DNA from: Arthrobacter citreus
GTDB lineage: Bacteria > Actinomycetota > Actinomycetes > Actinomycetales > Micrococcaceae
DNA: 64,000 nucleotides
NCBI RefSeq assembly: GCF_038405225.1
Contig: NZ_CP151657.1
Span: forward strand, 2,666,001 to 2,730,000
Reading direction: 5' to 3'
Below, piece after piece: positions 1 to 64,000 of the stretch (the first letter of the stretch is position 1; the number at the start of each line of letters is the position of its first letter). Under the pieces are notes generated by a model, which saw only the letters and a list, made by a program, of their open reading frames with translations, made no database searches and was not told the DNA's origin. The position numbers were made by a program, and so were the translations under genes.

Positions 1-220
1 TAGCCACCAGGGTGATGGCCAGGACCTTGCGCAGGGGTTCGGGGAAGGCCTCGACCGCAAATGCCTCCAGCGCCAGTCCGCCTGCGAGGAAGCCCAGCGA
101 GGTGCGAATCCACGCGAGGAAGGTTCGTTCGTTGGCCAGCGTGAACCTGGGGTCGGGTTCCGTGCCACCGGGAAGTACCTTGCGGGTCAGCCATCCGCGT
201 TCATGGTCCTGCTCGGTCAT
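1..220 (-). CDS. DUF202 family inner-membrane protein (YidH-like), 3' part cut by window edge
   Basis: The minus-strand reading frame starts at ATG 220 with an AGGAGAAC ribosome site just upstream and runs off the left edge, giving the first 73 residues. Residues 23-50 contain the family signature DPRFTLANERTFLAWIRTSL followed by a glycine-rich first membrane helix. This is the N-terminal signature of DUF202 (YidH) proteins, small membrane proteins of about 110-130 residues with three helices and no assigned biochemical role. The missing part would hold the remaining two helices. The gene lies downstream of a decayed VOC gene fragment in the same direction. Confidence 0.8.
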   Translation of the reverse strand, partial: MTEQDHERGWLTRKVLPGGTEPDPRFTLANERTFLAWIRTSLGFLAGGLALEAFAVEAFPEPLRKVLAITLVA

Positions 221-257
221 TGTTCTCCTGGATCGGTTTTACATGACCGTCCCGAGC

Positions 258-359
258 TTAGCTTTGCGAGTCCTCCGTCTCGATGCTGATCATCCAGCTG
301 GTGCCGAACTTATCCGTCAGCATGACACTTACGGCAGTCTCGGTGCACAGCACCAGCCC
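258..359 (-). pseudogene. 3'-end remnant of a VOC (PhnB-like) gene
   Basis: Read on the minus strand, this stretch encodes VMLTDKFGTSWMISIETEDS and a TAA stop, nearly the same as the C-terminus of the intact VOC gene at 6572-6994. Upstream the match collapses and an in-frame TAA sits at 360-362, so no start or body remains. The fragment is in the same orientation as the intact gene and lies on the other side of the sugar-import cassette. It is best read as a leftover of duplication or insertion at the 3' end of the VOC gene. Confidence 0.75.
271..311. repeat. 41-bp direct repeat, left copy (VOC 3' end)
   Basis: These 41 bases are identical to 6585-6625, and the similarity continues with a few mismatches for about 15 bases on the right. 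The two copies flank the LacI/FAD oxidoreductase/ABC cassette in direct orientation. Confidence 0.85.
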
Positions 360-425
360 TTACACCCCACCCCCTCGGAACAGCTTTAGGGGAGCCCTTT
401 TAACCGGACAGAAACCAACATCGAC

Positions 426-437
426 TAATGCGTATTA
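426..437. promoter_or_regulatory. LacI-type operator, copy 1
   Basis: TAATGCGTATTA is a near-palindrome (TAATGC facing GTATTA) with a central CG, as is usual for LacI-family operators; with its flanks CTAATGCGTATTAG it matches at 6 of 7 positions per arm. An identical copy lies 33 bp downstream, about three helical turns away. Autoregulation by the LacI gene that follows is inferred. Confidence 0.65.
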
Positions 438-458
438 GCTTGGGGTATTGACAATGCT

Positions 459-470
459 AATGCGTATTAC
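459..470. promoter_or_regulatory. LacI-type operator, copy 2
   Basis: This is an exact second copy of TAATGCGTATTA, ending four bases before the ATG at 475. A TTGACA hexamer (448-453) lies between the two copies, so a repressor bound to both would cover the likely promoter. Confidence 0.65.
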
Positions 471-474
471 CAAG

Positions 475-1557
475 ATGGCTAGAACATCAGCAGTTCCAGT
501 TCTAGGAGATCCAGCCATCAAGCATCAGCGCATCACTCAGCGGCGAATCGCGGAGCTCGCGGGAGTCAGCCAGGCAACGGTTTCGTTGGTCCTTAACGGA
601 AAAGCGGACGACGCCGCGAGCCGGATTCCCGAGGAAACCCGCCGCCGCGTCCTGGAGGTCATCCGGGAAACAACCTATGTGGCGGACCCCGCTGCCCGCC
701 GCCTTGCCGGAGGAAGCAACAAGATCCTCGGCGTCTTCACCTACGAACCGGCGTTCCCCTCCCAAAGCCAGGACTTCTACACCCCTCTGCTGACCGGCAT
801 CGAAGCCCAGGCGGAGAGCATCGGCTGCGATCTGCTCATGTTCACCAGCGCCCCGGTCACCGACGGACGCCGCCGGATCTTCCACGAGAACAACCGACTG
901 CGCCTGGCGGACGGTTGCCTTCTCCTTGGCCTGGAAATGGACGACAACGAATTGTCCCGGCTCGCCGCCAGCGACTTCCCCTTCGTAGCCATCGGCCGCC
1001 GCGAAACCCCCGGCGTTCCCTATGTCGGCGCCGACTACGCCGCCGGCACTGCGGACCTCGTCGCCCAGGCCTTGGAGCAGGGCCATGACCGGTTCTTCCT
1101 GCTGGCCCGGAAGTCCAGCGGTGAATCCGTGACCGACCGCCGGCGTGGTTTCCACGATGCCCTAAGCAACAAGCCCGTCAGCTCCGAAACGCGCATCACC
1201 ACCGGCGCCGACCTCCAGGCCGACTGGGCCGCCATCAAGGCCTTCAACCCGACCGTTCTGTTCATCGAGTATCCGGCCCACGCCACCGCACTGTATGCGC
1301 TGGCCCTGGCCGAGGGCCTACGGGTGCCAGAGGACCTGTCCATGGTGGTGCTCGGCGAATGCTCGGCCCCCAGCGACCCGGACATCGACTTCACCCGGCT
1401 CAGCCCCCCACGCACCGCGCTGGGGTCCACCGCGGTCACCCTGCTGGCCCGCATCATCGCCAGCGACGAAGAACTGCCGGACAGCGAGCTACGCACACTG
1501 CTCGACTGCCCCACCATTCCCGGATCCACCCTCACCAAGGCAAGGCGGAAACCCTAG
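475..1557 (+). CDS. LacI family transcriptional regulator
   Basis: A 360-residue repressor. The helix-turn-helix (ITQRRIAELAGVSQATVSLV, about residues 19-38) is followed by the LacI hinge region and a periplasmic-binding-protein-like sugar sensor domain (about 75-350). ATG 475 was chosen because earlier in-frame starts (TTG 448, ATG 454, ATG 460) fall inside a TTGACA hexamer or the second operator; no strong ribosome site is seen, so the message may be nearly leaderless. The stop codon directly abuts the ATG of the FAD oxidoreductase (TAGATG). It very likely controls itself and the downstream oxidoreductase and importer. The inducer is unknown. Confidence 0.9.
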   Translation: MARTSAVPVLGDPAIKHQRITQRRIAELAGVSQATVSLVLNGKADDAASRIPEETRRRVLEVIRETTYVADPAARRLAGGSNKILGVFTYEPAFPSQSQDFYTPLLTGIEAQAESIGCDLLMFTSAPVTDGRRRIFHENNRLRLADGCLLLGLEMDDNELSRLAASDFPFVAIGRRETPGVPYVGADYAAGTADLVAQALEQGHDRFFLLARKSSGESVTDRRRGFHDALSNKPVSSETRITTGADLQADWAAIKAFNPTVLFIEYPAHATALYALALAEGLRVPEDLSMVVLGECSAPSDPDIDFTRLSPPRTALGSTAVTLLARIIASDEELPDSELRTLLDCPTIPGSTLTKARRKP

Positions 1558-3162
1558 ATGACAGATCTGACATGCGACATTTTGGTTGTCGGCGGCGGAC
1601 TCGGCGGTGTGGCCGCGGCCCTCGCTGCCCTCCGCACCGGCAAAACCGTGGTCCTCACCGAAGAATACGATTGGATCGGCGGGCAGCTGACCAGCCAGGC
1701 CGTGCCACTGGATGAACACACCTGGGTGGAACAGTTCGGCGTCACCGCTTCCTACCGGCAGCTGCGTGTCGGCATCCGCGACTATTACCGCTCCTGGTAT
1801 CCGCTCACCGAGCAGGCCCGGGCCCAGACCCATCTCAATCCCGGTGCCGGGCTGGTCAGCCGGCTTTGTGCCGAACCCCGCGTGGGCGTGGCGGTGCTCG
1901 AGGCCATGCTGGCTCCGTTCCGTGCCAGCGGCCGGCTCACCGTTTTGCAGCCCGTCCGCCCGGTTTCCGCCGTCGTCGACGGTGACGTGGTGCGGAAGGT
2001 GACCCTGCGGCACCGGGACAGCGGGCTGGAATACTCAGTGTCCGCCGCCTACGTCTTGGACGCTACAGAGCTGGGTGATCTGCTCCCCCTCACCGGCACC
2101 GAATACGTCACGGGTTTCGAGGCCCAGGCCGAAACCGGAGAGCCAAGTGCCCCGGAGGAGGCCCAGCCCGATAACCAGCAAGCCGTATCCTGGTGCTTCG
2201 TCATCGACCACGTCGCCGGGGACCACGTCATCGACAAGCCCGCCGGCTACGACTACTGGCGAGAGGTGCAGCCGCCGTTCTGGGGTGCAAAGCTGCTGTC
2301 GTTGACCGCACCGGACCCGCGGACCCTGGAGACCGTCACCCGGACTTTCACCCCCACCATCGACGACGACCCGCTGGCCCAACTGGCCGATCAGCGCGCC
2401 TACGCCGGTGACCGGGAACTCTGGACCTTCCGGCGCATCGTTTCGCGCAAAATGTTCGCCCCCGGCACCTACGAAAGCGACCTCGTGCTGGTGAACTGGC
2501 CGATGATCGACTACCTCGAGGGCACCGTCGTCGACAACCCCGACGCGCAGGAACACCTCGCCCGCGCCCGGGAACTGAGCTACTGCGTCTTCTACTGGCT
2601 GCAGACCGAGGCGCCCCGGCCTGACGGCGGCATAGGCTGGCCCGGCCTGCGGCTGCGCGGGGACATCACCGGCACCGACGATGGACTGGCGATGGCACCC
2701 TACATCCGTGAAAGCCGCCGTATCCGGGCCGAATACACCGTGGTGGAACAGGACCTGTCCATCGCGGTGAAAGGCAACAACCAGCCCACCCGCTACGACG
2801 ATTCCGTGGGAGTGGGGATGTACCGGATAGACCTGCACCCCTCCACTGCGGGGGACAACTACATAGACGTGGCCTCCACTCCGTTCGAGATTCCGCTCGG
2901 CGCCCTGTTACCGGTGCGCATGACCAACCTGCTGCCAGCCGGCAAGAACATCGGCACCACGCATATCACCAACGGCGCCTTCCGGCTCCACCCGGTGGAG
3001 TGGAACATTGGCGAATCTGCCGGGGCCCTCGCCGCGTTCTGCCTGGACCAGCAGGTTGCGCCGCGGACCGTTCGGGACAAGTCCCAGCTGCTCCAGGACT
3101 TCCAGGCAACACTCACCCGCGACGGCGTTGAGCTGCACTGGCCCGACGTCACCGGCTACTAA
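1558..3162 (+). CDS. FAD-dependent oxidoreductase (FAD_oxidored family)
   Basis: A 534-residue flavoprotein with an N-terminal dinucleotide-binding motif (VGGGLGGVAA, glycines at 12, 14 and 17) and the family feature EEYDWIGGQLTSQA near residue 36, typical of the PF12831-type oxidoreductases often encoded beside glycan or sugar-uptake genes. The C-terminal MTNLLPAGKNIGTTHI region is the second FAD-contact segment seen in such proteins. It is translated directly after the LacI gene and precedes the sugar importer, so it probably oxidises the imported sugar or a derivative. The substrate cannot be told from sequence. Confidence 0.8.
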   Translation: MTDLTCDILVVGGGLGGVAAALAALRTGKTVVLTEEYDWIGGQLTSQAVPLDEHTWVEQFGVTASYRQLRVGIRDYYRSWYPLTEQARAQTHLNPGAGLVSRLCAEPRVGVAVLEAMLAPFRASGRLTVLQPVRPVSAVVDGDVVRKVTLRHRDSGLEYSVSAAYVLDATELGDLLPLTGTEYVTGFEAQAETGEPSAPEEAQPDNQQAVSWCFVIDHVAGDHVIDKPAGYDYWREVQPPFWGAKLLSLTAPDPRTLETVTRTFTPTIDDDPLAQLADQRAYAGDRELWTFRRIVSRKMFAPGTYESDLVLVNWPMIDYLEGTVVDNPDAQEHLARARELSYCVFYWLQTEAPRPDGGIGWPGLRLRGDITGTDDGLAMAPYIRESRRIRAEYTVVEQDLSIAVKGNNQPTRYDDSVGVGMYRIDLHPSTAGDNYIDVASTPFEIPLGALLPVRMTNLLPAGKNIGTTHITNGAFRLHPVEWNIGESAGALAAFCLDQQVAPRTVRDKSQLLQDFQATLTRDGVELHWPDVTGY

Positions 3163-3241
3163 TTCCGCTGCCCTGTTGTTAGAGACCGACCTGTTTCATT
3201 TATTGCCCTGCTTATATCACTGCCCTATTGAGGAGATAGAA

Positions 3242-4537
3242 ATGAAATCAGCAAAGACGCTGAGCGCAGCTGTCCTGCTTACTGCGGCCACACTCGCCCT
3301 GACCTCCTGTTCGGGCCAGGCTGCAACACCGGAAGGGGACGCCAAGACGGAGAACATCGACCTTCGGATGACGGTGTGGTCCTCCAATGAAGCCCACCTT
3401 GAACTCTTCAACTCGATCGCTGACGATTACATGGCGGACCATCCGGAAATCTCCTCGATCACCTTCGATCCCCTACCCTTCGAGGACTACACCACCACCC
3501 TCACCACCCAGATTGCCGGCGGGCAGGCCCCGGACATCGCCTGGGTGCTGGAGAACTCCGCCCCCGATTTCGTTTCCAGCGGTGCCCTGGCGCCGCTGAC
3601 CGAGACGCTGCAGGCGACCGAGGGCTTCGAGTACGACGATCTCGTGCCCAGTGCCACCGAACTCTGGCAGGAGGACGACACCCTCTACGGTTACCCCTTC
3701 TCCACCTCGCCGTTCGGCGTCTTTGTGAACGAAGATTTGCTCGCCCAAGCCGGGCAACCGTCGTCGGCTGCGCTGGTCGATGACGGACGCTGGAACTGGG
3801 AAGATGTTTCCGATGTGGGAGCCGCTGTCAATGCGTCCACCGGAAAGGCCGGCTTTATCGTCCGCGACTTCGACTACCAGCTATGGGATTCCCTTTCCAC
3901 CGTGTGGAACGGCTGGGACGCCCGGCCGTGGAGCGAGGACGGGAAAACCTGCGAATTCAATTCCCCGGAGATGGTTGACGCCTTCACCTTCCTGCATGAG
4001 GCCGCCTTCGAAAAGAACTCCATGCCGGGCCCTGGCACCACTGCTGACTTCTTTGCCGGCGATGCTGCCTTTACTGTCACCCAGATTTCCCGGGCCAGCC
4101 TGCTGAAGGACTCAACGATGAACTGGGATCTGCTGCCGCTGCCCGAGGGCCCTGCCGGTGAATACGCTGTGGTGGGCCAGGGTGGCATCGGCGTCCTGAC
4201 CCAGGGCAAGAACGTCGCCGCCTCCACCGATTTCCTGGCCTTCTTCGCTAATCCGGAAAACTCGGCGGCCCTGTCCGCCTACTTCCCGCCGCCGCGGCAG
4301 TCGCTCCTGACCACCGATACCTTTGCCGCTGCCAATCCCATGCTGACCCCCGAGCAGATTGAAACTGTGGTCATTGACGGAATTGCCACCGGAACCGTGC
4401 GGCCCAGCCATGAGGGCCAAGCCGAAATTGCCCAGCAGGTCCGCTCCGGGCTGGATGCCCTCTGGGTTCCCGAGGCGGACATCGCCGGTGTCCTTGATTC
4501 CGTCTGCGGGTCTCTCGATCCGCTGCTGGCCGGCTAG
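3242..4537 (+). CDS. ABC sugar importer, extracellular solute-binding lipoprotein
   Basis: A 431-residue family 1 binding protein. ATG 3242 follows a GAGGAGAT ribosome site, and the first 23 residues form a lipoprotein signal peptide ending in the lipobox LTSC (Cys23 lipidated). Longer in-frame starts upstream overlap the preceding gene and lack this signal, so they are rejected. The mature part has the usual family features (TVWSSNEAHLELFNSIADDY, IAGGQAPDIAWV). It delivers sugar to the two permeases encoded immediately downstream. The ATPase is not in this cassette; a shared MsiK-type ATPase encoded elsewhere is the usual arrangement in actinobacteria. Confidence 0.9.
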   Translation: MKSAKTLSAAVLLTAATLALTSCSGQAATPEGDAKTENIDLRMTVWSSNEAHLELFNSIADDYMADHPEISSITFDPLPFEDYTTTLTTQIAGGQAPDIAWVLENSAPDFVSSGALAPLTETLQATEGFEYDDLVPSATELWQEDDTLYGYPFSTSPFGVFVNEDLLAQAGQPSSAALVDDGRWNWEDVSDVGAAVNASTGKAGFIVRDFDYQLWDSLSTVWNGWDARPWSEDGKTCEFNSPEMVDAFTFLHEAAFEKNSMPGPGTTADFFAGDAAFTVTQISRASLLKDSTMNWDLLPLPEGPAGEYAVVGQGGIGVLTQGKNVAASTDFLAFFANPENSAALSAYFPPPRQSLLTTDTFAAANPMLTPEQIETVVIDGIATGTVRPSHEGQAEIAQQVRSGLDALWVPEADIAGVLDSVCGSLDPLLAG

Positions 4538-4545
4538 GGCCTGCC

Positions 4546-5502
4546 GTGGCACTTGTTGATACAGGCGTGACGCCAGGCCGGGACGCAGCACGTTCCGGCC
4601 TGGCGCCCGGCCAACGGCGGCCCCCGAGTTACCGGCGCCGCGATCAGCTCACCGGCTACCTCTTTGTGGCACCCCAGGTACTGGGCATCGTGGCCTTCGT
4701 CCTGCTGCCGCTGGCGCTGATCTTCTACTACAGCGTGCATGAGTGGAACGTCTTGGCGAACACCTTCACTTTCGTGGGCACCGAGAACGTTGAGCGGCTG
4801 TTCGCCGATCCGCAGATGGGCGGCGTCCTCAAATCCACCGGCATCTTCTCGGTCGGACTGGTTCTAATGAATCTCTCGCTCGGTCTCCTGCTTGCTGTCA
4901 TGCTCAACCGCAAGATGCGCGGCATCACGGTGTTCCGTACCCTGTTTTTCTCCCCCGTGGTGGTGAGCCTGGTGGCATGGACCATTGTCTGGGGCTTCCT
5001 GCTGCAGTCCGACGGCGGCATCAACGGCCTGCTCCAGCTAGCCGGCATCGAGGGGCCGAACTGGCTCCGTGAGGGACCGACGGCGATGCTCAGCGTGATC
5101 GTGGTGCAGGTCTTCAAGAACGTGGGCCTGAACATGATCCTGTTCCTGGCCGCACTGCAGGGCGTGCCGCACGAACTGTACGAAGCAGCCAGGATGGATG
5201 GTGCCCGCCCCGCACGGATCTTCCGGAGCATCACGCTGCCGATGATCTCCCCCACGGTGCTGCTGACATCGATCATCACTATTGTCGGCTCGCTGCAGGT
5301 CTTCGCCCAGATTGCCGTACTGACTCAGGGAGGCCCCGGGATTTCGACCACCGTGCTGGTGTACTACCTCTACCAGCAGGCGTTCCAATTCGGGCGCTTC
5401 GGCTACGGCGCCCTGCTCGCCGTCGTGCTCTTCATCATCGTCCTCATCCTCACGGTCGTGCAGTGGGTCCTGAGGCGAAAGTGGGTTTTCCATGAAAACT
5501 GA
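4546..5502 (+). CDS. ABC sugar importer permease, MalF type
   Basis: A 318-residue membrane protein with about six helices and the cytoplasmic EAA loop (YEAARMDGARPARIFRSITL, about residues 206-225) that docks with the ATPase. It starts at GTG 4546, eight bases after the binding-protein stop, and overlaps the next permease by 11 bases, showing translational coupling. The N-terminal 30 residues are basic and proline-rich before the first helix, as in many actinobacterial MalF-type permeases. It forms a heterodimer with the MalG-type partner. Confidence 0.9.
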   Translation: MALVDTGVTPGRDAARSGLAPGQRRPPSYRRRDQLTGYLFVAPQVLGIVAFVLLPLALIFYYSVHEWNVLANTFTFVGTENVERLFADPQMGGVLKSTGIFSVGLVLMNLSLGLLLAVMLNRKMRGITVFRTLFFSPVVVSLVAWTIVWGFLLQSDGGINGLLQLAGIEGPNWLREGPTAMLSVIVVQVFKNVGLNMILFLAALQGVPHELYEAARMDGARPARIFRSITLPMISPTVLLTSIITIVGSLQVFAQIAVLTQGGPGISTTVLVYYLYQQAFQFGRFGYGALLAVVLFIIVLILTVVQWVLRRKWVFHEN

Positions 5503-6427
5503 TATCCCGTCCACAACCTCCACCCGCGAGCGCCCGGCCACGGCTGAGGTGTCTGCCGACCGTGCCCTGAGCGAGGAGTCGCGGCGCCGACGCCGCAGGA
5601 GCAACTGGCGCTATGCCGCGTTCTACGCGGCGATGACCGTCATGGCGGTGCCGTTCGTCTTCCCCACCTGGTGGATGATCACGTCATCGTTCAAGCCGAT
5701 TCAGGAAATCTTTTCCTTCCCGCCCCGACTGTTTCCTGCCGAGCCGACGATCCAGCCCTACCTCGATGTCTTTGAACTGCAGCCCTTTGGACAGCAGTAC
5801 TTCAACTCCGTCTATATCGCCGTCGTCGTCACGCTCGGAACCATGTTGGTCTCTTCCTTGGCGGGATACGCGTTTGCGCGGATCAAATTCCCCGGCGCCA
5901 ACGCCTTGTTCCTGGTAGTGCTGGTTGGCTTGCTCATACCGGCGGAGGTGACCATTGTGCCGCTGTTCCAGATATTTAACTCGCTGGGACTGATCAACAC
6001 GCACTGGCCCATCATCCTGGTTACCACCTTCGGTGCCCCCAGCGTCCTGGCGACTTTCATAATGCGGCAGTTTTTCATTGCCCTGCCTGTGGAACTTGAG
6101 GAGGCCGCGCGGATCGACGGCCTCGGCCGGTTCGGGATTTGGTGGCGGATTGCCATGCCGCTGGCCAAGCCGGCGTTGGCTGCCGTGGCCATCTTTACGT
6201 TCCTGCACGTCTGGAACCTGTATCTGGAACCCACGGTCTATCTGCTCTCGCCGGACCTGTTCACCCTCCCCCAGGCACTGACACGTTTTGTGGACGCCTA
6301 CGGTGGACCAATGTGGAACGTCCAGCTGGCGGCGGCGACCATGACCGCGGTTCCGGTGCTTCTGGTTTTCATCGTGGCTCAGCGTCAGTTCGTGGAGGGC
6401 CTCGCTCACACCGGACTGAAGGGGTAG
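5492..6427 (+). CDS. ABC sugar importer permease, MalG type
   Basis: A 311-residue partner permease. The start ATG 5492 lies inside the end of the MalF-type gene. After a charged N-terminus (about 40 residues) there are six predicted helices, with the EAA motif LEEAARIDGLGRFGIWWRIA near residue 200. This is the last gene of the cassette; a hairpin follows at 6516-6541. No ATPase gene is linked. Confidence 0.9.
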   Translation: MKTDIPSTTSTRERPATAEVSADRALSEESRRRRRRSNWRYAAFYAAMTVMAVPFVFPTWWMITSSFKPIQEIFSFPPRLFPAEPTIQPYLDVFELQPFGQQYFNSVYIAVVVTLGTMLVSSLAGYAFARIKFPGANALFLVVLVGLLIPAEVTIVPLFQIFNSLGLINTHWPIILVTTFGAPSVLATFIMRQFFIALPVELEEAARIDGLGRFGIWWRIAMPLAKPALAAVAIFTFLHVWNLYLEPTVYLLSPDLFTLPQALTRFVDAYGGPMWNVQLAAATMTAVPVLLVFIVAQRQFVEGLAHTGLKG

Positions 6428-6515
6428 GGCTTGCTGGCCGCCGGCGCAACCTCCGGTTACCGCGCAGGCCGTCGTGTCAGGGGTCTTTTACTAGACTCAC
6501 CGCCTCATCACCTGG

Positions 6516-6541
6516 ACGGTGGCACAAACCACTGCCACCGT
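6516..6541. terminator. hairpin between convergent permease and VOC genes
   Basis: ACGGTGGCA (6516-6524) pairs perfectly with TGCCACCGT (6533-6541) around an 8-base loop. It lies between two convergent genes and could end transcription from either side; no long T run follows. Confidence 0.5.
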
Positions 6542-6571
6542 TCAGGTCCTCCCACCTGAAGGTTCAGGGAA

Positions 6572-6994
6572 TCAGCCCTGCGAATCCTCCGTCTCGATGC
6601 TGATCATCCAGCTGGTGCCGAACTTGTCGGTCAACATGCCGAACATATCGCCCCAGGGCGCTTTCTCCAGCGGCAGCGTCATTTGTCCGCCGTCGAGCAG
6701 CTTGTCCCAGTACCCACGCAGCTGCTCCCCGTCGTTGCCGCTCAGCGAAATGGAGTAGCTGCTGCCTTCGTCCAGATTCATACTGCTCGGAGTATCTGAA
6801 GCCATCAGGACCATCCCGTTATCGGTGGTCAGGGACGAGTGCATGATCTTGTTCGCCTCGGCCGGGTCATCGGCCATATTCATCTCCGCGAACGTGCTGC
6901 TTTCCAGGGTTCCGCCGAAGACGCTCTGATAAAACGCCATGGCATCCCGGGCGTTGTCCCGGAAGCTGAGGTACGGATTCAGGGTGGTGGACAT
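6572..6994 (-). CDS. VOC family protein (PhnB/glyoxalase-like)
   Basis: A 140-residue protein beginning MSTTLNPYLSFRDNARDAMA with the family features FYQSVFGGTLE and C-terminal WGDMFGMLTDKFGTSW, a paired beta-alpha-beta-beta-beta fold of the PhnB-like (3-demethylubiquinone methyltransferase-like) branch. Members bind small ligands or are dioxygenase-like; this one has no assigned substrate. Its last 20 codons are duplicated at 258-333, on the far side of the sugar cassette. It is transcribed toward the cassette. Confidence 0.85.
   Translation of the reverse strand: MSTTLNPYLSFRDNARDAMAFYQSVFGGTLESSTFAEMNMADDPAEANKIMHSSLTTDNGMVLMASDTPSSMNLDEGSSYSISLSGNDGEQLRGYWDKLLDGGQMTLPLEKAPWGDMFGMLTDKFGTSWMISIETEDSQG
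6585..6625. repeat. 41-bp direct repeat, right copy (VOC 3' end)
   Basis: Identical to 271-311 and located inside the intact VOC gene near its 3' end. Together the copies bracket about 6.3 kb. Confidence 0.85.
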
Positions 6995-7224
6995 AATGCT
7001 CTCCTTCGAACTCCGTGGGGTGAGTTTTCGGTACGCCGCCAGAGTAGGCTCTGCACCGGCGCGGAGGAAGGGTTAGCCCGCGCCTTGTGCCGACCGAGTG
7101 CGGATCTTGGGCGGACAGGTATCAGGTGAGGAACACTCCTCCGCAGTGCCTCGACTACCAAGTAGTTTTCCTACAACGGAGTGCCGTGCGTCACGTCTCA
7201 GATAAATCTCCCTACACTCGCGGG

Positions 7225-7719
7225 ATGGATTTCCTTTTAAGTTTGCTCACCGCCGTCGGCGGGGCGTTCCTCGGCACCATGGCAGCTTTCCTATCGGAAC
7301 GGTGGCTGCGTACAAGCGATGCAAAGCGCGTTGAGGCAGCAGCACTTAACAACCTGATCACGGATTTACACTTGCGCCGATCTCTCACGCCAATCACCCC
7401 GAAGAAGAGTTATCTGGAGCCCAACGACGACAGGAAATTCACCGGCGAGGCGATCATGCAGATTCGCACAAGTATTAGGGACGCACGATTGGCATTAAGG
7501 CCGAAGTCTTCAGAGAGCTTTCAAGCATTGGTTCGCATGTCCTCGGCTTGCAACGCCTATCTGGAGAACGTCCAGAACCGGCCGGAGGATTATCAGTTTG
7601 AATTGCATGAACTTCGCCTCGTGTTCTCAACGACGATCAAGACTCTCAGCCAAAACGGGGACGTTGTGATGCGGGAACCCGGGGCCGCGGCATTTGACCT
7701 ATCTCCGATGGCCGGCTGA
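7225..7719 (+). CDS. hypothetical membrane-anchored protein
   Basis: A 164-residue protein if started at ATG 7225; an earlier in-frame start at 7087 would add 46 residues of poor composition and is rejected. Residues 1-25 (MDFLLSLLTAVGGAFLGTMA) form one membrane helix, followed by a charged, probably cytoplasmic helical domain. Base composition is visibly lower in GC than the flanking sugar genes, hinting at recent acquisition. No family was recognised. Confidence 0.55.
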   Translation: MDFLLSLLTAVGGAFLGTMAAFLSERWLRTSDAKRVEAAALNNLITDLHLRRSLTPITPKKSYLEPNDDRKFTGEAIMQIRTSIRDARLALRPKSSESFQALVRMSSACNAYLENVQNRPEDYQFELHELRLVFSTTIKTLSQNGDVVMREPGAAAFDLSPMAG

Positions 7720-7796
7720 TCCTGTCCCTCTTACAATCTCGTTCGCAGACCAGACCGCGAAACCCGGTCGCAATGACACAACCACTTCCACCCCCC

Positions 7797-8969
7797 CTAA
7801 GCTCCCGCCGCAGCCAGCATCGCGTCGATGCTCTCCCGCGAAAGCGCATGCTGAAGGGCCAGCACCCCCGCCCCGACAATCCCGGCGTCGAGCCCCGACA
7901 CCGACTGCACCACCTGCAGGTGCTGCGTGGCCAGCGGCATGGTCCGCGAGTAAATCACCTCCCGCACCCCGGCAATAAAATGCTCCCCGGTCAGGGCCAT
8001 GGACCCGCCAATCACGATCACTGCCGGATTCATCATGCTCAGGCAGGCCGAGAGAACCTCGCCCACATCCCGGCCCGCCTGCCGGACCAGCTGCAGCGCT
8101 TCCTGGTCTCCCTGCCGCACCAGCGCCACCACGTCCAGGCTGTCCGCGATCGAATGACCCGAGGCCCGCAGCTTCAGGGCCACCGCCGGACCTGCGGCCA
8201 CGGCCTCCAGACAGCCGGAATTCCCGCACCGGCACAGCAGCTCAGCACCGCGCGGAACGCGGATGTGCCCGATGTCCCCGGCCACGCCGTCGGCGCCGCG
8301 CAGCAGCGTCCCGTTGCAGATGATCCCGGCCCCGATGCCGGTGGCCACCTTCACGAAGATCAGGTTCTCGACGCCGGGCCAGGCCGCCGCTCGCTCCCCC
8401 ACCGACATGACATTCACATCGTTGTCCACCAGCACCGGCACACCGAAGCGCGCGTGCAGGTAGCCGGGCACGTCAAAGCCGTGCCAGCCGGGCATGATCG
8501 GCGGGTTGATCGGCCGGCCCGTGCTGTGTTCCACCGGTCCGGGCACCCCAACGCCGATCGCCAGCAGGTCACCCGTCCCATGCCCGGCGTGCTCCAGCAG
8601 CCCGGAAGCCAGTTCCGCAACGATATCCAGCACCGTCTCCGGACCTTCGCTCACCAGCAGGTTCCGGGAGGCGTCCGCCAAACGGGTTCCGGCCAGATCG
8701 GTCAGCCCCACCCGCAGGTGCGAGGCGCCGATATCCACGCCGAGCACCGTTTTGACGTCCGCCCGCAGGCCGAACCGCGACGACGGCCGCCCGCCGGTGG
8801 ACGCGGCGTCGTCCACCGGGCCCACCAGCCCCAGCTCCATCAGCGCATCCACCCGCAGGGCGATGGTGGACCGGGCGGCGTCCAGCAGATCGGCCAGTTC
8901 GGTGCGGGTGCGCGGCTGCCCGTCGCGCAGCAGCTGGAACAATTCGCTGGCTCCCGAGACCGTGGACAT
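7797..8969 (-). CDS. ROK family transcriptional regulator
   Basis: A 390-residue repressor with an N-terminal winged helix (about 10-60: LFQLLRDGQPRTRTELADLL) and a ROK sugar-kinase-like domain. The domain has the nucleotide motif GVDIGASHLRVG (77-88), DND at 182-184, and the zinc site GDIGH (231-235) with C246, C248 and C253 in CRCGNSGCLEA. It follows the RbsC/RbsA-type genes in the same direction with a 23-bp gap, so it is probably co-transcribed and likely senses the sugar (or its phosphate) they import. Target operators were not proven. Confidence 0.9.
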   Translation of the reverse strand: MSTVSGASELFQLLRDGQPRTRTELADLLDAARSTIALRVDALMELGLVGPVDDAASTGGRPSSRFGLRADVKTVLGVDIGASHLRVGLTDLAGTRLADASRNLLVSEGPETVLDIVAELASGLLEHAGHGTGDLLAIGVGVPGPVEHSTGRPINPPIMPGWHGFDVPGYLHARFGVPVLVDNDVNVMSVGERAAAWPGVENLIFVKVATGIGAGIICNGTLLRGADGVAGDIGHIRVPRGAELLCRCGNSGCLEAVAAGPAVALKLRASGHSIADSLDVVALVRQGDQEALQLVRQAGRDVGEVLSACLSMMNPAVIVIGGSMALTGEHFIAGVREVIYSRTMPLATQHLQVVQSVSGLDAGIVGAGVLALQHALSRESIDAMLAAAGA

Positions 8970-8992
8970 GGCTGCCTAAATCATTCGCCCGC

Positions 8993-10051
8993 TCACAGCG
9001 CACCTTTGCGCCGGGTGGTTCCCCGGACCGCGAACCGCTGCTGCAGCAGCACCGCCACCACAATGATGGCGCCCTTGGCCACCTGCTGCACGGAAGTGTC
9101 CAGATTGTTCTGCGTGAACACGTTGGTGAGGATACTGAACAGCAGCACGCCCAGCACGGTGCCCACGATGGTGCCGCGCCCGCCAATCAGCAGGGTTCCG
9201 CCGACAACGACGGCGGCAATGGAGTCGAGCTCGAACAGCCCGCCGTGCGTGGACGTGCCGGCGGTGGTGCGGCCCAACATCATGACACCGGCGATCCCGA
9301 CCGTGGTTCCGGAGAGCACATACAGCCAGACAATGTGCCGCTTGACCTTGATGCCCGCCAGCCGGGCAGCCTCCAGGTTCCCGCCGATCGCCACCGTGCG
9401 CCGTCCAAACGTGGTCCGGTTGAGCAGGAACCAGCCGGCCGCCGCCACCAGCAGGAAAATCCAGATCAGCAGCGGTACGCCCAGCACGTTGGAGCGCATG
9501 ACGGCGAGGAAGTCCCGTTCGATGACAATCTGCGTGCTCCTTCCGGAGATCAGTTCCGCGGCGCCGCGGGCGGCCACCAGCATGGCCAGGGTGGCGATGA
9601 ACGCCACCACGTTGCCGTAGGCGATGATCACCCCGTTGATCAGCCCCGCGAAGATCCCGACGGCGAGCGCCACCGCCACCATTAGCAGCCAGCTGCTCTC
9701 GGCGGCAGTGCGCTGGACGGCGGCCAGGGACGCAACCACGGTGGTCAGGCCCATGACCGAACCGACCGAGAGGTCAATGCCGCCGGCAGTGATCACAAAG
9801 GTCATGCCCACACAGATCACCCCGATGATCGAGGCGTAGCGCAGGATGGTCAGTGCATTGTCCACGCTGAGGAACCGCTCCCCGCTGGTCACCGCGCCCA
9901 CCACGCACAGCAGCAGCAGGGCAATCACCAGGCCGAGGTTGCGTCCGGCGGACCCTCCAAAGACTCTCCGCAGCGGGTTGGTCCGGGCGGGCCCGACGGC
10001 GTCGGCACCGTCCGCGGCCGGCTCCAGCGCCGTCGTGTTCTGCTCGCTCAC
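8993..10051 (-). CDS. ABC sugar importer permease, RbsC type
   Basis: A 352-residue membrane protein of the BPD_transp_2 family with eight to ten helices; the signature [20 protein letters not shown] (about residues 83-102) is the characteristic RbsC/XylH motif. It starts at GTG 10051, overlapping the TGA stop of the ATPase gene (GTGA), so the two are coupled. It forms the channel for the RbsA-type ATPase upstream and the divergent binding protein at 11743. Confidence 0.9.
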   Translation of the reverse strand: MSEQNTTALEPAADGADAVGPARTNPLRRVFGGSAGRNLGLVIALLLLCVVGAVTSGERFLSVDNALTILRYASIIGVICVGMTFVITAGGIDLSVGSVMGLTTVVASLAAVQRTAAESSWLLMVAVALAVGIFAGLINGVIIAYGNVVAFIATLAMLVAARGAAELISGRSTQIVIERDFLAVMRSNVLGVPLLIWIFLLVAAAGWFLLNRTTFGRRTVAIGGNLEAARLAGIKVKRHIVWLYVLSGTTVGIAGVMMLGRTTAGTSTHGGLFELDSIAAVVVGGTLLIGGRGTIVGTVLGVLLFSILTNVFTQNNLDTSVQQVAKGAIIVVAVLLQQRFAVRGTTRRKGAL

Positions 10052-11580
10052 TGTGCACTTCCTTTCAGGACCAGATCAAGCACGCCGTGCTCGTCAATGT
10101 CGCTTGCGTTCCTGACGGCCAGGACCCGGCCGGCATCCAGCACCAGCACCCGGTCCGCCAGCCCGATGACTTCCTCGATTTCGCTCGAGACCACCACAAT
10201 GGCGACACCGTCGGCGGCCAGCCCGCGGATCAGGGCATAGATCTCCGTTTTGGCGCCAACGTCGACGCCGCGGGTGGGTTCATCCAGCAGCAGTACCCGG
10301 GTGCCGTGAATAAGCCAGCGGGCCAGCAGCACCTTCTGCTGATTGCCTCCGGACAGCGTGCGGGCCGGCCGGTCCGGGTCCTTCGGTTCCACTTGCAGTG
10401 CGGTCATCTGCTGGCGGGCGGCGGCTTTCTCCGCCCGCTCGTTCAACAGGCCGCGGCGGGCAAACCGGGCAAAGGTGGACAGCGTGGCGTTCATAAAAAT
10501 CGGTTTTTCCAGCAGCAGGCCCTGGCTTTTGCGCTCCTCCGGAGACAGACCGACTCCGGCCGCAACTGCGGCGCTGACGGACCCGGGCCGCAGCGTCTTG
10601 TCGCTCACGCTCACTGTTCCGGCTGTGGCTTTTCGCGCCCCGTACACCGTCTCCAGGATTTCCGACCGCCCGGAACCCACCAGCCCGGCAAGTCCCAGGA
10701 CCTCGCCGGCATGCACTGTGAAGCTCACGTCGGCAAAGGATCCGGCCAGGCCCAGCCCCTGCACCTGAAGCATCGCCGGCGCTGCTGACGGTTCCGCGGC
10801 CCGCGGCGGGAACACATTGGCAACATCCCGTCCCGTCATCAGCCGAACCAACTCACTGCGGGTTGCGGCCGCCACCGGCAGCGACGAGGCAGTGCTGTAC
10901 CCGTCCTTAATCACCGAGATCCGGTTGCCGATCTGCCGGATTTCCTCCAGCCGGTGGGAGATGTAAACCACCGCAATCCCCTCAGCGGTCAGCCCCCGGA
11001 TCACCCGGAACAGGTTCGCCACTTCGCCGGAGTCGAGAATGGCGCTGGGCTCGTCCATGATGATGAGCCGGGCGTCGCGGGACAGCGCCCGGGCCAGGCT
11101 GACCACCTGTTTGCCGGCGGCGGACAAGCCGCCCACTTCCGCCGACGGCTGGAGGTTGGAGTGGCCCAGCCGGGCCATGAGCTCGCGGGTCCGGCGCCGG
11201 GCATCCCGGACCCGCAGCACTCCCCCGCGGGAATCCTCATGACCGAGAAAGATGTTCTCGGCAACATTCAGTCCGTCCACCACGTCCAGCTCCTGGTACA
11301 TGGTGGCGATGCCCAGCTCCAGCGCAGCCGTGGGACTGGACAGCTGGACGGGCTGCCCGTTCCAGAAAATGTCGCCGCCGTCGGGCCGGTGCACTCCGGA
11401 CAGAGCCTTGATCAGGGTGGATTTTCCCGCCCCGTTCTGGCCCAGAACACAATGCACTTCCCCGGGCAGCACTTCAAGGTTCACGTCCTTGAGCGCCCGC
11501 ACCCCGGCGAAACTCTTGCTCAGGTTTCGGACTTCAAGCAGCGGTTTCGCGCGGTTGGCTCCGGCGCTGGAGGCTTCCAT
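10048..11580 (-). CDS. ABC sugar importer ATPase, RbsA type (two nucleotide-binding domains)
   Basis: A protein of about 510 residues with two fused ATPase domains. The first has Walker [13 protein letters not shown] and signature LSAAGKQ; the second has the degenerate Walker A GLVGSGRSEILE and a clean LSGGNQQK signature, the normal pattern for RbsA/XylG/MglA proteins. ATG 11580 (MEASSAGANRAKP) is the preferred start; starts at 11592 and 11598 would add four or six residues. It drives uptake through the RbsC-type permease. The binding-protein gene diverges from it over a 162-bp control region. Confidence 0.9.
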   Translation of the reverse strand: MEASSAGANRAKPLLEVRNLSKSFAGVRALKDVNLEVLPGEVHCVLGQNGAGKSTLIKALSGVHRPDGGDIFWNGQPVQLSSPTAALELGIATMYQELDVVDGLNVAENIFLGHEDSRGGVLRVRDARRRTRELMARLGHSNLQPSAEVGGLSAAGKQVVSLARALSRDARLIIMDEPSAILDSGEVANLFRVIRGLTAEGIAVVYISHRLEEIRQIGNRISVIKDGYSTASSLPVAAATRSELVRLMTGRDVANVFPPRAAEPSAAPAMLQVQGLGLAGSFADVSFTVHAGEVLGLAGLVGSGRSEILETVYGARKATAGTVSVSDKTLRPGSVSAAVAAGVGLSPEERKSQGLLLEKPIFMNATLSTFARFARRGLLNERAEKAAARQQMTALQVEPKDPDRPARTLSGGNQQKVLLARWLIHGTRVLLLDEPTRGVDVGAKTEIYALIRGLAADGVAIVVVSSEIEEVIGLADRVLVLDAGRVLAVRNASDIDEHGVLDLVLKGSAQ

Positions 11581-11705
11581 GCGACGGAGCATACACACTT
11601 ACGTCGATCATCAGTAGGATGCTGGCGATTCTTCGCCGGACTTCTGTTACTGTGGCGGCCATCACAAAGAGGTGCAGGGCATGGATGGGGCCGCCTACTG
11701 CTTCT

Positions 11706-11718
11706 CTTCGCAGCGAAG
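11706..11718. promoter_or_regulatory. perfect palindrome in divergent sugar promoter region
   Basis: CTTCGCAGCGAAG is a perfect 13-bp palindrome 24 bp ahead of the binding-protein start codon, in the region shared by the divergent ATPase and binding-protein genes. It is a candidate operator, possibly for the ROK regulator; this is inference only. Confidence 0.35.
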
Positions 11719-11742
11719 CATTTATTTTCGGAGGAGAAATCC

Positions 11743-12792
11743 ATGCAGACAGCACACGCAACCGGCCGGAAGCAGCTCCTGACCACCGCGGCATTCATCG
11801 CCGTTGGCGGACTGGTCCTCACCGCCTGCTCGCCCGGCGAGGAGGAATCCAACAGCGAACCCACCAACAACTCCGTGGAAGGCAACCAGGCCGAGGGCGA
11901 CTCCGTCACCATCGGCTTCTCCGGTCCTGCCGCTGACCACGGCTGGCTCGGTGCCATCAACTCCGCGGCGCTGGCGGAAGCCGAGAAGTACCCCGATATC
12001 GAGCTGCGGGTGGCTGAAGGCACCAATGACGCCAACCTGCAGATCAGCCAAGTGGAGCAGTTCATCAACGACCGGGTGGACGCCATTGTGCTGCTGCCAA
12101 CCGACGGCGCGGCACTGACCGACGTCGCAACCCGGGCGATGGAGGCGGGCATTCCCGTGATCAACGTGGACCGGGAATTCTCCAGCCCGTTTGCCGCGCG
12201 CACCACGGTTTTGGGCGACAACTACGGCATGGGCGTCAGCGCCGGCACGTACGTCTGCGAGCAGGTGGGCGATCAGCCCGACGCCGTCGTCGCCGAAGTG
12301 GCCGGCATTGATTCGCTGCCGCTGACGCAGGACCGCAGCCAGGGATTCAAGGACGCGCTGGAGTCCTGCGGGCTGGAGGTCAGCAACCGGGTGGCCGCTG
12401 ACTTCACGGTTCAGGGCGGGGAGGCCGCGGCTTCCCAGCTGCTCTCGGCTGCGCCGGAAATTGATGCCCTGTGGAATCATGACGACGACCAGGGCATCGG
12501 GGTGCTGGCAGCCATCGATGCCGCGGGCCGGGACGAGTTCATCATGGTGGGCGGTGCCGGCTCGGCAAACGCCATGCGGGAGATTGAGGCCGGTGACGGT
12601 GTCCTAAAGGCCACCATCATCTATCCGCACACCCAGGCCGCGGACGGAATCCGGCTGGCCCGGCTGTTGGTGCAGGACAAGGCGATGAGTGACCTGGTGG
12701 AAATCGAGGTGCCCAATAGGGTGGTCCTGAACGCCCCGGTGGTGACCTCGGAGAACGTGGACCAGTACCTGCCCACCGCGTTCGAGTCCTGA
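11743..12792 (+). CDS. ribose-type sugar-binding lipoprotein
   Basis: A 349-residue periplasmic-binding-protein-like (Peripla_BP_4) protein. ATG 11743 follows a GGAGGAGAA ribosome site; the signal peptide ends in the lipobox VLTAC with Cys29. The mature protein has the family pattern TIGFSGPAADHGWLGAIN and VEQFINDRVDAIVLLPTDG. It is transcribed away from its ATPase/permease genes. The ligand is a monosaccharide of the ribose, galactose or xylose type; the exact one cannot be told. Confidence 0.9.
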   Translation: MQTAHATGRKQLLTTAAFIAVGGLVLTACSPGEEESNSEPTNNSVEGNQAEGDSVTIGFSGPAADHGWLGAINSAALAEAEKYPDIELRVAEGTNDANLQISQVEQFINDRVDAIVLLPTDGAALTDVATRAMEAGIPVINVDREFSSPFAARTTVLGDNYGMGVSAGTYVCEQVGDQPDAVVAEVAGIDSLPLTQDRSQGFKDALESCGLEVSNRVAADFTVQGGEAAASQLLSAAPEIDALWNHDDDQGIGVLAAIDAAGRDEFIMVGGAGSANAMREIEAGDGVLKATIIYPHTQAADGIRLARLLVQDKAMSDLVEIEVPNRVVLNAPVVTSENVDQYLPTAFES

Positions 12793-12825
12793 CCTCCAGC
12801 ATGAGGTCGGCGGCGCCGTCGGACT

Positions 12826-13206
12826 CTAAGCTCCGGCGGCGCCGCCGGCGGCACGCGCGGCACCGTTAGCGGCTGACGCGGAACGGACCAGGATCACCGT
12901 CTCAACAATGAGCGCCAGAAAGGCTGCTCCGGTACCCCAACCACCGCCCGCCACGAACTGCACCACCACGGCAGCCAGCACGCCGGCAGCCGCAGCTGGC
13001 CACATTTTTTTCACCACCGGAAGGGCAGCGCGGTGCCCGGCAACCCAGGCCTCGTCGGAGGCCTTCGTGTGCCGGGTACGGATCCCGGCGGAACCGTTTC
13101 TGCCAATCAGCCCGTCAGCTGCCTGCCGCGTGACGGCAATGCAGAGGCCCGGCAGGAAAACCAGCACGAACAGCAGCGGAATCAGTCCGCCGAACTCCTC
13201 AGACAT
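12826..13206 (-). CDS. SdpI-like small membrane protein
   Basis: A 126-residue protein with three predicted membrane helices. The middle segment RHTKASDEAWVAGHRAALP matches the conserved SdpI/YhfL-family segment between helices, in which a DEAW-AGHRAA pattern is typical. SdpI of Bacillus is an immunity protein, but most actinobacterial relatives have no known role. The C-terminus is a low-complexity Ala/Gly tail. It stands alone between two sugar-transport clusters and converges on the binding-protein gene. Confidence 0.6.
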   Translation of the reverse strand: MSEEFGGLIPLLFVLVFLPGLCIAVTRQAADGLIGRNGSAGIRTRHTKASDEAWVAGHRAALPVVKKMWPAAAAGVLAAVVVQFVAGGGWGTGAAFLALIVETVILVRSASAANGAARAAGGAAGA

Positions 13207-13295
13207 AGCCCACCGCCCCTCCGCTGCTCAAGAGCATTCGGACCGGAACGGCAGTTTTCCCCAGAGTCATGCCCCGAAACTACCGGAATTCGAAC

Positions 13296-14501
13296 CTAGC
13301 GCGCGCTGCGCCGCCGGCTGAACCCGAATGCCACAGCGGCCAGGAGCACCAGACCCTTGATGATCTGCTGCCACGCCGCGTCCACGGAGAGGATGGACAG
13401 GCCCTGGTTCAGTACGCCCATCACCAGGCCGCCGATCACCGCGCCGATCACGGTCCCGACGCCGCCCTGCACGGAAGCTCCGCCGATAAACACTGCGGCA
13501 ATCGCATCGAGCTCGAACCCGCCACCGGCCGAGGCCACCGCTCCCCCGGCGCGGGCGGTGCTGACCACGCCTGCCAGCCCGGCAAGGAAGCCCATGTTCA
13601 CGAAGATAAAGAAGTTCACCCACTGGGTCTTCACCCCGGACATCATGGCCGCGTTCAGGTTCCCGCCCATGGCGTAGATATGCCGGCCGAAGACGGTCCG
13701 GGTCAGCAGGAACGAGTACGCCAGCACCAGCACGGCCAGCACGATCAGGATGATGGGAGTGCCCCGGTTGTACGCCAGCAGGTAGCACAGGTACATGATG
13801 GCAACCACGGCAATGCCGATCTTGAACCAGAAGGACACGCTGCGTTCGCGCGGCAGGCCCAGCCGCTGCAGGTCGGCGCGGGCCTTGAGCTGCTGCACGA
13901 TCACCGCCACCGAGGCAATGGCCCCGATGCCCAAGGTGATGAGGTCCGGGGTGCCGGTGGAGGGCAGGGTGCCGGAGCCGATCGCGTTGAACGGGCGGGG
14001 CAGGCCGCTGACTGTGCCGCCGGTGAGCAACACCAGGGCCACGCCGCGGAAGATGAGCATCCCGGCCAGCGTCACAATAAAGGCGGGTATCCCCACAAAC
14101 GCCACCCAGAAGCCTTGCCATGCACCGATCACGGCGCCGACGGCGAGCGAGAGGACAACGGCACCCCACCAGGGCAGTCCCCAGTTGTTCATGGACAGCG
14201 CGGCCACGGCACCGACCACTGCCACCACCGATCCCACGGACAGGTCGATGTGCCCGGCAATGATCACCATGACCATGCCGATGGCCAGGATCAGCACGTA
14301 GGCGTTCTGCTGGATCAGGTTGGAGACGTTGCCGGGATACAGCAGCCGTCCGCCGGTGAGGACTTGGAAAAGCAGGATGATGACGACGAGCGCGGCGAGG
14401 ATGCCGTACTGCCGCAGGTCCACACGGAGTCGCTTTTTCGACGTCGCCGTCGGGCGCGGCGGGAGCGGTGCCTTCGCCTGTTCTGGAGTGGTGGTGGTCA
14501 T
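13296..14501 (-). CDS. mmsB: multiple-monosaccharide ABC importer permease (GguB/MmsB type)
   Basis: A 401-residue permease with about ten helices and the BPD_transp_2 signature [20 protein letters not shown] (about 96-115). The length and linkage with a GguA-type ATPase and ChvE-type binding protein place it in the GguB/MmsB group rather than RbsC. The first 30 residues are cytoplasmic and proline/lysine rich. It overlaps the ATPase gene by four bases and ends the operon. Confidence 0.85.
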
Positions 14502-16072
14502 GGTGCTTGTACTCCTTGGGTTCGGGCTGCGGTCATGTGGCGCATCAGTTCTTCCTGTGTGGCATCGGCGCGCTGCACCTCGGCATTGAGCCGGCCTTCG
14601 GCAATGGTGTAGATGCGGTCGGCGAGCCCGATCAGTTCGGGCAGTTCACTGGAAATGACAATGACGGCTTTGCCCTGCGCCGCCATTTCGTTGATGATTC
14701 CGTAAATTTCAAACTTGGCGCCGACGTCGATCCCGCGCGTCGGCTCGTCGAGGATCAGCACCTCGGGACCGGAATAGATCCACTTGCTGAGCACGACTTT
14801 CTGCTGGTTCCCGCCGGAGAGGTTTCCGACGAGCGAGGACACGTTGGGTGTCTTGATGTTCATCTGCTGCCGGTAGTCATCGGCGACACCGTATTCCCGG
14901 TTGCGGTCGATGATGCCCAGCCGGGCGAGTTTCCCCAGGGCCGCGGCCGAGACGTTTACCACCACACTGCCGATCAGGTTCAGTCCGTAGCGCTTGCGGT
15001 CTTCACTGACGTAGGCAATGCCGTTGCGGATCGCCTCGCCCACGGTGCGGGTGCGGATTTCCTTCCCGTCCTTGTAGACCGTGCCGGAGATGCCGCTGCC
15101 GTAGGAACGGCCGAAAATGCTCATCGCCAGTTCGGTGCGGCCGGCACCCATCAGCCCCGCGAAACCGACAATTTCACCGGCACGGACGGAGAAGGACGCG
15201 TTGTCCACGACCACGCGGTCCACGTCGATCGGGTGGTGCACCGTCCAGTTCTCGACCCGGAATTTCTCCGCGCCGATGTTCGGTTCGCGCGGCGGAAACT
15301 GAGAATCCAACGGCCGGCCGACCATGGCCCGGATGATGCGGGTTTCAATGTCGTTGGTGTCGGTGACCGGGAAGGTTTCGATGGTGCGGCCGTCGCGGAT
15401 CACGGTAACCGTGTCGGCGATGGCACGGATTTCGTTGAGCTTGTGGGAAATGATGATCGAGGTGATGCCCTGGTCGCGGAGCTGCGCGATCAGCCCCAGC
15501 AGGTGCGCCGAGTCGCCGTCGTTCAGGGCGGCCGTCGGCTCGTCCAGGATGAGGATCTTCACTTCCTTGGAGAGCGCCTTGGCAATTTCCACCAGCTGCT
15601 GCTTGCCCACGCCCAGCTCAAGGACCTTCGTGGCCGGGCTTTCATCCAGCCCCACCCGCTCCAGCAGTGCTGCAGCCTCCAAGTTGGTCCGGTTCCAGTC
15701 GATCACGCCGCCGCGGGCAACTTCGTTGCCCAGGAAGATGTTCTCGGCGATGGACAGGTACGGACTCAGCGCCAGCTCCTGGTGGATGATCACGATCCCG
15801 TCCCGCTCGCTGTCGTTGATCGACCCGTAGCTGACTTTTTTGCCGTCCAGCGTGATGGTGCCCTCGAAGCTGCCGTGCGGGTACACGCCGCTGAGGACCT
15901 TCATCAGGGTGGATTTGCCGGCGCCGTTTTCGCCGCAGATGGCGTGCACGCCCCCGCGCTCAACATCCACCGAAACGCCGTCGAGCGCTTTGATGCCGTT
16001 GAACTCCTTCACAATGCCGTTCATGGAGAGGATGACGTCATTCATGCCGTTCTCGTTTCGGTACAGGGACAA
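14498..16072 (-). CDS. mmsA: multiple-monosaccharide ABC importer ATPase (GguA/MmsA type)
   Basis: A 524-residue double ATPase. The first domain has [12 protein letters not shown] and the Walker [13 protein letters not shown]; the second has the altered Walker [13 protein letters not shown], the [14 protein letters not shown] signature and [15 protein letters not shown], the standard arrangement in this family. The ATG at 16072 begins [19 protein letters not shown]; an internal Met10 could also serve. It lies between the binding-protein and permease genes in one operon. Confidence 0.88.
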
Positions 16073-16125
16073 AGCGGGGCGCGGACCTGCCGCGCCCCGC
16101 TTATGTCGTAAGGAAGGTCGCGAGC

Positions 16126-17247
16126 TTAGAGTCCGACGTCGCCGGCGCTGACGAAGCCCGAGTCCACCAGCGTTGTCTGCACGTCATCCTTGGTGACCAC
16201 GACCGGGTCCAGGATGTAGGTGGGAACCACCTTGACCCCGTTGTCGTACGTTTCGGTGTCGTTGACCTCAGGATCTTCCCCGGCCACGAGCGCATCAATC
16301 ATGGTTTCCACCTGTGCGCCGAGTTCGCGGGTGTCCTTCCAGACGGTCATCGACTGGCGGTCGGCGAGCAGCGCCTTCACGGCGGCGACGTCGGCGTCCT
16401 GGCCGGTGATGAGCGGCCAGTCGGTGCCGGGCGTGTAGCCGGCACCGTCCAGCGAGGCTTCAATACCCAGCGCCAGGCTGTCATTGGGCGAAAGCACGAC
16501 GTCGACCTTGTCACCGCCGGTGTAGAAGGACTGGAGCCGGTTGTCCATCTCTGCCTGCGCGTCGACGGACTGCCAGCCGAGGATGCCGATGGAGGTCCAC
16601 TCGTCATTGCTGGCCGGGGACTTGCCGGAGGGAACCACCAGCTGGCCCTTCTCCACGTAGGGAAGCAGCACGTCCCAGGCGCCGCCGAAGAAGAAGGACG
16701 CGTTGTTGTCGTCCGGGCTGCCGGCGAAGGGTTCAAGGTTGAACGGGCCCTTGCCCTCTGCCAGTCCGAGCTGCTCTTCGAGGAACTCGCCCTGCAGCTG
16801 GCCAACCTTGTAATTGTCGAACGTGGCGTAGTAGTCCACCGCGTCGGTGCCGTTGATCAGGCGGTCGTAAGCAATAACGGTGACGTCCTGCTCCTTGGCG
16901 CTCTCCAGGGTGGGGCCGAGGGTTTTGCCGTCAATGGCCGCAACCACGAGGATCTTCGCCCCGCCGGCAACCTGGTTCTGGATCTGGCTGATCTGCTGGT
17001 CCGTCTTGTCATCGGCGTACTGCAGGTCCACGCTGCAGCCCTTGGCCTTGAGTTTTTCCTCCAGGCCCTCGCCGTCGTTGATCCACCGCTCCAGGCTGCG
17101 GGTAGGCATTGAAATTCCGACGTTGCACTCGGCGGCATCGCCTTCGCCGCCTGAATCGGATGAACCGGCCGGGGCGCAGGCCGACATCCCGGCCGCGAGT
17201 CCGAGGGTAAGAAAGAGGGTCGAAACGTGCTTGATTCGGGTCATCAT
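16126..17247 (-). CDS. chvE: ChvE-type multiple sugar-binding lipoprotein
   Basis: A 373-residue binding protein with a lipoprotein signal (lipobox GMSAC, Cys24) and the ChvE-group pattern [19 protein letters not shown] at about 43-61, then [19 protein letters not shown]. ChvE proteins bind several aldoses such as galactose, glucose, arabinose and xylose. It is first in the operon with the GguA/GguB-type genes, which fixes its role as their ligand receptor. A 253-bp upstream region with repeated sequence probably carries the promoter. Confidence 0.88.
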
Positions 17248-17289
17248 TGAGCCTTCGAAAAGGATCCGCCTGCTGCTGGGTCTTGGGCC

Positions 17290-17314
17290 GACCGTCGCGG
17301 AGTTGCAGGCGGGG
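17290..17314. repeat. 25-bp direct repeat upstream of chvE, copy A
   Basis: The unit GACCGTCGCGGA-N-TTGCAGGCGGGG matches 17378-17402 with one mismatch in 25, at 88-bp spacing. A short CGCTGTAG word also repeats nearby (17318 and 17353). It may be a regulatory repeat of the chvE operon or a duplicated promoter segment. Confidence 0.6.
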
Positions 17315-17377
17315 CCACGCTGTAGTGCTTAGGCTGGATCGGACGGGTACAACGCTGTAGCGCCACCGTGACGGAGC

Positions 17378-17402
17378 GACCGTCGCGGATTTGCAGGCGG
17401 GG
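17378..17402. repeat. 25-bp direct repeat upstream of chvE, copy B
   Basis: Second copy of the unit at 17290-17314, differing at one position. Both lie in the intergenic region between the chvE operon and the AraC regulator gene, whose 3' end faces chvE. Confidence 0.6.
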
Positions 17403-17500
17403 ACAACAATCCCACTGTGGAGCCCGGTAGGCAAGCAAAGTTATCTAATCGCAACGCCCGCCCGGCTCGGGTGGCGCATTCTCCGAGGTTGCGGACTGTT

Positions 17501-18376
17501 TCACCCGGCGGTTTGGGCGGTCCCCGGACCTGCTGACCGCCGGTAGCCGCTGGGCGTGAAACCCAGGACCTCACGGAAAGCGGCAGCCAGGTGGGCGTGG
17601 TCGGCGTAGCCCAGCTCGGCGGCGATGTCCGCAATGACGGCTCCGGGTTCGGTCCGCAGCCGCTCTGCCGCTTCCTGCAGCCGGTAGCGGCGGATCATGG
17701 CCAGCGGCGGCAGCCCAACGTGGCGCCGGGCCAGGCGCTGCAGGGTGCGGGCCGAGACGCCCAGCCGCTCCGCCGCTTCGTCAACACGGGTCAGCGACGG
17801 GTCGGTCCGGATCAGGTCTTCCAGGCTGTTGGCGAGTTGGGCCTCAGCTGCCGGCACGGGAACTCGGACCTCCAGCCAGCGGACGACGACGGCGGCAGCA
17901 CGGGCGTGACGGGTATCGCCGCTGTTTCGCTCGCCGTCGTCTCCGGCGCCGCCGTCGTCATCAGCCTTGCCCTCGTTCATCTCTCCGCCGCCTGCTGGGC
18001 TCATCGCCGCCACAACCGCGGCGTGCAGGTCCGGAGCCGGGAAGTCGATTTCGAGATCCCGCAGCGCGCCCGGATCGGAGGTGAAGGCCGGCACTGCGGC
18101 GGGGCGCAGCAGTACGCCGAAAGCCCACCCGTGACCGCTTAGATCGCGGTGTGAGCGCCGGGTCGCCGGACCGGAAAGGGTGACACCCTCCGGCTGCACA
18201 ACGAAGTTCAGGGCCGGGAACGGCAGGATCTCCTGGCGCGAGACAACGCCGGGGGCAAGGTTCCATTCCGGAATCCAGAACCAGCGGACCCGGTCTTCCA
18301 GCTCCAGCGGCGGAGGCATGCGGCGGAAGGCGGGCAGTCGGGCCGGATAGAGCATGCCGCGCCATAACCCGTCCAC
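17501..18376 (-). CDS. AraC family transcriptional regulator
   Basis: A 291-residue regulator with a C-terminal AraC double helix-turn-helix (about 195-285: VDEAAERLGVSARTLQRLARR, then IADIAAELGYADHAHLAAAFR and the FTPSGYRR ending). The N-terminal sensor part (about 20-125) is of the DUF6597-like type. An acidic Gly/Asp/Glu-rich stretch (about 128-152) forms an odd low-complexity linker. It diverges from the VOC gene at 18489 over 112 bp and probably controls it; no ligand can be named. Confidence 0.85.
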   Translation of the reverse strand: MDGLWRGMLYPARLPAFRRMPPPLELEDRVRWFWIPEWNLAPGVVSRQEILPFPALNFVVQPEGVTLSGPATRRSHRDLSGHGWAFGVLLRPAAVPAFTSDPGALRDLEIDFPAPDLHAAVVAAMSPAGGGEMNEGKADDDGGAGDDGERNSGDTRHARAAAVVVRWLEVRVPVPAAEAQLANSLEDLIRTDPSLTRVDEAAERLGVSARTLQRLARRHVGLPPLAMIRRYRLQEAAERLRTEPGAVIADIAAELGYADHAHLAAAFREVLGFTPSGYRRSAGPGTAQTAG

Positions 18377-18488
18377 GGTTCCTCTCCTTTCCTGTTGCTG
18401 TTCCTGTTGCGAACTGAAAGCTGTGTTGGATTAGCGGCTGTCGCGAATCTTCAAGCTGCGGCCGGCACATGCTGCCTAGCCTGACACT

Positions 18489-19016
18489 ATGACTACTTCA
18501 GAGAACACTTCCAGCACTGACCAGAACACCGTGGGAGCCACCGGGGCGCACACCACCAACGGTCTTCCGCACGGTTCCACCACTCTTACCCCGTTCTTGG
18601 TGGTTCCGGGAGCCCGGGAGGCCCTTGATTTTTACCGGGATGTTTTTGGTGCCCGGGTGGTCGATGTTACCGAGATGGGCGGCGTCGTCGTGCACGCTGA
18701 CTTGGACTTCGGCACCGGCCGGATGCAGCTGGGCGAACCGAGCCCGGACTACGGATTGGTGCCGCCGCCCGCAGGCGACGGGGACTGCTATTCGATGGGC
18801 CTGTATTGCCCCAACGTGAACGACGTTGTGGCGCGCGCCGAAGCGGCCGGCGCCGTGATCCGTGAACCGCTGACCACCTTTGTCAGCGGTGACCGGTATG
18901 CCAGCATCCGCGATCCGTTCGGTGTGCGCTGGTCCGTGCTCACCCGGGTGGAGGACCTGTCCGAGGAGGAAAGCGCGCGACGGGTGGCCGAGTGGGCAGC
19001 AGCGCAGGGCTCCTGA
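18489..19016 (+). CDS. VOC family protein (PhnB/glyoxalase-like)
   Basis: A 175-residue protein with a Thr/Ser-rich N-terminal 30 residues and then the VOC fold (TPFLVVPGAREALDFYRDVF at about 37-56; later YASIRDPFGVRWSVLTR). It is similar in kind to, but not a copy of, the VOC protein at 6572. The C-terminal EESARRVAEWAAA helix is common in this branch. It diverges from the AraC regulator, which is its likely controller. Substrate unknown. Confidence 0.8.
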   Translation: MTTSENTSSTDQNTVGATGAHTTNGLPHGSTTLTPFLVVPGAREALDFYRDVFGARVVDVTEMGGVVVHADLDFGTGRMQLGEPSPDYGLVPPPAGDGDCYSMGLYCPNVNDVVARAEAAGAVIREPLTTFVSGDRYASIRDPFGVRWSVLTRVEDLSEEESARRVAEWAAAQGS

Positions 19017-19217
19017 CACCGTAAACGCCCTCTTCCGTAAAACGTTTCCCTGACTTCTGAGCTTCAACCACAACAATGAGAACCCGAATTTACCCATAAC
19101 TGTGGTGAATATGGCCCTGCCATGATGGACTAAGACGCGGCAAATAATATCGGGAGATCCCAAATCCAGTAACGCAGAGGGATGCTAAGCGGCCTGTTCG
19201 GGTTCAAAGGAGACGCC

Positions 19218-19973
19218 ATGGGTAAGCTTGACGGCAAAACAGCAATTGTCACCGGATCTTCCAGGGGAATCGGAGCTGAAGTTGCCCTCCTGCTCGCAGC
19301 GGAGGGCGCTGATGTCGTTATTAATTACCGCCAAAAGGCGCCCAGGGCGAATAAAGTGGTCAAGAACATTGTGGACGCCGGAGGCAAAGCGGTTGCTGTC
19401 GGTGCGGATCTGACCCAGGACGCAGGAATTCAAGCGCTGATCAACGCTGCGCAGGATTCCTTTGTTGGCCTCGACATTCTGGTACTCAATGCGTCTGGCG
19501 GGATGGAAACGGACCTGGGCCAAGGCTATGCACTGCGTCTGAACCGCGACGCCCAAGTTAATATGCTCATGGCCGCCGCGGAGATCATGCCATCGGGGTC
19601 CCGAGTAGTATTTGTGACAAGCCATCAGGCGCATTTTATAGATTCCGTAGAAACAACGGCTGACTATGAGGCCGTGGCCAGGAGCAAGCGGGCCGGTGAA
19701 GTTGCTTTACGCAAACACATTCCCGAGCTCGATGCCAGGGGAATCACCTTGGTAGTTGTCTCCGGAGACATGATCGAGGGCACGGCGACAACTATGCTCT
19801 TGGAGCGAGCCAATCCTGGCGCCGTTGAGGTGCGCCGGGCGGAGGTGGGCCGCCTCTATTCGGTGGGAGAATTCGCGGCTGAAGTCGCGGAAATGGCGAC
19901 CGCCCCAGTGCCCACCGGCCATATTGAGTATGTAGGCGGCGCCCGCACCTTCCAGGATGACGCCACAGCATAA
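19218..19973 (+). CDS. SDR family oxidoreductase, possible ketoreductase of the lipolanthine-like locus
   Basis: A 251-residue short-chain dehydrogenase. ATG 19218 has an AAAGGAG ribosome site, so the longer frame from 19182 is rejected. The Rossmann motif TGSSRGIG (12-19) and NAS (91-93) are normal, and Ser135 is present. The catalytic Tyr150 and Lys157 are seven residues apart (YEAVARSK) instead of the usual four, so the active site is atypical. It converges on the acyltransferase gene with four bases between the stop codons. The position suggests a beta-ketoacyl reductase for the acyl chain; it could instead be an unrelated reductase at the cluster edge. Confidence 0.75.
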   Translation: MGKLDGKTAIVTGSSRGIGAEVALLLAAEGADVVINYRQKAPRANKVVKNIVDAGGKAVAVGADLTQDAGIQALINAAQDSFVGLDILVLNASGGMETDLGQGYALRLNRDAQVNMLMAAAEIMPSGSRVVFVTSHQAHFIDSVETTADYEAVARSKRAGEVALRKHIPELDARGITLVVVSGDMIEGTATTMLLERANPGAVEVRRAEVGRLYSVGEFAAEVAEMATAPVPTGHIEYVGGARTFQDDATA

Positions 19974-19977
19974 GGGC

Positions 19978-20904
19978 CTAGGCAACAAAGTCCTTGAAAG
20001 CTGCCTTTCGGACATAATCTCGGGACCGAATGAGAAGTTTCTCAAATGAGGGGTCGTCCGGGCCGGAGAAGAGCGCAGAGTGTCCGGGGATCACCATTCG
20101 CTTGACCCCATAATCCAACATGGCCTGATACTGCTCCGCATTGACAAGCCTTCGGCTCCACCCGCGGGCCAGATCGTGTGAAACTTCTGGCCCGGTGGAG
20201 AGGCGCTTTCCATTGTCTGACAGGAGGAGACGGGAGGGGGCTTGAAACTTAAAGCGTGAATAAACTTCTTCTTCCAGGCGGTCCGCCAGCGGGGAAAGTG
20301 CCGGGCAATGCTCGGCACGCTCAACCGTGTAGAAGATTATTCCTCCAAGTCGCCGGACGCCATCACCGAAACGGTGAACAAGAGAAGCCGTTCCCGAGAC
20401 GGAAAAGACTCCCCGCTCCTGTACGACGCTGATGTCCAGCCAACCATTTGAATCCTCGGACAGCACATCCGTAATAAGCCGGTCCGTCATTTCTTGGGAA
20501 AGACGGGCGTAAAAAACGCAGGCCAAGGGAGCTTCAGCCTCGGAAAAGTAGGTTTCCTCCACCTGGGTGCTCCGGGTGATAAGTTCCACCATTTCCCTAA
20601 AGGACAGGCAGCCTGCGTGAACGGCCGCGGTGAGACTCCCAAAAGATTGTCCAGCTAGCAAGTCGGGTTGGCGCCTCGTCAGCTGTTCCCACGTTGCGGC
20701 CAACACCAGATGCTCAATCATGTACACCGTTTGGTAGATGTTCCAGTCATAAATCTCAGCTTCGCGATGCCGTTCGAGAAGATCCGGGCCCAGCACGGCT
20801 TCCGCCTGCTCCACAAGGTTCTGCCCGTACGGCACGGACTCAAGCAGCTCATAAACGTTAGGCTGCTTATTCGGCACAAGGCCGGAAAAGAGCAGAGCGA
20901 GCAT
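19978..20904 (-). CDS. acyltransferase, malonyl-CoA:ACP transacylase (FabD) related
   Basis: A 308-residue protein. ATG 20904 with an AGGAG site is preferred over an upstream in-frame start at 20997. It has the FabD-type nucleophile elbow GQSFGS (Ser87) and a candidate catalytic His199 (EHCPALSP), though this segment departs from the common FHS form. It follows the ketosynthase gene by 34 bases as last gene of the di-iron protein/ACP/KS/AT operon. It most likely loads an extender or starter acyl group on the ACP encoded two genes upstream. Sequence is divergent, so acyl specificity is not predictable. Confidence 0.75.
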   Translation of the reverse strand: MLALLFSGLVPNKQPNVYELLESVPYGQNLVEQAEAVLGPDLLERHREAEIYDWNIYQTVYMIEHLVLAATWEQLTRRQPDLLAGQSFGSLTAAVHAGCLSFREMVELITRSTQVEETYFSEAEAPLACVFYARLSQEMTDRLITDVLSEDSNGWLDISVVQERGVFSVSGTASLVHRFGDGVRRLGGIIFYTVERAEHCPALSPLADRLEEEVYSRFKFQAPSRLLLSDNGKRLSTGPEVSHDLARGWSRRLVNAEQYQAMLDYGVKRMVIPGHSALFSGPDDPSFEKLLIRSRDYVRKAAFKDFVA

Positions 20905-20938
20905 GTTCTCTCCTGAAAATGGTGATGTATGAGGCCAA

Positions 20939-22207
20939 TTAACCGAGAACAAGAGCCGCGTTGCTACCCCCGAATCCCGATGAGGAGGACAAGGCAAGGC
21001 CGCCTTCGAGAGCCTGCGGTTGTCCCCTCACGAGACACGCAGACGTGGGGATAGGGTCCTCGCAGTTGAGGATTGGCGGTGTTTCTCCAACCCGCAGACT
21101 TTCCACGACCACGGCCACCTCTATACCGCCGGCTGCGGCGAGTGTGTGGCCGATATTCGACTTAATGGCCTGGACCGGCACGGAGCTCACCCGATCCATG
21201 CCGAGCACGGCAGTGAGGGCTTCCAGCTCAAGCGGGTCGTTCTGGGGTGTCCCGGTGCCGTGAGCGCTGTAGAGACAAATATCCTCTGGGGTTGCGCCGG
21301 CCGACGTCATGGCCAGTTGAAGGGCTGAGCGGAGGCCCGCTGCGTCCTGATCCGGATTTGTCAGATGCCCGCGGTTTGTTGACATGCCATAGCCATAAAT
21401 GCGGGCTACGGGGCCGGCAGTCCGCAGCGCCGCGCGTTCTGGTGACTCGATGATGAAAGCGCAGGCTCCTTCAGCCGGGACAAAGCCACCCCGCCCTGAG
21501 TCGAATGGCCGGGAGCACTCCCGTGCGTGCTCAAACTTGTCCGAAGCAGCCGCACCGAGAATGGAGACCTGCGCGAGGCTGAAGGAGTCGATGGTTGCAT
21601 CAGAGCCGCCACAGATGACAAGGTCCACCACCCCCGCCTCGACCATCATGGACCCGGTGATTATGGCGGTGGTGCTTGACGCGCATTCCGTGTTCACCGT
21701 CAAAGTGAGCCCCGTCGCCCCAATGAGTTGCGCAATCATGGCCGGCGTAGCTGAAGGAGATGCATAAACGGCGCTGAAGGGAGATCCGCGCTTGAGGCCT
21801 TCGCGCCCCTTCCCCTCAAAGGCACGCATCGCCTTTTGGTACATACCGGGTGTCCCTGAGGAGGAACCCCAAATCACTCCGACCCTCTCCGGAGGGAGGC
21901 CGAACAGGGACTCCGTAGAGATGGCGCCCAGATCCCCTGTCCGCTGGCTCAGGAGGTCCGTTACCACACTCATTCCAAGCAGGGTTGAACGATCCGCATG
22001 CCGTCTTGTTCGGCTGGGAAGGTGTGAGATGGCCAGCAGAGAGTCATCAACCCGACCAACAGCTTGTCTGGTTTCGTCCTCTGGATCAATTCTGTATTCG
22101 AGGCCTGATGCTCCACTGAGAAGCTTCGCAAAGAATGACTCGAGATCGCCACCCAAAGGTCCGAGAACAGCCACCCCTGTGATGGCGCTTCGGGGATTAG
22201 CTGTCAT
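20939..22207 (-). CDS. beta-ketoacyl-ACP synthase (KAS II/FabF-like)
   Basis: A 422-residue condensing enzyme with the complete catalytic set: Cys175 in NTECASS, His316 in SAHGTGTPQND, and Lys349/His354 in KSNIGHT. This is the free-standing (type II) form, as in fatty acid synthesis or aromatic polyketide systems. Its ATG overlaps the end of the ACP gene by 11 bases. It should extend acyl-ACP chains within this locus, with the second long synthase at 23633 as a possible partner or starter-unit enzyme. Confidence 0.9.
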   Translation of the reverse strand: MTANPRSAITGVAVLGPLGGDLESFFAKLLSGASGLEYRIDPEDETRQAVGRVDDSLLAISHLPSRTRRHADRSTLLGMSVVTDLLSQRTGDLGAISTESLFGLPPERVGVIWGSSSGTPGMYQKAMRAFEGKGREGLKRGSPFSAVYASPSATPAMIAQLIGATGLTLTVNTECASSTTAIITGSMMVEAGVVDLVICGGSDATIDSFSLAQVSILGAAASDKFEHARECSRPFDSGRGGFVPAEGACAFIIESPERAALRTAGPVARIYGYGMSTNRGHLTNPDQDAAGLRSALQLAMTSAGATPEDICLYSAHGTGTPQNDPLELEALTAVLGMDRVSSVPVQAIKSNIGHTLAAAGGIEVAVVVESLRVGETPPILNCEDPIPTSACLVRGQPQALEGGLALSSSSGFGGSNAALVLG

Positions 22208-22475
22208 GATTCCTACGACGATCGCTAATAGTACTGACCAGCCACTGGACGCTCATGGCACGGCGCCGGTCCGGGTCGCTCATCGCTTCCTTGAATTCCT
22301 CTTCCACACTGACGCCAAACTTCTCTTCAGTAAAAACTGTCAGCTCCAGCACCGAAAGTGAATCCATATCGAGATCCTCCAAGAGATGTGATTCAAGATG
22401 TACCTCGTCAACTGCAGTATCCGTAGCCTCAGCGAGGAAGGGTAAAAGCTCCTGGGTCGTATCATCAGATTTCAT
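22197..22475 (-). CDS. acyl carrier protein
   Basis: A 92-residue acidic protein with the phosphopantetheine site LDMDSLSVLEL (Ser39). ATG 22475 has an AAAGGAA ribosome site; a longer frame from 22523 lies inside the preceding gene. It overlaps both neighbours by 11 bases, indicating coupled translation and fixed stoichiometry with the di-iron protein and the ketosynthase. It is the expected acyl donor for the GNAT acyltransferase at 34456. Confidence 0.9.
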   Translation of the reverse strand: MKSDDTTQELLPFLAEATDTAVDEVHLESHLLEDLDMDSLSVLELTVFTEEKFGVSVEEEFKEAMSDPDRRRAMSVQWLVSTISDRRRNHDS

Positions 22476-23421
22476 CGGTGAATTCCTTTCGCAAATCACT
22501 CTTGGGCGCAATAACGTGTTCAAATATGTGGTCGCGGAATTTGTCGGTCATCCCAGCCTGGCCGAAGACGCGGCCGGCTGCCTGGCGCTGCAGTTGCGCC
22601 AAAGCACCGCCGGCGTCGTCACTGAAATCAGCAAGTTCCATAGCAAGCGGAAGCGTGCGTTCAAGGACATCTTCGACGGCTTCCCTGTGCCCCTCTTCAA
22701 TGCCGATTCGAAGGGCATGCATTCCATAGCTGATGTGACGGGATTCGTCGCGTGTCAATGCCGCGAAGGAACTGCGCACACCGGGAAGGACACCCACACG
22801 GCCGAGGAGGCTTACTACGAGGCGTTGTCCGCTTAAAGCCAGCACACCCTCATTCACCATGTGAAAGAGTGCCACTCCGCGAATCCAGGATTCGTAGTCA
22901 CCTGGATTGTTGGTGATGTTGCCCATGATTTCACCCTCAATAAGGGACAACTCACGATGAGCGGGCTCGGCCATATCCCAGGCTGTCCGCAGCATCGCTT
23001 CAGGGCTCTCGTCGACGCCGAGCAACTCTCTCCCGAGACGAAACATGAGCTGCGTGTGTTTGGCTTCGTCGGATGCCTGCGTGGTTATGAAAAGCAGATC
23101 TTCCTCGTCGGGGCTGCCTAGCATGACGGGGGCGAGAAGGTCAGTGCCGGTGTACTCGCCGATAATAAATGTGTAAATTAAACGCTCAATTTCCACGCGA
23201 AGACGGGCAGGTAATCGGTGGTGGAAATCATAAACGTCCTGCTCAAGATCAATGGCCGACAGCTGCCATTGCTGGCGGTCCCAGCGCTCGAAAAGCTCCT
23301 GCGGACCCGGCCGTTCTCCGGCCACTCGGTCGGCGTGCGCGAGAAGGGAAGCTGTATCAACACGGCCGAGTTCCATCACCTCGGCTTCATCCACTCGAAG
23401 CGTGCTCCATCGGTCAACCAC
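22465..23421 (-). CDS. R2-like di-iron (ferritin-like) oxygenase or desaturase
   Basis: A 318-residue all-helical protein with the four-helix di-iron ligand set: Glu89, Glu119-x-x-His122 (DEAKH), Glu191 (NEG) and Glu226-x-x-His229 (DESRH). The frame resembles ribonucleotide reductase small subunits and R2-like ligand-binding oxidases, but it stands with an ACP and ketosynthase and no large reductase subunit. A role as oxygenase or desaturase on an acyl-ACP is therefore more likely than nucleotide reduction. It starts at GTG 23421 with a GGGGGA site and leads the four-gene operon. Confidence 0.7.
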   Translation of the reverse strand: MVDRWSTLRVDEAEVMELGRVDTASLLAHADRVAGERPGPQELFERWDRQQWQLSAIDLEQDVYDFHHRLPARLRVEIERLIYTFIIGEYTGTDLLAPVMLGSPDEEDLLFITTQASDEAKHTQLMFRLGRELLGVDESPEAMLRTAWDMAEPAHRELSLIEGEIMGNITNNPGDYESWIRGVALFHMVNEGVLALSGQRLVVSLLGRVGVLPGVRSSFAALTRDESRHISYGMHALRIGIEEGHREAVEDVLERTLPLAMELADFSDDAGGALAQLQRQAAGRVFGQAGMTDKFRDHIFEHVIAPKSDLRKEFTDEI

Positions 23422-23632
23422 GAGTCCCCCAACTTAGGTGTGTGGCACGCATGACTCGCGCGCCTGCTAAAAGACGCTACCGGGCAACTCTTGCAAGAGA
23501 ACTACTCACTTTGGCGATCTCGCTCCTTCTTAAGGAGGAGAAAGCACAGGCGCAATACGACATAGGATTTCGCGTATTGAACCGATAATTGCAGCCCTCC
23601 ACGTTACCGACCGAAGCAGGAGATTTGCCAAG
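23422..23632. promoter_or_regulatory. divergent control region of the acyl-assembly genes
   Basis: This 211-bp region separates the di-iron/ACP/KS/AT operon (minus) from the long ketosynthase (plus) and must hold both promoters. It contains an inverted repeat CTCCTT-CTT-AAGGAG at 23523-23537. No confident -35/-10 pair could be assigned. Confidence 0.4.
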
Positions 23633-25264
23633 ATGTTTGAGCGGCCACCCGTAGTTTCGCCGCGCACCGGCAGAATCTCCCCAGATGCTTCCGAGTCTTT
23701 TGGTCGCTCGCTTCGTGAAGTCCTGGCAGGAAACGATGAGCTTCCTGAAGCGCTGCTCATTGATATCGGGCAATACATCGACGGGGTTTCGGGAGCTTTC
23801 TTTGATCAAACATCTCAACGCCAGCGGGTTTCACCGCGCCTCTCGCTGAACCTTGAGCCGGCACAATTCCTCAGGGCGGGCCTTGCCGGCACATCGCTTC
23901 CGCGGCAATTACCCATTTACCTCGTGCGCGCACCCGATTCCGTGCGGACCAGGGCTTTCGCGGTCCACGAGACCACCGAATTATCTGAAATCGAGGACAA
24001 CCTGCTTGGCTTCCTCCTCCCTGGCGAGGTTTTCCTAACACCCCAGCTGATCCTCAAAGGAGATGTTGTCAACAAATGGCTTGCATTTAGGGCGCCTGGG
24101 CGGCCGGCGTCGGCATGCGGGGGACGAGCAGTTCCACCGGCCCCGAGCCACGTGGAAAACCGTGGAGCCGAAGAACCTGATGCTGACGGGCTGGCTATCG
24201 TGGAGATGGATCTGATGTCTCAGGCAGGCTCGTCCCTTGAAGAACATATTGCCGCTTTCCAAGGCCGGCGCAACGTCCACGATTCCAGGGCAACCGCGGC
24301 AGATGTGGGTTCGGTGCCCACAGGGCTGCAGGAAACGTGCCAGTCAATACTGCATGCTTTGGAGGGGCATTCCGGTTTGCCGCGTCTGGACCGACTGGAG
24401 TATTTTTTCGCCGGAAGCGGCACACTGGCCGCTCCAGATACGGAAGCTGCTGATTCGCAGGGGGTGCGAGGCTTCCTTACTCCGCCTACCCTGACCTATA
24501 TGGGTTCCTCGCTGGAGCCCGTCATCTTCTCGCATGCCTGTGCCAGCGTCATTTTTGCCCTGCACCGTGCCCGGGCGAGGATCCGGACCGGGGCCGTGGA
24601 CGCAGTGCTGCTGGCCGGTGGTCTGCAGCTTTCGCCTGAAACGGTCCAGTCGATGTCCTCTTTAGGGACGCTCAGTAACTGTCAGGCCCGGCCTTTTGAC
24701 GATCAGCGGGACGGAACCCACATCAGCGCCGGTTACGGCGCGCTCCTGGTCATGCATCCGAATATGGCACGCAGACTGGGTCATACAGTAAGCGGAGTCA
24801 TACGGTCCCTGCACATCGATGTCGAAGATTTCGGAGCAGCAACTGATTCGGACCAGGTTGCACGGCACCTCTCCTCCACCCTCAATACCGGGTTATGCGC
24901 TCCTGATGCAGTCGTTGCCCATGCCACGGGAACCCTACAAGGAGATGATTCCGAAGCGCGTGCCCTCGCCACACTATTAGATCCGGGTACGCCGGTTGTG
25001 GCCTCGAAGGGGGCTACCGGCCACCTGCTGCATGCTGCAGGTTTCACAGGGATTGGACATGCGCTCGCTCTCCTCGGACAGTCGACTATCTGCGGGACCA
25101 TCGGACTAACAAATCCGCTGCAACAGCCTTTGTGGATGCCCGTGGAGGGAGAGAAGGAGTCACTTTCAGGACCTATCCGTCGAGTGCTGGTCACCAGTGT
25201 TGGCTTTGGTGGAAATCTGGGTAGCTTGGTTTTGGAGTCCCTTATCCCAGTCGAGCTTCGTTGA
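23633..25264 (+). CDS. long beta-ketoacyl synthase with extra N-terminal domain
   Basis: A 543-residue protein; ATG 23633 follows CAGGAG. The C-terminal half is a thiolase-fold ketosynthase with Cys303 (SHACASV), His430 (AHATGTLQGDD) and Lys459/His464 (KGATGH), so the active site is complete and it is not a chain-length factor. The first 220 or so residues precede the usual synthase start, and no domain was recognised there; a Pro/Ala-rich linker lies near 150-170. It is divergent from the FabF-like synthase operon. It may start chains with a special acyl group or perform the last condensation. Confidence 0.75.
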   Translation: MFERPPVVSPRTGRISPDASESFGRSLREVLAGNDELPEALLIDIGQYIDGVSGAFFDQTSQRQRVSPRLSLNLEPAQFLRAGLAGTSLPRQLPIYLVRAPDSVRTRAFAVHETTELSEIEDNLLGFLLPGEVFLTPQLILKGDVVNKWLAFRAPGRPASACGGRAVPPAPSHVENRGAEEPDADGLAIVEMDLMSQAGSSLEEHIAAFQGRRNVHDSRATAADVGSVPTGLQETCQSILHALEGHSGLPRLDRLEYFFAGSGTLAAPDTEAADSQGVRGFLTPPTLTYMGSSLEPVIFSHACASVIFALHRARARIRTGAVDAVLLAGGLQLSPETVQSMSSLGTLSNCQARPFDDQRDGTHISAGYGALLVMHPNMARRLGHTVSGVIRSLHIDVEDFGAATDSDQVARHLSSTLNTGLCAPDAVVAHATGTLQGDDSEARALATLLDPGTPVVASKGATGHLLHAAGFTGIGHALALLGQSTICGTIGLTNPLQQPLWMPVEGEKESLSGPIRRVLVTSVGFGGNLGSLVLESLIPVELR

Positions 25265-25348
25265 GCTTGCGGGCATCCAAGGTGCGTTGGGGCCTACGCC
25301 TGACCGCTGCAGATCATCCCATGTTGTCCAGGGTGAAGACTGGTGCCG

Positions 25349-25621
25349 TCACTGTCCCTTCGGGCCTTCGGGCTTCCAGGGACGCGTCTCCCCCGCAGCG
25401 TCCATCACCCGTCCTTCAATCGGCGGTTCAGGTGAACCGGATGAATCAGGGGACCCGGCTTTTCCATCATGCTTCATCTCTTTGACCTCGGACTTGAGGA
25501 TCCGCATCGATTGTCCCAGACCGCGGGCAATTCCTGGAAGTCTGGCGGCTCCAAAGAGGACTACAGCCAGAACAACCAGGACGAGCACGGCCCACGGATT
25601 GTCAAATAACCTGCCCATCAT
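25349..25621 (-). CDS. tatA: TatA/E-type twin-arginine translocase component
   Basis: A 90-residue protein; ATG 25621 has an AAAGGAA site (ATG 25618 follows directly). It has one N-terminal helix (WAVLVLVVLAVVLFGAARLP), the FG hinge, an amphipathic helix (IARGLGQSMRILKSEVKEMK) and a hydrophilic Pro/Ser-rich tail, the full TatA layout. No tatC is linked, so it must work with translocase parts encoded elsewhere or be an accessory copy. Its place inside the biosynthetic region is notable, but the link may be accidental. Confidence 0.8.
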   Translation of the reverse strand: MMGRLFDNPWAVLVLVVLAVVLFGAARLPGIARGLGQSMRILKSEVKEMKHDGKAGSPDSSGSPEPPIEGRVMDAAGETRPWKPEGPKGQ

Positions 25622-25743
25622 GGCAGTTCCTTTCTCACAGCAAATACCGGCCATGCCTTGAGGGTTTTAACAATTCCTCCATAATCCGGAACGGGCGGCT
25701 TATTGCCGTAAGTGTTGACGCCCTCATCGCGTGCAACCACGCG

Positions 25744-25956
25744 TCAACGAGACTCCGGTCCGGACGCTTCCTCGTTGTAGTTACTGAACAGGGCCCAAAC
25801 AAGCGAGATTAGCCCGATTACGGCGAAGACTAACCCCACCTTGGCTGGATCGATAATCCCCCACGAGACTCCCGGCATGGTCAACCAAACTATGCCGCCG
25901 GCCACAATAGAGACAACGCTCCAGAAAATGTCCTTTTTCTTTTTGTCGCTTTTCAT
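25744..25956 (-). CDS. small two-helix membrane protein, function unknown
   Basis: A 70-residue protein from ATG 25956 with an AAGGAG site: a lysine-rich start (MKSDKKKKD), two membrane helices (about 12-30 and 40-60) and an acidic tail. The longer frame from 25995 has no ribosome site. It lies between tatA and the flavoprotein gene in the same direction. A role as immunity or transport helper is possible but nothing in the sequence proves it. Confidence 0.6.
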   Translation of the reverse strand: MKSDKKKKDIFWSVVSIVAGGIVWLTMPGVSWGIIDPAKVGLVFAVIGLISLVWALFSNYNEEASGPESR

Positions 25957-26037
25957 GTCTTGCTCCTTGCGTTCGAAGGGGTGTAGCTGTAGCACATTGC
26001 CAATCTAGGCCCTTCAAATCCTCTGCAACATCCTTCG

Positions 26038-27543
26038 TTAGTTGTGCCGTCTCCTCTGTTTGTAGGAGGCTTCATCGCCCGCATTGGCGAAGAAATTGGT
26101 GATGTCGGCAGCCACAAGCTCAGCGGGCAGCTGCCATTGGGGTGCGGATTGCCTCCGGGGAAGGTCTCCGCGGACTGGATGATTGCCTCCGTGTCCGCAG
26201 ACCCACCAGCCGTCGAAACCTTCCACGCGCCAATTCTGAGGGTCGGTTTTCGCGATCGCTGCCGAGTCCGCCGGTCCAAGTGGACTGGCATAGGACAAGC
26301 CGCGGGGGTCAACAAAAGCACGGATTGTCCAAGTCTCAGAGCCGCTGTCGTCGCGGTCTTCCCAGTCCTTGTGGTCCCCAAACCGGAGCACCTTCGCCTC
26401 ACAGAGCGCCTGCCATTCGGCGTACCGCTCGAGTGGAGGCCCTGACGTGTACTTTGAAGCAACCCTGCTCAGCGCTGCAACATGCGTGGCAGGCAGTGTG
26501 CCGCCCCTGAAGGCAAAGGCTTCAACAATGCGTGCGACGCGGCTCTGCACGGCCACAGCTTCGTCTCGGTCGAGTGCTGCCATTTCTTCGAGCTGTTCAG
26601 ACAGCCGGTTGACGCGTGAAGCGGCTCCTGCTGTCTCACTTTGAGATAGTTCGCATGCCTCCTCAACGATCTGCTGCGCGCCAGCAACATCCGTCGAGCG
26701 GAGAAAGGCTTCCATGGTTGCCCTGGGGATTTCTGTGGCAGTCCATTTGCCTTCGGTTGGCCATGATGGGCGCCGTATTTCCCTGGAACGTGAACCTGCA
26801 CTGATGCATGGTTCAAGACCAGAACGCGAGTATTTGAGCGCCGCGTCGTCATATCGATACTGCCCGCCCCGATCAAGGGTCAAGGCGTTAATGACGTCTA
26901 TCGCTCCCAGGCCCAGACCATAGACCTCGACTCGCTCTCCGGGCCCGATGTCCTGGAGGCAAGCCGGTCTCCCGCCCCGGCTGACCGGATAGCCATTAAA
27001 TCCCGTGCCCGTGACGTCGAGGACACCTCCGACAGACCGCCTGGCATTCTCTGTCTCCACTATCCAGCGATCAGCCGGCCGCGAGATTCTCGCTACTCGT
27101 TCGGAAAGGAGTTCAACCGACACTGTTTGATTCAAGTCCTGGAGTATTTGGTCCCGAATGGAGCGAAGACGCCGCCCCATTGTTCCCCGTGAGACTTCGT
27201 TGAATCCGCCAGCACTTCCGCGTCCAGTTTTGGTGCCTGGCCCGAAACCGCTTCCCTCCCCTAAGACGCCGGTCGCTAACGACACGAACTGTCCGTTGGT
27301 TCCTGGAAAGACAGCGTCCTCCCACAGTGCATTACAGCGAAAGCCGGTCGGAGCTCTTTCATCCCATACAGCACCTACGGAAGGGTGCCGTGGGTCGAGG
27401 ATCAGTATTCTCAGATGCCCCAGCTGCTGAGAAGCGCGCTCCGGACTGGTCTGCAACTGCTGGGAAAGGGCTGCCAGGATCGAGATTGCCCGCGGCCCAC
27501 CACCGATGATCGCCAGCGTAGAATCTGAACCTTTGGTCACCAC
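26038..27543 (-). CDS. FAD/NAD(P)-binding protein (NAD_binding_9 type)
   Basis: A 501-residue flavoprotein with an N-terminal dinucleotide motif (AIIGGGPRAISIL, 11-23) and the family features WDERAPTGFRCNALWEDAV and EVYGLGLGAIDVINALT. Such proteins (PF13454 type) resemble flavin monooxygenases but most have no known substrate. It begins at GTG 27543, overlapping the stop of the ThDP-enzyme gene by seven bases, so the pair is translated together. It closes the operon that begins with the GNAT and LanKC genes. It lacks the features of an HFCD-type (LanD) decarboxylase, which are smaller proteins with a PASANT motif. Confidence 0.7.
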   Translation of the reverse strand: MVTKGSDSTLAIIGGGPRAISILAALSQQLQTSPERASQQLGHLRILILDPRHPSVGAVWDERAPTGFRCNALWEDAVFPGTNGQFVSLATGVLGEGSGFGPGTKTGRGSAGGFNEVSRGTMGRRLRSIRDQILQDLNQTVSVELLSERVARISRPADRWIVETENARRSVGGVLDVTGTGFNGYPVSRGGRPACLQDIGPGERVEVYGLGLGAIDVINALTLDRGGQYRYDDAALKYSRSGLEPCISAGSRSREIRRPSWPTEGKWTATEIPRATMEAFLRSTDVAGAQQIVEEACELSQSETAGAASRVNRLSEQLEEMAALDRDEAVAVQSRVARIVEAFAFRGGTLPATHVAALSRVASKYTSGPPLERYAEWQALCEAKVLRFGDHKDWEDRDDSGSETWTIRAFVDPRGLSYASPLGPADSAAIAKTDPQNWRVEGFDGWWVCGHGGNHPVRGDLPRRQSAPQWQLPAELVAADITNFFANAGDEASYKQRRRHN

Positions 27544-29123
27544 GTTCCCAATGCCACGGGGCTCCGCTCATGCGGCGCGACTGGGACGCTCAGCACCAGG
27601 GGCATCGTGCCGACGCTGCTTGCTATATAAGGTGCAATTCGGTCAATATCCTCGGGGCCGCGAATTTGGATAATTTTGAGCGGCTGGTCCCGGTTCCCGC
27701 TCCACCAGGAGGGTGCGCCGGAAGCATAGTCTTCCGGAGCGAGGTCGAACGATGCCGCTTGCTGCGCGAGCCACCCATGTCCTCCATCATCAAAAACCAC
27801 ATAGACAACGCCAGACTGGCTCAATATCCACGGCTCATGGAGGCAGCGAACGAAGGCACCGTCTCCAGCAAATGCGAAAACCGTGTTAAAGGCTCGGGTG
27901 CGCGCCAGAGCCGCGGCAGCGGGAACACTGGCCCCGAGCGTCGTCTGCTCCGACAAAGCCAGTACGGTGGTGTCGTCCGGAAGCGAGAGAATGGGCCAGA
28001 GGTAGGCCCAGATATCGGTTGCACCGTTTTCGAAGGTCACCGCAGAGCCAGGCGTGATCAGTTCCCCTATTCGACCAATAATCCCGGCTACACGCTCCGA
28101 TGCATGAATTTCCTCTGCCCAGCTGAGGGTCATTTTCCGGGCCTGCACCCAATCGTCTTTCCACGACGGACAGTGCAGTATCTCAACGTCCGGTTTCCAA
28201 TCGCCGACCTCGACCTTGCGTCGAACTACTGTCCGCCCCGGCCAGACTTCGGTGCTTCGTTCTAAGGCGACTTGAAGAATAGGGAGACTTTCAGGAACAA
28301 ACTCAAGGGCAGTCTCCTCCAACTCGGTCCCCAGTGCGATCATGATGTCTGCCTTGGAGTACAGGGACCGAACCGACGAATGGGAATACAACCCCGCGAC
28401 GCCGAGGAAATGCTCGTGGTTCTCGTCTATTAGCCCGCGGCCACTGGCAGTTACCAGGACTGGTGCATCCCAGAGCTCGATGAGCTCGCGAACACGCTCC
28501 CGGTGTTGGCGGCAACCCCCTCCCAGAACCACCACGGGTCGGGAAAAGTGCTGATGGAGGGTATCAACCGCATTGTCCCGAGGCCGAGGTGAGCCACAGC
28601 TGCCCAGGGCGTCCGCGCTCATGACCGCCTTTTCGTCTTCTTCAGGAATGAGTATTGCGACGGGGCCGGGAGGTGCCTCCACTGCAACGGCCACGGCCTC
28701 CTGAACAATGCCGGGATGCCATTCCAGAACGCTTTTACAGGCCGGCTCCAGCAAAGCACGCTGATTGAGCCACTGGAAGGAGAGTTCGGGAACCGCCGCT
28801 GCGCTGTGTGACTGGGCCAAGAGGATAATTGGCGCTCCCTGGCTTCGAGCCTCCACAAGGGCGGGGATGCAGGCTGCCGTTCCAGGTCCTCTGCCAACAA
28901 CTGCAACTCCAGGGCCTTCCCCTGACATTGCCTGGCCGGCAGCTGCGTAAACAGCGGTGCGTTGCTCACGAGTTACCACTACTTCCAAACCACCATTTTG
29001 CAGGGCAGTTGCTGCTTCCATCGAGTCATCAGGGAGGCCGTAAACCCTTGTCACCGAGAGGCGTGAAAGGTCGGCCGCCACTTCCTGCCAAGGGCCGCCG
29101 CCCGTGCGGTGTTCTGCGTTCAA
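27537..29123 (-). CDS. thiamine-diphosphate-dependent enzyme (acetolactate synthase-like)
   Basis: A 528-residue three-domain protein: a PYR domain with the activating glutamate (Glu53, REQRTAVYAAAGQA), a central domain (about 190-320) and a PP domain with the cofactor motif GDGAFVR (420-426) running to DDGGHG (446-451). Start is TTG 29123 with a GAGGTG site, overlapping the previous stop as TTGA. The family performs decarboxylation and carboligation of 2-keto acids. Placed between an acid-activating/reducing fusion and a flavoprotein, it could join an aldehyde with a keto acid or acyl unit to make an acyloin; this is inference. Confidence 0.8.
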   Translation of the reverse strand: MNAEHRTGGGPWQEVAADLSRLSVTRVYGLPDDSMEAATALQNGGLEVVVTREQRTAVYAAAGQAMSGEGPGVAVVGRGPGTAACIPALVEARSQGAPIILLAQSHSAAAVPELSFQWLNQRALLEPACKSVLEWHPGIVQEAVAVAVEAPPGPVAILIPEEDEKAVMSADALGSCGSPRPRDNAVDTLHQHFSRPVVVLGGGCRQHRERVRELIELWDAPVLVTASGRGLIDENHEHFLGVAGLYSHSSVRSLYSKADIMIALGTELEETALEFVPESLPILQVALERSTEVWPGRTVVRRKVEVGDWKPDVEILHCPSWKDDWVQARKMTLSWAEEIHASERVAGIIGRIGELITPGSAVTFENGATDIWAYLWPILSLPDDTTVLALSEQTTLGASVPAAAALARTRAFNTVFAFAGDGAFVRCLHEPWILSQSGVVYVVFDDGGHGWLAQQAASFDLAPEDYASGAPSWWSGNRDQPLKIIQIRGPEDIDRIAPYIASSVGTMPLVLSVPVAPHERSPVALGTW

Positions 29124-31750
29124 GAGAGCACCTCATGTCTCATCAGGCGGCTTTGAGCACTCTGCTGTTCCCCGGGATCAGTTAAGTACTGTGCATATTC
29201 GGCACAGACCCGGGAAAGGAGCAGGGGCTGGGGGTCGGCTGTTCCGCGGGTATACACGGTGGAGGACAACGCACCCTTGCCGCCCATCGGCAAACGGGGT
29301 TCATCAACATCAACGAGCGTACGGTCCACGGAGACGGTCATGCGGCTCCGGAACCAGCTTCTCAGCGTCTTCGTCGTTCCATACAGCGAAGCCCCCATCC
29401 ACCGCAAACGATAGTGGTCTGAGGTGAGGAGCTCCCTCACCTCCTCCTCTCGCCGATATACGACTATGTGGAAGATGGGCGCGAAGATTTCGGCAATCTC
29501 CGGTCGCTCGTTAATGCTCCATCGGCAGACCGTGGGAGTGACTGAAGCCTTAATCAGGTCTACCTGGCCTCCGTGCTGGACTCTCGATGAGTTCTCCCAC
29601 AAATGGGCCACAACACTCTGCATAACATCCCGTTCCAGAGGGGGCACGCATCCTTCGGAGACTGCTGTCCGCTGGCGGATCGCTTCAGCGAGCCCGAGCG
29701 AGAAATCTCGCTCCATGTCCTCATGGACGAACACCACGTCCGGCCCGAAGCAGTCCTGGCCGCCGTTGAGCATACGCATCCGCACGACGTCGCGCACTGC
29801 CCGTCCCACATCTGCGTCTTTACCGACAACAAAAGGGTTAGTGCCCTGGCCATAAAATGCGAGCACCTGCCCCGGCTCCAGCCCCTGAACCACCTTGGCT
29901 GCATTCGAATGCCGGCCGGTAAAGACAACCAGCCCTGCCTGTCCCTGACGCAGTTCAGCGAATTTCTCTTGGGAGCACTCTTCCAGATCGATGTCCAAGC
30001 GATGGACATCCGACAAAAGCTCGTGGACCATGCGGGTCGCTTCAGTGGCCCGGCTGGAGGGCCGGAGTACGATACTTCCGCACCACAACGCGGGAATCAT
30101 CGCATAAAGCACATAAGAGTAAAGAACCACGTTCGAAGGCATGTAGGCCCATGCACGTTCGACACGTGCCGGCCCTTCAAGGGCTACTTCGAAGCGTGCG
30201 GTGTCGAGTCCCTGGATGGCCCCGTCGACTTCAAGCTCTGCGGATTCGGCTGACTGATATGTCGAGAGGAGAGCGATGATCCTCAGGCGCTCGGTCCGCA
30301 GGAAACGGCTTGTTCTCTCCAATGACATCTCGATCGCACTCGGCGGACGACTCGATTGTTCGAGGGCGCGGGCTATCCTGGATCGGTCCACCTTTCCGGA
30401 CCCGAGGCGCGGATACCGGTCAAGGCAGATTACGGTGTCCGGCAGGTCAGTCAGCGTCTCCGTTGAGCGTATGCTCCGCCACCAATGCGTTTTCCCCAGC
30501 CGCTCCGCGTCTTCTATGACTGCCGCGATTCGTGTGCCCCGCCCAGTCTCGTAAGGAATGACCATGGCCGGGGTACCGGCCTGCCGTAGTGAATCTTCGA
30601 GCCTGGCGGGGTAGACCACCAAGCCTCGTCGATGAACAGCGTTTCCGCGGCCGGCAACGTACAGTCGCCCCTCATGGATCTTCGCAACATCACCGGAGTT
30701 CCAATCAATGCCCGCTTTTTCGTGGCGAACGCGCAAAAGCCCGTATTCGCCGGGAGCAACAGGAAATCCTTGAGGGCTGGTCACTGTAAGGTCGAACCCC
30801 TCCAACACCACAAGCCCGTTTTCTGGGTCCATCGGGTTTGCCAGTGCAATGTTCCCCGCTTCGGTCGAGCCGTAGCCATCGACCAGGGGACATCCCAGAA
30901 CGCTGCGGATGAGTTCCAAGCTGGAACGGTCCGTCGGTGATCCCCCGACCCCGGTTTGGCGCCAACGGTCAACTATGTCTCGACCGATTTTTCCGTCGAT
31001 GACGAGATCGGTGATCTTAAGATAGAGATCCGGAGCCGATTCGACGACCGTCACTCCAAACCGCCCGCCTAAGCGGACGCTTTCCGATATCCGTAATACG
31101 GATCCGATGACAACGCTGGATCCGACAAGGATCGCTTGGATGAGTACCGAGAGACCATATTGGTGGCTTAAGGGAACGAGGGGAAGAACGACGTCGTCCC
31201 GTCGATATTGCAGGACCTCTTGGCTCACGCGAAGGTTCTCCAAGAATGCCCGGGGATTTCGCGACACCGCCTTCGGCGCCCCTGTGGAACCCGAGCTCAT
31301 CATGATGAGTCCATCGGGTAGATCCAGCCAACTTTGCGAGAACAGCGCGATTAGAGGCGAGGTTCCCTTGCCGGAATCTTGCGGAGTCCCGCCTTCGTGG
31401 AGCCCGTGGGCACCTGGTTCAAGATGCACAAGGTCCCGGAAAGTAACTGAAGCGTTCCCGTTTCTCTTCGTTCGTTCGGTCAAGGTCAGGACGGTATGGA
31501 TCGATGAGGAGGGGCGCACATTTTCACGACTGGCGTCTATTAGAAGTATGCGTGCACCCAGGTGAGCGAGAGCGAAGAAGCTCGCAACGGCTTCAACCGT
31601 CTCGTTCATTTCGAGCGCAACCACGTCTCCGGCTGAAACGCCCAGCTGCCGGAGGGACTTGCTCGCCTCACGGGCGGTGAGAGCGAGGTTCGGGTAGGAG
31701 CACTGCACCCGGCGGCTGTAGATGCTGGGGCACGAAGGCTTAGGTTCCAC
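29120..31750 (-). CDS. adenylation (AMP-ligase)-aldehyde dehydrogenase fusion
   Basis: An 876-residue fusion starting at GTG 31750. Residues 1-460 are an acyl-adenylate enzyme with SGSTGAPK (153-160), YGSTEAG (293-299), GD at 353-354 and Lys453 in LGSGKVDR. Residues about 500-876 resemble an aldehyde dehydrogenase, with MPSN at 537-540 and the catalytic Cys667 in NGGQDC. At the place where hydrolytic dehydrogenases have their general-base Glu (LELGG-NP), this protein reads AFYGQGTNP, so Glu is missing. That favours acyl reduction to aldehyde or acyl transfer over aldehyde oxidation. No carrier domain is present between the halves. The acid substrate is unknown. Confidence 0.75.
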   Translation of the reverse strand: MEPKPSCPSIYSRRVQCSYPNLALTAREASKSLRQLGVSAGDVVALEMNETVEAVASFFALAHLGARILLIDASRENVRPSSSIHTVLTLTERTKRNGNASVTFRDLVHLEPGAHGLHEGGTPQDSGKGTSPLIALFSQSWLDLPDGLIMMSSGSTGAPKAVSRNPRAFLENLRVSQEVLQYRRDDVVLPLVPLSHQYGLSVLIQAILVGSSVVIGSVLRISESVRLGGRFGVTVVESAPDLYLKITDLVIDGKIGRDIVDRWRQTGVGGSPTDRSSLELIRSVLGCPLVDGYGSTEAGNIALANPMDPENGLVVLEGFDLTVTSPQGFPVAPGEYGLLRVRHEKAGIDWNSGDVAKIHEGRLYVAGRGNAVHRRGLVVYPARLEDSLRQAGTPAMVIPYETGRGTRIAAVIEDAERLGKTHWWRSIRSTETLTDLPDTVICLDRYPRLGSGKVDRSRIARALEQSSRPPSAIEMSLERTSRFLRTERLRIIALLSTYQSAESAELEVDGAIQGLDTARFEVALEGPARVERAWAYMPSNVVLYSYVLYAMIPALWCGSIVLRPSSRATEATRMVHELLSDVHRLDIDLEECSQEKFAELRQGQAGLVVFTGRHSNAAKVVQGLEPGQVLAFYGQGTNPFVVGKDADVGRAVRDVVRMRMLNGGQDCFGPDVVFVHEDMERDFSLGLAEAIRQRTAVSEGCVPPLERDVMQSVVAHLWENSSRVQHGGQVDLIKASVTPTVCRWSINERPEIAEIFAPIFHIVVYRREEEVRELLTSDHYRLRWMGASLYGTTKTLRSWFRSRMTVSVDRTLVDVDEPRLPMGGKGALSSTVYTRGTADPQPLLLSRVCAEYAQYLTDPGEQQSAQSRLMRHEVLS

Positions 31751-31804
31751 GAGACTCTCTTACGTTTTCAGGTCATCCGGAGTAAGAAGATTGGTAGGGA
31801 GCGT

Positions 31805-31842
31805 GGATCACGGCGGGCGGCGATGGCCGCCCGCCGTGATCC
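31805..31842 (-). terminator. strong hairpin directly after the lanthipeptide precursor gene
   Basis: A perfect 16-bp GC-rich stem (31805-31820 with 31827-31842) and six-base loop begins 8 bases after the precursor stop. The RNA continues with no clear U run, toward the next gene at 31750. It is likely a partial terminator or a 3' stabilising structure that raises precursor mRNA over the enzymes. Confidence 0.75.
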
Positions 31843-31850
31843 AGCCACAA

Positions 31851-31934
31851 TCAGCAGCCGTTGCTGATCGTCGAACCGAGGTCAAGTGCCTCGCTTTCAG
31901 CGTTCTCGAATTTCTGAAGTTCCAAGATGTTCAT
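31851..31934 (-). CDS. lanA: class III lanthipeptide (lipolanthine-like) precursor peptide
   Basis: A 27-residue peptide read from ATG 31934, four bases after a strong AAAGGAGG site; the longer 61-residue frame from 32036 lacks such a site and starts inside lanKC. The leader begins MNILELQKFE, holding the class III recognition pattern (Ile/Leu-x-x-Leu-Gln). The peptide ends in ALDLGSTISNGC: Ser21-x-x-Ser24-x-x-Cys27, the labionin-type Ser/Ser/Cys spacing, with Cys as the very last residue as in lipolanthines. LanKC next door would phosphorylate and dehydrate both serines and add the Cys thiol, giving one crosslinked ring pair. The cleavage site is unknown; the core may be 8-12 residues. Confidence 0.88.
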   Translation of the reverse strand: MNILELQKFENAESEALDLGSTISNGC

Positions 31935-31977
31935 GTCTCCTCCTTTCGGGATTTCGGTGGCCGAAGGCCGATGGGAC

Positions 31978-32014
31978 GCGCCGATCGGCGCGCCTTCCGC
32001 AGCATCAAGCTGCG
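31978..32014. other. palindromes between lanKC and the precursor gene
   Basis: The 86-bp gap after lanKC holds a perfect 14-bp palindrome GCGCCGATCGGCGC (31978-31991) and a hairpin CGCAGC/GCTGCG (31998-32003 with 32009-32014). These may pause or process the transcript between synthetase and precursor, allowing separate dosage. Confidence 0.45.
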
Positions 32015-32020
32015 AAATCT

Positions 32021-34459
32021 TCAGTCGGAGTGACACGCTCCGAAAAGAATTGAGAGGCCGCGCCAGGAAGGCCGGGGCGTGCCGTCGAGCTTTGACTCGA
32101 CGGCTGACCAGCCTGCGGTGCCGGTCAGCAGGTCGCCGCTCACCCGGTTTCCGCCGCGCCCTGCCAGGGCCAAGCCATAGGGTGTCCGCACCAGGTGATT
32201 CCGCATTCGTTCCCTCTGGCAGCGAATCTCAGCGGCGTAGGATGTGCCGGTGAGCTCGCCGAGCCAGACAAGCCCGGCGATGAGACCCGCCCTTCCCTCG
32301 CCGGCCCCACCGTCGAGGACCAGCGGATAAGCGGCTGCGGCAGCTAAGGGGCGCCACTGTTCAGCGGGAAGTCCGAGATCAGCCATTGCCACGGCAAGAC
32401 CGACGCTCCCCGTTCCGAGATAGGGAAGAAGGCGTTTGCCTATTCGCAGCTGGGCGCCATTTTCCTGCTGGACAACTGCAGAACGATCCTCCGTAATCAG
32501 GGCGTGTGCTGTATCTCGGAAACCGCCAGCGTCTCCAATTCTTCGCTCCAGGTTCATGAGTGTCCGAGCAGTGCCAGCACCTCCGCTTTCAAGTCCAGGT
32601 GTGCGGTTCTGGGAGGAACCCGGCCAGACCGCGACGATCCTCCGCCCCAGTTCCTCCGCCGCTTCTGTCCTGCCCAGCACCAGGGCCGAGGCCAGGATCC
32701 CTGCCAGTCCCGTACTCAGTGAGACGTCCGTGCATCCGGCGGCAGACTCAAGCGCGCGGTCAAAGACGGTTTCAGCAAGCGTCTTTCTTCCTAACAGATG
32801 GGCACAAACGGCGATCCCGCTCCAACCGAACCAGAGCCCCGGTTCATCCGAAGCCGCATTCTCGGCTGACTGCTCCCACCGGTCGACAGCCAGGCCCCAC
32901 GAACCGCAGCCATGAGCGTCCAAGAGGTGCCCGCCCCGCCCTACAGCTAGCCCGAGCGATGCCAGTATTCCGCGATGGCTTAAGGCGTCGAGGGGGATAG
33001 CCCGCGAGCTGTCCTCCAGGCGGCGAGCACTCCAGTCTCTGCCGTCATGGATGTCCTGAGCGGTGTGCAGCTGCAGCCGGGGTAAAGCCTTCTCCGCGGC
33101 GGTACATGCGGCCTCCGCCTGATCCCCGTACATCGACCTGGTCTCAGCGATGAGCTGCTCGGCACAGGTATGGTCAAGGTGCACCGTCCCGCCCCACCCC
33201 GGATTGAGCATCCAGTGGGACATAACGTCCAGGGCGGCCATGTCAGTCTCACTCGCGATACCCTCACGAGTGAGGAACCCGGGGCAGCCGTTTGGTGGCC
33301 GCCCGGTGGTCGAGGCGGGACTCGACTGCTCAAAGTCTATGAGGCTGATTTGAAGGTCGGGAGACACGAGGACATTCCCCGGATGGAGGTCGTTGTGTGC
33401 AATACCGCGGGCGTGGAGGAGCGCGAGGAGGTCCCTGAGCCCACGGTCAATTTTCGAACAAAGGCGAAGATAGGAATCAAACGCTTCAGGCGAGCTTCTC
33501 CCCTGAAGCGCGGGATGATGCCTGGCGACCCAAGAGCGGAGCGGGACACCGTCAAGCCTGCTGGTGACGAGGAACCGGTGGGCGCCAATGTCTTTGAGTT
33601 CGAACTTCTCCGGGATCCCCTGAACCCCCCGGAGCATCTCCAAAGTTTTGGCCTCGCAAGCTAGCCGCTCTGCGGCTGGTACTTGGCCGGGACGCTCATC
33701 GATCGCTTGCCTGGCTTCCTTGATAATCACCTCGCGGTCTCCCCTGAGCCCCACGTAAACCCCGCCGGCTGACGTGATTTGAACAGCACCTGTCACCGTG
33801 ACATCCATGTCGAACATCGGCGGCCGCGGCCGTTGTTCAACTAAGCCCAGTTCAGCCATAGGAAGAGAAGCGGTGGAAGCCGGAATTGACCGAACGTCCT
33901 CACGACTCCCCTGGGAGTCCTCCACTAAGAGAATCCGTCGGCCTTCCGGAGTCCATTCCGTCCGGCGTTTGAAAGCACCCCATCGAACAAACACGCTGGA
34001 GTTTTCCGACCACTGGAAATCCGAGAGAACGTGGGGGCCGTTGGACCTAGGGAGCCTTTCGTGAAGGATTTGTGCCAGCTCCTCGAAGGAATCCCGGTGG
34101 GGATACAAGACAGCGAACTTACCGCTTGCAGATCGTGGCGCCCATTTAGAGTTGAAGGCAGCCAGGAGTGCGCTCGAGCAAAGGTGCTTGAAGCTGACTT
34201 CATGTTCTCGACATATGTCCGTCACTGTTCTGAGGACGGCGTGTGAGCTGCTGACTCCACTCGAGACGTGGATCTTCCAGCCATCTGCCAGGCTCTGGAA
34301 GTCATCTGTCAGGTGGGTGCGCCACACTCCGTTCGTCGCTGATGCGTGAGCGCCGCCAGGTTGCCAGTCTGCAAATGTCTCCACCCATTCGGGCGCCCAT
34401 GCTGAGGGTGGTAGGGATTCAACCCGGTCGGCCAGAGTGAAGAGGGAAAGTACGCTCAT
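32021..34459 (-). CDS. lanKC: class III lanthipeptide synthetase LanKC
   Basis: An 812-residue three-domain enzyme. The N-terminal lyase domain (about 1-210) carries SASGKFAVLYP (110-120). The Ser/Thr-kinase domain (about 220-480) has Lys247 (VIIKEAR), HNDLHPGN (355-362, catalytic Asp357 and Asn362) and metal Asp375 in IDFE. The C-terminal LanC-like cyclase domain (about 500-812) shows no clear zinc-binding Cys/His set, as is normal for class III. It phosphorylates Ser, eliminates phosphate and cyclises, acting on the 27-residue peptide encoded downstream. It overlaps the GNAT gene by four bases (ATGA). The length is close to that of other LanKC proteins (about 800-900). Confidence 0.92.
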   Translation of the reverse strand: MSVLSLFTLADRVESLPPSAWAPEWVETFADWQPGGAHASATNGVWRTHLTDDFQSLADGWKIHVSSGVSSSHAVLRTVTDICREHEVSFKHLCSSALLAAFNSKWAPRSASGKFAVLYPHRDSFEELAQILHERLPRSNGPHVLSDFQWSENSSVFVRWGAFKRRTEWTPEGRRILLVEDSQGSREDVRSIPASTASLPMAELGLVEQRPRPPMFDMDVTVTGAVQITSAGGVYVGLRGDREVIIKEARQAIDERPGQVPAAERLACEAKTLEMLRGVQGIPEKFELKDIGAHRFLVTSRLDGVPLRSWVARHHPALQGRSSPEAFDSYLRLCSKIDRGLRDLLALLHARGIAHNDLHPGNVLVSPDLQISLIDFEQSSPASTTGRPPNGCPGFLTREGIASETDMAALDVMSHWMLNPGWGGTVHLDHTCAEQLIAETRSMYGDQAEAACTAAEKALPRLQLHTAQDIHDGRDWSARRLEDSSRAIPLDALSHRGILASLGLAVGRGGHLLDAHGCGSWGLAVDRWEQSAENAASDEPGLWFGWSGIAVCAHLLGRKTLAETVFDRALESAAGCTDVSLSTGLAGILASALVLGRTEAAEELGRRIVAVWPGSSQNRTPGLESGGAGTARTLMNLERRIGDAGGFRDTAHALITEDRSAVVQQENGAQLRIGKRLLPYLGTGSVGLAVAMADLGLPAEQWRPLAAAAAYPLVLDGGAGEGRAGLIAGLVWLGELTGTSYAAEIRCQRERMRNHLVRTPYGLALAGRGGNRVSGDLLTGTAGWSAVESKLDGTPRPSWRGLSILFGACHSD

Positions 34460-35079
34460 CGAGCAAGGACTCCCTCTGACGCCAACTTTTCGAGCAGCCG
34501 TTCCGACCGTTCTCGGAGTTCACCGGAAATCATAGGTACATAAGTGAAAGCCGACTCGGGATGGACCTCAACCGTCAACTGGTCGTACTCAGCACGGGTC
34601 TGCCCCCAGATGAGACAGTCTTCGAAGTTACCGTCGACGTAATAGTGGTCCCGAAGCCGGCCCTCAAGGGTGAAGCCACCCGAAGAAAGAGTGGATATGG
34701 CGAGCGGGTTTACGACGAGCGTCAAAGCGAAGATTTTATTTGCATCGAGTGTCATGAAGAGATGGTCAATCAACCGGGAAGCCGCAAGCGCACCCCGCCC
34801 GGTCTCCCAAAGAGATTCCTCCCCTACGAGGACTGCTACTTCGTAGTTGCGTGGATTCCCCTTTGACGCGAATGTCCCCAGGCCAAAGGGTTGGTCATTC
34901 TCGTCAGCGAACACCAAGAGACGACCCTGCTCGTTCATACTTAGGAGATCACTCGATCTAACGTTCTCACGCAGATCGTTGGTTAATCCCGCGGCTACGC
35001 TCCCAGGCCCAAACCATGAGCTGAGCAATAAGGCCTCTGCATCGCCCTGAATTCGGCGCAGCGTCACCTGTGGCTTCAT
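34456..35079 (-). CDS. GNAT family N-acyltransferase, probable lipopeptide-forming acylase
   Basis: A 207-residue protein of the GNAT fold; the central part (about 55-160) has the ADENDQPFGLGTF strand pair and the RDHYYVDGNFEDCLIWG ending typical of RimJ/RimL-like members, with an extra C-terminal helix of about 40 residues. It is the first gene of the lanKC operon (ATG 35079) and its stop overlaps the lanKC start. In the goadvionin pathway a GNAT protein joins an ACP-bound polyketide to the processed peptide N-terminus; by position and neighbours this protein is a candidate for the same job. A self-resistance acetyltransferase is the main alternative. Confidence 0.78.
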   Translation of the reverse strand: MKPQVTLRRIQGDAEALLLSSWFGPGSVAAGLTNDLRENVRSSDLLSMNEQGRLLVFADENDQPFGLGTFASKGNPRNYEVAVLVGEESLWETGRGALAASRLIDHLFMTLDANKIFALTLVVNPLAISTLSSGGFTLEGRLRDHYYVDGNFEDCLIWGQTRAEYDQLTVEVHPESAFTYVPMISGELRERSERLLEKLASEGVLAR

Positions 35080-35570
35080 CGAATCGTCCCCCGATCGTTC
35101 GAACTGTTCGGGATGACGCTATTCGATATAATCGGGACCCAACATCGTTCCTTGAGATGAAGTGTGCCTACTTCGAATGGCGGAGTTGACACTCAAGCCA
35201 TATGACGGTTGCGCCTGCCTCCGCCTCTCTGTATTTCTGCCCACGCCCCGCAGATATAACGTTCGCCCCTGACAGATTCGCATTGTTATACCGGGTAGGC
35301 CGATGATGGCCATAACCCAGGGGCCCGCCCTCCTCGCTGCATCGACCGGGGATTGGAGCGGGCCTGATTACCCTAAAAGGGCAGGAACTTCAATGCCTAA
35401 CTCCTACTTCCTTTGGACACCCTGCGCCCGCTAACCGGAAGGTAGTACGATAAGCCACCAGATAGGGGTGGCCCCTTTACCAGTTGCCGGCGTTTGGAGT
35501 TTCAACTGCATTCACGTATACAAAACACGGGGGCCGTGTCCGGGACCAGACTCACTGGTAAGGTTCGATA
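35080..35570. promoter_or_regulatory. 491-bp divergent control region between GNAT-lanKC operon and sensor kinase
   Basis: No convincing gene lies here. It must carry the promoters of the biosynthetic operon (minus) and of the two-component genes (plus). A 13-residue plus-strand frame (35393-35434, AGGAAC site) could be a leader peptide but is unsupported. The region is A/T-richer than the average of the window. A/T-rich GATTATATCG near 35127-35136 on the minus strand is a possible -10 area. Confidence 0.4.
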
Positions 35571-36803
35571 ATGCTCGCCAAATACTCACGGTCAAGTGTT
35601 GTTATTGTCCTCGTATACGTGAGCGTCATAGTTATTTCCACGCCTGGCCCCGGCGATAATTTGTGGTCGTGGACATCAGACTCCATCTATCCAAATTTGC
35701 TCATTTCCCTGCCAGGGCTTACCGGGCTGCTTGTGAAACGCACAAAGCCGAAATGTTCCTTAGCCCTCATCTGCGTCTCAGCCGTTCTCAGCCTGGCTGT
35801 TGGCAGCGTTGTCCCAGCCATGATGTTCCTATTCGATTCATCCTATTCTTTTGCTGAACGTTTGGCCCTGAGCCATCGCCGTTCATTGCTTATTGGGGCA
35901 TCCGTTATCACCGCCCTGGCATGCACCTGCGCTTTTATCAGCGGAAACATCCCGTTCGCCACCACAATGTTGTTTATTATCGGCGTTTCCGTTTGGCTGC
36001 CGCTGTTCTGGGGGTTGGACATCGTAAGTGCGCACCAGCTCGCCCATGCGGAACGGGAACGCGCATTGTCATCCATGCAGAGCCTTGCAGATCGCGCAGA
36101 GCTGGCATTAGCCGAGGAGAGGGTATGCATGGCAGCAGAGTTGCATGACACGGTCTCATCGCGGCTGGCCGCCATTGCCCTCCAAGCCCAGGCTGCACGG
36201 ACCCTCCTGAAGGGTGAGCGGGAAACCGAGATCATCAAACAAATTCACTCTGAGGCCATTCAGGCGCTTGGGGATATGAAGGTCCAAATTGCACTCCTGA
36301 GCGGGGCTTCTCCCCTCACTGTTAATGAGGCTGATTTCAACGAGTTATCGCAGCTTGTTGATCGGTCCAAGGCCCTGGGGCAATCCGTTGAGTTGGACGG
36401 GCCCGAACTTGAGGGACTCAGCCAGCCTTCCTCCCAGGTCCTGTACAAGATCGTCCACGAAGCACTTCTCAACGCCGCAAAGCACGCCCCTGGCGAGAAG
36501 GTGGAAGTTCGATGGACCGTCAATGACTCGTCCGTGCAGTTAGACGTGATAAACAGACTTCCCGACAAATTGCGGGATCTTTCCGGACCTGCTCCCCTGT
36601 GCGAGCCTTCGCCCGGCATTCCCGGCACTGGGCTGGGCCTGTCCTCTCTAGAGCGCCGGGTACTGGCCTTTGGAGGTGCATGGTTTGCCGGCCCCAGCGG
36701 CCAACGCTGGTGCATTGAGGCAAAGATCCCTCATCCACTCCCCTGGAGCTCGCACACCTCTGCGACACCTCACATCAAACTCAACCGAGAGAGACCAGTA
36801 TGA
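35571..36803 (+). CDS. two-component sensor histidine kinase (NarL/DesK-type)
   Basis: A 410-residue kinase with about five N-terminal membrane helices (1-150), a short coiled region (155-185), the HisKA_3 phosphoacceptor AAELHDTVSSRLA (His192) and a C-terminal ATPase with HEALLNAAKHA and GTGLGLSSLERRV. There is almost no extracytoplasmic domain, so it probably senses through the membrane, as bacteriocin- or envelope-stress kinases do. ATG 35571 has an AAGG site. It overlaps the response regulator by four bases and diverges from the lanthipeptide operon. Confidence 0.9.
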   Translation: MLAKYSRSSVVIVLVYVSVIVISTPGPGDNLWSWTSDSIYPNLLISLPGLTGLLVKRTKPKCSLALICVSAVLSLAVGSVVPAMMFLFDSSYSFAERLALSHRRSLLIGASVITALACTCAFISGNIPFATTMLFIIGVSVWLPLFWGLDIVSAHQLAHAERERALSSMQSLADRAELALAEERVCMAAELHDTVSSRLAAIALQAQAARTLLKGERETEIIKQIHSEAIQALGDMKVQIALLSGASPLTVNEADFNELSQLVDRSKALGQSVELDGPELEGLSQPSSQVLYKIVHEALLNAAKHAPGEKVEVRWTVNDSSVQLDVINRLPDKLRDLSGPAPLCEPSPGIPGTGLGLSSLERRVLAFGGAWFAGPSGQRWCIEAKIPHPLPWSSHTSATPHIKLNRERPV

Positions 36804-37444
36804 CTACCCGAGTCCTCATCGCCGATGACCACACCAGCATAAGATCAGGATTGCGCATGATCCTCGAAGCCGCGGGGTTCGCCGTCGTCGGAGAAGCCTC
36901 GGATGGAAACACTGCCGTTTCGATGGCGCGGCGCCTTGCACCTGATGTTGTCCTCATGGATATCCGCATGCCGGGCTGCAATGGGATTGAGGCTACACGG
37001 GAGATCGTTGCTCAGGGGTCCTCGAACGTCCTCATCCTCACCGCCTTTGATTTCGATGAAGATGTTCTCGGCGCAATCCGTGCCGGTGCCAAAGGCTACG
37101 CACTCAAGACCCTCGAGACCGAAGATCTGGTGCGCGCAGTCGGATCCGTGGCCCAGGGGAACAGTATCCTGGACCCCGACGTTGCCGGCACAGTAATGCG
37201 CACCATCGCCGAGAGTTCCCCCTCACCGGGGTTCGAAGCGGACTCCTGGCCACCCCCGGGACTTACGCCTCGCGAGGTGGCCGTCATGGAGTGCATTGGT
37301 GAAGGGCTTACGAATAGGCTGATTGCCCGAAAGCTCGGGGTTGCAGAAACTACCGCCAAATCCCATGTTTCAAGTGCCCTCGGGAAGCTGCAACTCACCT
37401 CGCGGGTGGAGGCTGCCATTTATGTGCTGTCGCGAAAGCACTAA
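36800..37444 (+). CDS. LuxR/NarL-type response regulator
   Basis: A 214-residue regulator: receiver domain (1-120) with Asp9/Asp10, phosphoacceptor Asp54 (VLMDIRMP) and Lys103, and a C-terminal LuxR helix-turn-helix (about 150-212: LTPREVAVMECIGEGLTNRL). It is coupled to the kinase by an ATGA overlap. It likely controls the ABC exporter downstream and perhaps the biosynthetic operon. Confidence 0.92.
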   Translation: MTTRVLIADDHTSIRSGLRMILEAAGFAVVGEASDGNTAVSMARRLAPDVVLMDIRMPGCNGIEATREIVAQGSSNVLILTAFDFDEDVLGAIRAGAKGYALKTLETEDLVRAVGSVAQGNSILDPDVAGTVMRTIAESSPSPGFEADSWPPPGLTPREVAVMECIGEGLTNRLIARKLGVAETTAKSHVSSALGKLQLTSRVEAAIYVLSRKH

Positions 37445-37864
37445 TATAAATCTGACTGGTGATCCACATCCATCCGGAGATTATGGCCCAGTAATAACCC
37501 GTTTGTTTCCCTGATATCACGCGAAGAACCGACATAACGTGAATTCAGCAGGAGACAGGGATTTCTCTGATGGCACGGTGTCCAGTTGAGGCTTTGTCCC
37601 GAAAAAGATCTGTGCATGATTCAGGCAAGCTCTGTGATTTTATGCTGTCAGGTGATAGAAAAGGTTCGTATCAGTCCCGTCGCCGGAATTACCTATGCGA
37701 TCTGCATTATTTGTCCGGTGTTCCCAGCTGTTCGACTGGTGATTAGCGGAGGCCGCTGGAGCGCCGAGAAAGCTGATTATCGATCCACAACCAAGCAACG
37801 TCTAAGAGGTGGGAAATGGTGGACAACACTCAGGAGCGGGCTTGCAGTCCGGGAGGGTGGCAGC
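37445..37864 (+). promoter_or_regulatory. 420-bp leader region of the ABC exporter
   Basis: No recognised gene. Two small frames exist: 37570-37746 (58 residues, basic and Cys-containing, weak ribosome site) and 37816-37872 (see separate entry). The frame of the exporter itself stays open back to 37586, but that extension has no ribosome site and unnatural composition. The region may hold a regulated promoter and leader. Confidence 0.35.
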
Positions 37865-37872
37865 GTGCCTAA
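37816..37872 (+). CDS. possible 18-residue upstream leader ORF of the ABC exporter
   Basis: ATG 37816 sits behind a good AGAGGTGGG ribosome site and reads MVDNTQERACSPGGWQRA before a stop that overlaps the GTG start (37865) of the ABC gene in another frame. Such an arrangement would couple exporter translation to the leader. It may equally be chance. Confidence 0.3.
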   Translation: MVDNTQERACSPGGWQRA

Positions 37873-39649
37873 AAAACCGGTCTCCCAACCGCCGCCCGCA
37901 GACCTGCGGGACCTAATGGTTTACCTGCGTGAACATCTGCCGGTCCTCGCCCTCGCCGTGGTCATCTCCCTGGTCGGTGCTGCGCTCAGTCTTGGGCAGC
38001 CGCTGGTCGTGAACCAAGCCATCACGGGCGTAAGCGCTGGGGAAACCAACTACACCGCAGTGCTGGTTCTCATCGGGCTGGTGGTGGGTTCCGGCCTCCT
38101 CGGAGCTTTTCAACTGTACCTACTTGAACGTACTGCTGAGGGCGTGGTGCTTAGCGCGAGACGTCGGCTGCTGCACAAATTGCTGTGGATGCCTATCGAG
38201 GAGTACGACGCGCGCAGGGTGGGCGATCTGGTTTCACGGGTCGGATCAGACACCACCATGGTGCGCGCGGCTCTTACGGGCGGCCTCGTTGACGCCCTCG
38301 GTGGGCTGTTGGTCTTTGCCGGTTCTCTGATTGCGATGGCTTTCTTGGATCTGGTGCTGTTGGGCATCACCTTAGGGGTGGTGGGAATCGCTGTGGTCAC
38401 CGTCGTCATTGCCAGTGCGCGGATCCAGGCCTTGACTCAGGCTTCCCAGGAAGCTGTTGGCCGGGTTGCCTCGGGTGTGGAACGTGCCCTGTCAGGAGTC
38501 CGGACCATCAGAGCTGCAGGAGCCACCGAACGTGAAGAACACAGCCTGGGCCAAGAAGCGCAGGCCGCTTACAGCTATGGAGTTCAGACTGCAAAGGTAG
38601 GGGCTGTGTTGTGGCCAATCAGCCAACTGGCCATCCAGGTTTCCTTCCTGGCCGTGCTGGGTGTTGGTGGATTCCGGGTTGCAGCAGGGACGATGTCTGT
38701 GGCTGATCTGGTGACCTTCATACTGTTCTTGTTCATGATGCTCATGCCACTAGCCAATGTGTTTGGTGCAGTCATCACGGTCCGAAGCGCTTTAGGGGCG
38801 CTTGCCCGGATTCAGGAGATCCTCAACCTTCCAGTGGAAAGCACCGACCACGACGCAGCTGTCCAGACGACTACGCGCAGCTTGAACGCACCTGTCAGTG
38901 GTCCACATCGAAATACCCCCGTGCCGCTGATCGAGTTCGATGGCGTCACCTTCTCCTATCGTGATTCTGCGCCTGTCCTGCGGGACGTTACTTTTTCCGT
39001 TGCTGCCGGCACAACCACAGCAATCGTCGGCCCCTCGGGGGCAGGGAAGTCGACGCTGCTGGCCCTTGTCGAACGCTTCTACGAACCGGACAGCGGCACT
39101 ATCCGTCTGGAGGGAGCGGATCTGCAGACCATTCCCAAAGCTGTTCTCCGGAGCCAGATAGGTTATGTCGAGCAGGACGCGCCAGTGCTGGCCGGCACCG
39201 TCAGGGACAATCTCGTCTTGGCCAGTCCCGGCATGGTTGACCGCCGGTGTCGGGAAGTCTTAGCGTCAGTGAACTTGCTTCAGCGAATAGATGAGCATCC
39301 AGACGGACTCGACGCTGCTGTCGGCGACGGTGGAGCGGGCCTATCCGGTGGCGAGCGCCAACGTTTGGCGATAGCACGAGCTCTGGCGTCCCACACTGAA
39401 TTGCTGTTACTTGACGAGCCAACTGCCAGCCTGGACGGGCGCAATGAACGGGCCCTGCATGACGCCATTTGGTCTGCCGCCGCCAGCCGCACAGTAATAG
39501 TTGTGGCACATCGGCTGGCTACTGTCGCTCATGCCGATCAAATTGTCGTCCTCGAAGCCGGACACGTTGTATCGGTCGGCACTCATGCAGAACTTCTGGA
39601 CAGGAGCCCGCTGTACCGAGAGCTCGCCCAGGACCAACTTTTGAAATAG
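37865..39649 (+). CDS. ABC exporter, fused membrane and ATPase domains
   Basis: A 594-residue half-transporter from GTG 37865, which follows GGGAGGGTGG. Residues 20-340 form a six-helix exporter domain; the ATPase domain has Walker A GPSGAGKST (389-397), LSGGE (493-497) and LLLLDEPTAS. It lacks an N-terminal C39 peptidase, so it would not cut a leader. As the only exporter in the locus, next to a two-component system, it is a candidate for export of the lipopeptide or for self-protection. It would act as a homodimer since no partner gene is linked. Confidence 0.85.
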   Translation: MPKKPVSQPPPADLRDLMVYLREHLPVLALAVVISLVGAALSLGQPLVVNQAITGVSAGETNYTAVLVLIGLVVGSGLLGAFQLYLLERTAEGVVLSARRRLLHKLLWMPIEEYDARRVGDLVSRVGSDTTMVRAALTGGLVDALGGLLVFAGSLIAMAFLDLVLLGITLGVVGIAVVTVVIASARIQALTQASQEAVGRVASGVERALSGVRTIRAAGATEREEHSLGQEAQAAYSYGVQTAKVGAVLWPISQLAIQVSFLAVLGVGGFRVAAGTMSVADLVTFILFLFMMLMPLANVFGAVITVRSALGALARIQEILNLPVESTDHDAAVQTTTRSLNAPVSGPHRNTPVPLIEFDGVTFSYRDSAPVLRDVTFSVAAGTTTAIVGPSGAGKSTLLALVERFYEPDSGTIRLEGADLQTIPKAVLRSQIGYVEQDAPVLAGTVRDNLVLASPGMVDRRCREVLASVNLLQRIDEHPDGLDAAVGDGGAGLSGGERQRLAIARALASHTELLLLDEPTASLDGRNERALHDAIWSAAASRTVIVVAHRLATVAHADQIVVLEAGHVVSVGTHAELLDRSPLYRELAQDQLLK

Positions 39650-39670
39650 GTCAAGCGTGGATTAGCCCTA

Positions 39671-39699
39671 TGGTGCCAGCAGGGTTACTGCTGGCACCA
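39671..39699. terminator. bidirectional terminator after the ABC exporter
   Basis: TGGTGCCAGCA pairs with TGCTGGCACCA (11 bp, loop of seven) between the exporter stop and the convergent gene ending at 39705. It marks a natural right boundary of the biosynthetic locus. Confidence 0.7.
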
Positions 39700-39704
39700 C
39701 CGCC

Positions 39705-40100
39705 CTACTCCCCCGACGGCTGGCCGCGCACTGCGGACCACTTATCATTCAGGGTGACGTCGGCCAGCGGACGCCACTGGTTGGTCTCCAGCAGCGACGC
39801 GACAGTGTCGCGGTTGATGTCCAGCTCCTTGCCGCCTTCCTCCGCCACGGTGGGGAAGCACACCCACAGCACGCCGCCGGACTCCACGGCAGCGGCGGCA
39901 CCGGTCAGATCATGGGCGAGATCGGCTGAGGATCCCACGACCAGAATGACGACGTCGGCCGGCATGAGCGCGCCCGCTTCGGCAAGGAACGCGTGTTCGG
40001 GAAGGAATGCCGCAACCTCCGGCCGACCCTGCGCGCCATAGACGGTAACGCGTTCCGCTACGGAAACGCCGAACGGCTGGGCGGAGGAATCAGAAGACAT
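39705..40100 (-). CDS. conserved hypothetical protein, DUF3052-like
   Basis: A 131-residue soluble protein with an alternating strand/helix pattern (ADVVILVVGSSADLAHDL, GGVLWVCFP) and a C-terminal DVTLNDKWSAVRGQP segment. This recalls actinobacterial DUF3052-like proteins, which have a similar loop and a final tryptophan-containing strand; the link is by pattern only. It marks the return to high-GC chromosomal genes. No function is known. Confidence 0.5.
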   Translation of the reverse strand: MSSDSSAQPFGVSVAERVTVYGAQGRPEVAAFLPEHAFLAEAGALMPADVVILVVGSSADLAHDLTGAAAAVESGGVLWVCFPTVAEEGGKELDINRDTVASLLETNQWRPLADVTLNDKWSAVRGQPSGE

Positions 40101-40258
40101 GGGTGGAGCTCCATTTCACGGGCGTGAGGCGGTTTGGGCAGTAATTTCCGGCAGGCACGCCGACCGGCCGGTTAGTTCCATTCTTTCAGGTTCACGCATC
40201 GACGCAGGTCACCGGGGGTTCCCGCCGCGCCGAAACATCTGCGGCAGTGGCCGGACAG

Positions 40259-40804
40259 CTACCGGACGGCCGCCGCAGTTTCCCGCCAAGTCCTCGTGAC
40301 AGCAACCCCGCCCGCAACAGCCACCAGCGCAAAGGCCGCCAGGACCTGCAGATCCGAGCTGACTCCGTCAAAGAGTGCCACCGTCAGACTCACGGCCAAA
40401 ACCAGAACACCCGTGGCCGCCGCAAGTGTTCCCCGGGTGCGCACGGCGAGCGCGATCAGGGCCAGCCCATAGCAAGGGCTGAAGATGAGCTCGAAACCGG
40501 TCAAGGGCACGGAGAGAACGGCCAGCCCGGTCAGCGCGGCCAGGGCTCCGCGTTGCCTGCGGATTCCGGCGCGGTTCTCGGACGCCGCGGTGAGCAGGTA
40601 TGCCGCCAGGATGAGGACCACGGGCACAGCACCCCACAGCAGGGAAAACGGGAAAGACAGATTAAGGAACGGATCCGGCATTCCCGCGGCACGGAGCAGG
40701 GCCAGCAAGGCTCCCCCGGAAACCGCCGCCAGCAGGGCCGCATCAGCAGTCCGGTCAGCCCGGTGGTCTGCTTTGTGGTCGACGGCGGCGCTCGGTGCGG
40801 GCAT
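40259..40804 (-). CDS. hypothetical integral membrane protein
   Basis: A 181-residue protein with a charged His/Asp-rich N-terminus (1-20) and about five hydrophobic helices, built mostly of Ala, Leu, Val and Gly. No motif was recognised. It is transcribed alone, divergent from the frameshifted SDR gene. Confidence 0.55.
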   Translation of the reverse strand: MPAPSAAVDHKADHRADRTADAALLAAVSGGALLALLRAAGMPDPFLNLSFPFSLLWGAVPVVLILAAYLLTAASENRAGIRRQRGALAALTGLAVLSVPLTGFELIFSPCYGLALIALAVRTRGTLAAATGVLVLAVSLTVALFDGVSSDLQVLAAFALVAVAGGVAVTRTWRETAAAVR

Positions 40805-40936
40805 GAAGGTGTCCTGTCCGGTTGGCTGGCGGTGCTCAGGGTTATGCCCGGCACCCTACACGCACCCGCCTCCGGTAGGCACAATGGGCACACGCAGCGA
40901 AGCCCTTTTCCTCGTCATCCGCCGTCCGGAGGCCCC

Positions 40937-41675
40937 ATGAACACGTCATCCCAGCGCAGTGTCATCATCACCGGCGGATCCGGAGGCATCGGGCGGGCCG
41001 CCGCTCTTCGCCTCGCCCGCGACGGCGCCAACATCCTCGTTCACTACAGCGGAAACAGTGATGCAGCGCGCGAAACAGCCGACGCCGTCGTCAAATCCGG
41101 CGGCACCGCCGTCGTTTTCGGCGCTGACGTGGCGGCTGAGGGAAAGATGCAGCAGATGTTTGTCGAAGCCGACGCTGCGTTTGGCGGCGTTGACGTACTG
41201 GTTCACACCGCAGGCATCATGCCCCTGGGCCCCATCGCCGAAATGGACTTGAAGACCTTTGACCGGATCCAGCGGACCAACGTCCGGGGCACCTTCATTG
41301 TTAATCAGCTGGCTGCCCGCCATCTGCGTGCCGGCGGCGCCATCATCAATTTCTCCACGTCGGTCACCCGTTTGCAGCTGCCGGGATACGGGGCGTATGC
41401 AGCATCCAAGGGCGCGGTGGAAGCAATGACGCTGATCCTGGCCCGTGAACTGGCGCGGACGGGACATCACGGTCAACGCCATCTCACCGGGACCGACTGC
41501 CACTCCCCTCTTTTTCAACGGCAAATCCCAGGACCAGATCGATGCCATTGCCGGGCTCAATCCAATGGAACGGCTCGGCACGCCGGAGGACATTGCCGAG
41601 GTGGTCGCTTTTCTCGCCGGGCCCGGGCGGTGGATTAACGGTCAGGTGCTCTACGCCAACGGCGGTGCGGCGTAA
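40937..41675 (+). pseudogene. SDR family oxidoreductase, broken by a one-base insertion
   Basis: From ATG 40937 (GGAGG site) the frame encodes a normal SDR: TGGSGGIGRAAA (about 13-24), NFSTS and YAASKG with the catalytic Tyr/Lys. Near 41452 the frame shifts: the text reads ELARTGHHGQ, while the next frame gives GRDITVNAISPGPTATPLFF to the stop at 41675 with a proper C-terminus (INGQVLYANGGAA). Removing one G in CTGGCGC (41451-41457) restores the consensus. The rest is well preserved, so this is either a very recent mutation or a base-calling error. Confidence 0.8.
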
Positions 41676-41819
41676 ACATCTGCCCAGCTGCCCGCCCCGG
41701 ACATCGATGCTCCGGTCCCGTGCTGCTCCGGACTGTGAGGCCCAGCCGGGTACCATCGAAGGGGCGATTTTCCCCGTCCGGGATGCGTCTGCTCCCTACA
41801 CTCAGCTCCAAGGAACCCG

Positions 41820-42320
41820 ATGCCGTTGAACAAGAAGTCACTCACTGCTGACGGATTCACCGGGTTCCGGCCCATTGAAACACTGGAGACCATCCGGATC
41901 CCGCAGCACCAAGGAATCTTCGCCGTACTGCGGCCGCAGGGGTTTGAACCGCGTTTCCTCGCGGCAAGCACAGCCGGGACCTTCAAGAAGAAGAATCCTT
42001 CGCTGCCCCGGACCGAGCTTTCCGAGCGGTGGGTTCCGGATGCCGACGTCCTGTTCTTCGGCAAGGCCAGCCCCGGCAGCAAGGGCAACCGCGGGCTGCG
42101 GCGCCAGATCTCCGAGTTTCTGGACTTTGGCAACGGACGGCCGCCGGGCCACTGGGAAGGCCGGTTGATCTGGCAGCTTGCGGACGCCGAGTCCCTGCTC
42201 GTGGCGTGGAAGGAATTGCCGGCCGACGAACTCAATGCGGCCCTGGCAGCTTACCAGACGGAGTTCATCCAGCTGCATGGCAGGTTGCCGTTCGCCAACC
42301 TCGTCCAGGCCCGCACCTAG
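41820..42320 (+). CDS. GIY-YIG-like predicted nuclease-fold protein
   Basis: A 166-residue protein with the pattern GIFAVLRPQGFEPRFL (about 31-46) and later DVLFFGKASPGSKGNRGLRRQI (75-96) and GHWEGRLIWQLADAESLLVAW. This is the order of elements in divergent GIY-YIG proteins of the ILYIGKA/GGR-WQL kind often annotated as hypothetical. The second motif is FFG instead of YIG, so nuclease activity is uncertain. It stands alone. Confidence 0.55.
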   Translation: MPLNKKSLTADGFTGFRPIETLETIRIPQHQGIFAVLRPQGFEPRFLAASTAGTFKKKNPSLPRTELSERWVPDADVLFFGKASPGSKGNRGLRRQISEFLDFGNGRPPGHWEGRLIWQLADAESLLVAWKELPADELNAALAAYQTEFIQLHGRLPFANLVQART

Positions 42321-42342
42321 GGGTACTGGCCCGCCCCGCTCT

Positions 42343-43002
42343 TTACTGCTGCGGGTCCGCGGCTGCGCGCCGCTCGGGCGCAGCAACCACGGCCAGAGCC
42401 ACGCAGCCCAGCGCCGGAATAATGAGCGGGAAGAACTGCCGCGCCACCAGCACGGTGAACGCCACCGAAGCCAGGATAAAGAGGGCCCCCACCGGATCCG
42501 AGGACAGCTCAGCCGCCGTCGGACGGACGATCCCTCGCCAGCCCGCCTCGGGCGTCCAGCGTCCGGCAATGCTCACAACCAGGAGTGCGACGACGGCCAG
42601 CACCGCCCAGCTGGCCCCAGCCACGACGACTCCCCCGGGCAGGGCTCCGCTGGAAGCCAGGGAAATGTTCAGCGCCAGCAGCAATGCGGCAGCGGTGGCG
42701 GCCACTCCGACCAGCAGCCCGCCGGGCAGTGCCTTGAGCAGCTCCCGCCAGAACCGCCCCATGGGGGCAACGTCCCCCTTGAGACTGCGGCGCAGGTGCC
42801 GGATGCCGGCGGCCAGCGCGCTCGGAAGGGTGATGACGAACAGCGAACCCGCTGTCACCAGCAGTCCCGTGGTCAGAACCGCACCCAGCAGAGTGAACGT
42901 GTTGGCGGCACCGGGCCAACGCAGCGGCGCCGTCTCCTGCTGCACGGGACCGCTGCCGTTGCGCGCGGCCCGGCGGACCATTCCGCGCTGACGCCGGTTC
43001 AT
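42343..43002 (-). CDS. YesL/DUF624-like membrane protein
   Basis: A 219-residue protein with five to six helices; the start (TFTLLGAVLTTGLLVTAGSLFVITLPSALAAG in outline) and following basic segment RHLRRSLKGD resemble YesL-type (DUF624) proteins that accompany glycan-use genes. Its start overlaps the GH42 stop (ATGA), so it is co-translated with the galactosidase. The role of YesL-like proteins is not established. Confidence 0.5.
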   Translation of the reverse strand: MNRRQRGMVRRAARNGSGPVQQETAPLRWPGAANTFTLLGAVLTTGLLVTAGSLFVITLPSALAAGIRHLRRSLKGDVAPMGRFWRELLKALPGGLLVGVAATAAALLLALNISLASSGALPGGVVVAGASWAVLAVVALLVVSIAGRWTPEAGWRGIVRPTAAELSSDPVGALFILASVAFTVLVARQFFPLIIPALGCVALAVVAAPERRAAADPQQ

Positions 43003-45122
43003 CGACTGCTTCCCGTTCCGTCGAAAATCCGGTTTCGGGCCAGGACCGCGACGCCGCGCGGGGCCAGCCGGCCGTTGCGCCCGCCACCCGTTCCGCCGTC
43101 GTCCTCTTCGCCGTCCTCCCCGCCGCCGTCGTGCTCTTCGCCGTCCCTGGCAGCGGCCAGCCGCTGTCCCTCCAGACCGGCGAGGTCCACGGCGTCGGCC
43201 GTGCGGTTCACCAGGAACCAGAACTCTGCGTCGCCGTTCTGCCGGATGGCCAGCTCCACCTTTCCGCGCAGCGCTTCCGGCAGCTCCGACCCAACGCCGG
43301 CGGCGGCCAGCAGCTGCGCCAGCACCGGTTCCAGTCCGGTGGCGCCGAGCCGGGTCGAGACATAGGCGGCCGAGCCCGCGCCTGCCCGCCGGCGCGTGAT
43401 CGCGGCCCGGCCGGCCTGGTTTCCGGTCTTATAACTGGCCAGCACCTCAGTGGCTTCATCGGTCACGTCAATCCGGTCCGTCCACAGCGTGCCGGTGAGT
43501 CCGTTGTCCAGCCCGGCCGTCTCGCCGTCGTCCAGCGGGCCGAATTCCTGGATCCGGATGCCCAGCAGATCGCGCAGCGGGCCGGGATAGCCGCCGAGCC
43601 ACGCATGGTCATGCTCGTTCACGATTCCCGAGAAGTACGTGGTCACCAGGTTCCCGCCGGCATTCACATATTCGGTCAGCCGTGCCGCGCCGCCGGCGGT
43701 CAGCAGGTACAGGCCGGGGGTGATGACGACGTCGTAATTCGCCAGATTCGTTTCAAGGGGCACGACGTCGGCCCGCACGCCGAGGGCCAGGAACGCCGAA
43801 TACCAGTCCAGCGCCTCCTGGTGGTAGTTGAACCGGGAGGTGGGGTGGGAGTCCTGCTCGCTGGCCACCCAGCTGGTCCAGTCAAAAACAATGGCGGCCC
43901 GGGCCGGGCGCCGGACGGATCCGGTGATCGGGGCGAGCTGTTCCAGGGTGCGCCCCAGCGCTGTGACCGAGCGGAACATGTCGCTGTCCTCCCCGGCATG
44001 CGGAACCATGGCGGAGTGGAACTTTTCCGCGCCGCGGGACGACTGCCGCCACTGGAAGAAGCAGACGGCGTCGGCGCCATGAGCCACATGGGTGAGGGAG
44101 TCACGGGCCAGTTCGCCCGGTTTTTTCGCGAAGTTGATCGGCTGCCAGTTGACCGCGCTCGTGGAGTGCTCCATCAGGAACCACGGCTTTCCGCCGGCGA
44201 TGTTGCCGGTGCGGTTGGCGGAGAAGGACAGCTCGTCCATCGCCTGCGGGCCGGGGCGGACATAGTGGTCATTGGCAACGAAGTCGACGTCGGCGGCCCA
44301 GTCCGCGTAGTCCATGCCCGGAATGCCCGTGGAGACCATGAAATTGGTGGTGACGGGGACATCGGTGGCCCGGCGCAGGATCTCCGATTCCGCGCGCAGG
44401 TAGTCCTTGAGCACATCCGAGGAGAAGCGCTTGAAGTCCAGCTGCTGCGTGGGGTTCGGATGCGTGGCGGCCAGCCGCGGCGGCAGGATCTGCTCCCAGT
44501 CGCCGTACTGCTGGGACCAGAAGGCGGTGCCCCAGGCGTCATTGAGGGCCCCGATGGTCCCGTAACGGTCCTGCAGCCAGCGGCGGAAGGCCCCGGCGGC
44601 GTCGTCCGAGAAGTCGTACACGTTGTGGCAGCCCAGCTCATTGTTCACGTGCCAGGCAGCCAGCGCCGGATGCGAACCGTACCGCTCCGCCATGGCCGAG
44701 ACCAGCGCCAGGGCGTGCTCGCGGAACACCGGCGAGGTGGGCCGCCAGTGCTGGCGGCCCCCGGGCCACACGGTCCGGCCTTCCCTGTCCACGGGGAGGA
44801 TTTCCGGATGTGCGGCGGTCAGCCACGGCGGCGGGGAAGCCGTGGCCGTGGCCAGATCAACGGCGATGCCGTTGGCGTGCAGCAGGTCCATGATGTCATC
44901 GAGCCAGCTGAAGTCCCAGGAGTCCGCCGCCGGCTGGATCCGGGCCCAGGAAAAGATGGCCAGGGACACGATGTTCACACCGGCTTCGCGCATCAGCCGG
45001 ACATCCTCGTCCCAGACTTCCCGCGGCCACTGCTCGGGGTTGTAGTCGGCTCCGAAACCGAGCTGCCGCGGCTGCCCGCCGTCGGGCCAGCGGATCCAGC
45101 GGTGATGGGTGGTTTCGGTCAT
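42999..45122 (-). CDS. beta-galactosidase, GH42
   Basis: A 707-residue glycoside hydrolase family 42 enzyme. The TIM barrel (about 20-390) begins GFGADYNPEQWPREVWDEDV and holds the acid/base Glu162 (WHVNNELGCH) and the nucleophile Glu318 (FLMEHSTSAVNW); the trimerisation and C-terminal beta domains follow. No signal peptide, so it is cytoplasmic and splits imported galactosides. An unusual Asp/Glu/Gly-rich insertion lies near residues 655-680, just before the final APRGVAVLAR strand. It is divergent from a sugar-binding lipoprotein with LacI-type palindromes between. Confidence 0.92.
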   Translation of the reverse strand: MTETTHHRWIRWPDGGQPRQLGFGADYNPEQWPREVWDEDVRLMREAGVNIVSLAIFSWARIQPAADSWDFSWLDDIMDLLHANGIAVDLATATASPPPWLTAAHPEILPVDREGRTVWPGGRQHWRPTSPVFREHALALVSAMAERYGSHPALAAWHVNNELGCHNVYDFSDDAAGAFRRWLQDRYGTIGALNDAWGTAFWSQQYGDWEQILPPRLAATHPNPTQQLDFKRFSSDVLKDYLRAESEILRRATDVPVTTNFMVSTGIPGMDYADWAADVDFVANDHYVRPGPQAMDELSFSANRTGNIAGGKPWFLMEHSTSAVNWQPINFAKKPGELARDSLTHVAHGADAVCFFQWRQSSRGAEKFHSAMVPHAGEDSDMFRSVTALGRTLEQLAPITGSVRRPARAAIVFDWTSWVASEQDSHPTSRFNYHQEALDWYSAFLALGVRADVVPLETNLANYDVVITPGLYLLTAGGAARLTEYVNAGGNLVTTYFSGIVNEHDHAWLGGYPGPLRDLLGIRIQEFGPLDDGETAGLDNGLTGTLWTDRIDVTDEATEVLASYKTGNQAGRAAITRRRAGAGSAAYVSTRLGATGLEPVLAQLLAAAGVGSELPEALRGKVELAIRQNGDAEFWFLVNRTADAVDLAGLEGQRLAAARDGEEHDGGGEDGEEDDGGTGGGRNGRLAPRGVAVLARNRIFDGTGSSR

Positions 45123-45157
45123 GCCGGGCCTTTCAGGGATCCGCGGAACAGCAGCGG

Positions 45158-45173
45158 CGGAAATCGGTTTCCG
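45158..45173. promoter_or_regulatory. LacI-type operator near the GH42 start
   Basis: CGGAAATCGGTTTCCG is a near-perfect palindrome (7 of 8 per arm) with a central CG. It shares the core GGAAATCG-N-TTTCC with 45282-45295. Confidence 0.65.
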
Positions 45174-45281
45174 TCCACGCTATGGCCTGACCACTGAAGC
45201 GTCAAGACGGTGACGCCGGCCACATGGGGTGCGTCGGCTGTGTTGACGGTCACGTTTTGCCGCGCTACTTTCGAGGCAGTC

Positions 45282-45295
45282 GGAAATCGCTTTCC
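45282..45295. promoter_or_regulatory. LacI-type operator upstream of the binding-protein gene
   Basis: GGAAATCGCTTTCC repeats the core of the first operator about 123 bp away, so divergent genes on both sides could be controlled by one repressor bound at two sites. No LacI gene lies next to it. Confidence 0.6.
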
Positions 45296-45373
45296 ACCCC
45301 ATCGATTAGCGGAAATCCGGCGGTACGCAGCGCGTCCGTCCGGTGCCCAGACCCAGCAGGAAGCAGGATTTGC

Positions 45374-46687
45374 ATGAAGAAGTTCTCCCCGCGCAGACGT
45401 CCCCTCGCCGCCGCCGTCACCCTGGCCGTGGCCCTGGCCGCGGGCCTGACGGCCTGCGGCGGAAGCGACGGCGCCAGCACTGAGTATTCCGAGGAGAATC
45501 CTGCCGGACTGGCCTTTTCCTGGTGGGGTTCGGATCCGCGCCACCAAGCAAACCAGGCCATCATCGACAGCTTCGAGGCATCCAATCCGGCCATCACCGT
45601 GGAGGGCCAGTTCGGGGACTGGAACGGATACTGGGACCGGTTGGCGACGACGACGGCGGGCGGCGACGCAGCGGACATCATCACCATGGACGAGCAGTAC
45701 CTGCAGGAGTACGCCGGACGCGGGGCCCTCGCCGATCTCAGCACCCTGAAGGGGCTGGACCTGTCCAAGTTCGACGAATCCACACTGAACTCCGGCAAAT
45801 ACGAGGACGGCCTGTACGGGCTGAGCACCGGCCGCAACGTCTACGTGGTCATGGCCAACAAGGACCTCTTTGACCAGGCCGGAGTGCCGCTGCCCGATGA
45901 TTCCACCTGGACCTGGGATGACTACTACCGCATTTCCAAAGAGGTCAGCAGCAAGCTCGACGGCGTCTCCGGCACCGACTACGGAGCTCTGGACGTGGAC
46001 CTGAACATCTGGCTCCGCCAGCAGGGCGAGTCCCTGTACAACCAGGACGGCGAGGGCATCGGCTATGACAACGCCAATGCCGTCTCCTGGTTTGAGCACC
46101 TGCTCAAGGTGCGCGACGACGGCGGCGGAAGCACCGCCGCGCAGGCGGTGGAGGATCAGGCCGGCACCCTGGAATCGGCCAGCTTCCCGAACAACCGCGC
46201 CGCCATGGACTGGTACTGGTCCAACCAGCTCGGTGCCCTGGAGGAGGCCTCCGGCAGCGACATCACGATGCTCCGCGCGCCGTCGTCCACCGGCAAGGCC
46301 GAGGACAGCGGCATGTTCTTCAAGGCCTCCATGTACTGGTCCGTCTCTGCCGCCTCCGATTACCAGGATGCGGCCGGGGAGTTCGTGAATTACCTGGCCA
46401 ACAACGCGGAGGCGGCCGAGAAGCTGCTGCTGGACCGTGGCGTGCCGGTGAACCCGGACATGCGCGCCGCCATTGAACCGGTGATCAGCGAGTCCGACAG
46501 CGAGGTCATGTCCTTCCTGGAGGAAGTGGAGCCGGATCTGGAGACCTCTCCCCGGCCGGCACCGGTTGGCGCATCGGGGGTCCAGCTGCTGGTGAACCGT
46601 TACGCCTCAGAGGTGCTCTTCGGAAACCTGACCCCGGAGGAGGCCGCGGAGCAGATGACCGGGGAGATCGAGTCCCTGATCGGCTAA
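45374..46687 (+). CDS. sugar-binding lipoprotein of an ABC importer (orphan)
   Basis: A 437-residue family 1 solute-binding protein with a twin-basic start and lipobox LTAC (Cys28; MKKFSPRRRPLAAAVTLAVA then the lipobox). The mature protein has the usual SWWGSDPRHQANQAIIDSFE and DAADIITMDEQYLQEY patterns. No permease or ATPase gene follows: a terminator and a convergent membrane-protein gene come next. The divergent GH42 gene suggests it binds galactosides. Its permeases must be elsewhere or lost. Confidence 0.88.
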   Translation: MKKFSPRRRPLAAAVTLAVALAAGLTACGGSDGASTEYSEENPAGLAFSWWGSDPRHQANQAIIDSFEASNPAITVEGQFGDWNGYWDRLATTTAGGDAADIITMDEQYLQEYAGRGALADLSTLKGLDLSKFDESTLNSGKYEDGLYGLSTGRNVYVVMANKDLFDQAGVPLPDDSTWTWDDYYRISKEVSSKLDGVSGTDYGALDVDLNIWLRQQGESLYNQDGEGIGYDNANAVSWFEHLLKVRDDGGGSTAAQAVEDQAGTLESASFPNNRAAMDWYWSNQLGALEEASGSDITMLRAPSSTGKAEDSGMFFKASMYWSVSAASDYQDAAGEFVNYLANNAEAAEKLLLDRGVPVNPDMRAAIEPVISESDSEVMSFLEEVEPDLETSPRPAPVGASGVQLLVNRYASEVLFGNLTPEEAAEQMTGEIESLIG

Positions 46688-46717
46688 GGACCTAACGGAA
46701 TCCCTGAGAATCACGCA

Positions 46718-46752
46718 GCGGGAGCCCTGGACGGTATGTCCCGGGCTCCCGC
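46718..46752. terminator. terminator after the orphan binding protein
   Basis: GCGGGAGCCC (46718-46727) pairs perfectly with GGGCTCCCGC (46743-46752), placed between convergent genes. Confidence 0.65.
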
Positions 46753-46767
46753 CGCGCGAGGCCTTCC

Positions 46768-47304
46768 TCAGGAGAGACCTTGCCTGCTTCTGCGTACGGC
46801 GGCGTTGTAGGCGGGAACCAGAATCGCCATCCGGATCCCCAAGATGGGCAGCGTGATAATCTGCGCCAGCGCACCGAGCCAGTGGTGCGCCATACCGAAT
46901 TCGGGATAGCGGTCGTTAAACACCGCACCGCCGGCATCCGGATACATTCTGGACAGCCCGAACGGCATGAGGATGAAAAGGAGCGCCGTCATGGCCAGGA
47001 ACATGAGGAAATCCGGGGCCTCCTCCCACCGGGCCTTCGGTGCCAGGACGAGAACTCCTATTGGCGGGAGCAGACACACCGCGATCACCAGCCAGGCCGG
47101 GATCCACACCGCCGGCCATGGAAGGATTACGTCCCATTTGATGTCGCTGGTGGGTCCGAACTGGCCGCCGGCCAGGAGCCCCGAAATGAACATCACCAGG
47201 ATGATGGCCAGCATCGCGTAGGCCGCGGTCATAAAAATGCCCCGCCCGATCACGTACTGGCGTGACATTCCCGGGCGTGCATCGAAAGGGTTCACGGTGT
47301 CCAT
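46768..47304 (-). CDS. hypothetical four-helix membrane protein
   Basis: A 178-residue protein if started at ATG 47304 (MDTVNPFDARPGMSRQYVIG); an earlier start at 47373 would add 23 residues. Four hydrophobic helices follow an amphipathic start. No family recognised. It is divergent from the first Ddn-like gene. Confidence 0.55.
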   Translation of the reverse strand: MDTVNPFDARPGMSRQYVIGRGIFMTAAYAMLAIILVMFISGLLAGGQFGPTSDIKWDVILPWPAVWIPAWLVIAVCLLPPIGVLVLAPKARWEEAPDFLMFLAMTALLFILMPFGLSRMYPDAGGAVFNDRYPEFGMAHHWLGALAQIITLPILGIRMAILVPAYNAAVRRSRQGLS

Positions 47305-47417
47305 CAGGCAAAGGCTACACACCGGCCCCAAGGCGTCCGGTTCGGCAGCCGTAAGTGGCGCACTGTCCGGCAACTGCGCAACTGGACGTGTGCGCGGCCA
47401 CAGGGTTGACTGGTGCC

Positions 47418-47855
47418 ATGCCTCTTACCGGTGAATATGCCCCCAGTTCCAGCAAGCGCGCCCGCGAACAGGCCGAGCTGATCGAAAGTTCCGGCGGCAC
47501 CGAGGGCACCACCCTCGGCGGACGCCCAGTCGTCCTGCTGACCACTGTCGGCGCCAAGTCCGGAAAACTCCGCAAGACCCCGCTGATGCGGGTGGAGCAC
47601 AACGGTGACTACGCCGTCGTCGCATCCCTCGGCGGTGCGCCCAAGCACCCCGTCTGGTACTTCAACATCCTGGCCAATCCGCACGTCGAGCTGCAGGACG
47701 GGCCGCAGAAGTGGGACATGCGTGCCCGCGAAATCACCGGCGAAGAGAAGGCCGCCTGGTGGGAGCGTGCCGTGGCGGCGTATCCCCCGTACGCCGATTA
47801 CCAGGCCAACACCGACCGGGAGATCCCGGTGTTTGTCCTGGAGCGGATGGACTAG
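47418..47855 (+). CDS. F420H2-dependent (Ddn-like, DUF385) oxidoreductase, copy 1
   Basis: A 145-residue split-barrel protein with the deazaflavin-binding pattern [20 protein letters not shown] (about 38-57), [20 protein letters not shown] and the C-terminal PVFVLERMD. Members reduce small molecules or quinones with F420H2, a cofactor common in actinobacteria. It is closely similar to the gene at 50821, including start region and downstream hairpin. Confidence 0.85.
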
Positions 47856-47889
47856 CCCTTCATCAACGAAACCGCGTTCTAACGCAAAC

Positions 47890-47923
47890 GACGACGGCGG
47901 CGCCCCCGGGCTCCGCCGTCGTC
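47890..47923. terminator. terminator after Ddn-like copy 1
   Basis: GACGACGGCGG (47890-47900) pairs with CCGCCGTCGTC (47913-47923). A related hairpin follows copy 2 at 51274-51314. It also ends the convergent dehydrogenase gene. Confidence 0.7.
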
Positions 47924-47943
47924 AATGTTTTGAGGCAGGAAGC

Positions 47944-49074
47944 TCACGGAACCAGGACGACGTTGCCGCACACCCGGCCGGACTCCAGCCGCCGCATGGC
48001 CTCGGCGACGTCGGCCAGCCGATACCGGCCGTCAACGCGCGGCACCACCTCACCTGCCTCGATCATGGCCGAAATGCGCTCGAGGTCCTTACCGTTCTCC
48101 CGGCACATCAGCCCGGTCAGCCGGCGGTTGCCGAATAGTGACAGGAACGCACCGCCACCCTGCCGTTCAAAGATGCTTCCGGTCAGCCTGTTGCCTCCCT
48201 CCCCGCCGGCAAGCACGGCCGTGCCGCCGGGCGCCAGAGCGCGGCGCAGTCGGGCCGGAGACGGGTTGCCGCCGACGTCGATAATCGCGTCGAACCGCGG
48301 TCCGGCAGCGGCGAAGTCCTCCCGCGTGTAGTCAATGGTCACCGCCGCCCCCAGCGAACGGACGAACTCCGCCTTGCCGGCACTGCACGCTCCGGTGACC
48401 TCGGCCCCGGCCGCCCTGGCCATCTGCACTGCGAAACTGCCGACGCCGCCGGCGGCTCCCAGCACCAGGACCTTCATCCCCGGGGCTACCTTGGCGGCGT
48501 CCAGGGCCTGCAGCGCAGTCAGCCCTGACAGCGGAACCACTGCCGCCTGTTCGAAGTCCAGACCGGCGGGCTTGAGGGCCAGCTTCTCCTCGGGTGCAGC
48601 AGAAAAACCGGCAAAGGTGCCCCGGCCGATTCCATACACCTCATCCCCAACACGGAAACGGGTGACGTTGGCTCCGACGGCGGCCACGGTGCCGGCGAGG
48701 TTGTGACCCATCACCGGCTGACGGGGCCGGCGCAGCCCGACCGCGGCGCGGAGCAGATACGGTTTGCCCGTCATCATGTGCCAGGCGGCGCGGGCCAGCC
48801 CGGCGGCGTGTACCTGCACGAGCACTTCTGCATCCCCCAACTGAGGAAGTGGATGCTCGGCCAGGCGCAGGACCTCCGGGCCGCCGTAACCGGTTTGAAG
48901 CACTGCAGGCGTTGAAGCCGGCAGACCGGCAGATGACGAAGCGGGCGGCGAAACGGCCGATGACGGACTCGCTGGCGACGCCGTTGGGGCTGCCACAAAA
49001 GCTGCTGGAGTGACAGGCGGAGTTGGCAGAGCGAACGGTGGAGCGTTGTCGGAAGTGCGTGACGTGCGGGACAT
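47944..49074 (-). CDS. zinc-independent NAD(P)-dependent alcohol dehydrogenase/quinone oxidoreductase (MDR family)
   Basis: A 376-residue MDR protein. The catalytic domain begins near residue 57 (VLQTGYGGPEVLRL) and the Rossmann motif GAAGGVGSFAVQMARAAGA lies near 200-218. No structural or catalytic zinc cysteines are seen, as in quinone-reductase-like members. The first 55 residues are an Ala/Ser/Pro/Val-rich low-complexity extension not normal in the family. It is divergent from a TetR gene, with two palindromes between, so it is probably repressed by that TetR. Confidence 0.85.
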   Translation of the reverse strand: MSRTSRTSDNAPPFALPTPPVTPAAFVAAPTASPASPSSAVSPPASSSAGLPASTPAVLQTGYGGPEVLRLAEHPLPQLGDAEVLVQVHAAGLARAAWHMMTGKPYLLRAAVGLRRPRQPVMGHNLAGTVAAVGANVTRFRVGDEVYGIGRGTFAGFSAAPEEKLALKPAGLDFEQAAVVPLSGLTALQALDAAKVAPGMKVLVLGAAGGVGSFAVQMARAAGAEVTGACSAGKAEFVRSLGAAVTIDYTREDFAAAGPRFDAIIDVGGNPSPARLRRALAPGGTAVLAGGEGGNRLTGSIFERQGGGAFLSLFGNRRLTGLMCRENGKDLERISAMIEAGEVVPRVDGRYRLADVAEAMRRLESGRVCGNVVLVP

Positions 49075-49119
49075 GGCGGGTCGGTCCTTTCGCGGAAGTT
49101 CCTACTGGAACACATCAGC

Positions 49120-49132
49120 CTTACTTTGTAAG
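49120..49132. promoter_or_regulatory. TetR operator, copy 1
   Basis: CTTACTTTGTAAG: arms CTTAC/GTAAG with a 3-base centre. A second site with the same arms lies 24 bp on. Both lie between the divergent dehydrogenase and TetR genes. Confidence 0.65.
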
Positions 49133-49143
49133 TGGGACGGTAC

Positions 49144-49156
49144 CTTACAACGTAAG
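49144..49156. promoter_or_regulatory. TetR operator, copy 2
   Basis: CTTACAACGTAAG, extended to CCTTACAACGTAAGG, is the second palindrome with the same arms, 21 bp before the TetR start codon; autoregulation is inferred. Confidence 0.65.
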
Positions 49157-49177
49157 GCAGCGGTAGAGTTGCCCGCA

Positions 49178-49849
49178 ATGACTTCCGCCAACGCTTCCGC
49201 GTACCCCCGCCAGCCACTGACCCGCGAGCGGGTGCTCCAGGCTGCCGCCCGCATTGCCGACGACGGCGGGCTCGGCTCCCTGACCATGCGCGCCCTGGCC
49301 TCGGATCTTTCGGTGCAGCCGATGTCGATCTACCATCACGTGGCCAACAAGGAAGAGATTCTGGACGGGCTCGTCGACCTGGTCTTTTCCGAGGTGGAGA
49401 TTCCCTCCGAAGCCGCTGAGGGATGGCGTGCAGCCATGGAGACCCGCGCCCACGGCATGCGGGCCGCGCTGTCCCGCCACCCGTGGGCGGTGGGCCTGAT
49501 GGAAACGCGCACGACGCCGGGCGCCGCCAACCTGCGCCACCACGACGCGACACTTGGCGTACTGCGCCGGGCGGGCTTTTCGCTGGACGCGGCCGGTCAT
49601 GCCTATGCCCTGCTGGACAGCTACATCTACGGTTTCGCGCTGCAGGAGGCCGGGCTGCCGGTTGGCGTGCCCGACGCGGATCCACAGATTGTGCAGGCCA
49701 TGGCCCGCTCCATCCCGGCCGGCGAGCTGCCCTACCTGGCGGAGATGGCGACGGACCGCGCCACACAGCCGGACTACAGGTTTGGCGCCGAATTCGGGGT
49801 GGGACTTCGCATCATCCTCGACGGCCTGACCGGCCTGCTAACGCAATAA
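49178..49849 (+). CDS. TetR family transcriptional regulator
   Basis: A 223-residue repressor. The helix-turn-helix is at about 25-60 (GGLGSLTMRALASDLSVQPM followed by SIYHHVANKEEILDGLV), and a TetR_C-type ligand domain follows. ATG 49178 starts MTSANASAYPRQPLTRERVL. It probably represses itself and the divergent alcohol dehydrogenase through the two CTTAC-N3-GTAAG sites. Inducer unknown. Confidence 0.9.
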   Translation: MTSANASAYPRQPLTRERVLQAAARIADDGGLGSLTMRALASDLSVQPMSIYHHVANKEEILDGLVDLVFSEVEIPSEAAEGWRAAMETRAHGMRAALSRHPWAVGLMETRTTPGAANLRHHDATLGVLRRAGFSLDAAGHAYALLDSYIYGFALQEAGLPVGVPDADPQIVQAMARSIPAGELPYLAEMATDRATQPDYRFGAEFGVGLRIILDGLTGLLTQ

Positions 49850-49978
49850 ACCCTCGGATTATTGAACCGAGTTTAAATGTGACGGCATGGGTGTCATGAT
49901 GCGGCCGTCATTGGGAGGAGCAAGTTCACTTCCGTGGTTTCCGCTTGACCCCGGGCAGGGCTGCTACCCTCAGCGGAA

Positions 49979-50668
49979 ATGAGAAAAGTATTTGAGGTCC
50001 AGACTCCCACCAGCTTCCCCTTGAGCAGAAGGTGCCGGAACCTGGGGCTTACTCTGGCGGTTTTCGCTGTCCCTGCCCTGGCCGTGGCGGTTGCCCTGAT
50101 CCTCTGGGCCGTCGTGTTGCTCCTGGATGAAAACAGCGTCATCGGGCTTCCCCAAGCCGTGACAGAACGGTGGAACCCGGTTGCCTTGGGTGCTCTGGCC
50201 GCCTTGGCTGCATCCACGATTCCACTTGCCATGGTGTATTCGGCGTGGGCTGCAGCGGGCCGGCGGGATCTGCACCTCGCGGCCGGCAGCACGGGAGCCG
50301 ACCCGAACAGGCCCAGCGACCGGCAAATGAGGTGGTTTCTCAAGGACGCACATCCCTGGGAAGCAGCAGCCACGGCGGTCCTGTGCTGGGCGTCCCTGAG
50401 CACGCTGGCCGGCGGTGTTGCGGCAGCCGCCATCTACTTCAGCCGGGATCCGGAGGACCTGTCCCTGGGCCATTTTATGCTCGGGCTGGCGGTGGTTTCC
50501 GCGGTACTGGTCTTTGTCTTCCTCCGCATTCTCCGCCGGCTGATGGCGCTGGCCACGGAGAGCGCGGCGGTCCGCGACCAGCGCTGGCCGCTGCCGGAGG
50601 GTTCAGACCTGCGACAGTCTCTCGCCAGGTCGGGCAGCAATGGCGGCCTGGGTGTCGACTTCGCCTAG
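49979..50668 (+). CDS. hypothetical four-helix membrane protein
   Basis: A 229-residue protein with helix pairs at about 18-50 and 65-90 and again at 120-145 and 160-185, separated by a charged loop (RRDLHLAAGSTGADPNRPSD). No motif or family was recognised. It stands alone downstream of the TetR gene. Confidence 0.55.
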   Translation: MRKVFEVQTPTSFPLSRRCRNLGLTLAVFAVPALAVAVALILWAVVLLLDENSVIGLPQAVTERWNPVALGALAALAASTIPLAMVYSAWAAAGRRDLHLAAGSTGADPNRPSDRQMRWFLKDAHPWEAAATAVLCWASLSTLAGGVAAAAIYFSRDPEDLSLGHFMLGLAVVSAVLVFVFLRILRRLMALATESAAVRDQRWPLPEGSDLRQSLARSGSNGGLGVDFA

Positions 50669-50820
50669 GTGAAACGCCGAATTCCCGGGGGCCTGCCGAA
50701 AGGGTGGATGGTGATCATGGGGCAAAGCTACACGTTCGGCCCGGGGCCTCCGCTAGGCGCGTTGTTTCTCCAATCTGCGGGCTATGGACGCCGGCGCGGG
50801 CACAGAGTTGACTGGTTCCT

Positions 50821-51258
50821 ATGCCTCTTACCGGTGAATATGCCCCCAGTTCCAGCAAGTTCTCCCGCGCCCAGGTGGCACTGATCGAAAAATCCGGCGG
50901 CAGGATGGGCACCAGCCTCCGCGGCCGGCCGGTCGTCCTGCTGACCACGGTCGGTGCGAAGTCGGGCAAGCTGCGCAAGACGCCGCTGATGCGGGTCGAG
51001 CATGACGGCGACTACGCCGTCGTCGCCTCCCTGGGCGGTGCACCGAAGAACCCGGTCTGGTACTACAACGTCAAGGCCAACCCGCATGTGGAGCTGCAGG
51101 ACGGCCCGCAGAAATGGGACATGCGTGCCCGCGAGGTCACCGGCGAGGAAAGGGCGCTCTGGTGGGACCGGGCAATGCAGGCCTACCCGCCGTACGCGGA
51201 CTACCAGAAGCGGACGGAGCGGCAGATCCCGGTGTTTGTGCTGGAACGGATGGACTAG
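50821..51258 (+). CDS. F420H2-dependent (Ddn-like, DUF385) oxidoreductase, copy 2
   Basis: A 145-residue protein of exactly the same length as copy 1 and differing at scattered positions; [20 protein letters not shown] and PVFVLERMD are the same. The bases around the start (TTGACTGG through CCTCTTACCGG) and the terminator region are also alike, so gene, promoter and terminator were duplicated together. The copies lie 3.4 kb apart in the same direction with four unrelated genes' worth of DNA between them. Confidence 0.85.
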
Positions 51259-51273
51259 CCCTTAACAAACGCA

Positions 51274-51314
51274 AACGACGACAGCGGGCGCCCTGGGGCT
51301 CCGCCGTCGTCGTT
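51274..51314. terminator. terminator after Ddn-like copy 2
   Basis: AACGACGACAGCGG (51274-51287) pairs with CCGCCGTCGTCGTT (51301-51314) with one mismatch; same design as the hairpin after copy 1. Confidence 0.7.
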
Positions 51315-51322
51315 GTTCTGCT

Positions 51323-51394
51323 GCCGTTTTGGAATTTCCCTGCCATTGTGGGTTTCTGCTGCCGTTGCGCAGTGGCAGCAGAAACCCAAAACGG
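51323..51394. repeat. large nested inverted repeat
   Basis: An outer pair CCGTTTTGG/CCAAAACGG (51324-51332 with 51386-51394) encloses a perfect 15-bp stem (51349-51363 with 51374-51388; the two overlap by two bases on the right). It could be an additional transcription barrier before the pxp operon. Confidence 0.55.
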
Positions 51395-51582
51395 TCGAAT
51401 TAACCCAAAGCGGAGGAGGAATCGGCAACAGTCAGGTCCTCGTCGCGGGATTGGCGGCTGGAACCACCGTCTGATTCGGGAGTCCCTTCAACAGGAGCCA
51501 GACTCCTTCCCAGCCCGATTGGTTCTGCAGACAATGGAGGAATTTCCACACGAGCACACCGCAGCCGCGCAACATCCGGCCA

Positions 51583-51597
51583 GATTGTTGAACAATC
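51583..51597. promoter_or_regulatory. probable GntR operator upstream of pxpA
   Basis: GATTGTTGAACAATC is a perfect 15-bp palindrome with central G, about 60 bp before pxpA. Related sites lie at 58748-58762 and 58771-58785 ahead of the NRAMP/DUF1445 genes. Confidence 0.7.
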
Positions 51598-51655
51598 CGA
51601 CGTGATCGCGCACACTATAGGGACACCAACTCCCATCAGAGGTACGGAGGCCAGC

Positions 51656-52414
51656 ATGCCGGTCATTGATCTGAACAGCGACGTCGGAGAATCCTTCGGC
51701 AACTGGAAGATGGGCGACGACGCCGCCATCTTCGAATCAGTTTCCAGCGCCAACGTGGCCTGCGGTTTCCACGCCGGGGACCCGTCCACCATCGCCCAAA
51801 CCTGCCGCGACGCCGTCGCCGCCGGAGTCACCATCGGCGCACACGTGGCGTACCGGGACCTGGCTGGTTTTGGCCGCCGGTTCCTGGACTGCTCCTACAC
51901 CGAACTGCACGACGACGTCCTCTATCAGCTGGGCGCACTGCAGGCCATGGCCCGGGCCGCGGGCGCCGAGATCAAATACGTGAAGCCGCACGGCGCCCTG
52001 TACAACACGATCGTTCATCACGAGGTTCACGCGCAGGCTGTCATCGACGCCATCCGCGCCTTCGATAAGGACCTGCCCGTCCTGCTGCTGCCCGGCGCCG
52101 TCGCGCTGGACAAAGCCGCCGACGCCGGCCTGCGCGGTGTTGCCGAAGCCTTCGCTGACCGCAACTACAACCCCGACGGCACCCTGGTTTCACGGCGCGA
52201 GCCCAACGCCGTCCTGCACGACGCCGACCAGGTCACCGCCAACATGGTCCGCCTCGCCACCGAGGGAACCATCACCGCCGTGGACGGCACCGAAATTGCC
52301 ATGAACGCTGCCTCGATCTGCGTCCACGGTGACACCCCCGGCGCCGTCGCCATGGCCCGCGCCGTGCGCAGCGGGCTGGAAAACGCCGGCGTCACCATCC
52401 AGAGCTTCGTATGA
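51656..52414 (+). CDS. pxpA: 5-oxoprolinase subunit A (LamB/YcsF family)
   Basis: A 252-residue protein, the usual length, beginning [20 protein letters not shown], with [12 protein letters not shown] (33-44) and VKPHGALYN marking the TIM-barrel active site. PxpA with PxpB and PxpC hydrolyses 5-oxoproline (pyroglutamate) to glutamate using ATP. ATG 51656 has a GGAGG site. Its stop overlaps the start of the fused pxpB-pxpC gene by four bases. A palindromic operator lies upstream. Confidence 0.93.
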
Positions 52415-54084
52415 GTTCATCCCAGGTCACCGGCATCCGGCCCGCCGGCACCCGGGCACTGCTGGTGGAACTCGAGACATTGGCCGACGTCACCGCCCTG
52501 CATGCCCAGCTCAAGGCGCATCCGCTGCCGGGACAGATCGATGTCCTCGCAGCGGCCGGCACCGTTCTGGTCCGTTTCATCGGCCGGCGGGAAACCGTCG
52601 ACGCCGTGGCCCGGATTCAGGCCCTGGACCTCGCCCACGCTGAAGCACCGGAAGCACGCACGGTCACCATCGACACCGTGTATGACGGCGCCGACCTCGC
52701 CGAGGTGGCCCGCCTCACCGGCCTCTCGGAGGAGGCGGTCATTAAGGCGCATACCGGCAGTTCCTGGCTGGGCGGCTTTGGCGGGTTCGCTCCCGGTTTC
52801 ACCTACCTGACCGGCGGGGATCCCGTCCTCAACGTGCCGCGCCGGGACAGCCCCCGCACCGCTGTGCCGGCCGGCTCCGTGGCGCTGGCGGGCGAGTATT
52901 CAGCGGTGTACCCGCGGGAATCCCCCGGGGGCTGGCAGCTGATCGGCCGCACCAACGCCGTCATGTGGGACCTCAAGCGCGAAGATCCTGCGCTGATCCG
53001 CCCCGGTGACACCGTCATCTTCCATCCCGTCCGCGAGCTGGTCACGACGACGGCGGCTGAAGCGGCTTCACCGTCCGCCGAGGCCAGCTCCCCCACCTCG
53101 CTTGAGGTCAAAACCCCGGGCCTGCAGTCCCTGATCCAGGACTTGGGACGCCCCGGCTATGCGGACCTGGGCGTTTCCGCGGCCGGCGCCGCCGATACCC
53201 GCTCCGCCCGGCAGGCCAACCGGCTGGTCGGCAACCCCGCTGAGGCGGCGGTGATCGAGAACCTCTTCGGCGGCCTCGAGCTGACCGCGCAGGGGGACAC
53301 GGTTCTGGCGCTGGCGGGAGCCGAGGTGCCCGCCGCCGTCGTATCCCCCGATGGCGGGCGCGACCGCCCGGCGCCCCTGAACGCTCCGTTCGCGCTGCTC
53401 GACGGCGAGAGCCTCACCCTGGGTTCGCCCTTCCGCGGGGTCCGCGCCTACGTGGCCGTCCGCGGCGGTTTTGCCGTTGAACCTGTTCTCGGCAGCCGCA
53501 GCACTGATTCGATGAGCCGTATTGGACCGGCCCCGCTGGAAGCCGGAACCCGGCTGCCGGTGGGCAGCATCAGCAGCACCGCTCCGGTCGGCTCCCCCGA
53601 GCCCGGTACTCTGGGCGACGGCGGCCGGCCGGGAACACTGGGCGACGGCGCCGACCCCACCCTGCTGCGCATCACCGCCGGCCCGCGGCAGGACTGGTTT
53701 GGCCCCGACGCCGTCACGACCCTGACCGGCCACACCTGGCGCACCACCAATGAATCCAACCGGATCGGCGTCCGGCTGGCCACCGATGACCAGGACCCGG
53801 AAGCCCATCCGCTGGAACGCGTCCGCGACGGCGAACTGCCCAGCGAAGGCGTGGTTGCGGGCTCGCTGCAGGTTCCGCCGTCGGGCCTTCCGGTCCTGTT
53901 CCTCGCCGACCATCCGGTGACCGGCGGTTACCCGGTGATTGCCGCCGTCGTGCCCGAGGACCTGCCGGTGGCCGCGCAGCTGCCGCCGGGCCACCCGGTC
54001 CGCTTCGTTTTTGTGAACCCCGATACCCTGGCGCCGCTTTCCCCCGCGGCGACCGCTGCACTGTTTCCGGAAGGAACCCCATGA
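52411..54084 (+). CDS. pxpBC: 5-oxoprolinase subunits B and C, fused (KipI-KipA type)
   Basis: A 557-residue fusion. Residues 1-215 are the PxpB/KipI part ([17 protein letters not shown] near 125-141, [20 protein letters not shown]). Residues about 230-557 are the PxpC/KipA part ([20 protein letters not shown] at about 233-252, and the later NRIGVRL and [20 protein letters not shown]). The two are separate genes in Bacillus and Escherichia. An Ala/Ser/Pro-rich linker (215-232) joins them. It sits between pxpA and the biotin carboxylase with ATGA-type overlaps on both sides. Confidence 0.92.
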
Positions 54085-55820
54085 AGAAGGTCCTGATCGC
54101 CAACCGCGGCGAAATAGCCGTGCGGGTGGCCCGTGCCTGCGCCGACGCCGGGATTGGCTCGGTGGCCGTGTACTCCGACCCGGACGCCGATGCCCTGCAC
54201 GTGCGGCTGGCCGATGAAGCGCTGCCCCTGCACGGCTCCGCCTCCGCGGACACGTATTTGAACATCCCCAAGCTGATCGAGGCAGCCCAGAAGGCCGGCG
54301 CCGACGGCGTGCACCCCGGCTACGGGTTCCTGTCCGAAAACGCCGACTTCGCGCAGGCAGTGCTCGACGCCGGACTGACCTGGATCGGACCCACCCCGCA
54401 GGCCATCCGCGACCTGGGCAACAAAGTCACCGCCCGCGACATTGCCGTCCGCGCCGGAGCCCCGCTGGTGCCCGGAACCGAAGGCCCGGCCGAAAGCGCG
54501 GAACAGGTCCGTGCCTTCGCCGAAGAACACGGCCTGCCCGTGGCCATCAAGGCGGCCTTCGGCGGCGGCGGACGCGGCATGAAAATCGCCCGCCGGCTCG
54601 AGGACGTGGAGGACGCGTTCGAATCCGCCGTCCGTGAGGCCGTGTCCGCGTTCGGCCGCGGCGAATGCTTCGCCGAGCGGTTCCTGGACCGGCCCCGGCA
54701 TGTGGAGGCGCAGGTGCTGGCGGACACGCACGGCAACGTCGTCGTCGTCGGCACCCGCGACTGCTCCCTGCAGCGCCGGAACCAGAAGCTGGTGGAGGAG
54801 GCCCCGGCACCGTTCCTGACCGATGAGCAGCGCGCCACCATTCATGCCTCAGCCAAGGCCATTTGCCGCGAGGCCGGATACACCGGCGCCGGCACGGTGG
54901 AATACCTGGTCTCCCCCGACGGGCTGATCAGCTTCCTGGAGGTCAACACCCGCCTGCAGGTGGAGCATCCGGTCACCGAGGAAACCACCGGCGTTGACCT
55001 GGTCCGCGAGCAGTTCCGCATCGCCGACGGGCTTCCGCTGTCCATTACCGAGGATCCGGTGCCGCACGGGCACGCGTTTGAGTTCCGGCTCAATGCCGAG
55101 GATCCGGCGCGCGGCTTCCTGCCCGGTCCCGGCCCGGTGGAGGCCTTCGAACCGCCCACCGGACCCGGCATCCGGATGGATTCGGGCGTCCGCTCCGGCT
55201 CCGTGGTGCCCGCCGAGTACGACTCGCTCATGGCCAAGCTGATTGTCTGGGGCGAGGACCGCCCGCAGGCACTGCGCCGGGCCCGGGCAGCCCTGGATGA
55301 GCTGGTGATCCGCGGGCTGCCGACGGTGCTGCCGTTCCACCGGGCCGTGGTCCGCTCCGAGGCATTCACCCGCGGCGATGAGCTGGGCGTGTACACCACC
55401 TGGATTGAGTCCGAGTTCGCCGAGCCGCTGGCCGCATCCCCCGAAATTGCTGCGTCGCTGCCGGGGGCCGAGCGCGAGACCATCACGATCGACGTCGACG
55501 GCCGCGCCGTTGCCCTGGGCGTGCCGGCTGCTCTGCTCAACGCGCTGCGGGCCGGCGGCGGAGCAGGTGCCGCGGCAACTGCGGCTGCCGCCGGGGGCGG
55601 GGACGATGGCTCGCTGGCCTCGCCGATGGCCGGGAACCTGGTGAAATGGCTGGCCGACGACGGCGCCGGGCTGGCTGAGGGCGATCCCGTCGCCGTGCTG
55701 GAGGCCATGAAAATGGAAACCACGGTCCGCGCCGACCGCGCCGGCACCTTCACCCGTGCCGATCTGGAATCAGGGTCCCCGGTTGCCCGTGGGGACTCCC
55801 TGGGCCGGATCGGCTCCTAA
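54081..55820 (+). CDS. biotin carboxylase with C-terminal biotin carrier domain
   Basis: A 579-residue protein: biotin carboxylase (1-450) starting [23 protein letters not shown] loop [26 protein letters not shown]; then an Ala/Gly linker (about 490-515) and a biotinyl domain with EAMKMET, Lys544 biotinylated. No carboxyltransferase gene is adjacent. Such genes commonly accompany pxpABC operons, but their exact part there is not settled; it may use carboxyltransferase subunits from elsewhere. It overlaps pxpBC by four bases. Confidence 0.9.
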
Positions 55821-55823
55821 CCG

Positions 55824-55865
55824 TCCGGAGTACCGGCCGTTCCCCCCTCCGGCCGGTGCTCCGGA
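55824..55865 (+). terminator. terminator of the pxp operon
   Basis: A 16-bp stem with one mismatch (55824-55839 with 55850-55865) begins four bases after the biotin carboxylase stop. Confidence 0.75.
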
Positions 55866-55913
55866 TCTCTCAACCTGCCCGGTCCGTTCCGTTCCGCCCG
55901 CTAGATTAGGGAG

Positions 55914-56579
55914 ATGCTTGTGAACCTGGGGGATATCACCACCGAACGCTCCGACCACGCCAACACCACTGTGTGGGTGGCCGATGTGCTGCGCCGCAGG
56001 ATTGCCGCCGGTGAGCTGCCGCCGGGCACCAAGCTCTCGGAGCAGCAGCTGGCCGCGTCCATGCAGGTTTCCCGCAACACCCTGCGGGAGGCGTTCACCA
56101 TGCTCAGCATCGAATCCGTCGTCACCCGCTTTCCCAACCGCGGCGTGTTTGTGGCGGCGCCGGACGCGGACGCGGTTCGGGAAATCTACCGCGTCCGCCG
56201 GATGCTGGAGCCGGCCGCCCTGCTGTGGGGACCGGCTCTGGATCTGGAGCGCCTTGACGCCGTGGTGGCCGGGGCCCGGGAGGCCAAGGCCCGCGGGGAT
56301 GTGCCGGAAATGGCCGCCGCCAATCAGGCGTTCCACGAAGCGCTGATGGCCATGTCAGGCAGCCGGCAGCTGCAGCAGATGATGGAGCGGGTGCTGGCCG
56401 AAATGCGGCTGGTTTTCCATGCCATGAGCGGCGAACCTGATTTCCATACCCGATATGTGGAGGAAAACGCCGGCCTGGTGGAGCTGCTCCGTGCCGGCCG
56501 CCGGCCCGAGGCCGCCGAGGCCCTCCGCGGTTACCTCGACGCCGCGGAGGCTGAGCTCCTGGCACACCTGGGCGCGTAG
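55914..56579 (+). CDS. GntR family (FadR/FCD) transcriptional regulator
   Basis: A 221-residue regulator with an N-terminal winged helix (WVADVLRRRIAAGELPPGTK and SEQQLAASMQVSRNTLREAF, about 21-61) and a C-terminal FCD ligand domain with metal-binding histidines (AANQAFHEALMAMSG). A GTG at 55920 is better spaced from the TTAGGGAG site than ATG 55914, so the true start may be two residues later. It lies between the two arms of the 5-oxoproline region and is the likely binder of the TTGAACAA palindromes. It has its own transcription unit after the terminator. Confidence 0.88.
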   Translation: MLVNLGDITTERSDHANTTVWVADVLRRRIAAGELPPGTKLSEQQLAASMQVSRNTLREAFTMLSIESVVTRFPNRGVFVAAPDADAVREIYRVRRMLEPAALLWGPALDLERLDAVVAGAREAKARGDVPEMAAANQAFHEALMAMSGSRQLQQMMERVLAEMRLVFHAMSGEPDFHTRYVEENAGLVELLRAGRRPEAAEALRGYLDAAEAELLAHLGA

Positions 56580-56591
56580 GGGCCGGGCGCT

Positions 56592-57407
56592 TCAGACCAG
56601 ATAGGCGCTGTCCCGGGCGTCGGTGATCAGCATGTGCCCGGGCGCGTGCCCGATGGCGAGCGACGGCCGGGACTCCATCACCGCGGCCTGCGGCGTGACG
56701 CCGCAGGCCCAAAACACCGGCACGTGGCCCTCCGGGATATCCACGGGATCACCAAAGTCGGGCCGGGAGAGGTCGCTGATCCCCAGTTCCGCCGGGTTGC
56801 CGACATGCACGGGCGCCCCGTGCACGGCTGGATAGCGCGCGGTGATGCGGACGGCGTCGGCCACCTGGGACGCCGGCACCGGACGCATCGACACCACCAG
56901 CGGTCCGCTGATCTCTCCGGCGGGCTCACAGCGGATTGAGGTGCTGTACATGGGCACGTTGGTGCCCTGGTCAATGTGCGCAACCCGGACGCCGCCCTCC
57001 TGCAGGGCAGCTTCAAAGGTGAAACTGCAGCCCACAATGAACGTCACCAGGTCATCGCGCCAGTACTCGGTGATGTCCGTCGGGTTGGCCACCAGCTCGC
57101 CGTCGACGTAGACCGTGTAGCGCGGCAGATCGGTGCGGATGTCACCGCCGGCCAGCAGCGGCCCGGAGGTTTCACCGGCGTCGAGAACCCCAAGGATCGG
57201 GCAGGACTTGGGATTGCGCTGGGCGAAGAGCAGGACGTCGAAGGCCTGTTCCCTGGGCACAATGATCAGGTTCGCCTGGGCGTAGCCGGCGGACCAGCCC
57301 GCCGTGGGTGTTACGAGACCGGCACGAAAAAGCGCGCGGGCTTCGGCCGGGGATACGGCGGCGGTGTCGAGTGCCTCCGCCGGGGAAGTGTGGAGTTCGC
57401 CGTTCAT
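56592..57407 (-). CDS. DUF1445 family protein (YcsI-like, putative hydro-lyase)
   Basis: A 271-residue protein with [33 protein letters not shown] and the conserved [14 protein letters not shown] and [10 protein letters not shown] blocks near the C-terminus. DUF1445 proteins (Bacillus YcsI) occur beside YcsF/KipI/KipA genes, and a related region is found in the animal D-glutamate cyclase, which makes 5-oxo-D-proline; that supports a role in the same pathway. It follows the NRAMP-like gene by 49 bases and ends convergent to the GntR gene. Confidence 0.85.
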
Positions 57408-57456
57408 GGTGTTTGGGTCCTTTCCTAGAAAAAGTCAGCAGCCGGTTACAGGCCGG

Positions 57457-58689
57457 CTACTGCCACAGGGCGGCCAGGCCGGACAGGGACTTCCAGCCCA
57501 GGAACAGGGTCAGCAGCCAGGCCAGCACGCCAATGCCCAGCAGCCACTTCGGGTAGGCGTACCCCTGCAGCAGGTCCCGGCGGCGCCAGGCGGCGTACAG
57601 CAGGATGCCGAAGCCGAGCGGCAGGATGAGGCCGTTGAAGGCGCCGGCAAACACCAGCAGGGTCTGCGGGGCCTGCCCGAGCAGCAGGTAGGCAGCAGCG
57701 CAGAAGGCGATGAAAAGCACGGTGATCAGGCTGCGTTTGCGGTCACTGGTCGCCGTCGTGGTGATGAAGGAGACCGAGGTGTAGGCGGCTCCGATAACCG
57801 AGGTCAGGGCGGCGGCCCAAAACACGATGCCGAACATGCGCAGGCCAATTTCACCCGCGGCGGCAAAGAATGCGTCGGCCGCCATGTTGTCCCCGCTCAG
57901 TGCCACGCCGCTGGACACCACGCCCAGGATGGCCAGGAACAGCAGCACGCGCATGACGCCGGTAACGATGATGCCCAACAGCGAGACTTTGGTGATGTCC
58001 TTGACGTGGCCGGGGCCGGTGCTGCCGGAGTCGAGCAGCCGGTGTGCTCCGGCATAGGTGATGTAGCCGCCCACTGTTCCGCCAATGAGGGTGGTGATGG
58101 TCAGGAAATCCACCTTGGCCGGCAGAACGGTGTTTTTCAGGGCCTCGCCCACCGGCGGTGCCGCCACGATGGCCACGTAAAGCATCAGCAGGATCATGAC
58201 GGCGCCGAGCAGCACCACAATCCGGTCCAGGGCCAGTCCGGCCTTCTTGGACAGGAACACGAGGATCGCCACTGCTGCGGAAATGATGCCGCCGATTTTT
58301 GGATCCAGGCCAAACATGGCATTCATGCCGAGCCCGGTGCCGGCAATGTTGCCAATGTTGAAGACCAGCCCGCCAACGAACACCAGCCCGGCCAGCACCC
58401 AGCCCGCTCCGGGAAGAACCTTGTTGCCCAGCACCTGGGCCCGCAGCCCGGAGATGCCGATGATCCGCCAGACGTTCAGCTGCACGGCGATGTCCACCAG
58501 GATCGAGACCAGGATCGCGAAGGCGAACGCCGCGCCGAGCTGGACGGTGAAGACGGTGGTCTGGGTAATGAACCCCGGGCCGATGGCGCTGGTGGCCATC
58601 AGGAACATCGCACCCAGCAGTGCGGTGCGCTTGGCGGTGGGTCCGGCCTTCATCTGCTGGGATTTGGCCGCTTTCGGAGGGGCTGTCAT
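57457..58689 (-). CDS. NRAMP-related transporter, YcsG-like (copy 1)
   Basis: A 410-residue membrane protein with about eleven helices. In the place of the metal-binding DPGN of helix 1 it has SAIGPGF (34-40), and the helix 6 region reads GGYITYAGAHR with no MPH, so the classic divalent-metal ligands are missing. This matches the YcsG branch linked to 5-oxoproline genes. It is therefore better described as an NRAMP-fold transporter of unknown substrate than as a manganese importer. It is co-directional with the DUF1445 gene and preceded by two probable GntR sites. Confidence 0.85.
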   Translation of the reverse strand: MTAPPKAAKSQQMKAGPTAKRTALLGAMFLMATSAIGPGFITQTTVFTVQLGAAFAFAILVSILVDIAVQLNVWRIIGISGLRAQVLGNKVLPGAGWVLAGLVFVGGLVFNIGNIAGTGLGMNAMFGLDPKIGGIISAAVAILVFLSKKAGLALDRIVVLLGAVMILLMLYVAIVAAPPVGEALKNTVLPAKVDFLTITTLIGGTVGGYITYAGAHRLLDSGSTGPGHVKDITKVSLLGIIVTGVMRVLLFLAILGVVSSGVALSGDNMAADAFFAAAGEIGLRMFGIVFWAAALTSVIGAAYTSVSFITTTATSDRKRSLITVLFIAFCAAAYLLLGQAPQTLLVFAGAFNGLILPLGFGILLYAAWRRRDLLQGYAYPKWLLGIGVLAWLLTLFLGWKSLSGLAALWQ

Positions 58690-58747
58690 GGGGTTCCGAT
58701 CGCTTGAAGAATGTGGTCACGGCCACAGGGACTTCCAGCAGTCTAAA

Positions 58748-58762
58748 GGTTGTTCAACAATC
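58748..58762. promoter_or_regulatory. probable GntR operator upstream of NRAMP-like copy 1
   Basis: GGTTGTTCAACAATC is the same palindrome family as 51583-51597 (14 of 15 identical when its reverse is compared at the arms, with the central base C on this strand). Confidence 0.65.
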
Positions 58763-58770
58763 TTTTCGGC

Positions 58771-58785
58771 ATTGTGTTGAACAAT
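58771..58785. promoter_or_regulatory. second, altered GntR-type site
   Basis: ATTGTGTTGAACAAT keeps the ATTGT/ACAAT arms but with five bases between instead of three, 8 bases beyond the first site. It sits between the two NRAMP-like genes. Confidence 0.5.
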
Positions 58786-58827
58786 CCGCGGAATTTTACT
58801 TGTTGGTAACAGCAGTCCGGCGTCCTC

Positions 58828-60117
58828 CTAGGACCACAGGTCGGCCAGACCGGCGAGGGAATTCCAGCCCAGGTACAGCGTCAGAAGCCAGGCCAGCACT
58901 CCGACGACCAGCAGCCATTTGGGATAGTTGTAGCCGGCCAGCAGGTCCCGGCGCCGCCACGCCGCCCACAACAGGACGGCGAATCCCAGCGGCAGGATCA
59001 ACCCGTTGAAGGCGCCGGCGAAAACGAGCAGGGTCTGCGGCGTCTGGCCCACCAGCAGGTATGCGGCGGTGCAGACGGCGATGAACGCGACCGTCAGTAA
59101 ATTACGGGTGCGGGCGCGGGTGGTCAGGTTCGTAATGAAGGAAACCGAGGTGTAGGAAGCACCAATAACCGAGGTCAGCGCGGCGGCCCAGAAGATGATC
59201 CCGAACAGTCGAATGCCCACTTCACCGGCAGCGATGCCAAACGCCTCAGCGGCCAGGTTTCCGCTGGTCAGTACCGCGCCGCCGGCCACGACCCCCAGGA
59301 TTGCCAGGAACAGCAGGACCCGCATGATCCCGGTGACGATGACGCCCAGCAGGGAGGCCCGGGTGATGGAGCCGAGATTTTCGACGCCGGAGTTCCCGGC
59401 GTCCACCATGCGGTGCGCACCGGCATAGGTGATGTAGCCGCCAACGGTGCCGCCGATCAGGGTGGTGATGGCCAGAAAATCCACCTGATCCGGCAGCACC
59501 GTGTTTTTCAGGGCGCTGCCAACGGGCGGATTTGCCACGATGGCGACGTATAGCATGAGCAGGATCATCAGGGCTCCGAGGAACACCACCACCCGGTCCA
59601 GGGCCAGCCCCGCACGCTTGGACAGGAAAATGAGGATGGCCAGGGCTGCGGAGATGGCGCTGCCGATCTTCGGGTCCAGTCCGAGCATGGCGTTCAGCCC
59701 CAGCCCGGTGCCGGCCACGTTGCCGACGTTGAAGACCAGCCCGCCGACAAACACCAGTACCGCCAGTACCCAGCCGATGCCGGGAAGCACCTTGTTACCC
59801 AGTACCTGGGCCCGCAATCCGGAGATGCCGATGATGCGCCAGACGTTCAGCTGCACCGCCATGTCCACCAGGATGGACACCAGGATGGCGAAGGCAAACG
59901 CCGCGCCCAGGTTTACGGTGAAAACGGCGGTCTGGGTGATGAAGCCAGGACCGATGGCGCTGGTGGCCATCAGGAACATGGCACCAAGAATGGCGGAGCG
60001 CCTGGCATCGGGTTTCCGCTTGGGCCTCCCGTTCCGCCGCCTGCCCGGCTGGGGATCGCCGGAAGGAGATTCGGGCCGGACCGGTTCAGCTTCCCCGGGG
60101 GATGTTCCGTCGCGCAT
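58828..60117 (-). CDS. NRAMP-related transporter, YcsG-like (copy 2)
   Basis: A 429-residue paralog of the neighbouring transporter, differing mainly in a longer charged N-terminus (1-45, Pro/Arg/Glu-rich). ATG 60117 has a GGAGGAAC site; the longer frame to 60216 is rejected. It has the same TSAIGPGFITQT and GGYITYAGAHR segments and the same loss of NRAMP metal ligands. The pair is a tandem duplication that has since diverged. Confidence 0.85.
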   Translation of the reverse strand: MRDGTSPGEAEPVRPESPSGDPQPGRRRNGRPKRKPDARRSAILGAMFLMATSAIGPGFITQTAVFTVNLGAAFAFAILVSILVDMAVQLNVWRIIGISGLRAQVLGNKVLPGIGWVLAVLVFVGGLVFNVGNVAGTGLGLNAMLGLDPKIGSAISAALAILIFLSKRAGLALDRVVVFLGALMILLMLYVAIVANPPVGSALKNTVLPDQVDFLAITTLIGGTVGGYITYAGAHRMVDAGNSGVENLGSITRASLLGVIVTGIMRVLLFLAILGVVAGGAVLTSGNLAAEAFGIAAGEVGIRLFGIIFWAAALTSVIGASYTSVSFITNLTTRARTRNLLTVAFIAVCTAAYLLVGQTPQTLLVFAGAFNGLILPLGFAVLLWAAWRRRDLLAGYNYPKWLLVVGVLAWLLTLYLGWNSLAGLADLWS

Positions 60118-60217
60118 GTGTTCCTCCGATGCGTGGGAGGTTCTCCAGTGACGCCGCCAGTGTATGACCCGGCCGTGCCCGCGTGAAGAAGGTGACCGGT
60201 GCTGTTGGAGAATCACC

Positions 60218-62050
60218 TCATGTCCCGACCATCACCAGGGCCAGCGCATCGTCCTCCCGGCCGGCGGTCACGAGCGCGGTGAAGTACATGCTGAAGCTCT
60301 CCTGCGCCAAATAGCTGTTGAGCCCGTGGCCGGCGACCGGTTTAAAAGTCCTGCCGGCGGCGGTGACCTCATCCGAGCTGAAAATCCTGGCACCCCAGGA
60401 TTTCTCCACCGGGCTGATCCGGGCGGCGCCGGGGTCGAGCGTTAGCACGGCAACGATTTTGCTGACCGCTGTCCCCACCTCCGCGAGGCGGTCCTCGGAC
60501 GCCAGCGTGACGTAGACATCCCCCGCACCGTCGGTGGCCAAATCCACGTTGAGGTCCCGGGCTGAACCCGGCTGCACTCCGGCGGAAGCAAGCAGCACCG
60601 CCGAGGTGACGCGGTACTGGGTCTGTTCCAGGGCCAGGGCGGCCATGGTGGTCCCGTAGGAATGAGCCACCACGTGGACATCCGGAGGCGGCGCCTCACC
60701 AACGGTCCGGGCCACATACAGGCCGTCCAGTGCCGCGGCCAGGGCCGGAGCCCCTTTTTCCGCGCTGGCCATGCCGCCCACGGTGGCTTCGGTGGGCGTT
60801 TCGTACCCCAGGTAGGCCACCACCGCCGTCGATTCACCGTGGGCGCCGGACCGCCGCTGTTCCCGGCCGAGGGACTGCGCGCTGCCCACGAGTGAAGGTG
60901 CGCTCTTTGCCGAGGTGTTCATGCCCGGCACCAGGAAGGAAACGTTGGCGGCAGTGTCCAGCCCTTCCCCGACGCTGATGGCGGCCAGAGGCACATTGGC
61001 ACCCGGGTCGAAGGACATCAACTGCCGGGGTTCCGGCCCCGGGGAGTCCAGCGCCGCGAGCAGCGCGGTCATCGCCCGCCGGCGCTCGGACTGGCGGAAC
61101 CGTTCGAGCTGTCCTGCGGCGTCGGTTGCCGCCGCGGTGCCTGCAGCAGCACCCGCCACCCGGTCCAGGTCCCGGTGGACTGCGGCCAGCACCCTGCGGT
61201 TGGCGGAGTCCCGGACCGTATAAGGGGCTCCCTCCAGGTTTCCGACCAGTGCGGGAAGTGCCGCTGCCAGGGCCGCCTGCTGGGGTCCGTTCAGCTTCGC
61301 CCAGAAGTTGGCTTCCTCATGCGGGCTCATGCCGGCCATAAACAGCTGGGCATCCGGCCTCCGGCCCAGCTCGTGCAGGAGCTCCGGGCCCAGCAGGGAC
61401 AGCTGCGCGTACAGTGCCCTTATGTCTTCGGGCGCGGCGTCCCGGGCCGCCGCTTTGAAAAAAGCCTCGTCCAGGTCCCGTCGCAGGGCCGACGACAGAT
61501 CCAGGCGGCTGGACGGGAACGTGGCCACCACGTCCGGAGCGGAGCGGGAAATCCGGGTCAAGGCGCCCAGACAGTCGCGCTGCGCCTGTTCGAAGTGCTC
61601 CACCAGTGCCCGTGCTTTGGCCCGGAGCGGTTCCGCGACGGCTGCCCGCAGTGCGTCTCCAACCTGCAGGGGCGCATCTTGCCTCCGCAGCTCCTGCAGT
61701 GCACCGTCCAAGTGCAGGCACGCCGCTTCGATCTCGGCTTCCAGGGACCGCCGCTGGGCCTCAATGCTGATCAGGTCGCTGCCGAACCGGTCAAGGGCGG
61801 CACGGAACACGCTGTTGCTCGCCACGTACTCCCGGGTCTGGGCCAGCGGAGCGTCGAAGGCCCGCAGAACCAGATCCTGTTCGGGCGCGCAGTACATGCC
61901 GCCCAGTCCCCGCCACTTGGCGCTGGCCGAAGTGACCGCATCTTCAAGGGACTGTGCACCAGCAAGAATTTCCCGCGCCAGGAACTGGATCGGTTCGCCG
62001 CCGGGCAGGATTCTCAGCCCCGTCAAATCGATCTGGAGGGGCCGGGTCAT
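60218..62050 (-). CDS. DUF1023 alpha/beta hydrolase with helical N-terminal domain
   Basis: A 610-residue protein. Residues 1-290 are mostly helical, with coiled-coil stretches (SLEAEIEAACLHLDGALQEL), while 330-610 form an alpha/beta hydrolase with the nucleophile elbow VVAHSYGTTMAAL (about 462-474). DUF1023 hydrolases of actinobacteria often have a WXG100-like N-terminal part. Its ATG overlaps the stop of the small helical protein at 62047 (ATGA), so the two form a unit. Substrate unknown; no signal peptide. Confidence 0.8.
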   Translation of the reverse strand: MTRPLQIDLTGLRILPGGEPIQFLAREILAGAQSLEDAVTSASAKWRGLGGMYCAPEQDLVLRAFDAPLAQTREYVASNSVFRAALDRFGSDLISIEAQRRSLEAEIEAACLHLDGALQELRRQDAPLQVGDALRAAVAEPLRAKARALVEHFEQAQRDCLGALTRISRSAPDVVATFPSSRLDLSSALRRDLDEAFFKAAARDAAPEDIRALYAQLSLLGPELLHELGRRPDAQLFMAGMSPHEEANFWAKLNGPQQAALAAALPALVGNLEGAPYTVRDSANRRVLAAVHRDLDRVAGAAAGTAAATDAAGQLERFRQSERRRAMTALLAALDSPGPEPRQLMSFDPGANVPLAAISVGEGLDTAANVSFLVPGMNTSAKSAPSLVGSAQSLGREQRRSGAHGESTAVVAYLGYETPTEATVGGMASAEKGAPALAAALDGLYVARTVGEAPPPDVHVVAHSYGTTMAALALEQTQYRVTSAVLLASAGVQPGSARDLNVDLATDGAGDVYVTLASEDRLAEVGTAVSKIVAVLTLDPGAARISPVEKSWGARIFSSDEVTAAGRTFKPVAGHGLNSYLAQESFSMYFTALVTAGREDDALALVMVGT

Positions 62051-62415
62051 TCCACTGGCCTCATGCTGAGGGCTCCGCCGTAGCGTGGCGGGCGGTGGTT
62101 TGTGGGCACCGACGCCGCAAGGCGCTGGACGTTGCGGACCATCTGTTCGTCACCGTGGAGGTACTCGGCGACGGCGCCGGCAACTCCCTCAACCGCGTTG
62201 TTGCACCGGGTCATGATGGCCGTGATGTCCCGGCCCAGCACGTCGCGGCAGATGACCCCGGCCGCCTCCGCGATCTCGGTGCAGGCACCCAGTGTCTCCG
62301 GCATCCTGCGCTCCTGTGCGGCCAGAAGCGTCCGGGTATTTTCCAGCTCGTCGAGATCCCGCCGGGTGTCGCGCAGCAGGGCCTGCACCGGCGCCACCTG
62401 AATATCCATCTCCAT
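62047..62415 (-). CDS. small helical WXG100/EspC-like protein
   Basis: A 122-residue protein of two long helices (about 5-45 and 55-95) and a Pro/Arg tail, starting MEMDIQVAPVQALLRDTRRD with a GGAGGAAC site. Size and helical layout resemble WXG100-type proteins, but the WXG turn itself is absent. It is translated together with the DUF1023 hydrolase and may be its partner or chaperone. Confidence 0.5.
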   Translation of the reverse strand: MEMDIQVAPVQALLRDTRRDLDELENTRTLLAAQERRMPETLGACTEIAEAAGVICRDVLGRDITAIMTRCNNAVEGVAGAVAEYLHGDEQMVRNVQRLAASVPTNHRPPRYGGALSMRPVE

Positions 62416-62543
62416 GTGTTCCTCCTTGATTTCGAGGAACGTTACGGGGGCCCGGGGAGAGTGCGGAGCAACGGAGGACCACCTGTGGAAGGCTTCGGGA
62501 TCCCATCAGCGCCGGTTCCGCAGGTGGAGGAAATGCGGCGTCG

Positions 62544-63416
62544 TCAGCTGTCAGCGGCGTCCGGAACGTTCCGCCCGTAGGTCGGCTCGGCGAATCCGCC
62601 AACGGGTCCGGGAACCATAATCCGGCGCTTTCGAGGCGCGAACCGCGTCCGGGCAGTTCCCACCGCCTGCCGCACTCCCACCCGCACGGCCGGACCGTGC
62701 CCTGGCAGCAGCAGTGAAGCATCCAGTTTCCCTAGCTGGGCCAGCGAGCGCCGGGCGCCGCCGTCGTCGGTATGGAACATGGGATCAAGCATCTGGGGAC
62801 CATGCCGGCGGCTGATGGCGTGGCCGGTCACCAGCGCGTCGCCCGTGGCCACGGCATGGGCGGCCGGCAGGTAAAACGCGGTGTGGCCGGGCGTATGACC
62901 CGGGGTGGGAACCGCGACGGGCGAACCGGGCAGGGCAGCCAGTTCGACGTCGTTATTCCAGCTGGCTGCGGACAGCACGGCCACCCGTCCCGCCCCGCCG
63001 GCTGACAGCGCGTGCCAGGCCCAGTACAGGACGGACGGCTGCCAGCTCCGGCTCAGGATGTGCGCCACGGACACCTGTTCCCGCTCCTCCCCCAGCAGAT
63101 AGCGGTGTTCCTCCGGGCTGCACAGGACCGGGGTCTGGTAGGCCGCGGCAAAGTGGCCTGCCGTTCCGGCATGGTCAACGTGTGCGTGGGTTATCAGGAC
63201 CGCCGCTGCCTTGGCCGGATCCAGCCCCGCGTCCCGGATCGATTCCAGGACCAGCGGCAGATCCCCGGGGTAGCCGCCGTCGATCAGGGTGAAAGCGTCC
63301 CCACTGCGCAGGATGATCCAGTTCGACGCCGGCCCTTCCGTGAAAAAGACATCCGGGGCCGGTTCCGTCAGCGTGTATGTCCGAGCGGACTTCGCGGGCT
63401 TCCGTGCAGCTTTCAT
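62544..63416 (-). CDS. MBL-fold metallo-hydrolase
   Basis: A 290-residue protein with the metal motif THAHVDHAG (about 76-84), GHTPGHTAFYLP and the later LPGHGPAVR; together these give the binuclear zinc site of the metallo-beta-lactamase fold. ATG 63416 has a very strong AGGAGGTGGGG site. Closest in layout to glyoxalase II-like or RNase Z-unrelated hydrolases of the BLACT type; substrate unknown. Confidence 0.85.
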   Translation of the reverse strand: MKAARKPAKSARTYTLTEPAPDVFFTEGPASNWIILRSGDAFTLIDGGYPGDLPLVLESIRDAGLDPAKAAAVLITHAHVDHAGTAGHFAAAYQTPVLCSPEEHRYLLGEEREQVSVAHILSRSWQPSVLYWAWHALSAGGAGRVAVLSAASWNNDVELAALPGSPVAVPTPGHTPGHTAFYLPAAHAVATGDALVTGHAISRRHGPQMLDPMFHTDDGGARRSLAQLGKLDASLLLPGHGPAVRVGVRQAVGTARTRFAPRKRRIMVPGPVGGFAEPTYGRNVPDAADS

Positions 63417-63473
63417 GCCCCACCTCCTCTACAGAGGTATAGCTCCAAGCCAGTCCGGCCGCAATGGACCCGC

Positions 63474-63992
63474 CTAGTCGCCGGAGGACTCGTAGAAGTC
63501 CCAGGCAGTGATTGTTTCGGGCACGGGCAGCGCATGCCCGGTGCGCGGGATGACCGCCTGCAGCGAGCTGAGCTTCGCGCCCGGACGGCCGCGGTGCGCC
63601 AGGACCATCGAGCCGAGCATGAACATGTCGGCAACCGGTGCCTGGACCGCCACCGCCTGGACCACAAACGGCCCTCCCAGGGCGTCGAAGACTGCGGTGA
63701 CCAGGTCTCCGTGCTCAACGCCGCTGAGCAGGACCTCAAGAAATTCACGGTCCGGGTTCTGGCCGGTGAGGGTGCTGACGAAGGCCGCGTCCTCATCCTG
63801 CAGGAGGGCCAGGGATTGGATGTCGCGTTCGGGCTTTCCGTTGTTTTCGATGCTGCGGTGGCCGAGCATCCGAACCCCGAGCACCGGGGACTTGAAGGCT
63901 GTTCCGGCCACCCGGAACACCCCATAGTGGTCGCTCTTGAAGGTTGCGGCGGCCAGATCCGCCGGCCCCAGCTGCGCCAGGATCTCCGCCAT
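63474..63992 (-). CDS. hypothetical protein, possibly incomplete at its start
   Basis: A 172-residue protein from ATG 63992, eight bases from the window edge. It is soluble, with mixed strands and helices (EFLEVLLSGVEHGDLVTAVF, PVADMFMLGSMVLAHRG). The only ribosome-site-like sequence (AAGGGA) is too close to this ATG, so the real start may lie outside the window. No family recognised. Confidence 0.5.
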   Translation of the reverse strand: MAEILAQLGPADLAAATFKSDHYGVFRVAGTAFKSPVLGVRMLGHRSIENNGKPERDIQSLALLQDEDAAFVSTLTGQNPDREFLEVLLSGVEHGDLVTAVFDALGGPFVVQAVAVQAPVADMFMLGSMVLAHRGRPGAKLSSLQAVIPRTGHALPVPETITAWDFYESSGD

Positions 63993-64000
63993 TCCCTTGA

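Follow-up and report, generated by a model that had tools for sequence, protein, structure and literature searches.

An Arthrobacter citreus gene island combining a class III lanthipeptide locus with discrete acyl-assembly enzymes, a candidate variant of lipolanthine-like lipopeptides

What would a locus produce in which a class III lanthipeptide synthetase (LanKC), a short precursor (LanA) and a GNAT lie among free-standing enzymes of acyl assembly? Some lipidated ribosomal peptides (RiPPs) are strong antibiotics against Gram-positive bacteria, and lipolanthines, of which 12 in three groups had been counted by 2023 (PMC10435860), are the obvious comparison. In microvionin, nocavionin, nocaviogua and goadvionin a class III LanKC and a short precursor are likewise accompanied by acyl genes, and goadvionin shares the GNAT. 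We examined this question in a window of 64,000 nucleotides, meaning the whole stretch of A. citreus DNA that was analysed.

The 20.7-kb low-GC stretch that holds these genes appears to be an acquired gene island (about 19012-39704). Blastn alignments of its flanks to the related genome G007 stop at 19011 and resume at 39705, and in G007 the flanks lie 45 bp apart at an empty site. The GC content is 0.586 inside, 0.645 on the left and 0.672 on the right; no direct repeats of at least 9 bp were found between the 300-bp stretches at both ends. The borders estimated in the first-pass annotation (an SDR gene on the left, a hairpin on the right) are thereby nearly exact, although the hairpin, real as a fold, lacks the T-run of the terminator it was taken for and is absent from a terminator scan. 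All genes named there lie at the places given, with family matches of which some fall below curated cut-offs (Table 1); a 70-aa membrane protein, for which Pfam gave no match, also belongs to the operon and had been missed. The presumed single minus-strand operon consists of two pieces (35079-25744 and 23421-19978) separated by the plus-strand KS2 gene and a lone tatA. The same genes run without interruption in G041, a genome of another genus.

Table 1. Features of the island, with positions in the window and supporting evidence.
Feature	Position	Strand	Evidence
SDR oxidoreductase, possible ketoreductase	19218..19973	+	PF00106 77.7 bits
AT, malonyl/acyl transferase, GQSFG motif	19978..20910	-	mdcH/fabD models below cut-off; 53% to G041
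KS1, FabF-like ketosynthase, Cys-His-His	20939..22207	-	59% to G041
ACP, DMDSL motif	22197..22475	-	PF00550 27.6 bits; 62% to G041
R2lox-like di-metal oxidase, six of six ligand residues kept	22465..23421	-	73.5% to G041
KS2, long ketosynthase, Cys-His-His	23633..25264	+	profile and motif matches
Lone TatA-like protein inside island	25349..25621	-	PF02416 46 bits
70-aa membrane protein	25744..25956	-	69% over 59 aa at same place in G041
FAD/NAD(P) enzyme, distant kin of flavin N-hydroxylase	26038..27543	-	PF13454; 8cp2 match
ThDP-dependent enzyme, acetolactate synthase superfamily	27537..29123	-	profile, homology, motif matches
Adenylation domain + aldehyde dehydrogenase fusion (A-ALDH), no general-base Glu	29120..31750	-	profile, motif matches
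Very stable hairpin directly 3' of precursor gene	31800..31846	-	-45.5 kcal/mol, z -8.1
Precursor LanA, 27 aa, core GSTISNGC	31851..31934	-	NF038154 28.4 bits, cut-off 22
LanKC class III synthetase	32021..34459	-	RamC_N 138 bits, cut-off 27; 51% to G041
GNAT, proposed N-acyltransferase	34456..35079	-	PF13302 23.8 bits, cut-off 25.4; 65% to G041
Histidine kinase	35571..36803	+	46% to G041
Response regulator, LuxR-type DNA-binding domain	36800..37444	+	70% to G041
ABC exporter, fused TM + ATPase (GTG start chosen by us, uncertain)	37862..39649	+	44% to ABC beside G883 cluster
Hairpin, 12-bp perfect stem, right border	39671..39699	+	folding -26.1 kcal/mol, z -4.6; no T-run

The peptide genes are of class III. 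The precursor (MNILELQKFENAESEALDLGSTISNGC, read from 31934 to 31851 on the minus strand) scores above the cut-off of the class III precursor model, and its core is identical to that of G041 at 8 of 8 positions. LanKC has the lyase, kinase and cyclase make-up of a class III synthetase, with a clear RamC_N match; its match to NF038151 covers 40-784 at 451 bits, under the cut-off of 575. The GNAT stays just below its Pfam cut-off but matches the syntenic G041 GNAT well. Its gene is operon-linked, and N-terminal attachment of a long acyl chain, as in lipolanthines, is its proposed role. The gaps around lanA are 86 and 100 bp in the window and -4 and 21 bp in G041. We propose that the hairpin directly downstream serves as an attenuator or 3' stabiliser; an equivalent one is found in G041 (85-nt piece, -39.0 kcal/mol). 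A scan of viral contigs with a DNA pattern of the precursor gave no matches.

The core itself narrows the possible relatives. Labyrinthopeptin-type labionin peptides have the motif S-x2-S-x3-C, with a C-terminal Cys possible; their clusters likewise combine a LanKC with no decarboxylase. The spacing in the window, however, is S-x2-S-x2-C ending on Cys, and the GNAT and acyl genes are additional. Selidamides are also lipidated by a GNAT, but on Lys or Orn side chains and with fatty acids from primary metabolism (available text of PMC9505594 and PMC10373908), whereas GSTISNGC contains neither Lys nor Arg. The spacing and the C-terminal Cys are those of a lipolanthine core, and nocaviogua, whose core A-S-V-S-S-N-G-C we inferred from its structure, has the same spacing and the same SNGC end (PMC10435860).

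Comparison with G041 shows that the genes belong together. Eleven genes are collinear (GNAT-LanKC-LanA-A/ALDH-ThDP-flavoprotein-small membrane protein-R2lox-ACP-KS-AT) at 36-78% protein identity and with short or negative gaps, by which chance proximity is rejected. The ribosomal pathway with LanKC, GNAT and discrete acyl enzymes, as first annotated, is thus conserved as a unit. The SDR, KS2 and ABC genes were rejected as core genes, since the G041 operon has no orthologous counterparts: the retrieved G041 region contains no SDR match, and its match to KS2 is the KS1 homolog. In G883 an ABC gene of 44% identity does adjoin the cluster, and two SDRs adjoin the KS.

Altogether LanKC and GNAT are paired with A-ALDH, ThDP and KS in five clusters from five genera, including the more distant G071, G883 and G775 of the same class; the 38-kb region of G071 gave no match to ACP or AT. 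Scans of genome contigs for relatives found none. Among 12 full-length A-ALDH loci examined, 7 have no detectable LanKC or GNAT. This goes part of the way towards the refutation named in the first-pass annotation, acyl-assembly genes that regularly occur without LanKC and GNAT. Exclusivity to lanthipeptides is rejected, and the A-ALDH/ThDP/KS set, instead of being dedicated to lipolanthines, forms a portable acyl module. In non-RiPP loci such as G993 and G1147 the same fused A-ALDH has the same ThDP neighbour, but no LanKC or GNAT was matched and the KS is of another lineage. An ACP and an acyl-ACP desaturase adjoin the module in G993, supporting a predicted action on an ACP-bound lipid substrate. 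In the KS tree a long, fully supported branch sets KS1 of the window and G041 off from the other module loci, so that orthology of the acyl pathway is only partial. The five A-ALDH clusters do not form a single clade in the LanKC tree, but the label is clustered (1 in 500 shuffles as low); the A-ALDH tree was confined to sequences without stop codons, hence without G993.

Given this portability, the island might yield two separate products, one from the peptide genes and one from the acyl module, as the 7 of 12 loci and a split trio in another cluster would allow. We consider this very unlikely: in two genera LanA and LanKC are followed in the same direction by A-ALDH, ThDP and the other genes, with close or overlapping frames, and all three more distant clusters again combine the module with GNAT and LanKC.

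Known lipolanthine clusters show a type I PKS arrangement. Such an arrangement also lies beside the GNAT-LanKC pair of G455, the only pair found without the module. The window instead encodes discrete A-ALDH, ThDP, KS, AT, ACP and R2lox-like proteins, in line with the earlier remark that its layout looks different from known examples. Its PKS/FAS genes (ACP, AT, KS1, KS2) are not modular, and the operon common to the window and G041 contains no KR, DH or ER, the window having one SDR nearby. The AT matches mdcH (56 bits) and fabD (52 bits) far below their equivalog cut-offs and has no Pfam match.

The chemistry of the module is less readily read, and a literature search on A-ALDH/ThDP/KS chemistry found nothing relevant. 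Within the adenylation half, the A10 lysine is conserved in 12 of 12 sequences and the P-loop lysine in 9 of 12, the exceptions being G071, G883 and G775. In the ALDH half the catalytic Cys is present in 16 of 16 but the general-base Glu in 0 of 16, a pattern that suggests acylation or reduction as its role. A tentative alternative, in our view rather unlikely, has the ThDP enzyme decarboxylating a 2-oxo acid to an aldehyde that the ALDH would oxidise to an enzyme-bound thioester, the acyl group then priming ACP/KS1, an order like that of the mandelate pathway. The ThDP enzyme does match 5-guanidino-2-oxopentanoate decarboxylase and the ALDH half benzaldehyde dehydrogenase MdlD (scores well short of the model cut-offs in both cases), and a guanidino fatty acid in known lipolanthines is described in the available part of PMC10435860. 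Nevertheless, the top ThDP matches are acetolactate synthases, and such a route would have no need of the fused adenylation domain.

Two putative oxidases accompany the module. For the metalloprotein, R2lox is the top Foldseek match and closest fold, and the ligands E, ExxH, E, ExxH are kept in 4 of 4 R2lox-like homologs; identity to the top structural match is 24%, and the best curated family model gives 85.5 bits against 194 required, below the NCBIfam cut-offs. Unlike R2lox, its gene shares an operon with those for the peptide and an acyl carrier. The flavoprotein was rejected as a LanD/HFCD decarboxylase because its match is to PF13454, with none to an HFCD model. Its structure model, at mean pLDDT 41.8, is too poor for use. 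The arginine cluster by which L-aspartate N-hydroxylase (8cp2) binds aspartate is largely missing from the G883 homolog, which by eye keeps 1 of the 7 arginines (Arg13) named in the available text of PMC10404684, together with Asn413; the alignment of the window protein is too poor for a judgement.

Is the product then a lipolanthine? In the strict sense this requires avionin, which is formed with a Cys decarboxylase (LanD/MicD). No dedicated HFCD/LanD was found in the host genome or in G041; each has one PF02441 gene outside the cluster (frames of 460 and 445 codons), inferred to be CoaBC. A home-made HFCD HMM, which finds the HFCD gene within the G071 cluster, hits neither the window nor the stretch of G041. 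Avionin, the lipolanthine hallmark, can consequently not arise by the known route and the C-terminal carboxylate most likely kept, making a labionin-like acid the default product form. Of the earlier lipolanthine assignment, LanKC and GNAT stand, but the strict identity is not supported.

A true lipolanthine would call for oxidative decarboxylation of the C-terminal Cys by something other than a dedicated LanD (the flavoprotein, the R2lox-like oxidase or host CoaBC). The core spacing and SNGC end, as in nocaviogua, favour this, as does a flavoprotein homolog in the four of five clusters without a cluster HFCD, unmatched in G071, which has one. But there are only five such clusters, two of them closely related. 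In G883 the lack of HFCD is not absolute, since the contig with its A-ALDH gene also carries a PF02441 gene, at a distance of about 62 kb, and G906 has an R2lox-like homolog without LanKC. The solved kin of the flavoprotein is an N-hydroxylase, the AviCys model in the available part of PMC10373908 uses a flavin-dependent Cys decarboxylase, LanD, and the GNAT-LanKC cluster of G455 lacks an HFCD in 36 kb and has Cys followed by Gly. Overall we regard this alternative as quite improbable.

Our preferred reading, to which we assign a probability of roughly two in three, is that the island directs synthesis and export of a class III peptide acylated at its N-terminus. LanKC would phosphorylate and eliminate Ser21 and Ser24, and double Michael addition of Cys27 would give a labionin-type bicycle, most likely with its C-terminal carboxylate. 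Gly20 would be freed by an AplP-like M1 protease of the host, whose genome has two M1 peptidase genes. AT, ACP and KS1 would assemble the acyl chain, drawing on fatty-acid reductases of the host, while A-ALDH would activate a carboxylic acid as adenylate, capture it on its Cys and reduce or transfer it, coupled to C-C making or breaking by the ThDP enzyme. After oxidation by the R2lox-like oxidase and the flavoprotein, the GNAT would transfer the carrier-bound acyl group onto Gly20; the ABC exporter would release the product, with the histidine kinase and response regulator in control. The 70-aa membrane protein is a candidate immunity or accessory gene. Against this reading, GNATs also acetylate, so the acyl group may be short, and the Cys end and SNGC resemble a peptide that is decarboxylated elsewhere. 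The missing KR, DH and ER, the partial orthology of the acyl pathway, the unmatched ACP and AT in G071 and the P-loop lysine lost in three sequences also count against it. Least certain are which substrate A-ALDH/ThDP use, in which direction they work, and what reaction the flavoprotein catalyses.

A bolder version, which we think distinctly unlikely, is a new class of lipo-RiPP in which A-ALDH reduces an acid to an aldehyde, which the ThDP enzyme couples to a second unit by acyloin or 2-hydroxyacyl chemistry, the R2lox-type enzyme and the N-hydroxylase-like flavoprotein oxidise the resulting chain, and the GNAT puts this tail on a LanD-free bicycle. To our knowledge R2lox-type enzymes have no physiological role assigned, and they would gain one if this were true.

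Summarizing, the gene content argues for a variant of lipolanthine-like lipo-RiPPs. Lipidated RiPPs are few and the known relatives include antibiotics. The locus offers a direct test case for the fate of the terminal Cys in a lipolanthine-like core without LanD, and links an R2lox-type oxidase to an acyl pathway whose substrates can be named (acyl-ACP). Its compact set of separate tail-making enzymes could lend itself to recombination more readily than type I PKSs do.

Every gene named in the first-pass annotation was recovered by ORF and family searches of the window, which comes from a genome of 3.88 Mb in a single contig (G000:C1:2666001-2730000), and two further genes were added (see table).

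Features of the low-GC island, in window positions
Feature	Position	Strand	Basis or remark
GNAT	34456-35079	-	ORF + family search
LanKC	32021-34459	-	ORF + family search
Precursor, 27 aa, MNILELQKFENAESEALDLGSTISNGC	31851-31934	-	ORF + family search
Hairpin right after precursor stop	31800-31846		
Adenylation-ALDH fusion (A-ALDH), 876 aa		-	ORF + family search
ThDP enzyme		-	ORF + family search
Flavoprotein		-	ORF + family search
R2-like metalloprotein, ACP, FabF-like KS1, AT		-	beyond gap after flavoprotein
70-aa membrane protein	25744-25956	-	added here
Lone TatA	25349-25621	-	added here
Long KS2	23633-25264	+	ORF + family searches
SDR, HK, RR, ABC exporter		+	ORF + family searches

Flanks were aligned in detail with four relatives. 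In G007 the left match stops at window position 19011 and the right one resumes at 39705, with 45 bp between them in that genome; the corresponding gap is ~990 bp in G022 and ~640 bp in G009, and the left match of G018 stops earlier (17417). Given this empty site and the lower GC content (0.586, against 0.645 and 0.672 in the flanks), the annotated region is an inserted island of ~20.7 kb. There is no integrase or transposase among the annotated genes, a tRNA search of the window was negative, and no direct repeat of at least 9 bp is common to the 300-bp stretches at the island ends. Only one of 29 genomes of the genus has a full-length LanKC match (the other 28 yield kinase-region fragments).

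A protein search with A-ALDH in 295 family genomes gave five matches at E<=1e-20, three of them full length (own, G041 and G071) and two covering the adenylation half only. G041, from another genus, carries a collinear operon with identities of 65% for GNAT, 51% for LanKC, 78% for the precursor, 50% for A-ALDH, 49% for the ThDP enzyme, 36% for the flavoprotein, 69% over 59 aa for the small membrane protein, 74% for the R2-like protein, 62% for ACP, 59% for KS and 53% for AT; HK and RR are present but divergent. Intergenic spacing there, which depends on the gene starts chosen, is -14 to +39 bp, with six gene pairs overlapping by 4-14 bp and a seventh by 1 bp; what the window splits into two minus-strand blocks is hence a single operon in G041. 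KS2, TatA, SDR and ABC have no orthologous counterpart in that operon, and in the window TatA and the divergent KS2 interrupt it. The N-terminal ~300 aa of KS2 have no Pfam match; KS2 resembles the KSs adjoining split ALDH/ThDP/AMP trios in G906 and G829 (36% over 222-250 aa). Directly 3' of the precursor lies a very stable hairpin (-45.5 kcal/mol in the window, -39.0 in G041), equivalent in structure and different in sequence.

The core GSTISNGC is identical in window and G041. It shares its spacing and SNGC end with the nocaviogua core, A-S-V-S-S-N-G-C as inferred from the product MGFA-Ala-Avi-Val-Ser-Avi-Asn/Asp-Gly-Avi (PMC10435860). One G883 precursor ends GSTISNSC, two of G775 end GSTISNNC and SSTVSNNC, and those of G071 are ASFTSSYC and ASFRSDHC. 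According to the review PMC10373908, the AviCys model requires a flavin-dependent Cys decarboxylase (HFCD/LanD; MicKC-MicD for microvionin). G000 and G041 have a single PF02441 gene each (frames of 460 and 445 codons), taken to be CoaBC; in G071 a second such gene lies within the cluster, and none of the two in G883 (one ~62 kb from the A-ALDH gene, same contig) or five in G775 falls within the fetched clusters. Ten PF02441 proteins went into a home-made HFCD HMM (of 13 candidates, three were omitted for want of a probe match), with the G071 cluster gene kept out of training as probe. Among the 22 loci it was run on, G071 (3.6e-24) and G387 (1e-19) gave matches, while the window, G041, G883 and G775 gave none. 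An avionin made by the known route is therefore not expected from the window cluster, and a labionin-type product with free carboxyl is the default. The leader may be removed by host M1 proteases, as in microvionin, whose MicP1/MicP2 are encoded outside the cluster (PMC10885120); G000 has two M1 genes. In G071 a large protease-like ORF (L020-L021, joined 8410-10986) adjoins the HFCD-containing LanKC cluster and is a possible leader protease, its domain assigned by eye.

All 12 full-length A-ALDH proteins keep the A10 lysine and nine the P-loop lysine (missing in G071, G883 and G775). The catalytic Cys is present in every one of 16 ALDH halves, a set that also covers standalone proteins, and the ELGG general-base Glu in none. 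Such an ALDH would be unable to hydrolyse its own thioester and should pass the acyl group to a thiol or reduce it to aldehyde. Because the adenylation domain is fused to ALDH, the simplest order would run from acid via acyl-AMP and enzyme thioester to aldehyde, presumably resembling LuxE/LuxC. The ThDP enzyme groups with acetolactate synthase-type enzymes; its activating position holds Glu in window and G041, Asp in 12 of 16 and neither in G071 and G829, where Glu is apparently replaced. Glyoxylate carboligase is a ThDP enzyme with the activating Glu replaced. The presence of an ACP and an acyl-ACP desaturase beside the G993 module favours a lipid bound to ACP.

In four of four homologs the R2-like protein has kept its full set of ligands; its structure model (mean pLDDT 79.0) best matches R2lox at 24% identity, with scores under the curated R2lox cut-offs. 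Among solved structures the flavoprotein is closest to the L-aspartate N-hydroxylase 8cp2, at 4.5e-10 over 58 residues for the window protein by itself and 1.5e-82 for the G883 homolog. By our reading of the alignment the G883 homolog keeps one of the seven arginines named around the substrate in the 8cp2 paper (PMC10404684), and a different substrate is therefore likely.

A three-sequence A-ALDH profile (E<=1e-60) matches two genomes out of 396 in the order (our own and, in the adenylation half only, G486) and ten out of 394 in the class, samples that overlap with others; within the class set, own, G883, G993 and G775 have full-length fusions. A six-sequence profile (E<=1e-120) matches 2/35 genomes in G775's family and 23/200 in G883's, seven including G883 being full-length fusions. 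Neighbourhoods (~15-19 kb per side, shorter at contig ends) were inspected for 12 full-length fusions, an uneven sample of those the searches happened upon. ThDP enzyme and KS are near all 12, LanKC and GNAT near five (window, G041, G071, G883, G775); the latter two are unmatched in the other seven (G993, G1073, G1067, G1173, G1147, G1163, G1164), and likewise at G1175, where the A-ALDH halves are separate genes. The first-pass annotation held that acyl genes regularly lacking LanKC and GNAT would speak against its reading, and these counts do so in part: the module is portable. The Streptomyces zaomyceticus plasmid cluster is another user of the acyl trio, with standalone ALDH, ThDP and AMP-ligase genes together and no LanKC; there (L022) the trio adjoins a GNAT, two ATP-grasp genes and a tyrosine aminomutase. 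In G883's family, G1147 (L171-L172) and similarly G1073, G1067 and G1173 show a recurring A-ALDH, ThDP, KS and ACP cluster with a FabI-like SDR; G1147 adds a desaturase-like and a ~1520-aa PKS-like ORF (all three by eye). RiPP-linked A-ALDH and ThDP do not form one clade in the best trees (a single clade in 0% and 1% of bootstraps), the supported branches alone being compatible with one origin. A long branch with full support sets KS1 of window and G041 apart from the other loci's KS.

Searched in turn for LanKC-like proteins, the 396 order genomes yield a match at E<=1e-25 in 19. Neither ThDP enzyme nor full A-ALDH was matched in the 18 neighbourhoods outside our own genome, so such discrete acyl enzymes beside LanKC are uncommon in this sample. 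GNAT adjoins LanKC in one of the 18 (G455), which is a different GNAT-LanKC hybrid: its two KS-bearing proteins (1783 and 1787 aa) are read as type I PKS, and its tandem precursors end GSSVSYNCG and NSSASWNCGG, the ring Cys being followed by one or two Gly. HFCD was not found in 36 kb there. NRPS-like ORFs (by eye) also occur in this cluster (L093-L094).

Summarizing, with a probability of roughly two in three the island directs the synthesis of a single N-acylated class III peptide, its tail built and oxidised by discrete enzymes. No description of this combination was found in full-text searches of open-access papers. The earlier claim of a lipolanthine-type locus stands in that the pathway works like that of a lipolanthine, but the defining LanD and avionin are not in evidence; we therefore file the island as a lipolanthine variant and not as a member.
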